A stretch of DNA of 42,076 nt, taken from Halanaerobiales bacterium. GTDB taxonomy: Bacteria > Bacillota_F > Halanaerobiia > Halanaerobiales > DTU029. A program made the translations under genes and the position numbers. Position 1 is the first letter of the stretch. Every line of letters starts with the position of its first letter. Below the pieces are notes generated by a model. The model worked only from the letters and a program-made list of their open reading frames with translations, was not told the DNA's origin and did no database searches. The DNA is taken from NCBI GenBank assembly GCA_016278415.1, contig JADQBV010000146.1, positions 1-42,076 on the forward strand, given 5' to 3'. Below, piece by piece: positions 1 through 42,076 of this stretch.

Positions 1-178
1 TATTGATTAAAGATCCCGCGTTATTTAATTTAATAAATTCTGTTGTTATTTTATTTCCACACTGACCTACACCTATTAGGGCAATTTTAAATTTATTATG
101 ATCTGCATCTTCTCTTAATGTAAATGGTTCTAATTTTAATTCTTTGAATCCTTTTGCATATTCTTTCATTAGTTCCAA
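1..178 (-). CDS. tubZ: TubZ-like tubulin/FtsZ-family partition GTPase (5' part only)
   Basis: The reading frame runs off the left edge of the window, so only the first 59 residues are visible. It starts at TTG 178 behind a GAGGTG site; ATG 169 is an in-frame alternative. Residues 32-44 read IALIGVGQCGNKI, the tubulin-superfamily nucleotide-binding loop (GxGQxGN), following a short charged N-terminal extension. Tubulin-like GTPases with this loop that sit just downstream of a small winged-helix gene and iterons are plasmid or phage segregation proteins (TubZ), which form treadmilling filaments that move plasmid copies. The gene lies about 25 bp behind the TubR-like gene and is probably co-transcribed. 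Chromosomal FtsZ is the alternative, but it has no such partner gene or iterons. The tubulin signature motif and C-terminal tail are outside the window. Confidence 0.75.
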   Translation of the reverse strand, partial: MELMKEYAKGFKELKLEPFTLREDADHNKFKIALIGVGQCGNKITTEFIKLNNAGSLIN

Positions 179-202
179 TTCTAACACCTCACAATTATTT
201 TT

Positions 203-628
203 TTATAGATTAGGCTTTTTTAAAATTCCTCGATTTAATAATTCTGTACATACTTGAATTCCACGTTTTGTAAGAAACAGAGGCCTTTCCCTTTGTCGGT
301 CCTTGGGCCCGTGATATATTAATGTTGCTCCGTCTAAAAAGCTTATAATATTATTGCATCTGGGCTTTGTTATATTAATCTTCGCATCAATAAATGTATT
401 GTTTGCTTTATCTAATTTGCTTGAATTTACTTTTAGTTCCATTATCTGCTTCTTGGTAACCCCACCACTATCAAGACTATTCATTTTTTTTACTTCATCA
501 TTTAAAAATTCTTGTAGTACCTTTATTACAGCTTCATCTTCATCGCTTTTTATCATCTCACATATCATTTCTAAATGACTTTTATCAAATTTAATATCTC
601 TATACTTCTCTGCTATAACTGCATCCAT
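203..628 (-). CDS. tubR: TubR-like centromere-binding winged-helix protein
   Basis: A protein of about 141 residues from ATG 628 (a GTG at 646 is in frame but is preceded by no ribosome site). Its second half looks like a winged helix: a helix pair around ITKPRCNNIISFL, a charged wing, then LFLTKRGIQV, a pattern common in MarR/ArsR-type folds. The first half is helical and acidic. Position is the stronger evidence: it sits directly upstream of a TubZ-like gene and downstream of GGTAACC iterons that overlap its own promoter. TubR proteins bind such iterons (tubC), load plasmid DNA onto TubZ filaments and repress their own operon. I infer the same here; sequence similarity to known TubR proteins is too weak to see by eye. 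Confidence 0.6.
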   Translation of the reverse strand: MDAVIAEKYRDIKFDKSHLEMICEMIKSDEDEAVIKVLQEFLNDEVKKMNSLDSGGVTKKQIMELKVNSSKLDKANNTFIDAKINITKPRCNNIISFLDGATLIYHGPKDRQRERPLFLTKRGIQVCTELLNRGILKKPNL

Positions 629-653
629 CAATTCACCACCGTTCACTCTTTAT

Positions 654-826
654 GGTTACCCTTTGTATGTATTTGTTTTCAATAGTTCTATCTTCCTAAG
701 ATAATAGTATGGTAACCTTTGGTAACCTTTTTCTTTAATTATATATACATCTTATTGTTTGGTCAAGACATTTATGGTAACTAATGGTTTACTTATATTT
801 TTATATAGGGTAACCAATGGTTATAC
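654..826. repeat. GGTAACC iterons, candidate tubC centromere and operator
   Basis: Copies or near copies of GGTAACC / GGTTACC occur at 654-660, 711-717, 721-727, 776-781, 786-792, 809-815 and 819-826. The pair at 711 and 721 is spaced exactly 10 bp. The last four form two inverted pairs (776-792 and 809-825) about 33 bp apart, close to three helical turns. They flank and overlap the promoter of the minus-strand TubR/TubZ-like genes. This arrangement fits a type III partition centromere that also serves as the autoregulatory operator. Confidence 0.7.
738..766 (-). promoter_or_regulatory. Promoter of the tubR-tubZ operon
   Basis: On the minus strand, TTGACC (766-761) and TATAAT (743-738) are separated by exactly 17 bp. 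The transcription start would fall at about 731, immediately followed by the GGTTACC pair at 711-727, so a protein bound there would block initiation. No other comparable promoter was seen in front of the tubR-like gene. Confidence 0.65.
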
Positions 827-918
827 TATCGTTATCATTTATTTTTTCTCTATACCAGGTTTATTTAACTCCATTAAAACCAATATTGAAACCATTAAAC
901 ATGGATTCTGTATAATTA

Positions 919-935
919 TGTCGAATATTGTCGTT
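919..935 (+). promoter_or_regulatory. Tandem TGTCG boxes (Spo0A-box-like) upstream of the agr-like operon
   Basis: TGTCGAA at 919-925 matches the Spo0A box consensus TGNCGAA, and TGTCGTT follows at 929-935, one helical turn (10 bp) later in the same orientation. A weak -10 (TAATAT, 979-984) lies downstream, then the ribosome site of the first operon gene. The operon encodes a response regulator whose C-terminus may be Spo0A-like, so the boxes could be its own target, or that of the host Spo0A. A repeat of CCATTAAA at 871 and 892 (about 21 bp apart) lies just upstream and may also be regulatory. Confidence 0.45.
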
Positions 936-1008
936 TATTTCCCTTTTTTCATTCTTTTATTTTTTGTTAGTCTTAATTTAATATAAAAAAAGGTGGTGAC
1001 TGATAAAT

Positions 1009-1866
1009 ATGGATATTGTTAGCTTAAAGGATTTCTTCTTAGTAAGTATTCCCGAAACTTTTTTATCTGTTTTAATTGGTGTTATAATTTCAAAAGGTAG
1101 AAGTTACATAGATTACAGTTTGGCATTTATAACTAAGCTATTAACTTCAGTAATTTTTATTTCAGTATTATTAATTATTAGTAGGAGCTATAACACTAGT
1201 TTTATAATAATTACTCTTACATCTCTATTGATATATATTCTAGGTTTCAAATTGATATGGAAGTTCAATAGTAGTCTTAGCATCTTAAATGGACTTATAG
1301 TTTTGCATATATTAATGCTATCTGAAAATCTAACAGTTCAACCACTATATAGTTTTATAGTAAGCATGATTGAAAATTATAATTTCTTTGATGCCAGAAT
1401 CTGGTGGAGTATACCAACTCGAATAATTCAAATTATCACACTAATTATTCTATTTAAGCTAAACTTTACACTAAAAAACAATCCCTTATTCAAATTTAAA
1501 TTTAAAGACTTGAAATATCACAGAAAAATTACTATAAGTATTTTGTTAACATTTTTAACTTGGTCTATATTCTTAAATGCCAATTATGCCTCAATTTTTA
1601 TAACTATAGTTACAAATAATCTTCCAAATGATCTGTTCAAAGCAAATCTATATAATATATTATTTTCTACAATAGTCTTTTTATCTTACGCTATTATATC
1701 CTTCATAAGAACAGTGAAATATGAGGGATATAAGGATATAGGGGATAGATCTCCTGAAGAGCTTTTCCCACTGATGCTATCAGTGAGTAACTGCAAACAG
1801 AGAGAAAAATTCCGTAAAATGCTTCAAGAATACGAGGCAATTGATTATACTAAGGAGGTGAACTAA
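1009..1866 (+). CDS. Multi-pass membrane protein, candidate peptide receptor without kinase domain
   Basis: A 285-residue protein with about seven hydrophobic segments covering roughly residues 10-250, then a charged C-terminal tail of about 50 residues. It occupies the place an AgrC receptor kinase would have in an agr operon, and its size matches the membrane half of AgrC. No H-box, N-box or G-box of a histidine kinase is present; the gene simply stops and the AgrD-like gene begins 1 bp later. It could be a receptor that signals without phosphotransfer, an exporter or immunity protein for the peptide, or the remains of a truncated kinase gene. I do not recognise a family. The start ATG 1009 follows AGGTGG at some distance. 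Confidence 0.6.
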   Translation: MDIVSLKDFFLVSIPETFLSVLIGVIISKGRSYIDYSLAFITKLLTSVIFISVLLIISRSYNTSFIIITLTSLLIYILGFKLIWKFNSSLSILNGLIVLHILMLSENLTVQPLYSFIVSMIENYNFFDARIWWSIPTRIIQIITLIILFKLNFTLKNNPLFKFKFKDLKYHRKITISILLTFLTWSIFLNANYASIFITIVTNNLPNDLFKANLYNILFSTIVFLSYAIISFIRTVKYEGYKDIGDRSPEELFPLMLSVSNCKQREKFRKMLQEYEAIDYTKEVN

Positions 1867-1867
1867 C

Positions 1868-2002
1868 ATGAAGAAAAAACTATTTTTAGGTACCATCGTT
1901 ACATTTGCACTTACATCTTTTTCTTTTTTAATTAATATACTACCTACAACTAACTGTGCATTAATGGCCAGAACTAGAAGACTACCAGACATGATGAAAT
2001 AG
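1868..2002 (+). CDS. agrD: AgrD-like cyclic autoinducing peptide precursor
   Basis: A 44-residue ORF with an excellent ribosome site (AAGGAGGTG), beginning 1 bp after the preceding stop. It has the three-part build of AgrD: a basic, amphipathic hydrophobic leader (residues 1-26), a core containing the only cysteine (Cys30, in TTNCALMA), and a charged tail with a proline (RLPDMMK). AgrB peptidases cut between core and tail and join the new C-terminus to the cysteine as a thiolactone; a ring of Cys30-Ala-Leu-Met-Ala would be the usual five residues. An AgrB-like gene lies two genes downstream. The exact ring and the N-terminal cut cannot be read from sequence. The arginine-rich tail is unusual beside the acidic tails of many AgrD proteins. 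Confidence 0.72.
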   Translation: MKKKLFLGTIVTFALTSFSFLINILPTTNCALMARTRRLPDMMK

Positions 2003-2033
2003 TATTTAGGGAGCTTTGCTCCTTAATTACTAT
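2000..2033 (+). other. Intercistronic hairpin after the agrD-like gene
   Basis: The sequence between the agrD-like stop codon and the next gene can fold as TTAGGGAGC / GCTCCTTAA around a TTT loop, with TAGTA and TACTA at the base. No U-run follows, so it is unlikely to be a full terminator. It could stabilise the peptide-coding part of the message or reduce expression of the regulator downstream. Confidence 0.35.
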
Positions 2034-2053
2034 TATTGAGGTGAACTTTATTA

Positions 2054-2689
2054 ATGAATCCTGAAATTTTTATAGTAGATGATTATCAAATCCAATTAAA
2101 TAACCTTACCAAATTTTTAAAGCAACAATATCCTCATTTAATAATAATAGGTTTCACTGATCCAGTAGAAGCTCTGGAGCAAATTATTATGAATAAACCT
2201 GAAATATTGATACTCGATCATGCTATGCCACGTCTTGAAGGTGCAGAGCTTTTAAAAATAGTAAAAAAAGTTTATACACCCCATACAACAATATTAATTA
2301 GTATGCTTGATCAATATGCTGAACTTTATGATTATTATTTACCCAAACCTTATCATTATCTAGAGCTTAAGACATTGATTGATACTGTACTTGAAGATAT
2401 CTATAAAAAATTAAATATTGAAATTGATGGGGCCTTGAGTGGAGTAGATGGGAGTATAAAAGATAAAATCTTTTTAAAAAACGTATTAATATTATTACAG
2501 GACATTGTCGATGATGAACAACCTCAAAACGCAAGCATTTATAAGCTTGTATCAGAAAAAATGGATAGCCCACCGGATACGGTTAGAAAACACATGAAAA
2601 GAATTCGAAATAAAAATCAGGATAAATTCGGAAAAGTTAGCACTTTAGAGCTATTAAAAAAAATATTAAAGAAAATAAGAAAGGGTTAG
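2054..2689 (+). CDS. Response regulator with C-terminal helix-turn-helix (possibly Spo0A-like)
   Basis: 211 residues. Residues 1-120 form a receiver domain with every key residue: Asp9/Asp10, the phosphoacceptor Asp55 in ILILDHAMP, Ser83 and Lys98. The remaining 90 residues hold a helix-turn-helix region (SIYKLVSEKMDSPPDTVRK and the helix after it) whose layout recalls the Spo0A effector domain rather than the LytTR domain of classical AgrA. It is therefore probably a phosphorylation-controlled transcription factor. No histidine kinase is encoded next to it, so a host kinase may supply the phosphate. It sits between the peptide precursor and the AgrB-like peptidase and probably reads out the peptide signal. 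The receiver call is firm; the Spo0A resemblance is tentative. Confidence 0.75.
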   Translation: MNPEIFIVDDYQIQLNNLTKFLKQQYPHLIIIGFTDPVEALEQIIMNKPEILILDHAMPRLEGAELLKIVKKVYTPHTTILISMLDQYAELYDYYLPKPYHYLELKTLIDTVLEDIYKKLNIEIDGALSGVDGSIKDKIFLKNVLILLQDIVDDEQPQNASIYKLVSEKMDSPPDTVRKHMKRIRNKNQDKFGKVSTLELLKKILKKIRKG

Positions 2690-2691
2690 CT

Positions 2692-3294
2692 ATGGATATT
2701 ATTTATGACTTTTCAGATAAGTTAGGTAAATATCTTAGTCAATTTGCTGACGAGGAGAAGCTCCATGGCAAATTGACTAAAAAAGATATCGAACAAATAT
2801 TAATATTTTGGGTTGAAAACCTTATGTTTGCAATTGTTTGGCTTGTTCCCTTATTTGCAATAGCGCATTTTTTAAATATAAAATTTTTAGTAGCTGTATT
2901 TATACTTATATTTTTACCTATAAGAAAAACCTTTGGAGGATGGCATGCTCCTAATGATCTAACATGTACTGTAGTTAGTATTATTTTTCCCATTGGAATA
3001 AGTATTTTAGCAACTAATCTAGTGGTGCCCCTTTATTTTATTATTTTTGCTTATTTATTTGCCCTTTGTAGCGTTTTTTATAAAGGAATAGTAGAAAACC
3101 CTAAGGAGCCTATAAGTGATGAAAGAAAGGCAAAACTGTGGCTCATAGGAATAATATTTTTACTGTTTATATTCATAACACATATTATGATCATAATTTC
3201 AAATAAAATTTTAATTAGTAATACAATGACTTTAGCTATTCTTTTAGGATTCCTGAACCTTTATTTAGTTCGCACCAGGAGAACCAGGAGGTGA
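2692..3294 (+). CDS. agrB: AgrB-like membrane peptidase processing the AgrD-like peptide
   Basis: A 200-residue integral membrane protein of typical AgrB length. It carries the family signature RKTFGGWHAPNDLTC with His85 and Cys92, the same seven-residue spacing as the catalytic His and Cys of staphylococcal AgrB. About five hydrophobic segments follow or surround this motif, and the C-terminus is basic (RTRRTRR). AgrB cleaves the AgrD tail and makes the thiolactone intermediate in the cytoplasmic membrane. The gene starts 2 bp after the response regulator ends. The last codons carry the ribosome site of the next small gene, so the two are translationally linked. Confidence 0.88.
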   Translation: MDIIYDFSDKLGKYLSQFADEEKLHGKLTKKDIEQILIFWVENLMFAIVWLVPLFAIAHFLNIKFLVAVFILIFLPIRKTFGGWHAPNDLTCTVVSIIFPIGISILATNLVVPLYFIIFAYLFALCSVFYKGIVENPKEPISDERKAKLWLIGIIFLLFIFITHIMIIISNKILISNTMTLAILLGFLNLYLVRTRRTRR

Positions 3295-3299
3295 CAAAG

Positions 3300-3488
3300 T
3301 TGAAAGCAACAGAAATAAAAAAAGAGATCCAGGAAGAATTCGGTCATGAGCTCGCCAAAGTCCAAACCAATCCTAAATCTCTCTACAAACTATTTAATGA
3401 GTTGAATCTGCAGCTAAAAGATTCTGATACGGATATAAAAATTTTAGCAGCTGCTGTTTTAAAAGACGTACTAGGATTCTCTATATAG
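3300..3488 (+). CDS. Small helical protein at the end of the agr-like operon
   Basis: 62 residues from TTG 3300, placed 8 nt after an AGGAGG that overlaps the end of agrB; an upstream in-frame GTG lies inside that ribosome site and is unlikely to be used. The protein is charged and predicted helical, with no cysteines or membrane segments. Its stop codon lies in the loop of the operon terminator. No family is recognised. Its place suggests a role in peptide signalling, for example as an adaptor or inhibitor, but nothing in the sequence shows this. Confidence 0.55.
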   Translation: MKATEIKKEIQEEFGHELAKVQTNPKSLYKLFNELNLQLKDSDTDIKILAAAVLKDVLGFSI

Positions 3489-3503
3489 AGAATCCTTTTT
3501 TTT
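3473..3503 (+). terminator. Rho-independent terminator of the agr-like operon
   Basis: A perfect 10-bp stem, AGGATTCTCT and AGAGAATCCT around the loop ATAT (3473-3496), is followed by a run of T residues. It overlaps the last codons of the preceding gene and separates this operon from the convergent helicase gene. Confidence 0.9.
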
Positions 3504-3584
3504 ATGTATTTTTAAATTATAACATATTATAAGTTAATTCTATATATAACTTATTAGTAATTTATAAATAGGCTAACATTACCA

Positions 3585-5534
3585 TTAACTAATCTCATCT
3601 ATAATTTCTTTTCCTTTTCTTTTAATAGATATTTTTTCTATCTCTTCTACAAATCTAGATGTTGTATCAGCTGATAATAAATAAAGGTTTTCTTTTGCCC
3701 TAGTTAATGCAACATACATAAGTCTTCTTTCTTCATCTAATTCTTCTCCAGTATATTTTTTTGATTCTCCTATACTCATCACAGAAGGAATAACCCCCTC
3801 ATTTAATTCAATTAGAAATACATTTTTAAATTCTAGCCCCTTAGAACTATGAAAAGTAGATAAAGTAATTGCATTTTTGTCCTTGTTTGATGTAGACTCT
3901 ATGATATTTTTTTGTAGTTTTCCAATCCTATTCCAAAACCCTGTAATTGTTTTTTCTCCTTGAGTAAAATACTTTAGTAGTTCAATATATCTAGCATATG
4001 TTGATTTTTCATATCCTCCATATCCACTATAAGAAGACAATCTACCTAAATAATCCTTATATTTCATTTCCTCAAGTATGTAATTAACGGCCTCAGAAGG
4101 TTCCATGTATTTTAATTTATCTAGATGTTTCTCAAATTCCTCCATAGCTCTTCTTTGCTCTGTTGTAGTTCCAGTGATTTTATTAAATGTTTCAAAAATA
4201 CTTTCTCTTGTCAGTTGTTTATTATATACATCCGTTACTTGCTGCCTAGTTATAAAAAGCTTAAATTTACTAAAAATCTGCATCAAAGACTCCACAGTCC
4301 ATTTATCATCAGCTAATAATAAAACTGCAATAATATCATTTTTTATCCAATGTCTGAAAAAATTTAAATTACCATCTTTTATGTAAAATGGAATTCTTTT
4401 TCTAATCATTTGATGCACTAACCTGATAACTGAAAGGTTATCTCTAAATAAAACAGCTGTTTCCTTTAATTCATCCATGTAATTGTCTTTAATTTCATCA
4501 ACAATAAAAGTATTTTGTTCCGTAATACTATTAAATTTTTTTATATTTAAATCCTTTTCAATATAACTATTAGACTTAATTTCTTTATCAAATCTTACTT
4601 TGTTTTTCTCTATGAACTCTTTACTAATTTCTACAATTGTCTTAGTAGAGCGATAATTTCTATCTAAATAAAACTGTTTTACTGTAGGATACTCTTTAAT
4701 AAAGTTCATAAGTAGTCCTGGATTACTTCCCCTATAACTATATATACATTGATCATCATCTGCTATAAGAACAAGGCTTCCAGCTGCACCTGCAATCATC
4801 CTTGCTATTTTGTATTGATAATATGACATATCCTGTGCCTCATCTACCTGAATGAACTCATATTTGTTTTGGTATCTATTTCTTAGTTCATAATTATCTT
4901 TCAGCAAGTTATAACACATGAAGATCATGTCATCGTAATCAATCATATTATTCTTTGTTTTATAATTTTCATATTCATTGTACAGATATTCAAAACTCAT
5001 TACTTTTGAAGCTTTTCTATGTGTCTTTTTAGTCCATCCATTATTTTTTGCATAACTTATGGTTTCAAGTATTTTTTCTATTTCCCTAGCTGATGCTTCT
5101 TTTTTGGTTAAATCATAATATAATTTTTTAAGTATGTTTTTTTTGGTTATTCTTGAATGACCTTTTTCAATAATATGTATTTTAGAATTCGTCTTATATG
5201 TGTAATAACCTATAACAGATAGGGCAAAACTATGGATAGTAGAGAATTTAACTTTGTTTCTTTCAAGCATATGGATTTTACCATTAAAGAGTTCATCAAA
5301 TCTATTTTTTATATCATTTGCTGAAGCTATTGAATAAGACAGAGCTAGGATCTTTTCTGGCTTAACTTTTTCTTTTTCTATCAATTGGCCTATTCTAGCA
5401 CAAGTTATAGTTGTTTTACCACTACCTGCAGTAGATAGAAATAGGGCAGGCCCATATAAATGATTAACCATATTTAGTTGTTGATCATTAAATGATAACC
5501 CATTTTTTTCTTTTAGAGCTTTAATTATATCCAT
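3585..5534 (-). CDS. UvrD/PcrA-like superfamily 1 DNA helicase
   Basis: About 649 residues from ATG 5534, which has GAGG six bases upstream; ATG 5546 is in frame but lacks a site. Superfamily 1A motifs appear in order: Q-motif-like FNDQQLNMV, Walker A STAGSGKTT (Lys40), motif II QVDEAQDMS, motif III ADDDQCIYSYRG, motif IV region DRNYRST, motif V TFHSSKGLEFKNVF and motif VI RRLMYVALTRAKENLYL. This is an ATP-driven 3'-5' helicase of PcrA type. It is slightly shorter than PcrA (about 720). Small Gram-positive plasmids borrow PcrA from the host; a plasmid-borne copy next to the replication iterons suggests a part in plasmid replication, transfer or repair. It is transcribed alone, toward the agr-like operon. 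Confidence 0.92.
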   Translation of the reverse strand: MDIIKALKEKNGLSFNDQQLNMVNHLYGPALFLSTAGSGKTTITCARIGQLIEKEKVKPEKILALSYSIASANDIKNRFDELFNGKIHMLERNKVKFSTIHSFALSVIGYYTYKTNSKIHIIEKGHSRITKKNILKKLYYDLTKKEASAREIEKILETISYAKNNGWTKKTHRKASKVMSFEYLYNEYENYKTKNNMIDYDDMIFMCYNLLKDNYELRNRYQNKYEFIQVDEAQDMSYYQYKIARMIAGAAGSLVLIADDDQCIYSYRGSNPGLLMNFIKEYPTVKQFYLDRNYRSTKTIVEISKEFIEKNKVRFDKEIKSNSYIEKDLNIKKFNSITEQNTFIVDEIKDNYMDELKETAVLFRDNLSVIRLVHQMIRKRIPFYIKDGNLNFFRHWIKNDIIAVLLLADDKWTVESLMQIFSKFKLFITRQQVTDVYNKQLTRESIFETFNKITGTTTEQRRAMEEFEKHLDKLKYMEPSEAVNYILEEMKYKDYLGRLSSYSGYGGYEKSTYARYIELLKYFTQGEKTITGFWNRIGKLQKNIIESTSNKDKNAITLSTFHSSKGLEFKNVFLIELNEGVIPSVMSIGESKKYTGEELDEERRLMYVALTRAKENLYLLSADTTSRFVEEIEKISIKRKGKEIIDEIS

Positions 5535-5657
5535 AGAAATCCTCATTTCTTTAAACTCTTTATTATAGTAGTTATTTAAATTATATCATTACAAATAAAG
5601 AAAATAAAAAGTTAAAATTACCAGAGTTCTTAATCTAGAGATTTAGTAATATTTAAC

Positions 5658-5700
5658 ATTAGATAAATATTAAGTTAGAAAAATATAAAATTAGATAAAT
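5658..5700. repeat. Direct repeat ATTAGATAAAT upstream of the helicase gene
   Basis: ATTAGATAAAT occurs at 5658-5668 and again at 5690-5700, 32 bp apart, in very AT-rich DNA between the helicase start and the replication iterons. The spacing is the same as that of the iterons nearby, so this could be an AT-rich unwinding segment of the origin or part of the helicase promoter region. No clear promoter was identified. Confidence 0.35.
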
Positions 5701-5762
5701 TTAGGACAAAAGTCAGTAAGGTATAAATGAGTAGTATCAATGATTATAGGGGTTACACAAAA

Positions 5763-5902
5763 AATAAATTTGCGTTAGTGGAATATTTTAAAAATAAATT
5801 TGCGTTGAAGGGATACATAAAAAAATAAATTTGCGTTGAAGTATGGGAGTAATTATATAAATTTGCGTTGAAAGGTGTGGAAAAATTTATATTTGCGTTG
5901 AA
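5763..5902. repeat. Five phased replication iterons
   Basis: Five direct repeats of (A/T)ATAAATTTGCGTTGAA. Their TTGCGTT cores start at 5770, 5800, 5831, 5863 and 5893, giving spacings of 30, 31, 32 and 30 bp, close to three helical turns. The first copy has GTTAGTG in place of GTTGAAG, and the fifth TTATATTTGCGTTGAA. They lie just downstream of the initiator gene in AT-rich DNA. Same-face initiator sites of this kind are typical of an iteron-controlled plasmid origin, so this is the best candidate for the replication origin of the element. Confidence 0.7.
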
Positions 5903-5934
5903 CACACAAGAAATTTAGATTTTTATTAAAATAG

Positions 5935-5967
5935 AAAAACTACCCAGTAAAAAATGGGTAGTTTTTT
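5935..5967. terminator. Bidirectional terminator after the rep gene
   Basis: AAAACTACCCA and TGGGTAGTTTT form an 11-bp stem, with A-rich sequence on one side and TTTTTT on the other, so it can end transcripts from either strand. It separates the minus-strand rep gene from the iterons, keeping transcription out of the presumed origin. A second inverted repeat, TACTAGG/CCTAGTA around 6029-6051, lies closer to the rep stop codon. Confidence 0.7.
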
Positions 5968-6075
5968 GATTAATTTTTTTTAAAAAATAAAGATTATATT
6001 ATTATAAATATTTTTAAACACTACAAAGTACTAGGCAGGGTATACCTAGTAACAAGTAATTAGAAAGTTATGGTT

Positions 6076-7131
6076 TTATTTAATTTTATTATCTTGATTG
6101 TTATAGAGCCAGTTATCAATACATCTTCTTATGTAGGCACATTTATCTGTGACGTTATCATTAAGAGTTCCAGATGATTGATAAGCTAGTAAGCCGGCCA
6201 TGAATGGAACTTGTCCATATTGATTAAGCATTTGTGTAAGATCTTCAAATTCTTTTCTGGCCTGAAAACAGTCTTTCATTCCGAAAGTATCTATGCATCC
6301 TAATACTTGATTGAATATATTAGGATATTTTTTAATGATTGAAAGATTTTCATTTTTAGGTTTAAATAATTTAGTTATTAAACTATAAGCTTTAATAACA
6401 AACTTTGTTTGTTTACGGTCATAAGTGAGTGTTTCATCAAATACAAATCCTATATTTTCTAGCTTAAGATGAGATTCTTCTAATATTTTTCTGGAGGTTC
6501 TTTTCATTGCACTTAGCAAAGTTGATTCATTTAAATCTTTTTCTATTTTAACACCATGAATTATTTCAGCATATGTAAGATTTTTATTTTTTGACTTAAC
6601 AGATTCTAATTTAGCTAAAGTATTCTTGAAGATAGTTGAAAATTCATATAAAAACAGTGAAATTGTACCTTTATCTGCCTTTAATATGGTGTTTTCAAAT
6701 ATTTCTTTAGGTAGTTGTAAAAAGTTTTTAATTTTACGCATACGTCTGTATCCTGTTATGTAAATATCTTGATCATTATCTTTATTTTTATATGAATGTA
6801 CTTTAAGTAATAATTTTGCTTCATACATGTCCTTAAGGCATTGTTGTACGGTGCGGATCTTCATGCCAAGAGCTGAAGCAATTTTTTTTGTGTTAATATT
6901 TACGACACGCCCAAATTCATCATTTTTTAAATATATATCTTCTTCAACTGATTCAGTAATGTCTTTCATCTTAATCTTTTCATTTTTATTTGCTAGGAGG
7001 CAAAGGTATGTATATATATGAAAACAACCCTTACTTTGCTCTAGCAGCCTTTCAATCATAAATCCAGGAACCTGTACGGTTTCATAATCTGGATTGTAGT
7101 TGAAATTAATACTTACTTGACATGTTGCCAT
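6076..7131 (-). CDS. Plasmid replication initiator protein (winged-helix type)
   Basis: 351 residues from ATG 7131, which is 7 bases behind AAAGGGGG; the longer frame to 7203 has no ribosome site. It is a mostly helical protein with a DNA-binding region near residues 85-130 (IASALGMKIRTVQQCLKDMYEAKLL, a classic helix-turn-helix with wing) and a hydrophilic C-terminal half. I do not recognise a specific Rep family from motifs. The call rests on the winged helix, the size, the adjacent iterons and the long structured leader with a convergent small RNA, all features of plasmid initiator genes. A transcription regulator is the alternative. It should bind the iterons at 5763-5902 and recruit the host replisome. 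Confidence 0.65.
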   Translation of the reverse strand: MATCQVSINFNYNPDYETVQVPGFMIERLLEQSKGCFHIYTYLCLLANKNEKIKMKDITESVEEDIYLKNDEFGRVVNINTKKIASALGMKIRTVQQCLKDMYEAKLLLKVHSYKNKDNDQDIYITGYRRMRKIKNFLQLPKEIFENTILKADKGTISLFLYEFSTIFKNTLAKLESVKSKNKNLTYAEIIHGVKIEKDLNESTLLSAMKRTSRKILEESHLKLENIGFVFDETLTYDRKQTKFVIKAYSLITKLFKPKNENLSIIKKYPNIFNQVLGCIDTFGMKDCFQARKEFEDLTQMLNQYGQVPFMAGLLAYQSSGTLNDNVTDKCAYIRRCIDNWLYNNQDNKIK

Positions 7132-7263
7132 AAAAAAACCCCCTTTGTCCAATTCATAATATTTTGAATTATGACCCAAAGAGAGCTCGGATTTATTTGA
7201 CAAATTTTATGCTAAAACCTAGTAATTTGTTGGTTTTTAACATAAATTTTTTTAAAAATAGTG

Positions 7264-7292
7264 TTGTAATTATACCATGATAATGATATAAT
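7264..7292 (+). promoter_or_regulatory. Promoter for a small antisense RNA opposite the rep leader
   Basis: TTGTAA (7264-7269) and TATAAT (7287-7292) are spaced exactly 17 bp on the plus strand. A transcript starting near 7299 would run into the hairpin at 7325-7363 and end in the following T-rich stretch. On the opposite strand, a TATAAT with extended -10 TGG (7274-7269) preceded by TTGACA (7303-7298) overlaps it, but at 23-bp spacing. Confidence 0.5.
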
Positions 7293-7298
7293 TATATT

Positions 7299-7375
7299 GT
7301 CAATTAAATAAGAATTCTCTTTGGGAGCTGCTAAATCAACTTTGGACGGAAGATTAGCAGCTCGTTTGCTTTTTT
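7299..7375 (+). ncRNA. Putative counter-transcribed RNA controlling rep
   Basis: About 75 nt, from the promoter at 7264-7292 to an intrinsic terminator: GAGCTGCTAA (7325-7334) pairs with TTAGCAGCTC (7354-7363) around a 19-nt loop, followed by GTTTGCTTTTTT. It is fully complementary to the rep leader if rep is transcribed from the promoter at 7445-7473. No ORF with a ribosome site lies in it. Small antisense RNAs in this position set plasmid copy number in many Gram-positive plasmids, by attenuating the rep message. Confidence 0.5.
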
Positions 7376-7444
7376 GTATTACTATTTAGAAAACGATAAG
7401 TTTAACTAGTAAAAATAAAATTGGATTTTTCAAATTCTGCTTAT

Positions 7445-7473
7445 ATTATAATATATTTGTTAAGTTTTAGCAA
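7445..7473 (-). promoter_or_regulatory. Promoter of the rep gene, with a ~300-nt leader
   Basis: On the minus strand TTGCTA (7473-7468) and TATAAT (7450-7445) are exactly 17 bp apart. The transcript would begin near 7438 and carry a leader of about 300 nt before the rep start at 7131. In that leader CCCAAAGAGA (7326-7317) can pair with TCTCTTTGGG (7183-7174), about 45 nt before the start codon, giving two alternative folds. A small hairpin, AATTCA/TGAATT, follows just before the ribosome site. Confidence 0.5.
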
Positions 7474-7527
7474 ATAATTATTAATTTATTTTGCAATCAA
7501 CAGAACAAATGTTCGAGAAACGTATAG

Positions 7528-7600
7528 AAAAAAGGTTAGTTTTAGATTAGTATATTTTTAGGGAAACTTAAAAAATATACTAATTAAACTAACCTTTTTT
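7528..7600 (-). terminator. Terminator of the Xre-type regulator gene
   Basis: A long, slightly imperfect stem pairs GGTTAGTTT..ATTAGTATATTTTT (7534-7559) with AAAAATATACTAATTAAACTAACC (7571-7594 in two parts). It is flanked by AAAAAA on one side and TTTTTTTT on the other, so it can work in both directions. It overlaps the stop codon of the regulator gene. Confidence 0.75.
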
Positions 7601-8014
7601 TTCTTTATTGTACAACCGCACAATTGATAAGGCATGTTTAATTGCAGATATTATTTTATCTTTATCTTCTTCAGAAACTTCGAAGTCATCAAATCGAAAT
7701 TCAGGATAATCATTAAGAAGATCAAAAATATTATTAGAGATAGGTTTATATTCATCAGGATAACTAATTCTGTTTAATAAATAGTCATAAGAACAATTGA
7801 AGTAATTAGCAATACTGATTAGCAAATTTAAAGAAGGTGTTGCATTACCAGCTTCTAAATTACTAAGATGGGTTCTACTAATATCAAGATTAAAGGCTAA
7901 TTCTTCTTGTGACAAATTTTTTAATTTTCTTAGCTTCTTTAGTCTTTTAGGAAAAGTAGTCTTAAATTCATTTGGAAGTGAATTATCGATATTCTTATTA
8001 GAGTCCTTTTTCAA
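7589..8014 (-). CDS. Xre-family (HTH_3) transcription regulator
   Basis: 141 residues from TTG 8014, eight bases behind GGAGG; a longer frame to 8101 has no ribosome site and would add an implausible hydrophobic N-terminus. Residues about 25-75 are a clear HTH_3 domain (FPKRLKKLRKLKNLSQEELA, then LDISRTHLSNLEAG and PSLNLLISIANYF), as in phage and plasmid repressors. The acidic C-terminal half probably mediates dimerisation or signal sensing. The gene is divergent from the small DNA-binding genes starting at 8204 and probably represses their promoter and its own. It could also influence rep transcription, which starts about 150 bp beyond its terminator. Confidence 0.85.
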   Translation of the reverse strand: MKKDSNKNIDNSLPNEFKTTFPKRLKKLRKLKNLSQEELAFNLDISRTHLSNLEAGNATPSLNLLISIANYFNCSYDYLLNRISYPDEYKPISNNIFDLLNDYPEFRFDDFEVSEEDKDKIISAIKHALSIVRLYNKEKKG

Positions 8015-8116
8015 TTTAAATACCTCCAAAGAAAAAAATGTAAACATATATAAACATATTAACAATAATTTTAAAATACGAGAACAAACCACTATAAACA
8101 TAATTTGAAATAATGG

Positions 8117-8145
8117 TTGAAAAGATTACCATATAATCATATAAT
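8117..8145 (+). promoter_or_regulatory. Promoter of the 8204-10792 gene group
   Basis: TTGAAA (8117-8122) and TATAAT (8140-8145) are exactly 17 bp apart, 59 bp before the first start codon. It lies in the divergent region shared with the Xre regulator gene, a natural operator position. Confidence 0.7.
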
Positions 8146-8203
8146 AAGCATAAGACATAATTTGCCAAAAAAATATAAATTTAGATATTAAGGAGGTGTA
8201 GAA

Positions 8204-8521
8204 TTGACTGAAGATATGCTTAATAAATTTATTAATGATGGAGGCATTAGCAGAATTGGACAAACTCCCTTTGCTCTGTTAGCATTCATCGTTACAAAAG
8301 CGAAGGAACAAAGTTATCCAGAGAAAGTAATGATTGATGTAAGAGAATCAATGTACAAGGCCCGTATTAACTCTCATCAGCATCTAGCACATATAAGAAA
8401 AAAATTACTGGAAAACAACTGTATAAAAGATTATAGACCAGGACGAGATGAAGGGTGCAATCAAGATGTAGGTTTTTATTTTTTGAACTATGACTCAAAA
8501 AAAGGCAAAAATACCGCATAA
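8204..8521 (+). CDS. Small winged-helix DNA-binding protein
   Basis: 105 residues from TTG 8204 behind AAGGAGGTG. The middle part has a helix-turn-helix and wing layout (residues 45-80, KARINSHQHLAHIRKKLLENNCIKDYRPG), where helices are followed by a basic hairpin. There is no membrane segment or catalytic motif. It is the first gene after a strong promoter, under likely control of the divergent Xre regulator. It could be an accessory replication protein or a transcription factor. I do not recognise the family. Confidence 0.55.
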   Translation: MTEDMLNKFINDGGISRIGQTPFALLAFIVTKAKEQSYPEKVMIDVRESMYKARINSHQHLAHIRKKLLENNCIKDYRPGRDEGCNQDVGFYFLNYDSKKGKNTA

Positions 8522-8566
8522 AACATACAATCATAATTCTTTCATATTTTAAAAGGGGGGAGAGGT

Positions 8567-9148
8567 TTGCCAGCAGAAAAATTGGATTCATGGCTAGATA
8601 TAAAGACAAGCTGTAAGAAAAGTAGGAAGAAGCTGACAGAAAGCATTAATAAAATTAATAAAAAAAATGATAAGACAATTCAAGATGTAGTAGATCTATC
8701 TATTGAAAGATCCATGAGAAGGGATGTCAATGATTCAGTAAAAAAACTGGAACGAATAGTTTTACTAGAGCTAAACACCTTAAACGAAGATGATATTAAA
8801 AATACTGGCCTTACAGAAAGGCAGCTGGAAATAGCAATTCTAAGGCAAAAGATGTCGGTACATAAAGTAGCAGAAGAATTAAATTGTAGTATTAGCACAG
8901 TATTTGAAATATATAAATCAGCATTAGTAAAAATTGAAAACTATAAAAGATTAAGTGATAAAGAAAAAGTATTAAACACTTTAAGTCCTCAACAAAAAGA
9001 AGTATATAAGCTTTCACAAGAAAATAAAAGCAATGCTGAAATTGCTAATAAAATTAATACTTCAATAGATAATGTTAAGAAGCAAAAGAGAAAAATTAAA
9101 CAAAAGTTATGTCTAAAAAGGGGGGGACTAAAATACCCGAAAAAATGA
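8567..9148 (+). CDS. Regulator with two LuxR/sigma-region-4-like helix-turn-helix domains
   Basis: 193 residues from TTG 8567 behind GGGGGGAGAGG. After a basic N-terminal part (residues 1-60) two similar DNA-binding modules follow. The first, about residues 85-130, reads LTERQLEIAILRQ..SVHKVAEELNCSISTVFEIYK. The second, about 142-188, reads LSPQQKEVYKLSQENKSNAEIANKINTSIDNVKKQ. Both have the layout of sigma-70 region 4 and LuxR/GerE effector domains. No receiver or ligand domain is present. A tandem pair may bind two adjacent half-sites. It may control the transfer or replication genes; there is no direct evidence for the target. Confidence 0.7.
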   Translation: MPAEKLDSWLDIKTSCKKSRKKLTESINKINKKNDKTIQDVVDLSIERSMRRDVNDSVKKLERIVLLELNTLNEDDIKNTGLTERQLEIAILRQKMSVHKVAEELNCSISTVFEIYKSALVKIENYKRLSDKEKVLNTLSPQQKEVYKLSQENKSNAEIANKINTSIDNVKKQKRKIKQKLCLKRGGLKYPKK

Positions 9149-9200
9149 CTACGGGTGAAGTGCGTCCAAAAACAAAATTAATTTAAGGAGTGGTAAATAT

Positions 9201-9296
9201 ATGCCATTAATTATGCTGCTAATTATAATATGTTTAGTAGTCTTTTTTTATTTGGAGGAAGAAAAGGACATAAGAGCAGATAACGAACTAAAATAA
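9201..9296 (+). CDS. 31-residue single-pass membrane peptide
   Basis: ATG 9201 follows AAGGAGTGG at good distance. The product has one hydrophobic segment (residues 2-17, rich in Leu, Ile, Val) and a short charged tail. It sits between two DNA-binding genes of the same transcript. Small single-span proteins like this are common in such plasmid regions, with functions ranging from toxin to modulator. No antitoxin-like partner is evident. Confidence 0.5.
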   Translation: MPLIMLLIIICLVVFFYLEEEKDIRADNELK

Positions 9297-9338
9297 GCTG
9301 CCTGATAGACTTCAGAAAGGAGGAATTAAGAAAATGAA

Positions 9339-9890
9339 ATGAAACAAGATATTAAACAATTAATAGAAATGATGGACCTTCAGGAGCAATTAATAATATT
9401 GTTAGACAGTTTTATAGAAGGATCTTTATTGCATTTTCTTATATTTCTCTATATTAACAGTAGTCCTAGTGAAAGTGATGAATGGTTCATTAATGAGAGA
9501 AATTATTTTATTGAGACATATGGCATTTCTGGAAGACACTTTGATAAAGGTCTTAAAAGTCTTGAAAAAAAGGAATATATATTTAAAAAAATTGCCAAGG
9601 TTGAAGATAAGCCAACGATGCATATTAAGATAAATACTGCGAAGCTCTTAGAAATGCTGGTTTTTAACAATATGCAAAAAATGGATAGAAAAAGTGTTAA
9701 AAACCATGAAAATACTGGTGTTGAGCATGGCACAACAATTTCCGCTAACAGAAGCAAGGGTGATAATGAAACGAATTATGTTAAAAACCATGAAAATACA
9801 GAGCTTGAAACAGTTGTTGATAATTATGATGCTCAAATTAGAAAGCAAAAAAGTTTAAACTATGAAAAGCTATTTAATCCGAACCTATAG
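9339..9890 (+). CDS. Winged-helix protein with a repeat-bearing C-terminal tail
   Basis: 183 residues. Residues 25-100 look like a winged helix (a first helix ending at SPSESDEWF, then YGISGRHFDKGLKSLEKKEYIFKKI). The C-terminal third is hydrophilic and contains VKNHENT twice, encoded by a DNA direct repeat that occurs a third time after the stop codon. The ribosome site GGAGG lies 14 bases before ATG 9339; a closer ATG at 9334 is followed at once by TGA, giving a two-codon ORF overlapping the real start. This may tune translation. No family is recognised. Confidence 0.55.
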   Translation: MKQDIKQLIEMMDLQEQLIILLDSFIEGSLLHFLIFLYINSSPSESDEWFINERNYFIETYGISGRHFDKGLKSLEKKEYIFKKIAKVEDKPTMHIKINTAKLLEMLVFNNMQKMDRKSVKNHENTGVEHGTTISANRSKGDNETNYVKNHENTELETVVDNYDAQIRKQKSLNYEKLFNPNL

Positions 9891-9911
9891 AAGGTGTTAA
9901 AAACCATGAAA
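9696..9911 (+). repeat. Direct repeats of GTTAAAAACCATGAAAATAC
   Basis: Copies at 9696-9715, 9780-9799 and 9896-9911 (the third matches over 16 bases), 84 and 116 bp apart. Two encode VKNHENT in the preceding protein; the third is non-coding, just after its stop codon and before the next ribosome site. Conservation across a coding/non-coding border suggests the DNA or RNA is the functional unit, for example a protein-binding site. Confidence 0.6.
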
Positions 9912-9937
9912 TTACTATAAAGGAAGGAGGTAATAAA

Positions 9938-10792
9938 GTGGAGGATGAGAAAAAATACAAAAATGGAACTAGAAGAAGAAAAAGAGTTGAAATAAAAGGA
10001 AATCCATATAATCACTTAATGAATTACCCAATGAATGAAATAAAAGAACGAATAGTATACTTTCTATATGATATGAGAGTTGCAAAGACTAGCCAAATAG
10101 AAAGATATACAGGATATTCATTAGATTATACAAGAAAGACGTTATTAGATTTGTTTGAAAATAGATTAGTGTATAGAGATTTTCCTAAAATATCAGGAAA
10201 AAAATATGGCAGCAGTGAAGGGATATACTTCTTGGATAACCAGGGAGCTTTTTTTATTGCTGCTAATAATGGCTTGGAGAAAAAAGATATTAGCTGGGAT
10301 CCTAGAGATAACGTGGTATCTCTTGGAGCAGTTAAACACTCTCTCGATATTACAGAAATAAGAGTATGCATGGAACAATGTGAAAACTTAACTGTTGATG
10401 AGTTTATAGGAGAAAGAAGACTTGGAAGAATATCTTTTGAAAGTGATGGTGAGGAAATAGTTTTCAACCCTGATTCTAAAATCACTTTATCAAAGAAGCT
10501 ACCTGATGGAAAAATTGCCAAGATATCTTTTTTCTTGGAGTATGATAGGAGCACGGAATCCTTAAATAGCTTTTTAGATAAAATAAGAGTTTATGAAGCT
10601 TTTTATAGATCAAATAAAATAACAGAGCTCTATGGTAAAATTCATCCAGCAATATTAATAGTAACAAATCATCCCAATAGGACTACTAAATTAAGAGAAC
10701 TAATTGAGGCTAATAAAATAGAAAATATTAAGTATTATTATTCCACTTTGGATGAAAATTTTAAAGAAAAACCATTTAGCTTTCTAGAATAG
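9938..10792 (+). CDS. Replic_Relax-family protein, probable DNA-processing partner for transfer or replication
   Basis: 284 residues from GTG 9938 behind AAGGAGG. The N-terminal third is a winged helix (VAKTSQIERYTGYSLDYTRKTLLDL, then a wing near KKYGSSEGIYFL). The remainder is an alpha/beta domain with conserved-looking GAVKHSLDITEIRV, an acidic FNPDSKI segment and FFLEYDRSTESLNSF. This is the layout of the replication-relaxation family, found on many Firmicute plasmids and integrative elements, usually next to an FtsK/TcpA-like gene as here. The alpha/beta part resembles PD-(D/E)XK-type folds (FNPDSKI with LEYDRST), so it may nick or bind DNA at oriT or the origin. No classical relaxase is visible in the window, which makes this the best candidate for that job. 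Confidence 0.65.
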   Translation: MEDEKKYKNGTRRRKRVEIKGNPYNHLMNYPMNEIKERIVYFLYDMRVAKTSQIERYTGYSLDYTRKTLLDLFENRLVYRDFPKISGKKYGSSEGIYFLDNQGAFFIAANNGLEKKDISWDPRDNVVSLGAVKHSLDITEIRVCMEQCENLTVDEFIGERRLGRISFESDGEEIVFNPDSKITLSKKLPDGKIAKISFFLEYDRSTESLNSFLDKIRVYEAFYRSNKITELYGKIHPAILIVTNHPNRTTKLRELIEANKIENIKYYYSTLDENFKEKPFSFLE

Positions 10793-11185
10793 CGTATCCA
10801 ATTCAATGAATATTGACATAATAATTGATATTAGAATTGATATGCAATTTGATGTACAAAATGAATAACGAAAGGATAATCAATTTCGCATATAAGATGG
10901 CATGCAACTTCGATACATATTTGATGTCCTTTTCTTTGAACTGGATATGAATATGACATCAAACAGACACGAACTAGTTATATCTAGCCAGCTGTAAGTA
11001 TTGATATTGCAAGGATGTGGAAATTATACTTAAAACGGTCATATTGGACTGAATAGAGAGGAGTTTATTTAATTTTTATCGGTTTTTTATTTTAGTGTTT
11101 TGGAAGGGGTTGTTGATTTTATATTTGTTAAGTATTAATTAGTTGATGGTTATTATTCTTATTCGTCGTCGAGAGGAGGGATAGG
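10793..11185. other. 393-bp non-coding region, candidate oriT
   Basis: No ORF with a ribosome site is present. Three near repeats of AATTGATAT occur 11-12 bp apart (10823-10831, 10835-10843, 10846-10854). TTTGATGTC (10920-10928) and GACATCAAA (10955-10963) form an inverted repeat with a 26-bp gap, and TTTGATGTA at 10848 is a further partial copy of the same motif. The region lies between the Replic_Relax gene and the coupling-protein gene, where related elements often have oriT. Its right end carries the likely operon promoter and the ribosome site of tcpA. Confidence 0.4.
11110..11138 (+). promoter_or_regulatory. Candidate promoter of the conjugation/pilus operon
   Basis: TTGTTG (11110-11115) and TATTAA (11133-11138) are 17 bp apart, about 45 bp before the start of the coupling-protein gene. 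The -10 is a weak match, which would suit an operon that needs activation. Confidence 0.35.
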
Positions 11186-13099
11186 TTGGCTAAGGAATTA
11201 GATGAGCAAATAGGAGTCGTTGTTGTTAGATCTGCTAGAGAAGTATTGGACTTCGTCAAGGCTTTTGGTTATGGAGCTATGGAAATATTATCTTTAAAAA
11301 ATAAAAAGGGTGAAAAAAGTTATGGGAGCCTGATAGGCTTTTTTATTATGCTAATAATTTCAGCTGCTATTTTTGTGTTTGCTGATAAGCTTATTTCTTA
11401 TTTACCTGAGGCAAGCTCCAGGATAGGTATGTTTTTAAGAAAGCCTATAATTTTTAAAATTCTTTCACCAGTTATTTTGGTTTTGTATATTAAGCTAAAG
11501 GGTGATGAAAGACTTCAGTTTTTAAATTCCTTTGATGAAAAATTTGAAGCTGTAGGACTTCACTCGAAGCTGGTTAAGGAAAAGATAGATGTAAATGGTA
11601 ACAAGATTAGGGTTAAGGATTATCCAAAGCTGATAAAGGAGATAAAAAGAAATGATACTAGAATATTTCTATTTACCAGCAGGGGCATACCTGTTGCAGA
11701 ATGGAGAAAAAAGATTCCAGAGCTGGAAAGTACAATGGATTTAGGGATACTGAGTATTGATTATAAAAAGGATTCCAGAAAAGTTGTAAGGATGGTTACA
11801 GTGCCCTATGAGAAAAAGGCCGAAAGAAGAAAGTACGATGATGCCTTTGAAAAGCTTGGCATATATACAAGGCTTGATGGGGTTAAGTATTTTCCAGAGC
11901 TGATTGAAACAACTGAAGATGGGAAAAAGGTTATTTATAAATTCAATAGTGAAGGACTACCCCTTACCCTTTGGAAGGATAAAAGGGAAAGTATAGAGTC
12001 AACCCTAAATACTAATGTTGTTCAGATAAAAAATGAAAAGGACAGCAAGAAGATCATTGAGCTTGTAACTGTACCCCTTAAGCATAACATCCAGGAGAGC
12101 TATCCCTGGAGTGATGATTATATTTCAGATAAGGACTTCGAAATTATACTAGGGGAAGGTCTGTTAGAAAGACAGGTTCTTAATTTTAACACTACACCCC
12201 ACGTGTTAATTGGCGGTCTTACTGGTGCAGGAAAGTCCGTTCTAGAAAGGGCCATAACCTGGCAGGTAATAAAAAAGGGAGCCAAGGCATTCTTTGTTGA
12301 CTTTAAGGGTGGCATAGAGCTTGATAGCTTTAAGGATTTTGGTGAAGTTGTATCAGATAGAAAGAGATTCCTTGTTATACTTCTTAAACTGGTCAAGGAG
12401 CACCATGAAAGGATTAAGGAGTTTAAGACCCTGGATGTTAAAAATATAGTTGAATACAATAAAAAGTCAAAAACCCCACTGGCAAGGGTTTTTGTTATTG
12501 TGGATGAAGTTGCAGAGCTATTTGATACTAGTGGAATAAGTGATAAAAACGAACTTGAAATTTATAAGGCTATAGAAGGGAAAATGAGCACTCTTGCAAG
12601 ACTATCCAGGGCTACTGGAATAAATATGATACTGGCTACCCAAAGACCCGATGCGACAGTAATCAAAGGGCAGATAAAGAATAATCTTGGAGCTAGAATA
12701 TCAGGAAGAATGACAGATAAGGAGCCTTCAATAATGATCCTTGGAAGTCCAGAAGCAACAAAGCTTCCGGAAGACATTAAGGGAAGATTCCTATACTCCC
12801 TGGGAGCTGAGCCAATAGAGTTTCAGGGATATTATTTCAAGGATACAGATATTAAGCCAGGCAGCTACCAAAAGGGAATTATGCTAACTGGCAGCGACAG
12901 GCTTGAGATTAAAAGTAATGTCGAGGTAGTTGATGACTTTGAAGAGTATAAAGATGATGAGCCATATGAAGAACCCGATGAAGAAATAGATGATCTGGAG
13001 GATGAAAATGACGATATAGAAGAATCAAGTGGAGTAGAAGAATTAACAGGCTATGAGGATGATGGGTATTGGACCGTTGAGGAAGATGAATTAGTCTAG
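11186..13099 (+). CDS. tcpA: FtsK/TcpA-like coupling ATPase of the conjugation machine
   Basis: 637 residues from TTG 11186 behind GAGAGGAGGG. Two membrane spans (about residues 48-68 and 86-104) precede two similar alpha/beta repeats (about 116-209 and 218-300). A C-terminal FtsK/SpoIIIE-type motor follows: Walker A GGLTGAGKS near 342, Walker B VFVIVDE near 435 and the ILATQRPDA motif near 482. The last 50 residues are very acidic. In Tcp plasmids and Tn916 this protein is the coupling protein that brings and pumps the DNA through the transfer channel. Being first in the operon and next to the candidate oriT fits. It lacks the gamma domain of chromosomal FtsK, which argues against a cell-division role. 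Confidence 0.9.
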   Translation: MAKELDEQIGVVVVRSAREVLDFVKAFGYGAMEILSLKNKKGEKSYGSLIGFFIMLIISAAIFVFADKLISYLPEASSRIGMFLRKPIIFKILSPVILVLYIKLKGDERLQFLNSFDEKFEAVGLHSKLVKEKIDVNGNKIRVKDYPKLIKEIKRNDTRIFLFTSRGIPVAEWRKKIPELESTMDLGILSIDYKKDSRKVVRMVTVPYEKKAERRKYDDAFEKLGIYTRLDGVKYFPELIETTEDGKKVIYKFNSEGLPLTLWKDKRESIESTLNTNVVQIKNEKDSKKIIELVTVPLKHNIQESYPWSDDYISDKDFEIILGEGLLERQVLNFNTTPHVLIGGLTGAGKSVLERAITWQVIKKGAKAFFVDFKGGIELDSFKDFGEVVSDRKRFLVILLKLVKEHHERIKEFKTLDVKNIVEYNKKSKTPLARVFVIVDEVAELFDTSGISDKNELEIYKAIEGKMSTLARLSRATGINMILATQRPDATVIKGQIKNNLGARISGRMTDKEPSIMILGSPEATKLPEDIKGRFLYSLGAEPIEFQGYYFKDTDIKPGSYQKGIMLTGSDRLEIKSNVEVVDDFEEYKDDEPYEEPDEEIDDLEDENDDIEESSGVEELTGYEDDGYWTVEEDELV

Positions 13100-13114
13100 C
13101 AGGAGGTGATTAAC

Positions 13115-14071
13115 ATATTAAACTTTAAGAAAAATCCATTTAAAATAAAAACCCTATGGTTTCAAAGGTTAGGAAAGGGACTGCTTTGGTTATTGGTAGT
13201 CTTTTTAATTTTGCGTGGAGTTGGGACTTTATTTAATAAAGACAGTGCTGCATCGGCCCAGGTAGTTGTTAGTGATTATGTAGCTAAAAGCAGCTATGAG
13301 GATAGAGTTAAGTTTGAAGCCTCCTCCTTTGCCGAGGGCTTTGGCTTTGAATATATGACTACAGGTGAAAGTGAGGATTACTTAAACAGATTAAAAGCAT
13401 ATATTCCAGCATATCTTTATGAAATGGCAAAATCAAATGGCGGTGTAAAAACTGAAGCTCTAGCTTCAAAGGCTTATAAAACTGAGTGGATATCAGATAG
13501 TCAGCTTAATGTTTATGTAAGGGTTAAGGTAAAGTATTCCTGGTCAGAAAAAATAGAAGATCAGGAGCTCATAAGGACAGACATTGATGATGTATATATA
13601 AAGGTTCCAGTAGCTGAGGTTGATGGAAGCTACATAGTGGAGGATTATCCAGCCTTTATACCAGGACCTAATAAGGCAGAAATAAAGTTTAACTTTTATT
13701 CAGGAACCCCTGTATCAAGTGAAGGCTCAAGGGAAATTAAGGGAGTGCTTGAAAACTTCTTTAAGACCTATTATAGTGGGAATTCCGGTGAGATAAGCTA
13801 CTACATGGCCGAGGGAAAGAAAATCGGAGGAATTGAAGGCAGGTTCAAGCTTCAAAGGATAGATGAAGTGAGTTCTTATTTACTTGATGAAAAGGGAAAT
13901 GAAATACTATCCCTTGTAACCCTTAAGGTAATTGATACTAAATCAAATATGGAATTTGAACAAAGGTTTAATGTTGCCCTTACCAATAGTGAGAACAGAC
14001 TTTATATTAAGGACTTTGATGTTAGGATAGGAAATTTAAATATTGGAAATGGAGGTAATGAAAATGAATAA
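13115..14071 (+). CDS. tcpC: TcpC/VirB8-like conjugation channel subunit
   Basis: About 318 residues. There is a single membrane span near the N-terminus (WLLVVFLILRG), then two extracytoplasmic alpha/beta domains of the NTF2-like kind seen in VirB8 and TcpC (around residues 65-185 and 200-315). These proteins form the structural platform of the transfer channel. The start is unusual: AGGAGG at 13101-13106 is followed by no ATG, GTG or TTG at a usable distance. GTG 13106 overlaps the ribosome site itself, while ATA 13115 lies eight bases after it and ATT 13109 two bases after it. I place the start at ATA 13115 as the best-spaced choice. The stop overlaps the next start (ATGAATAA). Confidence 0.75.
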   Translation: MLNFKKNPFKIKTLWFQRLGKGLLWLLVVFLILRGVGTLFNKDSAASAQVVVSDYVAKSSYEDRVKFEASSFAEGFGFEYMTTGESEDYLNRLKAYIPAYLYEMAKSNGGVKTEALASKAYKTEWISDSQLNVYVRVKVKYSWSEKIEDQELIRTDIDDVYIKVPVAEVDGSYIVEDYPAFIPGPNKAEIKFNFYSGTPVSSEGSREIKGVLENFFKTYYSGNSGEISYYMAEGKKIGGIEGRFKLQRIDEVSSYLLDEKGNEILSLVTLKVIDTKSNMEFEQRFNVALTNSENRLYIKDFDVRIGNLNIGNGGNENE

Positions 14072-14360
14072 AAAACTTAAAGTAATACTGACAACAGCTT
14101 TAATTTTGGTAATGTTAACTGTGCCTGTATTTGCTGAGAATGTATGGGCAAAGAATGGATATGACTGGATCAAGGATGGAGTTTGGTGGATATCATTAAT
14201 TGTAGTAATAGTAGTGGCTGCAAAGCTCCTGCTAAAGAAGATGTTTACCCAGTTCATTGGTTTTGCAGTACTGGCATCTATAGTACTAGTAATTATTGAT
14301 GCTCCTGAGAGACTAAAATCAATTGGGACAACCATATGGAGTATTATATTCGGCGGTTAA
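14064..14360 (+). CDS. Small signal-peptide membrane protein, VirB2-like layout
   Basis: 98 residues from ATG 14064, which overlaps the previous stop codon and follows a GGAGG. A typical signal peptide ends near AFA-E (residues 1-25), followed by a short loop and two hydrophobic spans (SLIVVIVVAAKLLL and FAVLASIVLVII). This layout and position match the small membrane proteins of Gram-positive T4SS operons, some of which are related to the pilin VirB2. Whether it forms a filament or only a channel part cannot be told. Confidence 0.6.
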   Translation: MNKKLKVILTTALILVMLTVPVFAENVWAKNGYDWIKDGVWWISLIVVIVVAAKLLLKKMFTQFIGFAVLASIVLVIIDAPERLKSIGTTIWSIIFGG

Positions 14361-14380
14361 TACGGGAGTAAGGAGGATTT

Positions 14381-14857
14381 ATGGAAGAAAAAGATTATGT
14401 GATACTAAGATCCTATAGATCTGTTTGGAAGCATGAAAGAAAAATTCATTCTATAGAAGGTATAAAGCTTTTATTCCCTGTATCACCTAACGAGGTGATT
14501 TACTTTGGGGTAAGCCTATTAATAGCAGTAGGATTAACCAAAGTAGTACCCTTTTTAGACAGGGTGCATTTTATAGTAAAATACGCTGCACTGCCCTTTG
14601 CTCTTATGAAATTTCTTACAAAGCAAACCCTTGATGGGAAAATGCCCCATAAGTTTTTCTTTGAATGGGCAGTTTTTTTATTGTCTCCTAAGAAGCTGGC
14701 AAGATTTAAGCCCATACAAGAAGGAAATAAAGTAAGATTTATAACTCCTGTAATCATGAGGGATATGGAAATAAAGAATAAAACCAATGAAGCTCTAAGG
14801 AGCAGTTTTAAGAGTAGTAAATCAAGATATAAATTAACGTTAAGAAAGGAGGGTTAA
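14381..14857 (+). CDS. tcpE: TcpE-family conjugation protein
   Basis: 158 residues behind TAAGGAGGA. The N-terminal part (RSYRSVWKHERKIHSIEG) is followed by two close membrane spans (about residues 38-75) and then LDGKMPHKFFFEW, the region conserved in the TcpE family, before a basic cytoplasmic tail. TcpE is a small inner-membrane subunit of the pCW3 and Tn916 type transfer systems and typically precedes the VirB4-like gene, as here (1 bp gap). Confidence 0.75.
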   Translation: MEEKDYVILRSYRSVWKHERKIHSIEGIKLLFPVSPNEVIYFGVSLLIAVGLTKVVPFLDRVHFIVKYAALPFALMKFLTKQTLDGKMPHKFFFEWAVFLLSPKKLARFKPIQEGNKVRFITPVIMRDMEIKNKTNEALRSSFKSSKSRYKLTLRKEG

Positions 14858-14858
14858 T

Positions 14859-17417
14859 TTGTATAACTTTCCAGTAAAATATTTCGAAAAAAATCTAATA
14901 TTTAATGATTCTAACAAAGAGTGCTGGGCGATGTACAAGCTTGAGGGTTTTAACTATGACTTTCATTCTAATAAGAAAAAGATAGCCCTGCTTAACAGGC
15001 TGGCTAGGTTTATTGCCAATATAGGCGAAGAAGCTAAGATTCTAATAATACCTATAGCTCAAGATGTAGATGATCATTATAAAAGTCTCACAAATGAGCT
15101 TGATAAAAGCGATGTTCTTTATAAGTCAGCCCAGGCACATGCCCTTGGAACATCAAGATATCTAAAGGACAAAATCAAAAACAAGGGAAACTCAAATGAT
15201 TATGTTGTGTATATATTAACTAAGCTAAGGGCAAGTGAAAATATGATTAAGGATCTTAAGGATGCGGTCCAGTATTTTATAAAGAGTCCCATAAGAAGTA
15301 TTGAAGAACTTTTTAGTGTTGAGACAAAGACTATCCTTGAGAGAGAAATCAATAACTTTATGGGTCTGTGTGAAGAATACTTTAAAAGGCAAAATAAAAG
15401 AATTAGACTTAAAAAGACAGATGTGTACGATACCCAGTGGCTGATTAAGAGATCAACCAGACGTGGTATGGGTGAGGTTAAGATAAGGAAAAACCTAAGG
15501 AAAAAGCCAGGCAAAAAAGGTAGCAGGATAAGCAAAGAGAATTATGAGGAAATAGCCTGGACACCATTTTTTGAAAGAATCATAAAAAACGGCGAGTATG
15601 CCATAAGGGCCTATGAAAAGGATGTGCTAAGTCTCCCTGAAGGAGTAATGAATTTAGATGAGACAAGAGCTCTTAAGTTTGACCATGATGATGGAGAATC
15701 TTATCAGGCATATCTAGTGATAAACCATATACCCGATGGGATAGAGTTTCCAGGAAATGAATGGCTATTAGTTCTTCAGGATTATCCAATACAAATCGAG
15801 GTTTGCATTCATATTAATACTGAGGAGCATAAAGCTGGAATGAAAAAAATAAGCAGCAAGAAAAGAGAAATAAAGGGACAAATTGATCATATTGTTGATA
15901 GTGAAGATGAAATACCAGATGAACTAATGGATGCAAAGCAAAGTGCAGATGAAATGGAAGCAGAGCTAAAGGCAACAAGGGATCCGATATCTAGGGTATC
16001 CATTAGCCTTTGTCTTGCATCGGATAACAAACAAGAACTTGAAGATAATGTAAGTTTTATAAAGGAATTTTATGAGGATAATTATTTCATAATAGAAAGA
16101 CCCCTTGCTGATCAGCTAAAGCTCTTTATGGAATTTATACCTGGTACGGGAAGATACATGACAGATTATGTACTTCCCCTACCACCAAGGACCTTAGCTG
16201 GTAGCATGTTTGGAGCTACCAGGATGCTTGGGGATAATGTTGGTCCCTTTATAGCAACAACTGGAATACTTGAGAAAAATGTATTTCTAGATATGGCCAG
16301 AGCGTGTAGACTTAATAGATCTGCATCGGCGGTATTTCTTGGGAATCTCGGAGTAGGTAAGAGCTTTAATGCCAATCTCCTTATGTATCTTCAAGTACTT
16401 TATGGGGGAAAGGCATTAATATTTGACCCAAAGGGTGAGAGAAAGAAGTGGCTTGATACACTGCCAGAATTTGATGGAATGATTAATGTAATCGAACTAA
16501 CAGCAAGTATTGAGGATAAGGGTAAGCTAGATCCCTTTACTATCTATAAAGACGATTTAGAAGAAGCAGGGAACCTTGCCCTTGATATTTTATCAGAGCT
16601 CTTTAAGATAGACCCCAAGGATGATGAATATATAGTGGTCCTTGAAGCTATTAACTATACTAAAGAGCATCAAAGACCTTGTATGGAGGTTTTATCCGAT
16701 AGACTTATGAATTTTCCAGAAAGTGATGAATTTTGCACAGTAGCCAGAAAGGTAGGAAGAAGAATCAAGCTTCTTAGAAAAATAGGTATGGCTGGACTAC
16801 TCTTTGGAGATGGGACAGAAGAAGGGCTTGATTTTGATAGGAGGATAAATATCCTTCAAATACAAAACCTAAAGCTTCCCGACAGGGAAACAGAAAAAAA
16901 GGATTACAGTCAGGAGGAAGTTATCTCAACGGTACTAATGATACCTATAGCCAGCTTTGCTAAAAGATATGTGCTGTCTCCAAAGGATAAAAGCATATTT
17001 AAAGTTATCTTATTTGATGAATCTTGGGCACTCTCTAGGACCCAAAAGGGTGCAGAGCTTCAAAACTTCTTCTCACGAATGGGAAGATCTCTTTATGCTG
17101 GATCTATTTTAATAGGCCATTCAGTAAATGACCTAAAGGGTGAAGGGGTTGAGAATGCAGTTAGCTATAAGTTCTGTTTTTATCAGGATAATATTGAAGA
17201 AATAAAAAGAGTACTCAAGTTTTTAAATCTCGAGGTAACAGAAGAAAATATACAGGAGGTAAGAAATCTTAAAAACAGAGAATGTCTATTCCAAGACCTT
17301 GATGGAAGAGTAGGAAAGATAAGATTTGACTGTGTGTTTGAGCATCTTAAGGAAGCCTTTGATACAACACCAACTAAAGCTAAAAAAGAAGGTGAGGCTA
17401 ATGATAAGGCAATATAA
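14859..17417 (+). CDS. tcpF: VirB4/TcpF-like T4SS ATPase
   Basis: 852 residues from TTG 14859 behind AGGAGGG. The N-terminal 450 residues hold the VirB4-type assembly domain, with basic stretches and a helical, charged insertion near 330-380. The C-terminal motor has Walker A GNLGVGKS near residue 494, a following ALIFDPKGERKKW segment, Walker B KVILFDESWAL near 718, and a conserved-looking RMGRSLYAGSILIGHS segment. VirB4 proteins are hexameric ATPases at the cytoplasmic base of the channel that energise its assembly and substrate transfer. The gene overlaps the next by 17 bp. Confidence 0.92.
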   Translation: MYNFPVKYFEKNLIFNDSNKECWAMYKLEGFNYDFHSNKKKIALLNRLARFIANIGEEAKILIIPIAQDVDDHYKSLTNELDKSDVLYKSAQAHALGTSRYLKDKIKNKGNSNDYVVYILTKLRASENMIKDLKDAVQYFIKSPIRSIEELFSVETKTILEREINNFMGLCEEYFKRQNKRIRLKKTDVYDTQWLIKRSTRRGMGEVKIRKNLRKKPGKKGSRISKENYEEIAWTPFFERIIKNGEYAIRAYEKDVLSLPEGVMNLDETRALKFDHDDGESYQAYLVINHIPDGIEFPGNEWLLVLQDYPIQIEVCIHINTEEHKAGMKKISSKKREIKGQIDHIVDSEDEIPDELMDAKQSADEMEAELKATRDPISRVSISLCLASDNKQELEDNVSFIKEFYEDNYFIIERPLADQLKLFMEFIPGTGRYMTDYVLPLPPRTLAGSMFGATRMLGDNVGPFIATTGILEKNVFLDMARACRLNRSASAVFLGNLGVGKSFNANLLMYLQVLYGGKALIFDPKGERKKWLDTLPEFDGMINVIELTASIEDKGKLDPFTIYKDDLEEAGNLALDILSELFKIDPKDDEYIVVLEAINYTKEHQRPCMEVLSDRLMNFPESDEFCTVARKVGRRIKLLRKIGMAGLLFGDGTEEGLDFDRRINILQIQNLKLPDRETEKKDYSQEEVISTVLMIPIASFAKRYVLSPKDKSIFKVILFDESWALSRTQKGAELQNFFSRMGRSLYAGSILIGHSVNDLKGEGVENAVSYKFCFYQDNIEEIKRVLKFLNLEVTEENIQEVRNLKNRECLFQDLDGRVGKIRFDCVFEHLKEAFDTTPTKAKKEGEANDKAI

Positions 17418-19560
17418 AAAAATAATAGCCTTAGTAATACTTATAACAATAATGATGCCAAGCAGTGCCTTTGCCGAGGATCCTGCAAGCGAAGCCTTTC
17501 CTTCTGTAAAGGAGCTCTTTAATGGTGATAATGATAATATCTACCTTACAAAATACAAGGATAATTATTATCTTGACATGGAAGAGTATGTTTTCTTTAA
17601 AGAACCAGAAGGACTTGTAAATGTAGCTGCAAATATATTATTTAAAATACAGGTGTACCTTGGATATGCTTTAGTAACTCTTATTTATTATGCCTATGAA
17701 ATGCCCATATATGATATGTTCTCAGATGTAGTAGACCAGGTAGTAAGTGAGATGGAAACTGCCCTATTTGATGAACTGTCTTTAATAGCTATAGTGCTAT
17801 TGGGACTTTATTTTGCTATTAAGATGGCTGCAGAACAAAGAACTCAAATTTGGGTTGCTATAATTCAGGTGATAATTGTAATAGCTCTGGCTACTGCCTT
17901 TTACAAAGGACCATCGGGAATGCTAGATGCAATAAATGAAGGTACAAATGGAATTTCAAAGGCTGTGCTAGCTGGAACCTATAGGGCAACTAATGAAGGA
18001 CAGGATCCAGATTCAGCTGTAATGGCGGCAGCCAACAACACATGGTATATGTTTGTACATAGACCCTGGCAGATACTTGAATTTGGATCTGTTGAAATGG
18101 CTAAAAAACATGAGGACGAAATTTTGTCCCTACCATCTCTATCTGATGCTAGGCAAGTAATAATCGATGAATTAGCAGAAGATGAGGTGCATTTTACCAG
18201 TGACTGGGGGATAAAAAGGGTAGGGTATCTGCTTTTTAGTTTTATACCTTACCTTATACTTTTTTTAATAATAGCAGTATTATGTCTTTTGATTTGGGCA
18301 TATAAATTTCTTACCATAACCTTTATACTACTTGGAATATTTGTTTTTATTTGTGCATTAATACCAATGCTTGGAGGAATTAGAATTCTTCAAAGTTGGT
18401 TATCCAAGGTTATAGGAAGTGCTGCCATTACTGTAGTAGTATCCTTTTTCCTAGCTATAGTCTTTGCCTTTAATACAGTACTATATGGTTTCATCGATGA
18501 ATACGGAATATTTGTAGTAGTAATAGTTCAGCTGGTTATTGCAGCTGTAATATTTTTTAAAAGGGAATCACTGTTTGAACTTTTTACAATGGCAAGGCTT
18601 GCAGCTTCAGGGGCTTATCCGGTAAATAAGCAAATGCGAAGGGATACAAATATAGAAAATCGAGTAATGGAATACTCAAGAAACCTTAATCTTAGAAGAA
18701 ATAAAAACAGCAGCTACTACGATGAGGAATCAAAGGATGAGATTAATAGCTCTGGTTCTAATACCAGTGAAGGAAGCATAAGAAATAGTGCAAAGGCCTA
18801 TAACACAACTAATAAAGCAAGGCAGACGGGAATACCAAATTCAGATAAAGGATTAGAAAGGCAAACAGTAGGCTTTGGAGATCTTTATGATGAGATTCAA
18901 GAAGACACTAAGAGTGATAATGAAAACTTTAAAGAACTTATGAAAAAGGCTGAAAATATTTTAGAAAAGCAGTATGAATTACTTGGAAAAACGGCGGAAG
19001 AAAAGGCCGAAAAGCTTGGAAAGGAACCAAAGCATCACCCCTTTGTTTATAAGGTTCAGACAAGAGAAGCTCTCGGAGCTAAGAAGTTTGATGATAGAGA
19101 AGTAATAGCAGTAGCAAAGCAGCTTCAAAGGACCATTAATGCAGGTGGAAGTGCTGAGGACCTTGTAAAAGGCTTTGAAAATAGTAAGGACTTTGAAGTT
19201 TCAAGACCTAAGAATCTAATAGAAATAAAAATTGGTGAAGAAAGTTACAAAATTGACAGAGATGAAGCTAAAAAGATTGAAATTAAAGATATTTCAAAGG
19301 AATATGCAGATGAGTTTAACAAGGACCACAATAAAAATTATGATCCTCAGTTTATGGAAGAAATTATTAAGAAGTATGGTCACACTCAAGTAAGATATAT
19401 GCTTGATAAAATGAAAGAAATTCAGCTTAAGGAAAAGAGTATTAATAATCCAGCTGGGTACATGATTAAGGGCCTTAAAAATAATCATAGGGACAGTGTA
19501 GGTAAAAAGACACCTGAGGGAAACATAAATATGAGGGGTAACAAAGATGAAGATGGCTAA
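17401..19560 (+). CDS. tcpH: VirB6/TcpH-like polytopic channel protein
   Basis: 719 residues from ATG 17401 behind AAGGTGAGG; a longer frame overlapping the VirB4 gene is not likely. A signal peptide (residues 1-25, ending AFA-ED) leads to an extracytoplasmic N-terminal segment, a block of spans near 80-190, and a second block near 275-400. A hydrophilic, partly helical cytoplasmic tail of about 300 residues follows. This matches TcpH of pCW3 and Orf15 of Tn916, the presumed central membrane channel. The long charged tail probably contacts the ATPases. It overlaps the following gene by 14 bp. Confidence 0.82.
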   Translation: MIRQYKKIIALVILITIMMPSSAFAEDPASEAFPSVKELFNGDNDNIYLTKYKDNYYLDMEEYVFFKEPEGLVNVAANILFKIQVYLGYALVTLIYYAYEMPIYDMFSDVVDQVVSEMETALFDELSLIAIVLLGLYFAIKMAAEQRTQIWVAIIQVIIVIALATAFYKGPSGMLDAINEGTNGISKAVLAGTYRATNEGQDPDSAVMAAANNTWYMFVHRPWQILEFGSVEMAKKHEDEILSLPSLSDARQVIIDELAEDEVHFTSDWGIKRVGYLLFSFIPYLILFLIIAVLCLLIWAYKFLTITFILLGIFVFICALIPMLGGIRILQSWLSKVIGSAAITVVVSFFLAIVFAFNTVLYGFIDEYGIFVVVIVQLVIAAVIFFKRESLFELFTMARLAASGAYPVNKQMRRDTNIENRVMEYSRNLNLRRNKNSSYYDEESKDEINSSGSNTSEGSIRNSAKAYNTTNKARQTGIPNSDKGLERQTVGFGDLYDEIQEDTKSDNENFKELMKKAENILEKQYELLGKTAEEKAEKLGKEPKHHPFVYKVQTREALGAKKFDDREVIAVAKQLQRTINAGGSAEDLVKGFENSKDFEVSRPKNLIEIKIGEESYKIDRDEAKKIEIKDISKEYADEFNKDHNKNYDPQFMEEIIKKYGHTQVRYMLDKMKEIQLKEKSINNPAGYMIKGLKNNHRDSVGKKTPEGNINMRGNKDEDG

Positions 19561-20515
19561 AAGATATGTTAGAAGAAAAATACAGCTTAAGATAATTTTA
19601 GCTATTTTGGTTATTGTCTTATTGCCCCTTTTATTTGTTTCCTGCATTTCAATGTTCACACTATTTATTGCAGGAGGCGATGAAATTGAAATGGCAAAAT
19701 CCTTTGACATACCCCATGGCTTTTTAAAAGATGCCTATAATAGAGTTGAAGATTACAACGATGAGGTTAAAAAGAATAAGGATAAAATAGATTTTTTAGA
19801 TGTATTGGTATATTCAGCCGGGGAAGCTAACCTTCAAATGGAAGATTACACTGGTGAAGTGCTTAAGATTGCCATGAACAGGGCAATAGCTGAGGATAAA
19901 AAATCAAAGCTTGAAGAGTATATTGAAGAAGTACTCTCAAAATATCTGGAGGATATTGAAACGGGCCCCATACCGGAAAAAAAGATTGAAAAGTATAAAG
20001 ATGAATACATAGATCCTGAAACTGGAGAAGAAAAAACTAAAACAAAAAAGAAAATTACAGAATATACCTATAGCTCTATAGATGACTTTGGAGCTGATCG
20101 CAGCTACGGCGGTGAAAGAAGACATCTTGGCAATGACATCATGTGTGACATGGGAACCCCAATAGTATCGATGACCGATGGAGTGGTTGATAAGATGGGC
20201 TGGGATGAGCTTGGAGGCTGGAGGATAGGTATTTTAACAAAGAAAGATACCTACTTTTATTATGCCCATATGTCAGAATATGAAGAAAATATTGAAATAG
20301 GAGATAAGGTAAGGGCAGAGGATGTAATAGGCTATGTTGGAGACTCAGGATATGGACCTATGGGTACAACAGGGGAGTTTGAACCCCACCTTCATCTTCA
20401 GATTGGAATTAAACTAAATGAAAATGATGATAGCTTTACCTGGATAAATCCCTATAATATTGTAAAATTTATGGATGACTTTAGAACAGTACTTGGAGAA
20501 GATGATGATGACTAG
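19547..20515 (+). CDS. Membrane-anchored M23 peptidase for wall opening
   Basis: 322 residues: a basic N-terminus, one membrane span (about residues 14-42), a helical linker to about 165, then an M23 (LytM) zinc endopeptidase domain. Metal ligands are visible as HLGND near residue 193 and the HLHLQ pair near 280, with a YYAHM segment between. Gram-positive conjugation systems need a peptidoglycan hydrolase to open a path through the wall. Tcp plasmids and Tn916 use NlpC/P60 or lysozyme-like enzymes (TcpG, Orf14), so an M23 domain alone in this slot is a variation. It is the last clear T4SS gene before the pilus genes begin 14 bp later. Confidence 0.85.
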   Translation: MKMAKRYVRRKIQLKIILAILVIVLLPLLFVSCISMFTLFIAGGDEIEMAKSFDIPHGFLKDAYNRVEDYNDEVKKNKDKIDFLDVLVYSAGEANLQMEDYTGEVLKIAMNRAIAEDKKSKLEEYIEEVLSKYLEDIETGPIPEKKIEKYKDEYIDPETGEEKTKTKKKITEYTYSSIDDFGADRSYGGERRHLGNDIMCDMGTPIVSMTDGVVDKMGWDELGGWRIGILTKKDTYFYYAHMSEYEENIEIGDKVRAEDVIGYVGDSGYGPMGTTGEFEPHLHLQIGIKLNENDDSFTWINPYNIVKFMDDFRTVLGEDDDD

Positions 20516-20529
20516 AAAGGAGGTTTTGA

Positions 20530-21729
20530 ATGAAAGTATTTCTAGCAGTTGGAAATAAAGGATTAGAAGAGATAATAAGAGAGTGCGATATAAAGATACT
20601 TGATAGCGAGGATAGCCTTGTATCACTCCTCGAGCTGATGGACTTTATAAATGTGGATGTGATAGTTGTAAACAGGTTACTTGATGATGAGGGAGATATT
20701 TTAATTAAGATAGCCAAAAAGGCTACAAGGCAAAGTATAAAGCTTGTGGTCCTAACCGATGACTTTGAAAGGTATGAAGAAAGAAAGCTTATTACCAATC
20801 TTGTAAATGAAGGAGTAAATGGCTTTATCAAGCTAAGTGAAATAAGCAAGGAAAGCATCCAGGAAATACTCGATAACTATCCTAAGGAATTTGACTTTAG
20901 TGTATTCTCAGAACCAAAGATAGAAGTAATAGAAAAGGTAAAGAGTGTATTTAAAGAAGTAATTACAGTATACTCACCCCTTTCCCAGGGCTCAACTACT
21001 ACTGCGGCTCACCTGGCAATGAAGCTGGCAAGCTCTAAGGGCTGCAGAGTATGTATAGTAGACTATAATCCACTTAAGCCAAGGTTTAAATATATATTTG
21101 ATACAGACTTTGAATATACTATGGCCGATGCACTGGATGCGGTTGTTAGAAAAAGCCTTACCTATAACAGACTGGAAGGACTTACAAAGGCTTCAAAATA
21201 TCAAAGAAACCTTGATGTTTTACCCGGAATATATGACATGAATGAATACTACATGTCAAAATCAGAGCAGTATGTGGAAATAATAGAAAAGCTAAAATTT
21301 ATATATGACTATGTAATAATAGACACCCATTCCTGGTACGATGTACTAACAACCGATGCAGCACTAAAAATGGCGGATAAGATACTGGTTCCCCTAAGGG
21401 GAAATGATCATGACATTGAGAGAGTTAATAAATTTATTGATATGTTCTCAAAGTACAATGATTATGACATAAGCAGGTTTTATGGGGTAATCAATTATTA
21501 TTCAGGAAAGGATTTAACCTTTATCGAGATAGAATCCAAGCTAAAGCTTACAGTAGCAGGATACATATCGAAGGATCCTGGCTTTGAGGACATTAATGCC
21601 TTTAAAAATAAAAAAAGGATGAATGAGTTTTCCGACATCCTAAAATCCATAGGGATAGAAGCTAAGAAAGAAAAGTCCATCAAGGACTTTTTTAAAATTA
21701 AAGGGAAAAAGAAGGGAGGTTTAGAATAA
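20530..21729 (+). CDS. cpaE: CpaE/TadZ-like pilus assembly protein with degenerate P-loop
   Basis: 399 residues from ATG 20530. An N-terminal pseudo-receiver domain (about 1-125, ending in a FIKLSEIS turn) and a MinD/ParA-like domain (about 135-380) match CpaE/TadZ, which places the Tad pilus machine at its cell position. The P-loop is altered: where the family has KGGVGKT, this protein has SPLSQGSTTTAAH with no lysine, so nucleotide binding or hydrolysis is doubtful. Later features remain: VCIVDYNP, then VIIDTH, then KILVPLRGND. TadZ proteins with weak P-loops are known, so it may act as a scaffold. It is the first pilus gene of the operon. Confidence 0.8.
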   Translation: MKVFLAVGNKGLEEIIRECDIKILDSEDSLVSLLELMDFINVDVIVVNRLLDDEGDILIKIAKKATRQSIKLVVLTDDFERYEERKLITNLVNEGVNGFIKLSEISKESIQEILDNYPKEFDFSVFSEPKIEVIEKVKSVFKEVITVYSPLSQGSTTTAAHLAMKLASSKGCRVCIVDYNPLKPRFKYIFDTDFEYTMADALDAVVRKSLTYNRLEGLTKASKYQRNLDVLPGIYDMNEYYMSKSEQYVEIIEKLKFIYDYVIIDTHSWYDVLTTDAALKMADKILVPLRGNDHDIERVNKFIDMFSKYNDYDISRFYGVINYYSGKDLTFIEIESKLKLTVAGYISKDPGFEDINAFKNKKRMNEFSDILKSIGIEAKKEKSIKDFFKIKGKKKGGLE

Positions 21730-22275
21730 GTGGAAGCCCTGTCGGTTGCAATATGGCTTGTAGCTTTAGTATTTTTAATAAATAGCACCATAGATGATAT
21801 TGTTAATGATAAAAGTGATAAGTATTTCAATAGCTTAATTAAAGATGAGAAATTTCAGTCCATATTTGTTAAAGCAGTATATCTTTTAATGATTGGTATT
21901 GGAATAGCAGGCTATGTAAAAATTATTAGAGTATATGGAAATGAGCCCTATGATTTTGGTGATTTAATACCCTTGGGAATTGGGATAGCTGTCACATGTT
22001 ATTTTTGGATTCAAATAATTAAGTACATTACTTTTAGAAAAGCAATTGGTTTGAAGGCTGTACTTAAGCATGTATTCAATTGGGTTATTTTTGCAGGTTA
22101 TTTAGTTGCTTTTGAAAAAGATATGGATCTGTTTTCGTTTTTGTTTGTAATAACACTTATGTTACATTTTTATTTACTAAATAAGTATAAACACTTTATA
22201 AAAGATCATAAGGCTGAGATAAAATGCATTAAAAACAGTATATATGATCTTTATAAAAAGGTGTTAAATTCCTAG
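21730..22275 (+). CDS. Five-span membrane protein between cpaE and cpaF
   Basis: 181 residues from GTG 21730 behind GGGAGG. About five hydrophobic spans are separated by short charged loops, with a basic C-terminal tail. Its codon use is more AT-rich than that of its neighbours. The slot suggests a Tad component. I considered the prepilin peptidase (CpaA/TadV), because an acidic stretch follows the first span (STIDD) and an FGD occurs before the third. But the GxGD motif is incomplete, so the assignment is not supported. It may be an accessory membrane protein of the pilus base. Confidence 0.55.
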   Translation: MEALSVAIWLVALVFLINSTIDDIVNDKSDKYFNSLIKDEKFQSIFVKAVYLLMIGIGIAGYVKIIRVYGNEPYDFGDLIPLGIGIAVTCYFWIQIIKYITFRKAIGLKAVLKHVFNWVIFAGYLVAFEKDMDLFSFLFVITLMLHFYLLNKYKHFIKDHKAEIKCIKNSIYDLYKKVLNS

Positions 22276-22296
22276 TAAAAAAGGAAGGTGATGACA

Positions 22297-23670
22297 ATGA
22301 CAGTAGTAAACAGAATAGATAGAAGGACTGATGATAAAGAGCTTGTAAAGCAGGATAGTGCAGTATATACATCCCTTTATGAGGTAATAGAAAAGATATC
22401 CGAGGAAGTGGCCAAGGTTAGTAAGGGTATTGTAGGGGATGTGATTCTAGAAAAGGCACCAGCATCAGCCCTGGAGAGTACAATAATTAAGGTGATTACT
22501 AAGAATAACTTTTCTGTAAAGGGAAAGACGAGGGATGAACTAATCAAAGGGGTGAAGGACCATATATTTGGGTATGGGCTTATTCAGCCCTATCTTGATA
22601 AAAAGGACTGCTCCGGAGTATTTATTAATGGGCCTAATAATATATGGGTCAAGATAGGAAAGGAAATAATACAAACTGACATTGGCTTTGGAAACAATCA
22701 AAACCTACTTTCCTATATAAGAACTATCCAGGCAAGCTTAAAGGGCGAGATAAATGAGGATAAAGCCCTTACAAAGTTTGTAGATGACAAGCACAAACTA
22801 AGAATTATTGCTGCCATCTCACCCATAGCCCATATATCACCAACGGTGGTATTTAGAAAGCATAGCCAGGAAAGCTTTACCCTGGATGACTTAGTTAAAA
22901 TGGAAATGCTGACTCCTGAAATGGCAAAGGATCTTGTAAAATATGCAAATGCAGGAGCCAATGTTGTAGTATCAGGTAAAGGCGGAGCAGGTAAGACAAC
23001 AATTATGAGGGCGGTGCTTGAAGAAATATTTCCAAATACCAGGATTCTTGTTATGGAAGAGCATCCAGAGCTCTTTTTAAAACACCCTAATGCAATACAG
23101 CTACTGGTTAAAAGAAATGAGTTGGGGGAAAAGTTTGGAATAGAAGAACTGGCGGACAAAGGGCTTCTTATGACAATAGACATGTATGTATTTGGAGAAA
23201 TTCGTGGCGATGAAGCCATGACTTTTTTTGATGGAGCCTTTTCAGGGAATGTTACCTGGAACACAGGTCACTCCTCAGAAGGTAGAAAGATTTTAAGAAA
23301 GCTCATGATAAACATGAAAAAATCAGGAACCAATCTTAGTCGTGATGATTTAATGGAGATGCTTTACGAATCAATAAATCTAATAATCCATATGGATAAC
23401 TTTGTGGTAAAGGAGATTATCGAGGTAGTAGCTGAAGAAGAAGATAAATACAACACCCTATGGGAATTTGAAGTATCAAAACGACATGAAACCTTCCTGG
23501 AAGGAAGACATAAAAGGGTAGGAAGGGTAAAGTCAAAGGAGCTTTTAAGAAAGCTTCAGGAGTTTAAATTTATTGATAAAGAAGGTGATAAACATATTAA
23601 TAAACTTAAAATTGATGATCATTCCACTAGGGTTATTAATCTTTACAACGATGATGATAGTATCTCTTAA
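22297..23670 (+). CDS. cpaF: CpaF/TadA secretion ATPase of the Tad pilus
   Basis: 457 residues from ATG 22297, placed correctly behind GGAAGGTG; a GTG at 22288 and ATG at 22291 are too close to it. The N-terminal domain is helical. The type II/IV secretion ATPase core follows: Walker A SGKGGAGKTT near residue 228, ILVMEEHPE near 251, the Asp box/Walker B VFGEIRGDEAM near 298 and the His box NTGHSS near 322. CpaF powers pilus extension and, in some Tad systems, retraction. Catalytic motifs are intact. The hydrophilic C-terminal tail overlaps the TadB start by 98 bp. Confidence 0.93.
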   Translation: MTVVNRIDRRTDDKELVKQDSAVYTSLYEVIEKISEEVAKVSKGIVGDVILEKAPASALESTIIKVITKNNFSVKGKTRDELIKGVKDHIFGYGLIQPYLDKKDCSGVFINGPNNIWVKIGKEIIQTDIGFGNNQNLLSYIRTIQASLKGEINEDKALTKFVDDKHKLRIIAAISPIAHISPTVVFRKHSQESFTLDDLVKMEMLTPEMAKDLVKYANAGANVVVSGKGGAGKTTIMRAVLEEIFPNTRILVMEEHPELFLKHPNAIQLLVKRNELGEKFGIEELADKGLLMTIDMYVFGEIRGDEAMTFFDGAFSGNVTWNTGHSSEGRKILRKLMINMKKSGTNLSRDDLMEMLYESINLIIHMDNFVVKEIIEVVAEEEDKYNTLWEFEVSKRHETFLEGRHKRVGRVKSKELLRKLQEFKFIDKEGDKHINKLKIDDHSTRVINLYNDDDSIS

Positions 23671-24544
23671 TGTTAACATTACTGATACAATAAGGGATCT
23701 TAGGAAAAAAAGAGAGATGAAAAAGGCTTTAAAAAGGGAGATTCTAAGCAATGGCTATAGCAGCAAAGTTTTAGAAAGCATTGAGAACATGATACAAAAA
23801 TCAAACATAAGATACTTTCTACCAAGCTATAGTATATTCACCCACTTGGTAATATCCATAATAACCATGATGATAATGGCCACCTGGATAGGCAGTAAAA
23901 TTGACACCTTAAACAATGCACTTAATGCAGTAGTATCAACCATGTTTGGAACCCTTGGATTTATGGTTCCCTTTTTAGCTCTGGATCTGTTCTCGGAAAT
24001 GCTAAAGGAAAGAACCAAGAAGGTATCGGTGGAGTTTTTAATAGTATTTAAAAAATTCCTGATATCTGGAGAGAAGGTTGATATATTCGATGCCTTTGAA
24101 AATACAGTAAAATTTCTACCACAGCCCCTTAAGAGCTTTGTTGACATCATGGTATATGAAAGAAAAAGATGTAGGCTGAATCCCATTAAATGCTTTGATA
24201 ACTTTAAGGAAAAGCTTGATAATGAAATACTAAGTCTTTATGTAGAAAACCTTAAGCTTTGCTATATACATGGTACAGATGTACTGGCTCTTACAGATGA
24301 ATACATCGAAGAAATTGAAAAACTAAATGACATGGAGGATGAACAGAGTGTAGAAGACCTACTCCTTAACATAGGAGTTTATCTTTTACTCTTTTTTAAT
24401 TTTGGAGTAATTTACTACATTGCAAACAGCAAGCTTAAATACGATATTTTTGGAACCAAGTGGGGCATGACAACCTTTGTGATAGACATAATAGTAGCCC
24501 TATACATTGTTATTATGACCATTAAAAAAACTGAAAAAAACTAA
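23573..24544 (+). CDS. tadB: TadB-like pilus platform protein
   Basis: 323 residues from TTG 23573, which has AGGAG ten bases upstream. This start adds an N-terminal membrane span (LMIIPLGLLIFTTMMIV) that TadB proteins normally have, so the 98-bp overlap with cpaF is probably real. GTG 23585 is an alternative. Two more spans sit near residues 85-135, followed by a cytoplasmic T2SSF-type helical domain (about 140-265) and two C-terminal spans. TadB and TadC together form the inner-membrane platform on which the ATPase turns. The downstream order (pilin, then TadC) differs from most Tad loci, where the pilin gene leads the operon. Confidence 0.82.
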   Translation: MIKKVINILINLKLMIIPLGLLIFTTMMIVSLNVNITDTIRDLRKKREMKKALKREILSNGYSSKVLESIENMIQKSNIRYFLPSYSIFTHLVISIITMMIMATWIGSKIDTLNNALNAVVSTMFGTLGFMVPFLALDLFSEMLKERTKKVSVEFLIVFKKFLISGEKVDIFDAFENTVKFLPQPLKSFVDIMVYERKRCRLNPIKCFDNFKEKLDNEILSLYVENLKLCYIHGTDVLALTDEYIEEIEKLNDMEDEQSVEDLLLNIGVYLLLFFNFGVIYYIANSKLKYDIFGTKWGMTTFVIDIIVALYIVIMTIKKTEKN

Positions 24545-24555
24545 GGAGGATGCAT

Positions 24556-24801
24556 ATGAAAATGAATATGTTAAGAAATGTGAGAAAAAGAGTAAATGCT
24601 GGAGCTTTAAATTTGTATGTAAAAGGAAAGGCTGCACTTAAAAATGAAAAGGGTTGGGGGTTAATAGAAACTATTATAGTAGGAGCTGTTTTAGTTATAG
24701 CACTGTTGTCCCTTGAATCTCCAATTTCAACCTTCTTCTCAGGTGTATGGAGTGATTTTTCAACCTGGATAGATACAAAGCTTACTGCACTATTCTCCTA
24801 G
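24556..24801 (+). CDS. Flp-like type IVb prepilin
   Basis: 81 residues from ATG 24556, seven bases after AAGGAGG. A basic leader of 33 residues ends in Gly33, followed by WGLIE, so a glycine at -1 and a glutamate at +5 mark a prepilin peptidase site. The hydrophobic helix TIIVGAVLVIALL comes next, then a short aromatic tail. The mature protein would be about 48 residues, the size of Flp pilins. The leader is longer than in most Flp prepilins, and no Tyr follows the glutamate. Lying between tadB and tadC, it is the best candidate for the major pilin. No prepilin peptidase was found in the window. Confidence 0.75.
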   Translation: MKMNMLRNVRKRVNAGALNLYVKGKAALKNEKGWGLIETIIVGAVLVIALLSLESPISTFFSGVWSDFSTWIDTKLTALFS

Positions 24802-24816
24802 AAAGGAGGAGCCAAT

Positions 24817-25644
24817 ATTTATAAGTTAATTATACTTTCATGCTTAATATTTGTATCAATTATGACCCTGTATTTTGCCTTAATTACAAGAGTTAAGGAT
24901 AAGGACAAGGGTCAGGATAAAAAGTATTACAAAGAAAAAGGGAACTTTTTTAAAAAGTATATAAGGGGCTCCCTTTACAGAAATATTGACAGCTTTTTAA
25001 AGGAATCAGGATACAAGGTTAGCATTGAGTTTTATATATTCATACACCTTCTAACAGCTGGGCTAATCATATTTTATACATTAGTCGGCTTTGAAAGGGG
25101 CTTTGAAAAGTCAGCTACCATAAATTTAAGACTTTTAATGCTAATGCTGGTATTTAATTTAATGATATATATGGCGGGTAAAAAGCGAAAGGAAAAGCTG
25201 CTCCTGGAGCTTAGCAGGATCCAGGAGGTTATGTATTTTCAAAGTAAAATTGGAGTATCAGAGGATGTTGTACTGATTAATGCAGCTGCAGTATCAAAGG
25301 AGCCACTTAGATCAGCTCTAGAAGACCTTGCAGCTGCATACAGATTCAAAAAAGACATAGATAGAAAGCTAGAAGAGTTTAGAAGCATCTCAAATCTTAC
25401 TGAAATACAGACCTTTAGCTTTATCCTGGAACAAAGAAGACTCACCGGGAAAGCTGAAGAAAGTCATAAGGCCCAGTCATACAGCCTTAAAAAAAATAGA
25501 AGACTTACAAAAAAGATTAAAAGGCAAAACAAAAGAACCAAACTTATTATGGCATCATTACTTCTTTTTGGCTGCTACGTCCTCATGATGACTGGACCAC
25601 TAATTTCCCATGTAATGAGAAGCTTTGATTCAATATTTAAATAA
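24817..25644 (+). CDS. tadC: TadC-like pilus platform protein with AUU start
   Basis: 275 residues if started at ATT 24817. AGGAGG (24804-24809) is followed seven bases later by this ATT, and the next normal start codon (ATG 24862) is more than 50 bases from the site and would remove the first half of an N-terminal membrane span (YKLIILSCLIFVSIMTLYF). Non-AUG initiation at ATT is therefore likely. Further spans near residues 65-115 and at the C-terminus surround a helical T2SSF-type domain (about 120-230), as in TadC. It lies between the pilin and a pseudopilin-like gene. Confidence 0.75.
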   Translation: MYKLIILSCLIFVSIMTLYFALITRVKDKDKGQDKKYYKEKGNFFKKYIRGSLYRNIDSFLKESGYKVSIEFYIFIHLLTAGLIIFYTLVGFERGFEKSATINLRLLMLMLVFNLMIYMAGKKRKEKLLLELSRIQEVMYFQSKIGVSEDVVLINAAAVSKEPLRSALEDLAAAYRFKKDIDRKLEEFRSISNLTEIQTFSFILEQRRLTGKAEESHKAQSYSLKKNRRLTKKIKRQNKRTKLIMASLLLFGCYVLMMTGPLISHVMRSFDSIFK

Positions 25645-25658
25645 AGGAGGAGATATCT

Positions 25659-26048
25659 GTGTCACTTTCACTACCAGCTGAGCTTGTAATAATAGGAATA
25701 ATTCTAATAGCTATTCTATCCCTTTTCATGATTGGTATAGAATACTCTCTTCCTACCTTTGACAGGGCAAAGTTTGATGATATAAACAGTAAATACTTAA
25801 CACTACTAAATAAAAATGGAGGTCTTAGTGCTGATGACAAGACAAGTCTTGAAAACGAGCTAACCTCCCTTGGCTTTAGCAATATAAATATAACAGCCCC
25901 AGAAACAGTTTCCTGGGGCGAAGAAGCCATCCTTAGAGTTGTCGCAGATTATGACCTGGAGATAACTAAAACGGATGGTTCTAAGGAGATTATAACAAAA
26001 ACGGCGACCTATGAGAATAGTATTGTAGTTTTATCCTTAGGGAGCTAA
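25659..26048 (+). CDS. Pseudopilin-like (TadE-like) protein
   Basis: 129 residues from GTG 25659 behind AAGGAGG. A single N-terminal hydrophobic helix (LVIIGIILIAILSLFMIGI) precedes a small extracytoplasmic alpha/beta domain with alternating hydrophobic strands (ILRVVADYDLEI and after). It lacks the usual prepilin site. Minor pilins TadE and TadF have this one-span layout and complete the Tad pilus. It closes the continuous operon; a gap and more AT-rich genes follow. Confidence 0.6.
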   Translation: MSLSLPAELVIIGIILIAILSLFMIGIEYSLPTFDRAKFDDINSKYLTLLNKNGGLSADDKTSLENELTSLGFSNINITAPETVSWGEEAILRVVADYDLEITKTDGSKEIITKTATYENSIVVLSLGS

Positions 26049-26083
26049 AGACAAAACTTTATAAAAAGGCGTGAATATATATC

Positions 26084-26377
26084 ATGAACAACCTTGCAAA
26101 AGTAAAACATCTAATGAAATATAAAACAGCTTTATACTTTATTGACAAAGAAATAGATGAAAATTATAAAAGGCCAATTCATTCAAAAATATTGAAAAAT
26201 GTCTACTTTGAATATGTAGATATAGCTGGCTATTATCAAAATTATATAGCTTTAAATCTTAATGAAGAAATCTTTGGAGTCACATCTGATAATCATAGAC
26301 CCAATACTATAAAATTTATAATTGATTATTATAGAAGCTATGTTGTTGAGTATGAAATTATTGGGGCTGAGCTATAG
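26084..26377 (+). CDS. Hypothetical protein, 97 residues
   Basis: A soluble-looking, tyrosine-rich protein (LMKYKTALYFIDKEIDENYKR onward) with no cysteine cluster, membrane span or known motif. The start ATG 26084 has only a weak ribosome site (AAAGGCG). It is markedly more AT-rich in codon use than the pilus genes before it, so it may be a later insertion. No function is suggested. Confidence 0.5.
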   Translation: MNNLAKVKHLMKYKTALYFIDKEIDENYKRPIHSKILKNVYFEYVDIAGYYQNYIALNLNEEIFGVTSDNHRPNTIKFIIDYYRSYVVEYEIIGAEL

Positions 26378-26470
26378 GACTCAAGATATAAAGATTGATT
26401 ATGTTGCATTAGAGAATATCGATGCCCAATTAGATTAGTAGCTAAATTAGATATTAAGACAGGTGATTTT

Positions 26471-26548
26471 ATGGATATAAAAACAATCATAGTTATAGCA
26501 ATTCCTTTATTGTTAATTTTAGCAATGTTCAAGATGCATGAAAATTAG
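26471..26548 (+). CDS. 25-residue single-span membrane peptide
   Basis: ATG 26471 follows ACAGGTGATTTT. The product is almost entirely one hydrophobic helix (IIVIAIPLLLILAMF) with a short polar end. It could be a small membrane modulator, a toxin-like peptide or a chance ORF. Confidence 0.35.
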   Translation: MDIKTIIVIAIPLLLILAMFKMHEN

Positions 26549-26641
26549 TGCAATTCTGTGAAACTTAACAAATTAGTATAAAAAGAAGTTTGATTATTAA
26601 TTGTTAACTAAGATATTAGTAACGATGAAAGGAGGATTCAT

Positions 26642-26806
26642 ATGATAAAAAAATATATTGTGGAATTGGGTAAATATGAGAATTCTTTTGAATGTGTTTC
26701 TTATACTATTCACGCAAATTGTATAGAGTTTAAAGGTTGTGATGAAGATAATCATATTAAAATTATCCCTATAACTATTAGATTGAAAATAAATGAGAAT
26801 AGTTAA
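26642..26806 (+). CDS. Small hypothetical protein, 54 residues
   Basis: ATG 26642 is well placed behind GAAAGGAGG. The product has two cysteines (18 and 27) and a third at 33, and alternating hydrophobic and charged residues that suggest a small beta sheet. No family is recognised. It lies in a run of small AT-rich accessory genes. Confidence 0.5.
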   Translation: MIKKYIVELGKYENSFECVSYTIHANCIEFKGCDEDNHIKIIPITIRLKINENS

Positions 26807-26834
26807 TTAAGATTTATCAGTAGGCGGTGTTATA

Positions 26835-27056
26835 TTGACTAGAATTGAAAAGGTGGCCAATGAAAAGCCACTTTTTAAAATTGGACTGAATAGAAATTAT
26901 TATGTGTTTTGTAAATGCAAAGCTCCCTTGATTGATATAGTAAATAGAATTGGAAAATCAGAAAACTCTATATACTACAGAGAAAAGTATAGAGTATGGG
27001 CAATACGAGTGAAATCAAAAGCCCATAAAAAAAGATTAAAAGAAATTTTTAATTAA
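26835..27056 (+). CDS. Small basic hypothetical protein, 73 residues
   Basis: TTG 26835 lies behind AGGCGG. The product is strongly basic, with a C-terminus rich in lysine and arginine (RVKSKAHKKRLKEIF), which suggests nucleic-acid binding. A pair of cysteines sits near residues 26-28. No named domain could be recognised. Confidence 0.45.
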   Translation: MTRIEKVANEKPLFKIGLNRNYYVFCKCKAPLIDIVNRIGKSENSIYYREKYRVWAIRVKSKAHKKRLKEIFN

Positions 27057-27102
27057 TTACTAAAGCTATGTAGGAATGTATAAATTGATACAGGAGGGTA
27101 TA

Positions 27103-27820
27103 ATGATAAAAACTAAAATAGAATATGTTGATTATACATGGAACCCTGTAACAGGATGCAGACATGGGTGCAGCTACTGCTATGCAAAAAGAATTACCAA
27201 CAGATTTATGGAAAGGGACAAGGGAAAGATTGAAATATATAAGACCTTTAACAAAATTAATACGCCTGGAATAAATGAAATAGATAATAAGGGAATCCCA
27301 GCCTTTGCCTTTGGATTTGAGCCAACGTTGTGGGAAACAAGGCTCAATGAACCAAATAAAATAAAAAAGCCATCCAGGATATTTGTATCAAGCATGGGGG
27401 ATTTGTTTGGAGAGTGGGTTCCGAACAGCTGGATAGAGAAGGTTATGAATACAGTAATGGAGTGTGAAAGACACGCCTTTCTTTTTTTTGACTAAAAATT
27501 CAAAAAGGCTGGCTGAAGTAGATTTTCCTGAAAATGCTTGGGCTGGGATATCATATACAGGCTTTGGAATTCATGGAGTGCCTAATGGATGTAATTCAAA
27601 AGTAAAATTTGTATCAATAGAACCACTGTTAACTCAGCCAGAGTATTTACCTGAGGCTGATTGGTATATAATAGGAGCTCAAACAGGACCGGGAGCTAAA
27701 AGACCAAAGGATAGCTGGATTAAAAGTACTATAGACCTTATTAGGGAAATTAAAAAGCCTATATTTTTAAAGGGTAATCTGGAATGTGAAGAAAGGATTC
27801 AGGAATATCCAACAACCTAA
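27103..27820 (+). pseudogene. Frameshifted radical-SAM-like protein (DUF5131, phage Gp37/Gp68 family)
   Basis: The first part, from ATG 27103 behind ACAGGAGGG, begins with VDYTWNPVTGCRHGCSYCYAKR, in which Cys19, Cys23 and Cys26 form the CX3CX2C iron-sulfur motif. It stops at 27495, just after a run of eight T (27482-27489). The rest continues one frame over: LTKNSKRLAEVDFP, VKFVSIEPLL, DWYIIGAQTGPG and PIFLKG, all recognisable family segments. Removing one T restores 238 residues. The family is common in phages and mobile elements, function unknown. The middle (around GISYTGFGIHG) also looks shorter than usual. The break could be a true mutation, slippage on the T run, or a sequencing error. 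Confidence 0.75.
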
Positions 27821-27872
27821 AGGGTTATATAAAAAGTTTATAAATTTTTACCAATAGAAGGGAGTACAAACC

Positions 27873-28484
27873 ATGGAAGGCAGCATGTCAATAATACCTT
27901 TAGGTACTTATCGGGGGAAATACATAATTATTAATACAAAGGAAGTAAAGCATGGATTAATAGCTGGAATATCGTCGTGTAATAAGGAAGATTTGATAAA
28001 AGACATTAAAGAATATTTAAGAAATACTGATACACAAATTTATTCCATAGATCTAGAAAATGACAAAATAGATAAATGCCTGGAGGTAATATTAAAAATT
28101 AATCTTAAGGTTAGAAAACTCAAAAGAAGCAGCTCTACTAATGAAAGAATCTTTCTCTTTGTTGAAAATGCAACTTACTTATTTAACACCAATACTCCAA
28201 AAGAAAAATATTTAGCTCAAAAGGTTGAAGAATTATTAAATCTAGAAGCCGCAGATGTAGATATTCATATAATTATATCTACATATACCAGAAACAATCA
28301 GTATTTACCCATAAGAATTTTAGATATATTTGATTTTATTATTCTAGGATTTACACAGGATATTGATGAATCAATGTATTTACTAAAAAATGACATGGCT
28401 ACCAGGTTAATAGATGACATATCAAATAGCTTTATATTAAAGCATGGAGAAAAGATTGAACGATTCAGCATTAAAGTGAGGTGA
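27873..28484 (+). CDS. FtsK/TcpA-like pseudo-ATPase domain lacking the P-loop
   Basis: 203 residues from ATG 27873 behind AAGGGAG. Its layout follows the motor domain of the coupling protein at 11186. There is a PLGTYRGKYIII strand pair, then HGLIAGISSCNKEDLI where the motor has the Walker A segment, IFLFVENATYLF (93-104) where it has the Walker B VIVDEVAELF, and VDIHIIISTYTR where it has the MILATQRP segment. The C-terminal strands also correspond. The Walker lysine and the Walker B Asp-Glu are both gone, so ATP hydrolysis is not expected. It is not a decayed gene: the frame is open and the ribosome site good. It might bind TcpA or DNA as a regulator. Two nuclease-like genes follow. Confidence 0.65.
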   Translation: MEGSMSIIPLGTYRGKYIIINTKEVKHGLIAGISSCNKEDLIKDIKEYLRNTDTQIYSIDLENDKIDKCLEVILKINLKVRKLKRSSSTNERIFLFVENATYLFNTNTPKEKYLAQKVEELLNLEAADVDIHIIISTYTRNNQYLPIRILDIFDFIILGFTQDIDESMYLLKNDMATRLIDDISNSFILKHGEKIERFSIKVR

Positions 28485-28490
28485 ATATAT

Positions 28491-29333
28491 TTGGAATTTA
28501 AAAACGAAAGGGAGCTTCAGGAGGACCTGGCAAAGCACTTAAGAGCTGCAGGTCTTTTAACGTATACAGAAATTGATATTAAAGGAGGAAGGAGTGGTAG
28601 AGCTGATATTATAGCTATCAAACCTTCATATGCAAATAAGGACTGCAGAATATATGAAGTTAAAAACAACAGATCAACCTTTGATAACGATTCAAAATAT
28701 GAAAAATACTTTGATGTCTGCCACAGAATGTACATAGCATGCCCAGCTGGGATGATAGAAAAAAGTGAGCTGCCGACCAAGGTAGGAATGATAGTTCGAA
28801 GTGAAAAGGGCTGGCACGTGGTAAAGGGTGCCAAAAGGAACAATCCAAAGGATTTTAACACAGACTTTATTTTATCCCTTCTATACCGGGGCTATGAGGA
28901 AAACCTTCAGCAAAGAAAGCTAAGGGACAGGATTGTAGCAAAGGATAACATAGCCCTTAGTAGGAGAGCCAAAAATATTGGATTCGAGATAGCAAGAAGA
29001 CTTGATAAGGATAGAGAAACTGAAGTTGAAAGATGGGTCGAAAGCTGCAGTGAGCTTTTTCAAAAGCATCTAGGAATTGATAAAAGAGATTTTGGACTAG
29101 AAGAAGGTTTGCCAAGCCTATATAAACTAGAAGATGTTCTTAAATCAATTGATGGATTTGTCAAAGATATTAAATACATTAAAGATATAGGAGAATATCT
29201 ATCAAAATTAAATCTTCCTGAGGAAGCTGATAAAAAGAAATACTTTAGAAAAAGCAGAAGGTTTTTAAGGGACAAGGCCATGGGTTTTAAGGAAGAAACA
29301 AGCCTTCCTAAAAGGAGTGGCACTAATGGCTGA
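28491..29333 (+). CDS. PD-(D/E)XK nuclease-like protein (MmcB-like)
   Basis: 280 residues from TTG 28491 behind GAGGTG. Residues 1-130 form a restriction-endonuclease-like fold: an early glutamate helix, GRADIIAI with Asp39, and IYEVKNN with Glu56 and Lys58, the D-X16-ExK active-site pattern. A 150-residue helical, basic C-terminal region follows, probably for DNA or protein contacts. It starts 6 bp after the FtsK-like pseudo-ATPase and overlaps the next nuclease-like gene by 8 bp, so the three are probably made together. The target is unknown; DNA repair, processing of transferred DNA, or defence against other DNA are possible. Confidence 0.7.
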   Translation: MEFKNERELQEDLAKHLRAAGLLTYTEIDIKGGRSGRADIIAIKPSYANKDCRIYEVKNNRSTFDNDSKYEKYFDVCHRMYIACPAGMIEKSELPTKVGMIVRSEKGWHVVKGAKRNNPKDFNTDFILSLLYRGYEENLQQRKLRDRIVAKDNIALSRRAKNIGFEIARRLDKDRETEVERWVESCSELFQKHLGIDKRDFGLEEGLPSLYKLEDVLKSIDGFVKDIKYIKDIGEYLSKLNLPEEADKKKYFRKSRRFLRDKAMGFKEETSLPKRSGTNG

Positions 29334-29889
29334 GACTGAATTAACCAGGGAAATCAAAAGAGCTCTGATAGGATATAAACCACTTATCGGCGGTAATCTT
29401 AGAACCATCAGGTGGGCCGAGGAAGTAAATGTTGGTACAGGATACGTTGATGTAATAAGATTTGAGGATTATGTGACTAAAACCTATGGAGAATATTTCT
29501 GCTCTAAGGATAAGTGTAAGATCGAAGGATTAAATTATCCAAATAAAAACTGCAAAGGCTGTGTCTACAAGAAAAATGGTACGATGAAGGAACTTGGAAT
29601 AGCAACAACATGCTTTGAAATTAAAATTACAAAATCAGACTTCAAGTCTCAAAATGGCCACAATTTTGTTGGAAACTTTAACTATTATGTGGTTCCAAAG
29701 AAGCTATACAAAGAAATTAAGGACTTGGTTCCCAAAGACATAGGAGTCATCTTATACTATGGGAATTACTCACTAAGAAGAAAAAAGATGTGTGAATTTA
29801 AAGAAATAGATGACAGGGATTTAAGCCTTTATCTATACAATGCCATGAAAAAATGGGTAGATAAATGCAGCATGGAATACAGAATTTAA
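29326..29889 (+). CDS. Second PD-(D/E)XK nuclease-like protein with a cysteine cluster
   Basis: 187 residues from ATG 29326, behind AAAGGAG inside the end of the previous gene. It repeats the nuclease pattern: GYVDVIRF with Asp42 and CFEIKITKSDF with Glu98 and Lys100. Between them lies an insertion with Cys59, Cys64, Cys76 and Cys79, likely a zinc or iron-sulfur site. The C-terminal half includes VGNFNYYVVPKKLY, similar in position to FDVCHRMYIACP of the upstream protein. The two may form a heterodimer. The active site looks intact. Confidence 0.65.
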   Translation: MAETELTREIKRALIGYKPLIGGNLRTIRWAEEVNVGTGYVDVIRFEDYVTKTYGEYFCSKDKCKIEGLNYPNKNCKGCVYKKNGTMKELGIATTCFEIKITKSDFKSQNGHNFVGNFNYYVVPKKLYKEIKDLVPKDIGVILYYGNYSLRRKKMCEFKEIDDRDLSLYLYNAMKKWVDKCSMEYRI

Positions 29890-29903
29890 AAGGATGACTG
29901 ATA

Positions 29904-30428
29904 ATGAGAATATTTTTATATATGGCCATTGCAACAATATTTATATTCGTTGTTGTAGTTGGCTTTATGTTTTTCTTTGAAATACAAGACATAATAATAC
30001 TTGGAAACAAGGTAGAAAAAGCCCTTTATGCAGCTGGGTGGACAGGATTTTCAAAGCTGGATTTAAAAGAAATGGCTAGAAGAAATTTACTTACAAGCAT
30101 TGAAAACAGGGATGAATACCTTGATAAGAATCAGGCCAAAGATATAGTGGAGGAGTATATTAAGAAAAACCTAAAGCTTGATGCTTCGATGTATCCTACA
30201 ATAGATAGTTATATAACTGTGAAGGATCAGCCAGTAATAGTTGATGAAATAACTGTTTATAACCCAAATGATCTACCTGCTGCATCCAGCACCGGTTATT
30301 CTATGACCAGGACTACTATACACATTAGAGTTAGAATACCAATAGAGACAAGATTTACAGGCTTTAGATACGTTGAAAAATCAGTACATGTGGATACCAA
30401 TTCTTTTTTAACTGATGAACAAATTTAG
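29904..30428 (+). CDS. Single-span pseudopilin-like secreted-domain protein
   Basis: 174 residues from ATG 29904. An N-terminal hydrophobic helix (MAIATIFIFVVVVGFMFFF) is followed by a helical region and a C-terminal beta-rich part (TTIHIRVRIPIETRF). This is the one-span layout of TadE/TadG or DUF4320-like minor pilins, and a CpaB gene lies about 600 bp downstream. It could be a minor pilin or the tip part of the Tad pilus. The family assignment is by layout only. Confidence 0.5.
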   Translation: MRIFLYMAIATIFIFVVVVGFMFFFEIQDIIILGNKVEKALYAAGWTGFSKLDLKEMARRNLLTSIENRDEYLDKNQAKDIVEEYIKKNLKLDASMYPTIDSYITVKDQPVIVDEITVYNPNDLPAASSTGYSMTRTTIHIRVRIPIETRFTGFRYVEKSVHVDTNSFLTDEQI

Positions 30429-30459
30429 TAAAATCTTATAAAAGACAGGTGAAGGCATA

Positions 30460-30674
30460 ATGATAAAAATTATTAATATAGTTTTTGAGATAATAAAAAA
30501 TTATTTTTGATTTATCTACCTATATGTATATTCAATTATTTTGTTTTCGAAAAAACTAAGGAATTTCATGGAGATAAAAAAGTTATGAGCTTTAGACGTC
30601 ACCTGAATTTATACACTATTGCATATCCTTTTATAGCTTTACTATGGGTGCTGCTGGATATTAGGTTGTATTAA
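30460..30674 (+). pseudogene. Frameshifted copy of the small membrane protein that follows
   Basis: ATG 30460 follows GACAGGTGAAGG and encodes MIKIINIVFEIIKNYF, then a TGA after a run of five T. With one more T the frame continues for 71 residues to TAA at 30674, and its whole length resembles the next gene (MIKIINIVFEIIKNYFL against MIAKIITEIKELLGYYIF, and the C-terminal hydrophobic stretch). It is therefore a decayed tandem paralogue, or a gene read by slippage. Confidence 0.6.
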
Positions 30675-30705
30675 ATCAAAAAAATATTTTAAAGGATGAA
30701 GATCT

Positions 30706-30912
30706 ATGATTGCAAAAATTATTACTGAGATTAAGGAATTACTGGGATACTATATTTTTTGTGTCATACCACTATGCTGTCTAGGCTACTATATTTTTCA
30801 AAAATCAAAGAATGTATACGTCGAAGGAGAACCTGCACCATTTAAAAGCTATCTTCTATTTTACTTGGTCGTAGGCACTATAATATATATCTATATTAAA
30901 ATAAAATATTAA
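30706..30912 (+). CDS. Small two-span membrane protein
   Basis: 68 residues from ATG 30706 behind AAAGGATG. Two hydrophobic segments (about residues 14-31 and 48-65) flank a short polar loop. It is the intact member of a tandem pair; the upstream copy at 30460-30674 is frameshifted. No family is recognised. Its position just before cpaB may link it to the pilus, but the sequence does not show how. Confidence 0.5.
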   Translation: MIAKIITEIKELLGYYIFCVIPLCCLGYYIFQKSKNVYVEGEPAPFKSYLLFYLVVGTIIYIYIKIKY

Positions 30913-31010
30913 ATCATAGACTATATTAATTATATGTAGTCTATGTGTAAATGAAGTAAAATCAATTAGGGCATAGGAATGTACACGAGATATTCATAGG
31001 AGGTGATAGC

Positions 31011-31733
31011 TTGAAGGTAAAAATAAATAAAAGAATGATTAAAATAGCAAGTGTGTGCCTGATATTAACAGTAGCACTCACTTTTTTCATATACAATTCT
31101 ATGAAAAAATCAATGAACCCGGAGCCGAAAAGGACCATAGCATATTTTACAAGGGATTTGGAAGCAGACACAATAATATCTTCAAAGGATGTAGTTTTAA
31201 AGAATACTCCCATTAGCCTGATTACAGATGGAGCAGTAGAAGATGCAAAGGAAGTTCAGGACAAAAGACTGATAATGAATGTAAAAAAGGGTGAAGCAGT
31301 ACTAAGTACCAAACTGACAGAAAGGGGAGACCTTAGGGTTGATACAAATAAAATGTGGACCATAGGAATTGATGTAAAAGATATATCAAATTTTCTAGGG
31401 GTTCAGCTAAAGCTTGGAGACTATTATGCCCTGGTGTTCAAAGGTGAAGCCACTACCAGGATAATGAACAAGATAAAAATAGTAGGAATAGTAGATGCAA
31501 CGGGCAAGGAAATACTAAGCTCAGGAAGTGGAGTTCCAAAAACCATTAATGTGGCGGTAGGATCCATGGAGGAAATGATTGAGATAAGTGATTCAAAGCT
31601 CAGGGGAATGTTTGAAATAATTAAACCACCAAAGGATTGGGAATTTACCTGGAAGCCTCCTGAGGAGCTTGAAGAAGTTGAAGTTGAGGGGGATAACATA
31701 ACAAATGGGGACCAAGGAGGAGATGGGATTTGA
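31011..31733 (+). CDS. cpaB: CpaB/RcpC-like pilus assembly protein
   Basis: 240 residues from TTG 31011 behind AGGAGGTG. An N-terminal membrane span (about residues 10-28) is followed by an SAF-like domain (TIAYFTRDLEADTIISSKDVVLKNTP, then RLIMNVKKGEAVLSTKLT) and a second beta-rich domain with the RIMNKIKIVGIVDATG strand, as in CpaB. The C-terminus is acidic and glycine-rich. CpaB is a periplasmic or wall-side Tad component in diderms; Gram-positive Tad loci keep a version. Here it is 7 kb away from cpaE/cpaF and leads its own short operon with an HD-GYP gene overlapping its stop codon. Confidence 0.78.
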   Translation: MKVKINKRMIKIASVCLILTVALTFFIYNSMKKSMNPEPKRTIAYFTRDLEADTIISSKDVVLKNTPISLITDGAVEDAKEVQDKRLIMNVKKGEAVLSTKLTERGDLRVDTNKMWTIGIDVKDISNFLGVQLKLGDYYALVFKGEATTRIMNKIKIVGIVDATGKEILSSGSGVPKTINVAVGSMEEMIEISDSKLRGMFEIIKPPKDWEFTWKPPEELEEVEVEGDNITNGDQGGDGI

Positions 31734-32296
31734 AAAACACATTAATGGTTGAAACAGATGTAACAAAAAAGCTCCAGCTTCCTGATCTTGTGCATGGGAT
31801 AAGGGTAGCTGAGTTAAGTGTTGAACTTGCTGAGTATATGAATTTAAATATAGATGTAAAAAAGCTATACCTATCTGGAGCTCTTCACGATATAGGGAAA
31901 GCTTTGGTTGACGAGAAAATACTAAATAAACCAGGACCACTAACAAACAAGGATATGCTTCAGATGAAAAACCATGCTAAGTATGGAGCTCTTATTTGCC
32001 TTGATATAGGGATAGATCAGGATATAATATCAAACATTCTTTATCATCATGAAAATTACAATGGAACAGGATATCCAAAGGGTCTAAGGGGTAAGGAAAT
32101 ACCCCTTGAAGCAAGAATCCTAAGAATAAGTGATACTTACTGTGCATTAACCACCAAAAGACCCTATAGAAATAAAAAGACGAAATGGGAAACATTGGAT
32201 ATAATGGAAAAGGAAAAAAGGTTTTATGACCCAATACTATATAAGGGATTTATAGAGCTTATGAAAAAGGGAAAGGGGATAGAAGATGATAAATAA
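31730..32296 (+). CDS. Stand-alone HD-GYP c-di-GMP phosphodiesterase
   Basis: 188 residues from TTG 31730 behind AAGGAGG. The HD pair is His53-Asp54 in ALHDIGK, with further HD-GYP marks at HHENYNGTGYPKGL (His106, His107, GTGYP 112-116), EIPLEARIL and RISDTYCALTTKRPYR (Asp135). These are the metal and substrate residues of the family, which hydrolyses cyclic di-GMP. No sensor domain is fused, so it may be controlled by expression or a partner. The start overlaps the cpaB stop, so both are made together, pointing to c-di-GMP control of the pilus. Confidence 0.88.
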   Translation: MKNTLMVETDVTKKLQLPDLVHGIRVAELSVELAEYMNLNIDVKKLYLSGALHDIGKALVDEKILNKPGPLTNKDMLQMKNHAKYGALICLDIGIDQDIISNILYHHENYNGTGYPKGLRGKEIPLEARILRISDTYCALTTKRPYRNKKTKWETLDIMEKEKRFYDPILYKGFIELMKKGKGIEDDK

Positions 32297-32687
32297 AAGA
32301 AAAACAGGTATTTTCTTAATCAGTATTTTAGTTGCAGCCTTTGGTTATTACATGCTCTTTAATAAATACTATGGAAAAGTTGACAATGATGTATTTGCAC
32401 AGGGAATAATATATCTACTCTTCATGGGGATGTTCATGACCCTTGTAATGCTGGGAGCATATATAATTAGCTTTGATAAAAAAATTGATATTAAGCCCTG
32501 GGCAATTTTGGGGATATTCTATGGGGTGCTAATGCCAGGATATTTAACAATACTGCGAATCATTGATAATGTCATTGCTTATGATGAACTGGTATACATT
32601 TCAATAGCACTGATTTATGCATATAAGTTCAAAGATAAGATAAAGGAAGTACTAATAGAAGCAGCAATTATAAAAAGAGATTATTAG
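32286..32687 (+). CDS. Four-span membrane protein
   Basis: 133 residues from ATG 32286, which overlaps the end of the HD-GYP gene, behind AAAGGGGATAG. Four hydrophobic segments (about 8-26, 41-63, 72-92 and 100-113) have short loops, and a basic C-terminus follows. No family is recognised. Translational coupling suggests a role with CpaB and the HD-GYP enzyme. Confidence 0.55.
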   Translation: MINKRKTGIFLISILVAAFGYYMLFNKYYGKVDNDVFAQGIIYLLFMGMFMTLVMLGAYIISFDKKIDIKPWAILGIFYGVLMPGYLTILRIIDNVIAYDELVYISIALIYAYKFKDKIKEVLIEAAIIKRDY

Positions 32688-32702
32688 GCAGCTTAAATTA
32701 AT

Positions 32703-32801
32703 ACTCCCATAAAAATAAATATCATAGAAAAAACATGGCAAATTCATAGCAAAAATAGAAAAAACATGGTAAAATTATAGCAAAAGGAAAAGACTGGGAG
32801 T
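32703..32801 (+). repeat. Two adjacent 31-bp repeats inside an inverted repeat
   Basis: Units 32724-32754 and 32755-32785 match at 28 of 31 positions (both begin ATAGAAAAAACATGG). They are framed by ACTCCCA (32703-32709) and TGGGAGT (32795-32801), which overlaps the ribosome-site region of the next gene. The segment could be a binding site or an RNA fold that hides that ribosome site. Confidence 0.55.
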
Positions 32802-32807
32802 GATTTT

Positions 32808-33056
32808 ATGGATAAGGAATTTATCAGTTATCCAAGAACTGTTGTGCAGCTGGGTGAAGAAATAAAAAGGGCGGTAGACTTATACTGGGACCGTGGCATA
32901 GAAGAAGATCAGTTAAAGGACCTTATAAAGACATGGGCTGGCACAGGACTACTGCTTGAAGGAGCTGACCTTAATAAAACCGTTAACAAGCTCATTGGGA
33001 AAAAGAGAAAAAGAGTAATTCTAATGATGCTAAATGGATTTCAGTACAAAATATAA
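32808..33056 (+). CDS. Small helical protein resembling the TIGR04540 family
   Basis: 82 residues from ATG 32808 behind GGGAGTG. The layout (YPRTVVQLGEEIKRAVDLYWDRGI, then a helix, then DLNKTVNKLIGKKRKRVILMMLNGFQ) agrees with what I recall of TIGR04540, a small uncharacterised family of Clostridia. It has no membrane span. The preceding repeats may regulate it. The family call is from memory of the pattern. Confidence 0.55.
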   Translation: MDKEFISYPRTVVQLGEEIKRAVDLYWDRGIEEDQLKDLIKTWAGTGLLLEGADLNKTVNKLIGKKRKRVILMMLNGFQYKI

Positions 33057-33065
33057 TTATCAAAA

Positions 33066-33102
33066 ATAACCTGGTAATAAAAACAGATAAATATCAGGTT
33101 AT
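33066..33102. promoter_or_regulatory. Inverted repeat upstream of the SLH protein gene
   Basis: ATAACCTG (33066-33073) and CAGGTTAT (33095-33102) are 21 bases apart and stand 52 bp before the SLH start codon. They could be an operator or a weak terminator of the preceding gene without a U-run. Two copies of ATAACTTATA follow around 33105 and 33122. Confidence 0.4.
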
Positions 33103-33153
33103 AAATAACTTATAAAAGATTTATAACTTATATATAAATAGGGGAGATTACAA

Positions 33154-34263
33154 ATGAAAAAGATTACTGCATATGTTCTCATATGTCTTATGATTATTAA
33201 TATTTTTGGCACTGTAGCCTTTGCTGAGGATAATAAACTTGGTGATGCAAAGGATACACTGCTGCAGCTGGTAAGCTTCGTTAGAACCTTTAAGGATGCC
33301 ACAGAGCACTGGGCCAATAAATTCATTGCAAAGCTTTATGATTCAGGATTCATTAAGGGTTATCCCGACGGAACCTTTAGACCGGATAATCCCATAAAGC
33401 GAGGAGAATTCACTAAAATATTTATAACAAGCGTTACAGGTGAGGATCCAGGAAACAGTACTGAAGATCACTGGGCACAGAATTACATAAAAGCTGCAGT
33501 AAATGGCGGTTATTTAAAACCAGAAGAATTTGCCAGCCTTGATAAAAACATTACCAGGGCTGAAATAGCTATGATGATATCTAGAGCTCTGGATGTGCAG
33601 CCTAATAACGTGGAAAAACTAAAAAATAATATAACCGACTTTAGCAGCATATCAAATAAATACAAGGAGCATATAGCAAGGGTTTATGCAGCTGGGATAG
33701 TAACAGGATATGAGGATGGAAGCTTTAGGCCTGATGGAGAAGCTTCAAGAGCTGAAGCATCAACCATGGTTGTAAGGTTCCTTGATGAAAGCGAAAGAAG
33801 AGTTCCTAAATTAAAGGAAGAACCAAAAATAGTAATAGATGGTGAGGAAATACCCGTTGAGAATAAGGAGATAATTCCATATTATATTAAGGTAGAAGAA
33901 ATTATTAAAGATAGTGGACTGCCATATTTAAGTGTATACAACGGAGATGATACTATTTCGTTGAGCATTCTACCAAAACAAAGTGCTTCAATACATGAAG
34001 AAGTTTTTTCCTATGTTGGGACAACAAAAGGTGAGCCAAAGGAAAGACCACAATATATTCAAATTTACCACATTGAAGGAAAAGAATATTATAATGTCGC
34101 TGAAAAAATACTTAAGGAATTTTATCCAAACAGTTACGATGAAGTACTTGAAAAATTTAAATCTATGAAATGGTCAGGGAAGAAATACGAAGGAGAAGCT
34201 GAGGGAAGAAAATACTTAATAGACAGTAGAGCCACATTTACAGCAATACGAATTGGCAGGTGA
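33154..34263 (+). CDS. Cell-wall protein with three SLH domains
   Basis: 369 residues from ATG 33154 behind AGGGGAG. A signal peptide (residues 1-24, ending AFA-ED) is followed by three S-layer homology domains. The first, about 48-96, reads HWANKFIAKLYDSGFIKGYPDG; the second, about 113-155, has HWAQNYIKAAVNGGYL; the third, about 166-212, has IVTGYEDGSFRPDGEASRAEA. The remaining 150 residues form an unknown alpha/beta domain. SLH domains bind pyruvylated wall polymers. The protein may anchor surface structures such as the giant protein next door, which has no anchor of its own. Confidence 0.9.
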   Translation: MKKITAYVLICLMIINIFGTVAFAEDNKLGDAKDTLLQLVSFVRTFKDATEHWANKFIAKLYDSGFIKGYPDGTFRPDNPIKRGEFTKIFITSVTGEDPGNSTEDHWAQNYIKAAVNGGYLKPEEFASLDKNITRAEIAMMISRALDVQPNNVEKLKNNITDFSSISNKYKEHIARVYAAGIVTGYEDGSFRPDGEASRAEASTMVVRFLDESERRVPKLKEEPKIVIDGEEIPVENKEIIPYYIKVEEIIKDSGLPYLSVYNGDDTISLSILPKQSASIHEEVFSYVGTTKGEPKERPQYIQIYHIEGKEYYNVAEKILKEFYPNSYDEVLEKFKSMKWSGKKYEGEAEGRKYLIDSRATFTAIRIGR

Positions 34264-34269
34264 TAGAAA

Positions 34270-37200
34270 TTGAATAAAAGAAGAATAACTTCAATGATAT
34301 TGGTTGTGGTCATACTGATCACAACCTTTAACTTTTCAGAATTTAGCTTTAATGGACCTGATATATCAAATGCACTTGACTATAGAACCATAGTAAATAA
34401 TGAAGGAACCATGCAAATAAAGATATCTTCAGATATTCCTGATACAAAAACCTTCTATGGCAGTACCTACAGCCTTAATAAGGAACTGTTATTTGATTCA
34501 GGAATAACTTCAGTATCAGGCCTGGAGTATGGGATAATTGTTTACAGTCCAGGAAGTCTTAACTCCATATCAGGAAATGAATATAAAAGTGGAGAATGGA
34601 GATATCTGGGCTATGACATGGTAGGGAATAAGTTTAGTAATCCCGATTTTCCCAATGATGCAGATTCAGGAAGATATCCTAGTCAAAAGGATTGGGTCGA
34701 TGTGTATGAAAGGGAGCTTGAATTGGCATCCACATATTTTAAAACAAGCAAAACCCAATGTGAAGAATGGTTATCAACTATGATATGGCAAAGAGAAAAA
34801 AGTGGAGAAGTTCAAATGGATCCTAATCAGCCAGAAAGTTATGCTGATTACGGGTCCTTTTATCTTGCAAATAAATTTCATATATTAATAGCACCTGGAC
34901 CATATACCATGGGAGCTGCCAAGGGCTGGCATAAAATAAGCAGTGGAAAATTATATTATCAGACCTTTATAATTCCACCTATAGAAGAGTTGCCCAAGCC
35001 AATTCCTGTTATTCACAGTATTGATGCAAATTTTAAGGCAGAAAATAAGGTTTATGAATATGGTAGTTTAGGATTTATGGATTTGACAGAATGTGAGCCT
35101 GCTGACAGTCTAAAATCATGGATACTTACTGTTACAGGGGATAATGGTTATAGTAAAACATATTATTCTGAAAATGAAAGTGTAAAAGAACTTGATAAAG
35201 GGCTTTCGGAAGGAACATATACATTAAGACTTGATGCAGAGAATGACTATGGAGATACTGATTACCACACTCAAAATGTAACAGTAATAAAAGAGACTTC
35301 CATAAGTGAAAAATTCTCTATAGCTATAATTAAATCTTCAAGTGATAATGTTGATACAGATGATACCTTTACTATATCTTCTGATGAATCAGTACCAGGT
35401 ACAGGAGAAAAAATAATAATTAGAAAATACTATATAAGCAGTAGTAAAGAATCCTTAGAATTAAATCGTGAAACTTATTATAAGCCTGAACATGATAACA
35501 AAGTTAGTTTTGATGAAATGTATTCAAGCTCAAAAGAACTTTACTACATGGTATATGTAGAAGATACAGCAGGAAATAGTGATTATTCAGATATTATTAG
35601 AGTTGTTGTGTCAGATACAGCTAATTATAGTGCTAAGGCAAGACTTGATACGGATTCTATATTTTATGAAGGTATATATGGTAGTGTACTCAATAGAAGT
35701 AGATTTTATAAAGAAAAGGACGGAGTAACAGAAAGATTTTCGGCTAAAGATGCTGAAAAAAGTGGTGTTGGTGATAATCACTTTGAATTTTATGACTATG
35801 ATAATAGCCAAAGAGAAAAAATTAAAGAGCTTGATGATCCTTTAGATTTTGAACTAGATGAATTTAAAAGTTATAGTGGTGGTAAAATTAAATTTGATAC
35901 TGTTGGTTATAAATATATAGAGCTTGAGGCAGAGCCAAGGAAAGGTACAAGTGATTATGACAGTGAAGTAATAAATGTTCTTGATGTACCTGTTGCTGAG
36001 TTTACTATGTATGGTGACTTTAAGGAAAACAGAAAACTTACACTTACAAATAATAGTATATTTAGACCTGATTATCCCTTAGATGATAGTAAAACTAGAA
36101 TTGTTGTTACAGATTTAAACAATAACAGTACAATTACTTTAAGACAGGGTTATAAGTCTACTACAGGTTTTTTGAAAAGTAGATATATTAGTTTTGGTGT
36201 ATCTTCTCAAGCTGAACATGTTAAAAATGATATTTTAGAATTTATGTTTACTAAAGAAGGAAGTTTTAAAATAGAAATATACGTTGAGGATACTAGGGGG
36301 GAATATGATAGATATTCGAAAGTATATACAATCAAAGATGATAAAGCTCCTATTAATAACTTTATAAGTGCTGATAAATTCTATAGAAACTCTAGTGGTA
36401 CAGCTACAGTTATTGGTTATGATAAATCAGAAAGTATAGATAGTGATTATATTACATCACAAACTATTCAATACAGAAAAAAAGGAACTCCAACTTGGTA
36501 TAACTCTACAATCGCTGATGATGGGAAAATTATAATAAATACTACACAGTTAGGTATATATGAGGTTAAATCCTATATAAAAGAAGATTACTTTGAGACA
36601 CTTGATGAATATAATCCACCTAAGCTATATTCGCAAAAGATATATGACATTGAGATTGATAATATTAGTCCAGTAAGTAGCTTTGACATGATAACTTTTC
36701 CTAAAGTAAATATGTTATCACTAGTTAATGAAAATGAAGTAAACAGTGTAGATGATTATATAAATAGTGCAGTAAGTAGTCTTTATTCAAGCAATAATGA
36801 CCATATAAAAGTAAATTCAATAATTAATACATATAAAGAATCGTCAGGTGTATTAACTAAAAGAGCTGATAAGCTATTGCCCAGTGGTACAGAAGTAGAG
36901 CCAATATATATAACTGAAGATGGAATAGTGGTTACTAAGTACAATAGCACTAGCACAGCAGGATTTGATAAGTTATCAGGAACAAAAGTCTATGAAATTA
37001 GTACAACTATTGAAAAACTTTTAGAATATAATGGAACTGATTATGCTGTAGATATAAAAAACAATTATGCTTATTTATACAATCCTAATAACTATGGATT
37101 ACTAGATACGATTATAAGTAATGAAACCAATATAAGAGTATTTCATGTGGATTCTAATTTAATATACCTCTTTTCTGATTCAGGAGTAAGGGTTTATGAT

Positions 37201-40200
37201 ATTAACACTAAGAATATAGTCTATTCAAAGAGTATAAGCATACAAAGTAGGAATAGCAGTTCTTTATCCTATGTTGGAGAAACTACAGATAAAAGATACT
37301 TTATGATAGGAGCAGGATTATATAGTGAAAACAAAAGTAATCATAGCTTTAGCTTAATAAAATCATTTCCATCATATTTGCAAATGAATCCATATCGAAC
37401 ATCTGATTTAGTTAATGGAATAGGTGCAGTTGAGGGAAATATATTATATCTATTTATTGACTATGCCAAAGATGATGAAGACGGTATATGGGGAAGAAAG
37501 TATGGTTATAGGATTAATACTACAAACAATTCTACCTTACAAACTAAATTGATTTATGAGTTTATTGATACAAGATATTGGGCAGGATTTTACCAAGTTG
37601 GTATTGTCAATAACTATATAGAATTGGTAAGCAGTGGTGATGGTGATGCTAACCATTATAGATTAAATAAAAGCGATCTATCTATAGTTGATAGTACAGA
37701 TTATAACGGTAATGAAATGCTATATGCTACTGAAAACATGGAATATGGATCTCCTATCATAATGAAAACTAATACATTTGGCTATGATAAATCAAATATT
37801 AGTATCTTTTTCGCAGGCAAAAAGTATCCTGCTATAATGGATAAATATTTTGCTAATGGGAGTTCTGATTTATACCTTGGTGTAGTGTTGAGCGAAAGAA
37901 ATGTAAAGGTTTTCAACGCTAATTCTACTGATATGAACGTTGTTGTAACATATAACAGGAGTTCAAGTGATATAGTTATCTATGATTATATAAATGATAC
38001 TACATATAGAATTGATGCATATGCAAGAGATTATACTGACCCAATACTTGCTATAGCTAAAAAGGGTAATGGATATGTAATTGTAACAAGTGAAGGTGAA
38101 GTCTATTATTTAGAAAGTGGCACTTCTACTAAAGTATTAACCCTAGATATTCAAGATGATTGGTGTGATAGGTACGCTTATTTTGACAATAACTTTTTAG
38201 CACTAGGTTATGAAGGGGATTTTTATACACTGGAGTTTTCAGAGAACTTTTTTAACAGCATAGACAAAGTAAAAAATATACCAGTTGGAGAATCTGACTT
38301 AAATGTTGTAACGATAATTGCTAATCAAGTAATATCATATACTCAAAGTCAAATAGATTCTTATGTTGCTGAAATAAATAAATACAATGCTAAAGTCTTA
38401 TTCCTTGATAAAAACGGACAAAACAATTACTTAGGTAATCAATTTGCATCTAAGACTGGAGGACAATACTATACTTACTCATATAATAGTCAAATAGATG
38501 ATAAAATTATGCAGTATCTAAGAGCAAATACAGATAGTGAAACTCAAAAGGGTAGTACACTTTATGTTGATGTAAATGAGAAGTTTAAATTAGTACCTTC
38601 TTATTATGATTATGAAAATGATTCTAAAAAGGCTGAACTTTGGAATATAAATGATGGTAGCTTTACAGGCACATCACCAACAAGCTTTAGTTCTATAGGT
38701 ACTTATAAGGCAGGATTAAAACAACAGGATAATACAGGTAATACAAGCTATGATAAGTGGAGTGGTGTTGCTTTTAAAAACATAGTTGTAGGAAGTGGTA
38801 CACCCCCTGCATTAGTGAAACTTGATATACATATTGATATTGTTGGAGACTTAGAAAATCATGGAATACAAAATCATAGAGTGGATTTTAGAATCACTTT
38901 AATACCAGGTACTTATGCTGTTAATGAAAGCTCACTTAATGTTACGATTAATTCAAGTGATTACTTCCCTAAGATATCCGAAAATGACCACAGAAACAAG
39001 AAAGAGTTTTCAAAGGTGTTTAATAATATCAGCAATCACAGTGTAACAGTAAGTGTAAATGATAGTATGGGGAATAATACTACAGAAACCTTTAGCTTTA
39101 CAATAGGTACAGATTTAATTCCAAATCCTAACTTTACATTAAGTGGAGATAATATTAGAAATTCTCAAGGGGTTACTAACATTACAATTCAAGATAATTC
39201 TAGTGTAGGTGATTTTGACAGTATAGGAGCAAAAGAGTATTATATCGAAGATACAAAATATATAAATAATGGTGATGGTACATTTAGTGAGAATGGAGTT
39301 ATGTATTATCCCCTAGAACTTGATAGCAATAATCAATTTGAAACATCTAAGATAGGTACTGTCAGAGTAAAGCAGTATATAGAAGATTATTATGTCAATG
39401 GAATAGGCTTAAATGGAGAAGATTTAGACCAATATAGAGTATATAAATCAGCAGAAATAGTAAGGACTAAAACTATTAATAATATAGCCCCTACAGTTAA
39501 TTATAAAGTTGACCCTAAAGTGCTTGTAAAAGGTCATAGCATAAATCATACAGTTGACGTTATGGATGATACTAATGAAGGCGATATAATAGAATATGCT
39601 TTTTATCATAACCATACAGCCTTAGAAAATCCACCAAGTAGTAAATATATTAATTCTGCATCTAGTAATGATACAACAGGATTTGAAAATGCAAAGACCG
39701 AAGAGCCTACTAAAAGACTTGATAAAAAAGGATTGTATGACTTTTATGTAAAAGTAACTGATGAAAATAATGCTACAACTTCATGGGTTCATGGTGGACA
39801 AGTAAAAGTTGTATCTGATCCTATAGCTGATTTCGAGTTATACAGTGAGCCTACTAAAAATGGTGGGGTAAATACAGAAATAAAGGATAATGTATTCAAA
39901 ACAGGAAGTATAATTACATTTAAAAATAATAGTTTTAATGAAGATTATATGGAAACAATAGCTAATCATGGTATTGAGTATACCAAGATTGAATATAGGA
40001 GTATAGGAGAATCTAACTATACTACACTATATGAATCAAATAATATGACTAGCTATTTATACAACTATGATTTACCACAAATTAATAACAGAAACGAATT
40101 TGAAGTTAAGCTTACTATACGAAGTGTTGATGGGATAGAATCTTCAATTATAAAACAATTTACTGTAATGGATTTAAGGCTTGATGCAGCACTAGAACCA

Positions 40201-41448
40201 GGTAATATATATGCAAGTCAGAGCTATAAAATCACAGCTGTAGCAAGTAAAGATTCTACTGGAGCAGTAGCAAAGGATCATCTAGGAAACTGGATTACTC
40301 TTGATAAGATAGCTGAAGATATTAAAAATATTTACTATGAAAAGGAAATAAGTACTGCAGACACCCTGGAAGATAACAGCTATACTATAGATGTCTATGC
40401 AATATATCCCTTTAACAACGAAGCCTATAAAGCTTTAGGTCTTACAGTAAATACACCCCTTAATATAAACAAAACATTTACACCGACATATCCTGATAGT
40501 CTAGGAGCTGGGGATAGCATCGAGATTGAAGCTGTAACAACCAGCCCTGTAGATGTTGAGTCAGCTGAAGCGTGGCTTGAAGGAGAAGAGCCAATAAGCC
40601 TTACTAAAGGAGCAAGAATAGGAAATGAGATCACCTGGACAGGAACCTATAACGTATTAAGTACTAAGCCAGATAAAGACTATTATGACTTCTTTATAAA
40701 AGCTACTCTTCCTAATACAAAAGAAGTAACAGCCCAGGACAAGGTGAAAGTAAGCACTCCTATTGATTTAGTGCCACTTATGCCAGAAGAAGTTAGCACA
40801 AATAGTACTGTAGACATAAGGGCAACTACAACAAAATATGCAAACAGTCTTACAGTAACACTCTTCGAAGGCGAAGCCTTTGAAACGACATTAAATCTAT
40901 CAGGAGTAGTAAGTGGTTCCAATAAAAACTGGTCAAGGAGCTACGATGTTCCTGAGAGTATTCCAGAAGGTAATTATAACGCCAGATTTGTTGCCAGGAC
41001 ACCAAACGGAAACATTGAAAGTGACATTGTAAGCTTTAGGGTAAATACCCTTAAGATATCAGGAAGTATGCTTCCAGTGGATCCTATGGCAGGGGATGAA
41101 CTGATATTTAATATCACAACAGAAGGGTATGCAGAAAAACTGGAGCTCATCCTGGAGGATGATGTTATAAATAACGATGAAAGACAAGAGATGGGTTATA
41201 ACCCTGTTAGTTATCCTGTAACCATTGACCTTGATGAGACCAGGAATGTAGTAACAACTGAATTTAGATATATAGTTTGGTGCACAACCCCTCAGTCTAT
41301 TACTTTAAAAGGGGACAGATTAAGGGCACCCTATACTTTTAAAGTAAGGGCATGGAAGGGAAGTATATTCAAGGATGTTGAATTTGCAACTGAAATACAA
41401 GGAGATATAAGGCAACTTATTAAGTTTGGTATAACAGGTAATGATTAA
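34270..41448 (+). CDS. Giant secreted multi-domain surface protein (2392 residues)
   Basis: TTG 34270 follows AGGTGATAG, 6 bp after the SLH gene. A basic signal peptide (about 1-36) is followed by a first domain with an APGPYTMG segment and then Ig/PKD-like strands (IDANFKAENKVYEYG and similar). A beta-propeller-like region (about residues 880-1335) has repeated strand motifs such as IYLFSDSGVRVYDI, and is followed by a segment like the second half of a vWA domain (about 1341-1421, ending in FASKTGGQYYTYS). More PKD/Ig-like domains follow. The last 320 residues hold three related Ig-like repeats beginning near FTPTYPDS, LMPEEVSTN and MLPVDPMAG. No LPXTG, SLH or membrane anchor is present. It is probably an adhesin or mating-pair stabiliser attached through the SLH protein or the pilus. 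The central part differs in codon use from both ends. Confidence 0.75.
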   Translation: MNKRRITSMILVVVILITTFNFSEFSFNGPDISNALDYRTIVNNEGTMQIKISSDIPDTKTFYGSTYSLNKELLFDSGITSVSGLEYGIIVYSPGSLNSISGNEYKSGEWRYLGYDMVGNKFSNPDFPNDADSGRYPSQKDWVDVYERELELASTYFKTSKTQCEEWLSTMIWQREKSGEVQMDPNQPESYADYGSFYLANKFHILIAPGPYTMGAAKGWHKISSGKLYYQTFIIPPIEELPKPIPVIHSIDANFKAENKVYEYGSLGFMDLTECEPADSLKSWILTVTGDNGYSKTYYSENESVKELDKGLSEGTYTLRLDAENDYGDTDYHTQNVTVIKETSISEKFSIAIIKSSSDNVDTDDTFTISSDESVPGTGEKIIIRKYYISSSKESLELNRETYYKPEHDNKVSFDEMYSSSKELYYMVYVEDTAGNSDYSDIIRVVVSDTANYSAKARLDTDSIFYEGIYGSVLNRSRFYKEKDGVTERFSAKDAEKSGVGDNHFEFYDYDNSQREKIKELDDPLDFELDEFKSYSGGKIKFDTVGYKYIELEAEPRKGTSDYDSEVINVLDVPVAEFTMYGDFKENRKLTLTNNSIFRPDYPLDDSKTRIVVTDLNNNSTITLRQGYKSTTGFLKSRYISFGVSSQAEHVKNDILEFMFTKEGSFKIEIYVEDTRGEYDRYSKVYTIKDDKAPINNFISADKFYRNSSGTATVIGYDKSESIDSDYITSQTIQYRKKGTPTWYNSTIADDGKIIINTTQLGIYEVKSYIKEDYFETLDEYNPPKLYSQKIYDIEIDNISPVSSFDMITFPKVNMLSLVNENEVNSVDDYINSAVSSLYSSNNDHIKVNSIINTYKESSGVLTKRADKLLPSGTEVEPIYITEDGIVVTKYNSTSTAGFDKLSGTKVYEISTTIEKLLEYNGTDYAVDIKNNYAYLYNPNNYGLLDTIISNETNIRVFHVDSNLIYLFSDSGVRVYDINTKNIVYSKSISIQSRNSSSLSYVGETTDKRYFMIGAGLYSENKSNHSFSLIKSFPSYLQMNPYRTSDLVNGIGAVEGNILYLFIDYAKDDEDGIWGRKYGYRINTTNNSTLQTKLIYEFIDTRYWAGFYQVGIVNNYIELVSSGDGDANHYRLNKSDLSIVDSTDYNGNEMLYATENMEYGSPIIMKTNTFGYDKSNISIFFAGKKYPAIMDKYFANGSSDLYLGVVLSERNVKVFNANSTDMNVVVTYNRSSSDIVIYDYINDTTYRIDAYARDYTDPILAIAKKGNGYVIVTSEGEVYYLESGTSTKVLTLDIQDDWCDRYAYFDNNFLALGYEGDFYTLEFSENFFNSIDKVKNIPVGESDLNVVTIIANQVISYTQSQIDSYVAEINKYNAKVLFLDKNGQNNYLGNQFASKTGGQYYTYSYNSQIDDKIMQYLRANTDSETQKGSTLYVDVNEKFKLVPSYYDYENDSKKAELWNINDGSFTGTSPTSFSSIGTYKAGLKQQDNTGNTSYDKWSGVAFKNIVVGSGTPPALVKLDIHIDIVGDLENHGIQNHRVDFRITLIPGTYAVNESSLNVTINSSDYFPKISENDHRNKKEFSKVFNNISNHSVTVSVNDSMGNNTTETFSFTIGTDLIPNPNFTLSGDNIRNSQGVTNITIQDNSSVGDFDSIGAKEYYIEDTKYINNGDGTFSENGVMYYPLELDSNNQFETSKIGTVRVKQYIEDYYVNGIGLNGEDLDQYRVYKSAEIVRTKTINNIAPTVNYKVDPKVLVKGHSINHTVDVMDDTNEGDIIEYAFYHNHTALENPPSSKYINSASSNDTTGFENAKTEEPTKRLDKKGLYDFYVKVTDENNATTSWVHGGQVKVVSDPIADFELYSEPTKNGGVNTEIKDNVFKTGSIITFKNNSFNEDYMETIANHGIEYTKIEYRSIGESNYTTLYESNNMTSYLYNYDLPQINNRNEFEVKLTIRSVDGIESSIIKQFTVMDLRLDAALEPGNIYASQSYKITAVASKDSTGAVAKDHLGNWITLDKIAEDIKNIYYEKEISTADTLEDNSYTIDVYAIYPFNNEAYKALGLTVNTPLNINKTFTPTYPDSLGAGDSIEIEAVTTSPVDVESAEAWLEGEEPISLTKGARIGNEITWTGTYNVLSTKPDKDYYDFFIKATLPNTKEVTAQDKVKVSTPIDLVPLMPEEVSTNSTVDIRATTTKYANSLTVTLFEGEAFETTLNLSGVVSGSNKNWSRSYDVPESIPEGNYNARFVARTPNGNIESDIVSFRVNTLKISGSMLPVDPMAGDELIFNITTEGYAEKLELILEDDVINNDERQEMGYNPVSYPVTIDLDETRNVVTTEFRYIVWCTTPQSITLKGDRLRAPYTFKVRAWKGSIFKDVEFATEIQGDIRQLIKFGITGND

Positions 41449-41464
41449 AATCTAAATAATAAAT

Positions 41465-41510
41465 AACAAGGTAATTAAAGATATATTTCTTTAGTTACCT
41501 TGTTGCTTTT
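41465..41510 (+). terminator. Terminator of the surface-protein operon
   Basis: AACAAGGTAATTAAAGA (41465-41481) pairs with TCTTTAGTTACCTTGTT (41488-41504), with one G-U pair, in a 17-bp stem with a short loop, followed by GCTTTT. The T run is short, so it may also act as a partial terminator. Confidence 0.65.
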
Positions 41511-41526
41511 ACAAGGCGGATTTAAA

Positions 41527-41724
41527 ATGTTTTTAGCTGTAATTATTGTGATTTTAGTAGTGCTTTTCATGTTGCCACTTTTTATGGGTGCAGGTGTAGC
41601 AGTTACAATATTAACCTTTAAAAAAAGAAAAGAACTTTTTAAAAAAGTAGAAAGGGACAGAGCAGAGCTAATCAGTTCTAAAATAAAGGGAACAAGTCTT
41701 AGGGATGATAATATGTTTAGGTAA
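41527..41724 (+). CDS. Small single-span membrane protein
   Basis: 65 residues from ATG 41527 behind AAGGCGG; a longer frame to 41500 lies in the terminator. A long hydrophobic N-terminal helix (about residues 2-29) is followed by a basic, charged tail. No family is recognised. It is flanked by terminators on both sides and so is probably expressed alone or by read-through. Confidence 0.5.
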   Translation: MFLAVIIVILVVLFMLPLFMGAGVAVTILTFKKRKELFKKVERDRAELISSKIKGTSLRDDNMFR

Positions 41725-41730
41725 TACATT

Positions 41731-41785
41731 AAGTCCTTGCCGTGCAAGAACTTTTAATCTGAGGCAATTTAAAGCCTTGTTTTTT
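41731..41785 (+). terminator. Double hairpin terminator
   Basis: AAGTCCTTGC and GCAAGAACTT around CGT make one stem (41731-41753). AGGC and GCCT (41762-41775) make a second short stem followed by a run of T. The second is the likely terminator. Confidence 0.6.
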
Positions 41786-41820
41786 TATATATTTTTATTT
41801 ATAGTTGAAAGGGTGTTTTG

Positions 41821-42000
41821 ATGGATGTAATTTGCAATTTTAAGGGAGAGTGCTCCTATAAATCAGATATAAATAATGTGTGTAAGTATTTAACTTCTGA
41901 TTTACCCCATTATTATCTATATCATCTTGGAGAAGAAAAAGCTCCTGCCTGTGGTCTACCACTTAATAATATCACTAAAGAAAATCAGGAGGGAATATAG
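41821..42000 (+). CDS. Small cysteine-containing protein, 59 residues
   Basis: ATG 41821 behind GAAAGGGTG. Four cysteines lie at about residues 5, 10, 20 and 44 and may bind zinc. The rest is polar with a YYLYHLG segment. The stop codon overlaps the next start by one base. No family is recognised. Confidence 0.5.
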   Translation: MDVICNFKGECSYKSDINNVCKYLTSDLPHYYLYHLGEEKAPACGLPLNNITKENQEGI

Positions 42001-42076
42001 TGACTGGAAAAACTCATATGATTATTGGAGCAGCACTATCTTTATATACACTACCAAAGCTGGGAATAGAAGCAAA
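42000..42076 (+). CDS. YdjM-like membrane metal-dependent hydrolase (5' part only)
   Basis: GTG 42000 follows AGGAGGG and runs off the right edge after 25 residues. The start reads MTGKTHMIIGAALSLYTLP, the N-terminus typical of the YdjM/DUF457 family of membrane proteins, in which the early histidine is part of the predicted metal site. The rest of the gene lies outside the window. Confidence 0.6.
   Translation, partial: MTGKTHMIIGAALSLYTLPKLGIEA

Follow-up and report, generated by a model that had tools for sequence, protein, structure and literature searches.

Tad pilus genes directly behind a Tcp/Tn916-type conjugation operon in a Halanaerobiales contig, and the recurrence of this pairing in Clostridia

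Introduction

Can a monoderm conjugative element carry a pilus as part of its own transfer operon? A current review states that monoderm conjugation systems encode no conjugative pili. In the window analysed here (the whole 42,076-nt stretch of contig JADQBV010000146.1, from a Halanaerobiales bacterium), an operon for a T4SS is followed at once by genes for a Tad pilus. A sequence-only reading had taken the two for one continuous operon, with a built-in pilus that would be new in kind. In this report, we ask what the genes encode, whether the pairing recurs in relatives and which explanations of it survive.

Results

The T4SS operon spans 11186-20515, with a possible relaxase gene upstream.

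9938..10792, + strand: replication-relaxation family protein (Replic_Relax), possible relaxase; PF13814 77.6 bits, over cut-off
11186..13099, + strand: TcpA/FtsK-type coupling protein (T4CP); PF01580 44.6 bits, ~44% identity to plasmid and ICE homologues
13106..14071, + strand: TcpC (VirB8-like); PF12642 87.1 bits
14043..14360, + strand: TcpD-like membrane protein; weak NF040685 match (E 1.4e-4, below cut-off), present in 4/4 relatives
14381..14857, + strand: TcpE (VirB3-like); PF12648 62.3 bits
14859..17417, + strand: VirB4/TcpF ATPase; PF12846 285.9 bits
17401..19560 (ORF from 17326; start 17401 likely), + strand: VirB6/TcpH-like membrane protein, CD3337/EF1877 type; NF046089 205.6 bits, over cut-off
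19547..20515, + strand: M23 cell-wall hydrolase in the VirB1 position; PF01551 65.0 bits

A Tcp/Tn916-type (MPF_FA) T4SS is defined by an FtsK-type T4CP, TcpC, TcpE, VirB4 and a VirB6-like protein, and the window has all five in one operon. The usual hydrolase of such systems is of the CwlT type (lysozyme/NlpC); here an M23 peptidase occupies the expected place of this VirB1-like enzyme.

The genes that follow are those of a Tad system and of surface proteins.

20530..21729, + strand: CpaE/TadZ-like protein, P-loop lysine missing; PF13614 42.9 bits, motif alignment of 14
21730..22275, + strand: membrane protein with no counterpart in the 4 nearest loci (locus comparison)
22288..23670, + strand: CpaF/TadA pilus ATPase; PF00437 52.8 bits, subfamily profile matching CpaF chains at 160 bits and VirB11 chains at 79 bits
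23654..24544 (ORF from 23573), + strand: TadB platform protein; conserved, model resembling T2SSF cytoplasmic domains
24550..24801, + strand: Flp-like pilin with a KG/WGLIE site; G(-1) in all of an alignment of 8
24862..25644, + strand: TadC platform protein; alignment of 8, weak T2SSF match in 3/8 members
25659..26048, + strand: TadE-like protein 1; 4/4 relatives, 39-45% identity
26084..29889, + strand: insert with DUF5131 in two overlapping frames, small ORFs and an MmcB-like protein; absent from the 4 nearest loci
29904..30428, + strand: TadE-like protein 2, predicted long N-terminal helix and beta sheet; alignment of 8, AlphaFold2 pLDDT 83.5
31011..31733, + strand: CpaB-like protein (SAF domain); PF08666 28.8 bits, TIGR03177 E 5.5e-8, below the NCBIfam cut-off
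31730..32296, + strand: HD-GYP protein; PF13487 110.5 bits, HDIGK and GYP motifs
33154..34263, + strand: SLH-domain surface protein; PF00395 107.6 bits
34270..41448, + strand: giant secreted surface protein; NF047340 domain 74.1 bits, over cut-off, with homologues at the same place in relatives

From 11186 to 26048 all ORFs share one strand, with gaps of -98 to +60 nt (mechanical ORF starts), and the M23 stop at 20515 is separated from the cpaE start at 20530 by 14 nt that precede a gene with a strong ribosome-binding site. The run from the T4SS straight into cpaE, cpaF, tadB, the pilin gene, tadC and tadE is thus as the sequence-only reading had it. Its downstream extension holds in part: cpaB and the HD-GYP, SLH and giant-protein genes are all present, together with tadE2, but they follow the insert, and the packing is tight only to about 26377. 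In the four nearest relatives tadE2 lies directly 3' of tadE1 and the insert is missing. The two ends of the contig share no exact repeat of 16-3000 nt that would mark circularity. A c-di-GMP riboswitch or other known RNA was sought in the window and in loci L004-L007, with no Rfam match at gathering scores.

Each family had also been called recognisable, which is true of most. Pfam matches in the window cover TcpC, TcpE, the FtsK-type T4CP, VirB4 (AAA_10), M23, the CpaE-like ATPase fold, T2SSE (CpaF), SAF (CpaB), HD_5 and SLH, and NCBIfam adds to these; but at E 0.01 Pfam gives no match for TadB, TadC, the pilin or the TadE-like proteins, which were assigned from gene order, profiles and folds. 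Both TadB and TadC have diverged; they are helical proteins at the expected positions. Weak T2SSF matches occur in 1/8 aligned TadB members, and the TadB model has a T2SSF-like fold by Foldseek (probability 0.80-0.99 but E >0.6). The TadE2 model returned no PDB match at E 0.001 or better. Among the eight aligned pilins, which share the glycine of the G/xxxxE site, the glutamate at +5 is clear in four (the window included), shifted in one and absent from three. The CpaB/RcpC and TadZ/CpaE proteins by which a Tad system is recognised are both encoded.

The P-loop, GEIR and T-x-H positions of CpaF are invariant in 8/8 members. An identity as VirB11 is rejected on the subfamily profile, while the window CpaF taken alone is near even in the NCBIfam scan (TadA family 117.3 bits, VirB11 112.2 bits, both below cut-off).

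No prepilin peptidase gene was found in the window, which stops 628 nt past the giant gene, about where two relatives encode one. The peptidase lies inside the element in G001 and G004, with a GGGD motif, and somewhere in the genome in 10/10 genomes tested. The HD-GYP protein is possibly a c-di-GMP phosphodiesterase, as judged by its motifs, and the giant surface protein is a candidate mating adhesin.

Is the pairing conserved? All four nearest loci are colinear with the window. In an order sample of 393 genomes, this CpaF subfamily adjoins T4SS genes in 7/7 genomes that have it, five times beside a Tcp-type T4SS and twice beside a different, TrbL/PrgI kind; with the window CpaF these seven form a single clade of 8 (100/99). 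The TrbL/PrgI kind (FATA label) is an assignment of this analysis, with TrbL_4 matches over and PrgI matches under cut-off.

On a CpaF tree of 39 rows, 14 of them T4SS-linked, the T4SS label needs 4 changes (shuffled mean 11.7, 0/500 as low), the 19 "no T4SS" labels being set by home-made profiles, several on flanks of 2.6-12 kb, and the six "chr" rows by 4-kb loci and contigs free of VirB4 rows, with only L018 read at length (as L123). G689 counts as T4SS-linked through a hydrolase gene next to CpaE, its VirB4 lying on another contig. A second tree, which gained G337 and G625 and from which 5 free-standing CpaF rows had been removed beforehand, needs 5 changes (shuffled 12.1, 0/500 as low); both added CpaFs are very long-branched, and that of G337 is weak (T2SSE 19.2 bits, under cut-off). 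Six further CpaF loci (L120-L125) were read at length as a non-random set: the three chosen for a VirB4-type match on the same contig are T4SS-linked, and the other three are not by the profiles used. The neighbours of L124 presumably resemble ICE genes.

Seen from the T4SS side, close Tcp-type VirB4s occur in 12 genomes, with Tad genes downstream in 8, a contig break in 2 and a CpaE-like gene only in 2 (8/10 readable); in the two T4SS loci of the clade that show no Tad gene beyond the CpaE-like one, only 6.4 and 4.7 kb were read past VirB6. The Tad genes behind these VirB4s stem from several CpaF lineages. More distant VirB4s, which by gene order we take to be Tn916-type, have Tad genes in 0/13 loci, a control set that includes near copies. 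One of these controls, L116, has a weak 631-aa match to the CpaF profile (E 7e-4), with neither TadB nor TadC.

The TrbL/PrgI kind of VirB4 gave 26 rows in 20/297 genomes; CpaF-TadB-TadC accompany 13 of the rows and are missing from 6, and 7 rows are unreadable. The resulting 13/19 readable loci with the three genes beside or inside the operon is a figure that leans towards Tad, because every locus used to build the VirB4 model (A13) was Tad-linked. The mechanical ORF ends give overlapping junction genes for G004 and G542 (M23/CpaE) and for G041 (PrgI/CpaE), whereas in G648 VirB4 and CpaE abut. No VirB4 adjoins the cluster of G041; one lies about 59 kb away. At L121 the Tad genes lie within the operon, between PrgI and VirB4. 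G457, G648 and G484 have CpaE-CpaF, not always together with TadB, and show no visible pilin. In G004, some 44 kb inside sigK carry the T4SS, the Tad genes, the giant protein and the peptidase together; a comparison of two stretches for an att repeat gave only a 10-nt exact match.

Different Tad modules are therefore joined to one T4SS clade, and one Tad clade is joined to two T4SS kinds. From the locus, CpaF-subfamily and VirB4 counts it follows that Tad and monoderm T4SS genes are recurrently and modularly coupled in Clostridia. The pairing is conserved with different partners on both sides, which contradicts the idea that the two halves occur separately in all relatives.

Other sequence collections were less telling. 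A plasmid search with CpaF gave at least 5000 records, all below 60% identity and the best among the matches listed at about 26-30%, and is uninformative; two pattern scans of viral contigs revealed no relatives. VirB4 matched 742 plasmid records, three of which are covered by the plasmid comparison. Enterocloster bolteae plasmids have the closest VirB4 in PLSDB (42-43%) and the same Tcp gene order. Unlike the window, they show no Tad genes in the two stretches examined, and both stretches have a sortase; the plasmid of E. bolteae ATCC BAA-613 encodes a 3,925-aa SpaA-type surface protein.

Discussion

We propose, with a probability of roughly 0.6, that the window belongs to a conjugative element whose transfer operon unites a Tcp/Tn916-type T4SS with a Tad pilus machine, and that the likely role of the pilus is to reach recipients, hold them or draw them in before the T4SS passes DNA. 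From the gene content, we infer that the pilus is built and aids mating. After peptidase cleavage, the Flp-like pilin would be polymerised, and perhaps retracted, by CpaF with TadB and TadC. The CpaE-like protein may place both machines at one site; its gene is present even at the two T4SS loci showing no other Tad gene. The SLH and giant proteins could make up or tether a surface adhesin that strengthens cell contact, and the M23 hydrolase would open the cell wall. Once a recipient had been reached, held or pulled in, the T4SS would pass DNA to it. More speculatively, exchange of the Tad module might change which recipients are caught, or allow escape from pilus-targeting phages. Several observations weigh against the proposal: the inconstant +5 glutamate of the pilins, the divergence of TadB and TadC, the TadE2 model with no PDB match, the T4SS loci that lack CpaF-TadB-TadC or have a CpaE-like gene only, the loci with no visible pilin, the distant VirB4 of G041 and the failure to find a peptidase gene in the window.

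It is also conceivable, if rather improbable, that the Tad genes build no external pilus. They might form a short pseudopilus, or an ATPase/platform complex within the cell wall, that belongs to a channel for DNA or protein transfer or that exports the giant protein, in place of the VirB2/VirB11 parts described as missing from monoderm T4SSs. The placement of the Tad genes at L121, the three T4SS loci with CpaE-CpaF(-TadB) and no visible pilin, and the near-even NCBIfam scores all fit such a channel. Against this, the full loci retain a pilin-like gene and two TadE-like genes, and several a prepilin peptidase, all superfluous for a channel ATPase; further, the CpaF profile scores CpaF chains twice as high in bits as VirB11 chains.

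We consider it unlikely that the pilus is cargo, that is, an adhesion or biofilm organelle useful to the host cell and dispensable for transfer. Tad loci in general are mobile, often transferred and often plasmid-borne, as described in PMC6668835, so some co-occurrence with T4SS genes is expected, and a role in colonisation was proposed for the Tad locus of a Cutibacterium acnes plasmid (PMC5696575). Mere cargo sits poorly with a Tad module in or directly after the transfer operon, overlapping or abutting it in several genomes, and with a slot that different Tad lineages occupy and that is empty at all 13 more distant T4SS loci. Chance adjacency of two independent gene sets, or an assembly join, has almost nothing to recommend it, as conserved gene order contradicts it and like junctions occur in different genomes that were assembled independently, among them an Alkaliphilus pronyensis isolate contig and a 3.37-Mb contig.

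Pilus genes on conjugative elements have precedents. On R64 and other I-complex (IncI) plasmids, one mobile element likewise encodes a T4SS and a separate, thin type IV pilus, whose pil genes are said to account for contact when cells mate in liquid; in that study, surface mating did not need type IV pili (PMC10286972). These plasmids differ from the window in their diderm hosts, their MPF_I T4SS and a pilus of the pil rather than the Tad type. The Pseudomonas aeruginosa island PAPI-1 is described as transferring by conjugation, with recipient LPS recognised by the type IVb pilus that mediates the process (PMC5297154). Its host, too, is diderm, and a monoderm recipient has no LPS as a target. 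To our knowledge, the PAPI-1 pilus is not a Tad pilus.

Closer in gene content are two plasmid groups, both likened here by description. Linear plasmids of C. acnes (p15.1.R1 type) are actinobacterial and, by description rather than gene-order comparison, carry genes for FtsK, VirB4 and TcpC close to a tad locus; the surface fraction contained a putative pilin, and the authors call the functional link unclear (PMC5696575). The backbone of Sulfobacillus thermotolerans pL15/pY0017 is described as holding MinD-like, CpaF, TadB/TadC, relaxase, TraG and VirB4 genes, with other T4SS genes named (TraG, TrsL/TrsB) and the Tad genes called a putative T2SS (PMC6803676). Because of the pili of R64 and PAPI-1 in diderms and the two gene sets on C. 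acnes and Sulfobacillus plasmids, the T4SS-Tad pairing is not new in kind, and the sequence-only reading went too far on this point. In the open-licence literature we found no published account of the breadth of the coupling or of the exchange of modules.

A wider proposal, to which we give slightly less than even odds, is that conjugation by monoderm T4SSs in Clostridia is widely pilus-based. The Tad pilus would then be an integral, exchangeable mating module, encoded inside the transfer operon or just behind it in two or more unrelated T4SS kinds, and replacing it time and again would retarget the element to new recipients or dodge pilus phages.

How monoderm donors find and hold recipients has so far been explained only by some cell-wall-anchored adhesins. 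A Tad pilus encoded as part of the transfer operon would be a direct and testable answer for Clostridia, and it predicts mating in liquid and sensitivity to pilus phages. The occurrence of cpaF within 15 kb of virB4 provides a marker by which such elements may be found.

Gene layout in the window

The window's CpaF is listed on two contigs, the longest of 42,076 bases. The genes around it are arranged as follows.

From 11186, + strand: run of Tcp/Tn916-type T4SS (DNA-transfer channel) genes, in the order FtsK-type coupling protein, TcpC, TcpD-like protein, TcpE, VirB4, VirB6-like CD3337/EF1877 protein, M23 hydrolase
Up to 26048: Tad (pilus assembly) run, with cpaE, a membrane protein without assigned role, cpaF, tadB, pilin, tadC and a tadE-like gene
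26084-29889: insert in the Tad gene run
3' of the insert: second tadE-like gene, cpaB, HD-GYP gene, SLH gene, then a gene for a giant protein (2,392 aa, signal-like N-terminus)

The sequence-only reading had described a conjugation machine and a Tad pilus as one continuous operon. This observation is confirmed, with 14 nucleotides separating the M23 stop from the cpaE start; the main correction is the insert. It comprises a DUF5131 gene spread over two frames that overlap, small ORFs and an MmcB-like protein; the first DUF5131 ORF is hit by the candidate-defence models PDC-M41B and PDC-M30B (PADLOC). Residues 99-233 of the giant protein (34270-41448) match the Athe_2463 domain at 74.1 bits, over the NCBIfam cut-off, and terminator-like hairpins are commoner between 10700 and 30500 than in shuffles (30 vs 11.0, sd 3.1). 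The window also carries agr-type quorum-sensing genes at 1009-3294 (AgrB, 82 bits, and a response regulator), which may bear on the timing of transfer; a 44-aa ORF with a strong ribosome-binding site (1868-2002) could encode the AgrD peptide precursor. A UvrD-like helicase on the minus strand (3585-5546) scores highly against GajB models (244.6 bits).

Identity of the Tad proteins

A profile of eight CpaF relatives scored 160 bits against solved CpaF chains versus 79 against VirB11 chains, and none of the eight varies at the P-loop, GEIR and T-x-H positions. Against this preference counts the window's CpaF taken as a single sequence, which scored 117.3 bits for the TadA family and 112.2 for VirB11, both below the NCBIfam cut-off. 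The window's TadB and TadC had no match in Pfam; T2SSF weakly matched one of eight TadB relatives and three of eight TadC relatives. The predicted TadB model (pLDDT 71.5) resembles the cytoplasmic domains of EpsF, OutF, PilC and SpoIIIAB, with probabilities of 0.80-0.99 and E-values above 0.6. The pilin has the site KG/WGLIE; among eight aligned pilins, all retain the glycine and four the glutamate at +5, which is shifted in one more. For TadE2, the predicted fold of a single long N-terminal helix and a beta sheet (pLDDT 83.5) would fit a pilin-like protein, and a search of the PDB with this model returned no significant match. All 14 CpaE-like proteins that were compared are missing the lysine of the P-loop.

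Conservation of the pairing

With the window's CpaF as query, a scan of 84,980 species genomes yielded four relatives; three carry the label Alkaliphilus and the fourth Clostridiaceae. All four have the order TcpC-TcpD-TcpE-VirB4-VirB6 followed by CpaE-CpaF-TadB-TadC-pilin-TadE1-TadE2-CpaB, at protein identities to the window from about 29-40% (pilin) up to 60% (VirB4, CpaF). The pairing proposed in the sequence-only reading is therefore upheld; the two halves are not separate in these relatives. An M23 match lies between VirB6 and CpaE in three (locus L004 has a different ORF there), SLH and giant genes come next in three, and an HD-GYP gene follows cpaB in two; at locus L006, the contig ends 1.7 kb past cpaB and holds other ORFs there. 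Three features are peculiar to the window among these loci: a pilin gene placed ahead of tadC, an additional membrane protein, and the insert.

At a threshold of E 1e-70, the window's CpaF subfamily occurs in seven of 393 genomes of the order, and T4SS genes adjoin it in every one. The sets are of Tcp type in five (G001-G004 and G155); in the other two (G041, G199) the neighbors are TrbL_4 and PrgI-like genes with an ATPase of VirD4 or VirB4 type; we call this kind FATA. G041 has no VirB4 beside the cluster, and one of FATA type about 59 kb away. More distant CpaFs (E 1e-60) were found in 24 further genomes of a class sample of 391. A full T4SS set adjoins in G542, a hydrolase only in G689 (on a 5.4-kb contig), and VirB4 lies directly upstream, with no pilin seen, in G457, G648 and G484; the flanks read, which vary in length, contained no T4SS genes in 19. 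Mapping the T4SS label onto the CpaF tree takes 4 changes, compared to 11.7 in shuffles.

Exchange of modules

Close relatives of the window's VirB4 are present in 12 genomes, nine from the order sample and three (G542, G625, G689) from the class sample. Tad genes come next in eight (G001-G004, G204, G337, G542, G625), contig ends interrupt two (G276, G689), and the remaining two (G222, G362) have a CpaE-like gene only, within the 4.7 and 6.4 kb read past VirB6. G204 and G337 have near-identical VirB4s and CpaFs that are far apart; the divergence of G337's CpaF puts its T2SSE match below cut-off. Further, the nearest VirB4 to the window's in the tree is that of G625 (65%), whose CpaF comes from another lineage. 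Thus, the slot behind one T4SS clade is filled by several Tad lineages. As a control, CpaF-TadB-TadC was found in none of 13 class genomes with a more distant VirB4 (about 408-557 bits); we take these loci to be Tn916-like from their gene order.

Three more CpaF loci (L120-L122), chosen by a VirB4-type match on the same contig, are all T4SS-linked. L121 encodes, in one direction, a VirB2-like protein, TrbL, PrgI, a peptidase-like protein, CpaB, a CpaE-like ATPase, CpaF, two platform-type proteins, two small TadE-like proteins, wall/surface proteins and VirB4; L120 and L122 resemble it in the parts read. A FATA-kind VirB4 search of 297 genomes gave 26 rows in 20 genomes, including the earlier-read loci L033, L120 and L121. 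CpaF, TadB and TadC are in the stretch read in 13, absent in six and unreadable in seven (contig ends or broken genes), a fraction that is biased because the VirB4 model was seeded from Tad-linked loci. G204 carries two different T4SS-Tad loci, one of Tcp type at ~0.70 Mb (L036/L047) and one with a TrbL/PrgI-kind VirB4 at ~0.39 Mb (L142).

Whole elements

In G004, the two halves of sigK (SigK positions 6-117 and 114-226 of 227) enclose an element of ~44 kb, one end of which carries a large serine recombinase. Besides the T4SS, Tad and SLH genes, this element encodes a giant protein of 1,643 aa and a prepilin peptidase of 145 aa that bears a GGGD motif. In G001, a 2,442-aa giant is followed one gene further by a 141-aa GGGD peptidase on an 81-kb contig; an actin-like reading of a gene upstream was not confirmed on follow-up. 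The Tad set is therefore complete in some elements, and a prepilin peptidase of some kind was found in all ten genomes tested. That the window has none is consistent with its contig end. The G004 element (contig C5, about 105-149 kb, L053 and L046) splits sigK as skin elements do, and it is possibly a conjugative element tied to sporulation.

Discussion

The analyses above establish the layout, conservation and exchange of T4SS-Tad modules. Type IV pili have an established part in diderm conjugation, as described for the R64 type (PMC10286972) and PAPI-1 (PMC5297154). Among Gram-positives, plasmids with both gene sets have been published from Sulfobacillus (PMC6803676) and from C. acnes, for which the authors call a functional link unclear (PMC5696575). 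Searches of open-licence literature yielded no paper describing, for Clostridia, that the pairing recurs or that the modules are exchanged. An Enterocloster bolteae plasmid (L002), whose VirB4 is among the closest in PLSDB, encodes a 3,925-aa SpaA-type protein (2732-14509) and a sortase ahead of its transfer genes.

The Tad pilus could be cargo, an accessory organelle for adhesion or biofilm that transfer does not need. In its favor, a survey that compared type IV filament systems ranks Tad highest among them in frequency of transfer and of plasmid location (PMC6668835); we nonetheless consider it rather unlikely. Equally improbable in our estimate is that the Tad genes build an inner pseudopilus or ATPase-platform complex serving the channel or export of the giant protein, with no external pilus.

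We favor a filament acting in mating contact. CpaF, TadB/TadC and the Flp-like pilin would make the Tad filament, which the CpaE-like protein may localize. This filament would catch recipients, the giant and SLH proteins could firm up the contact, and the T4SS would then pass the DNA.
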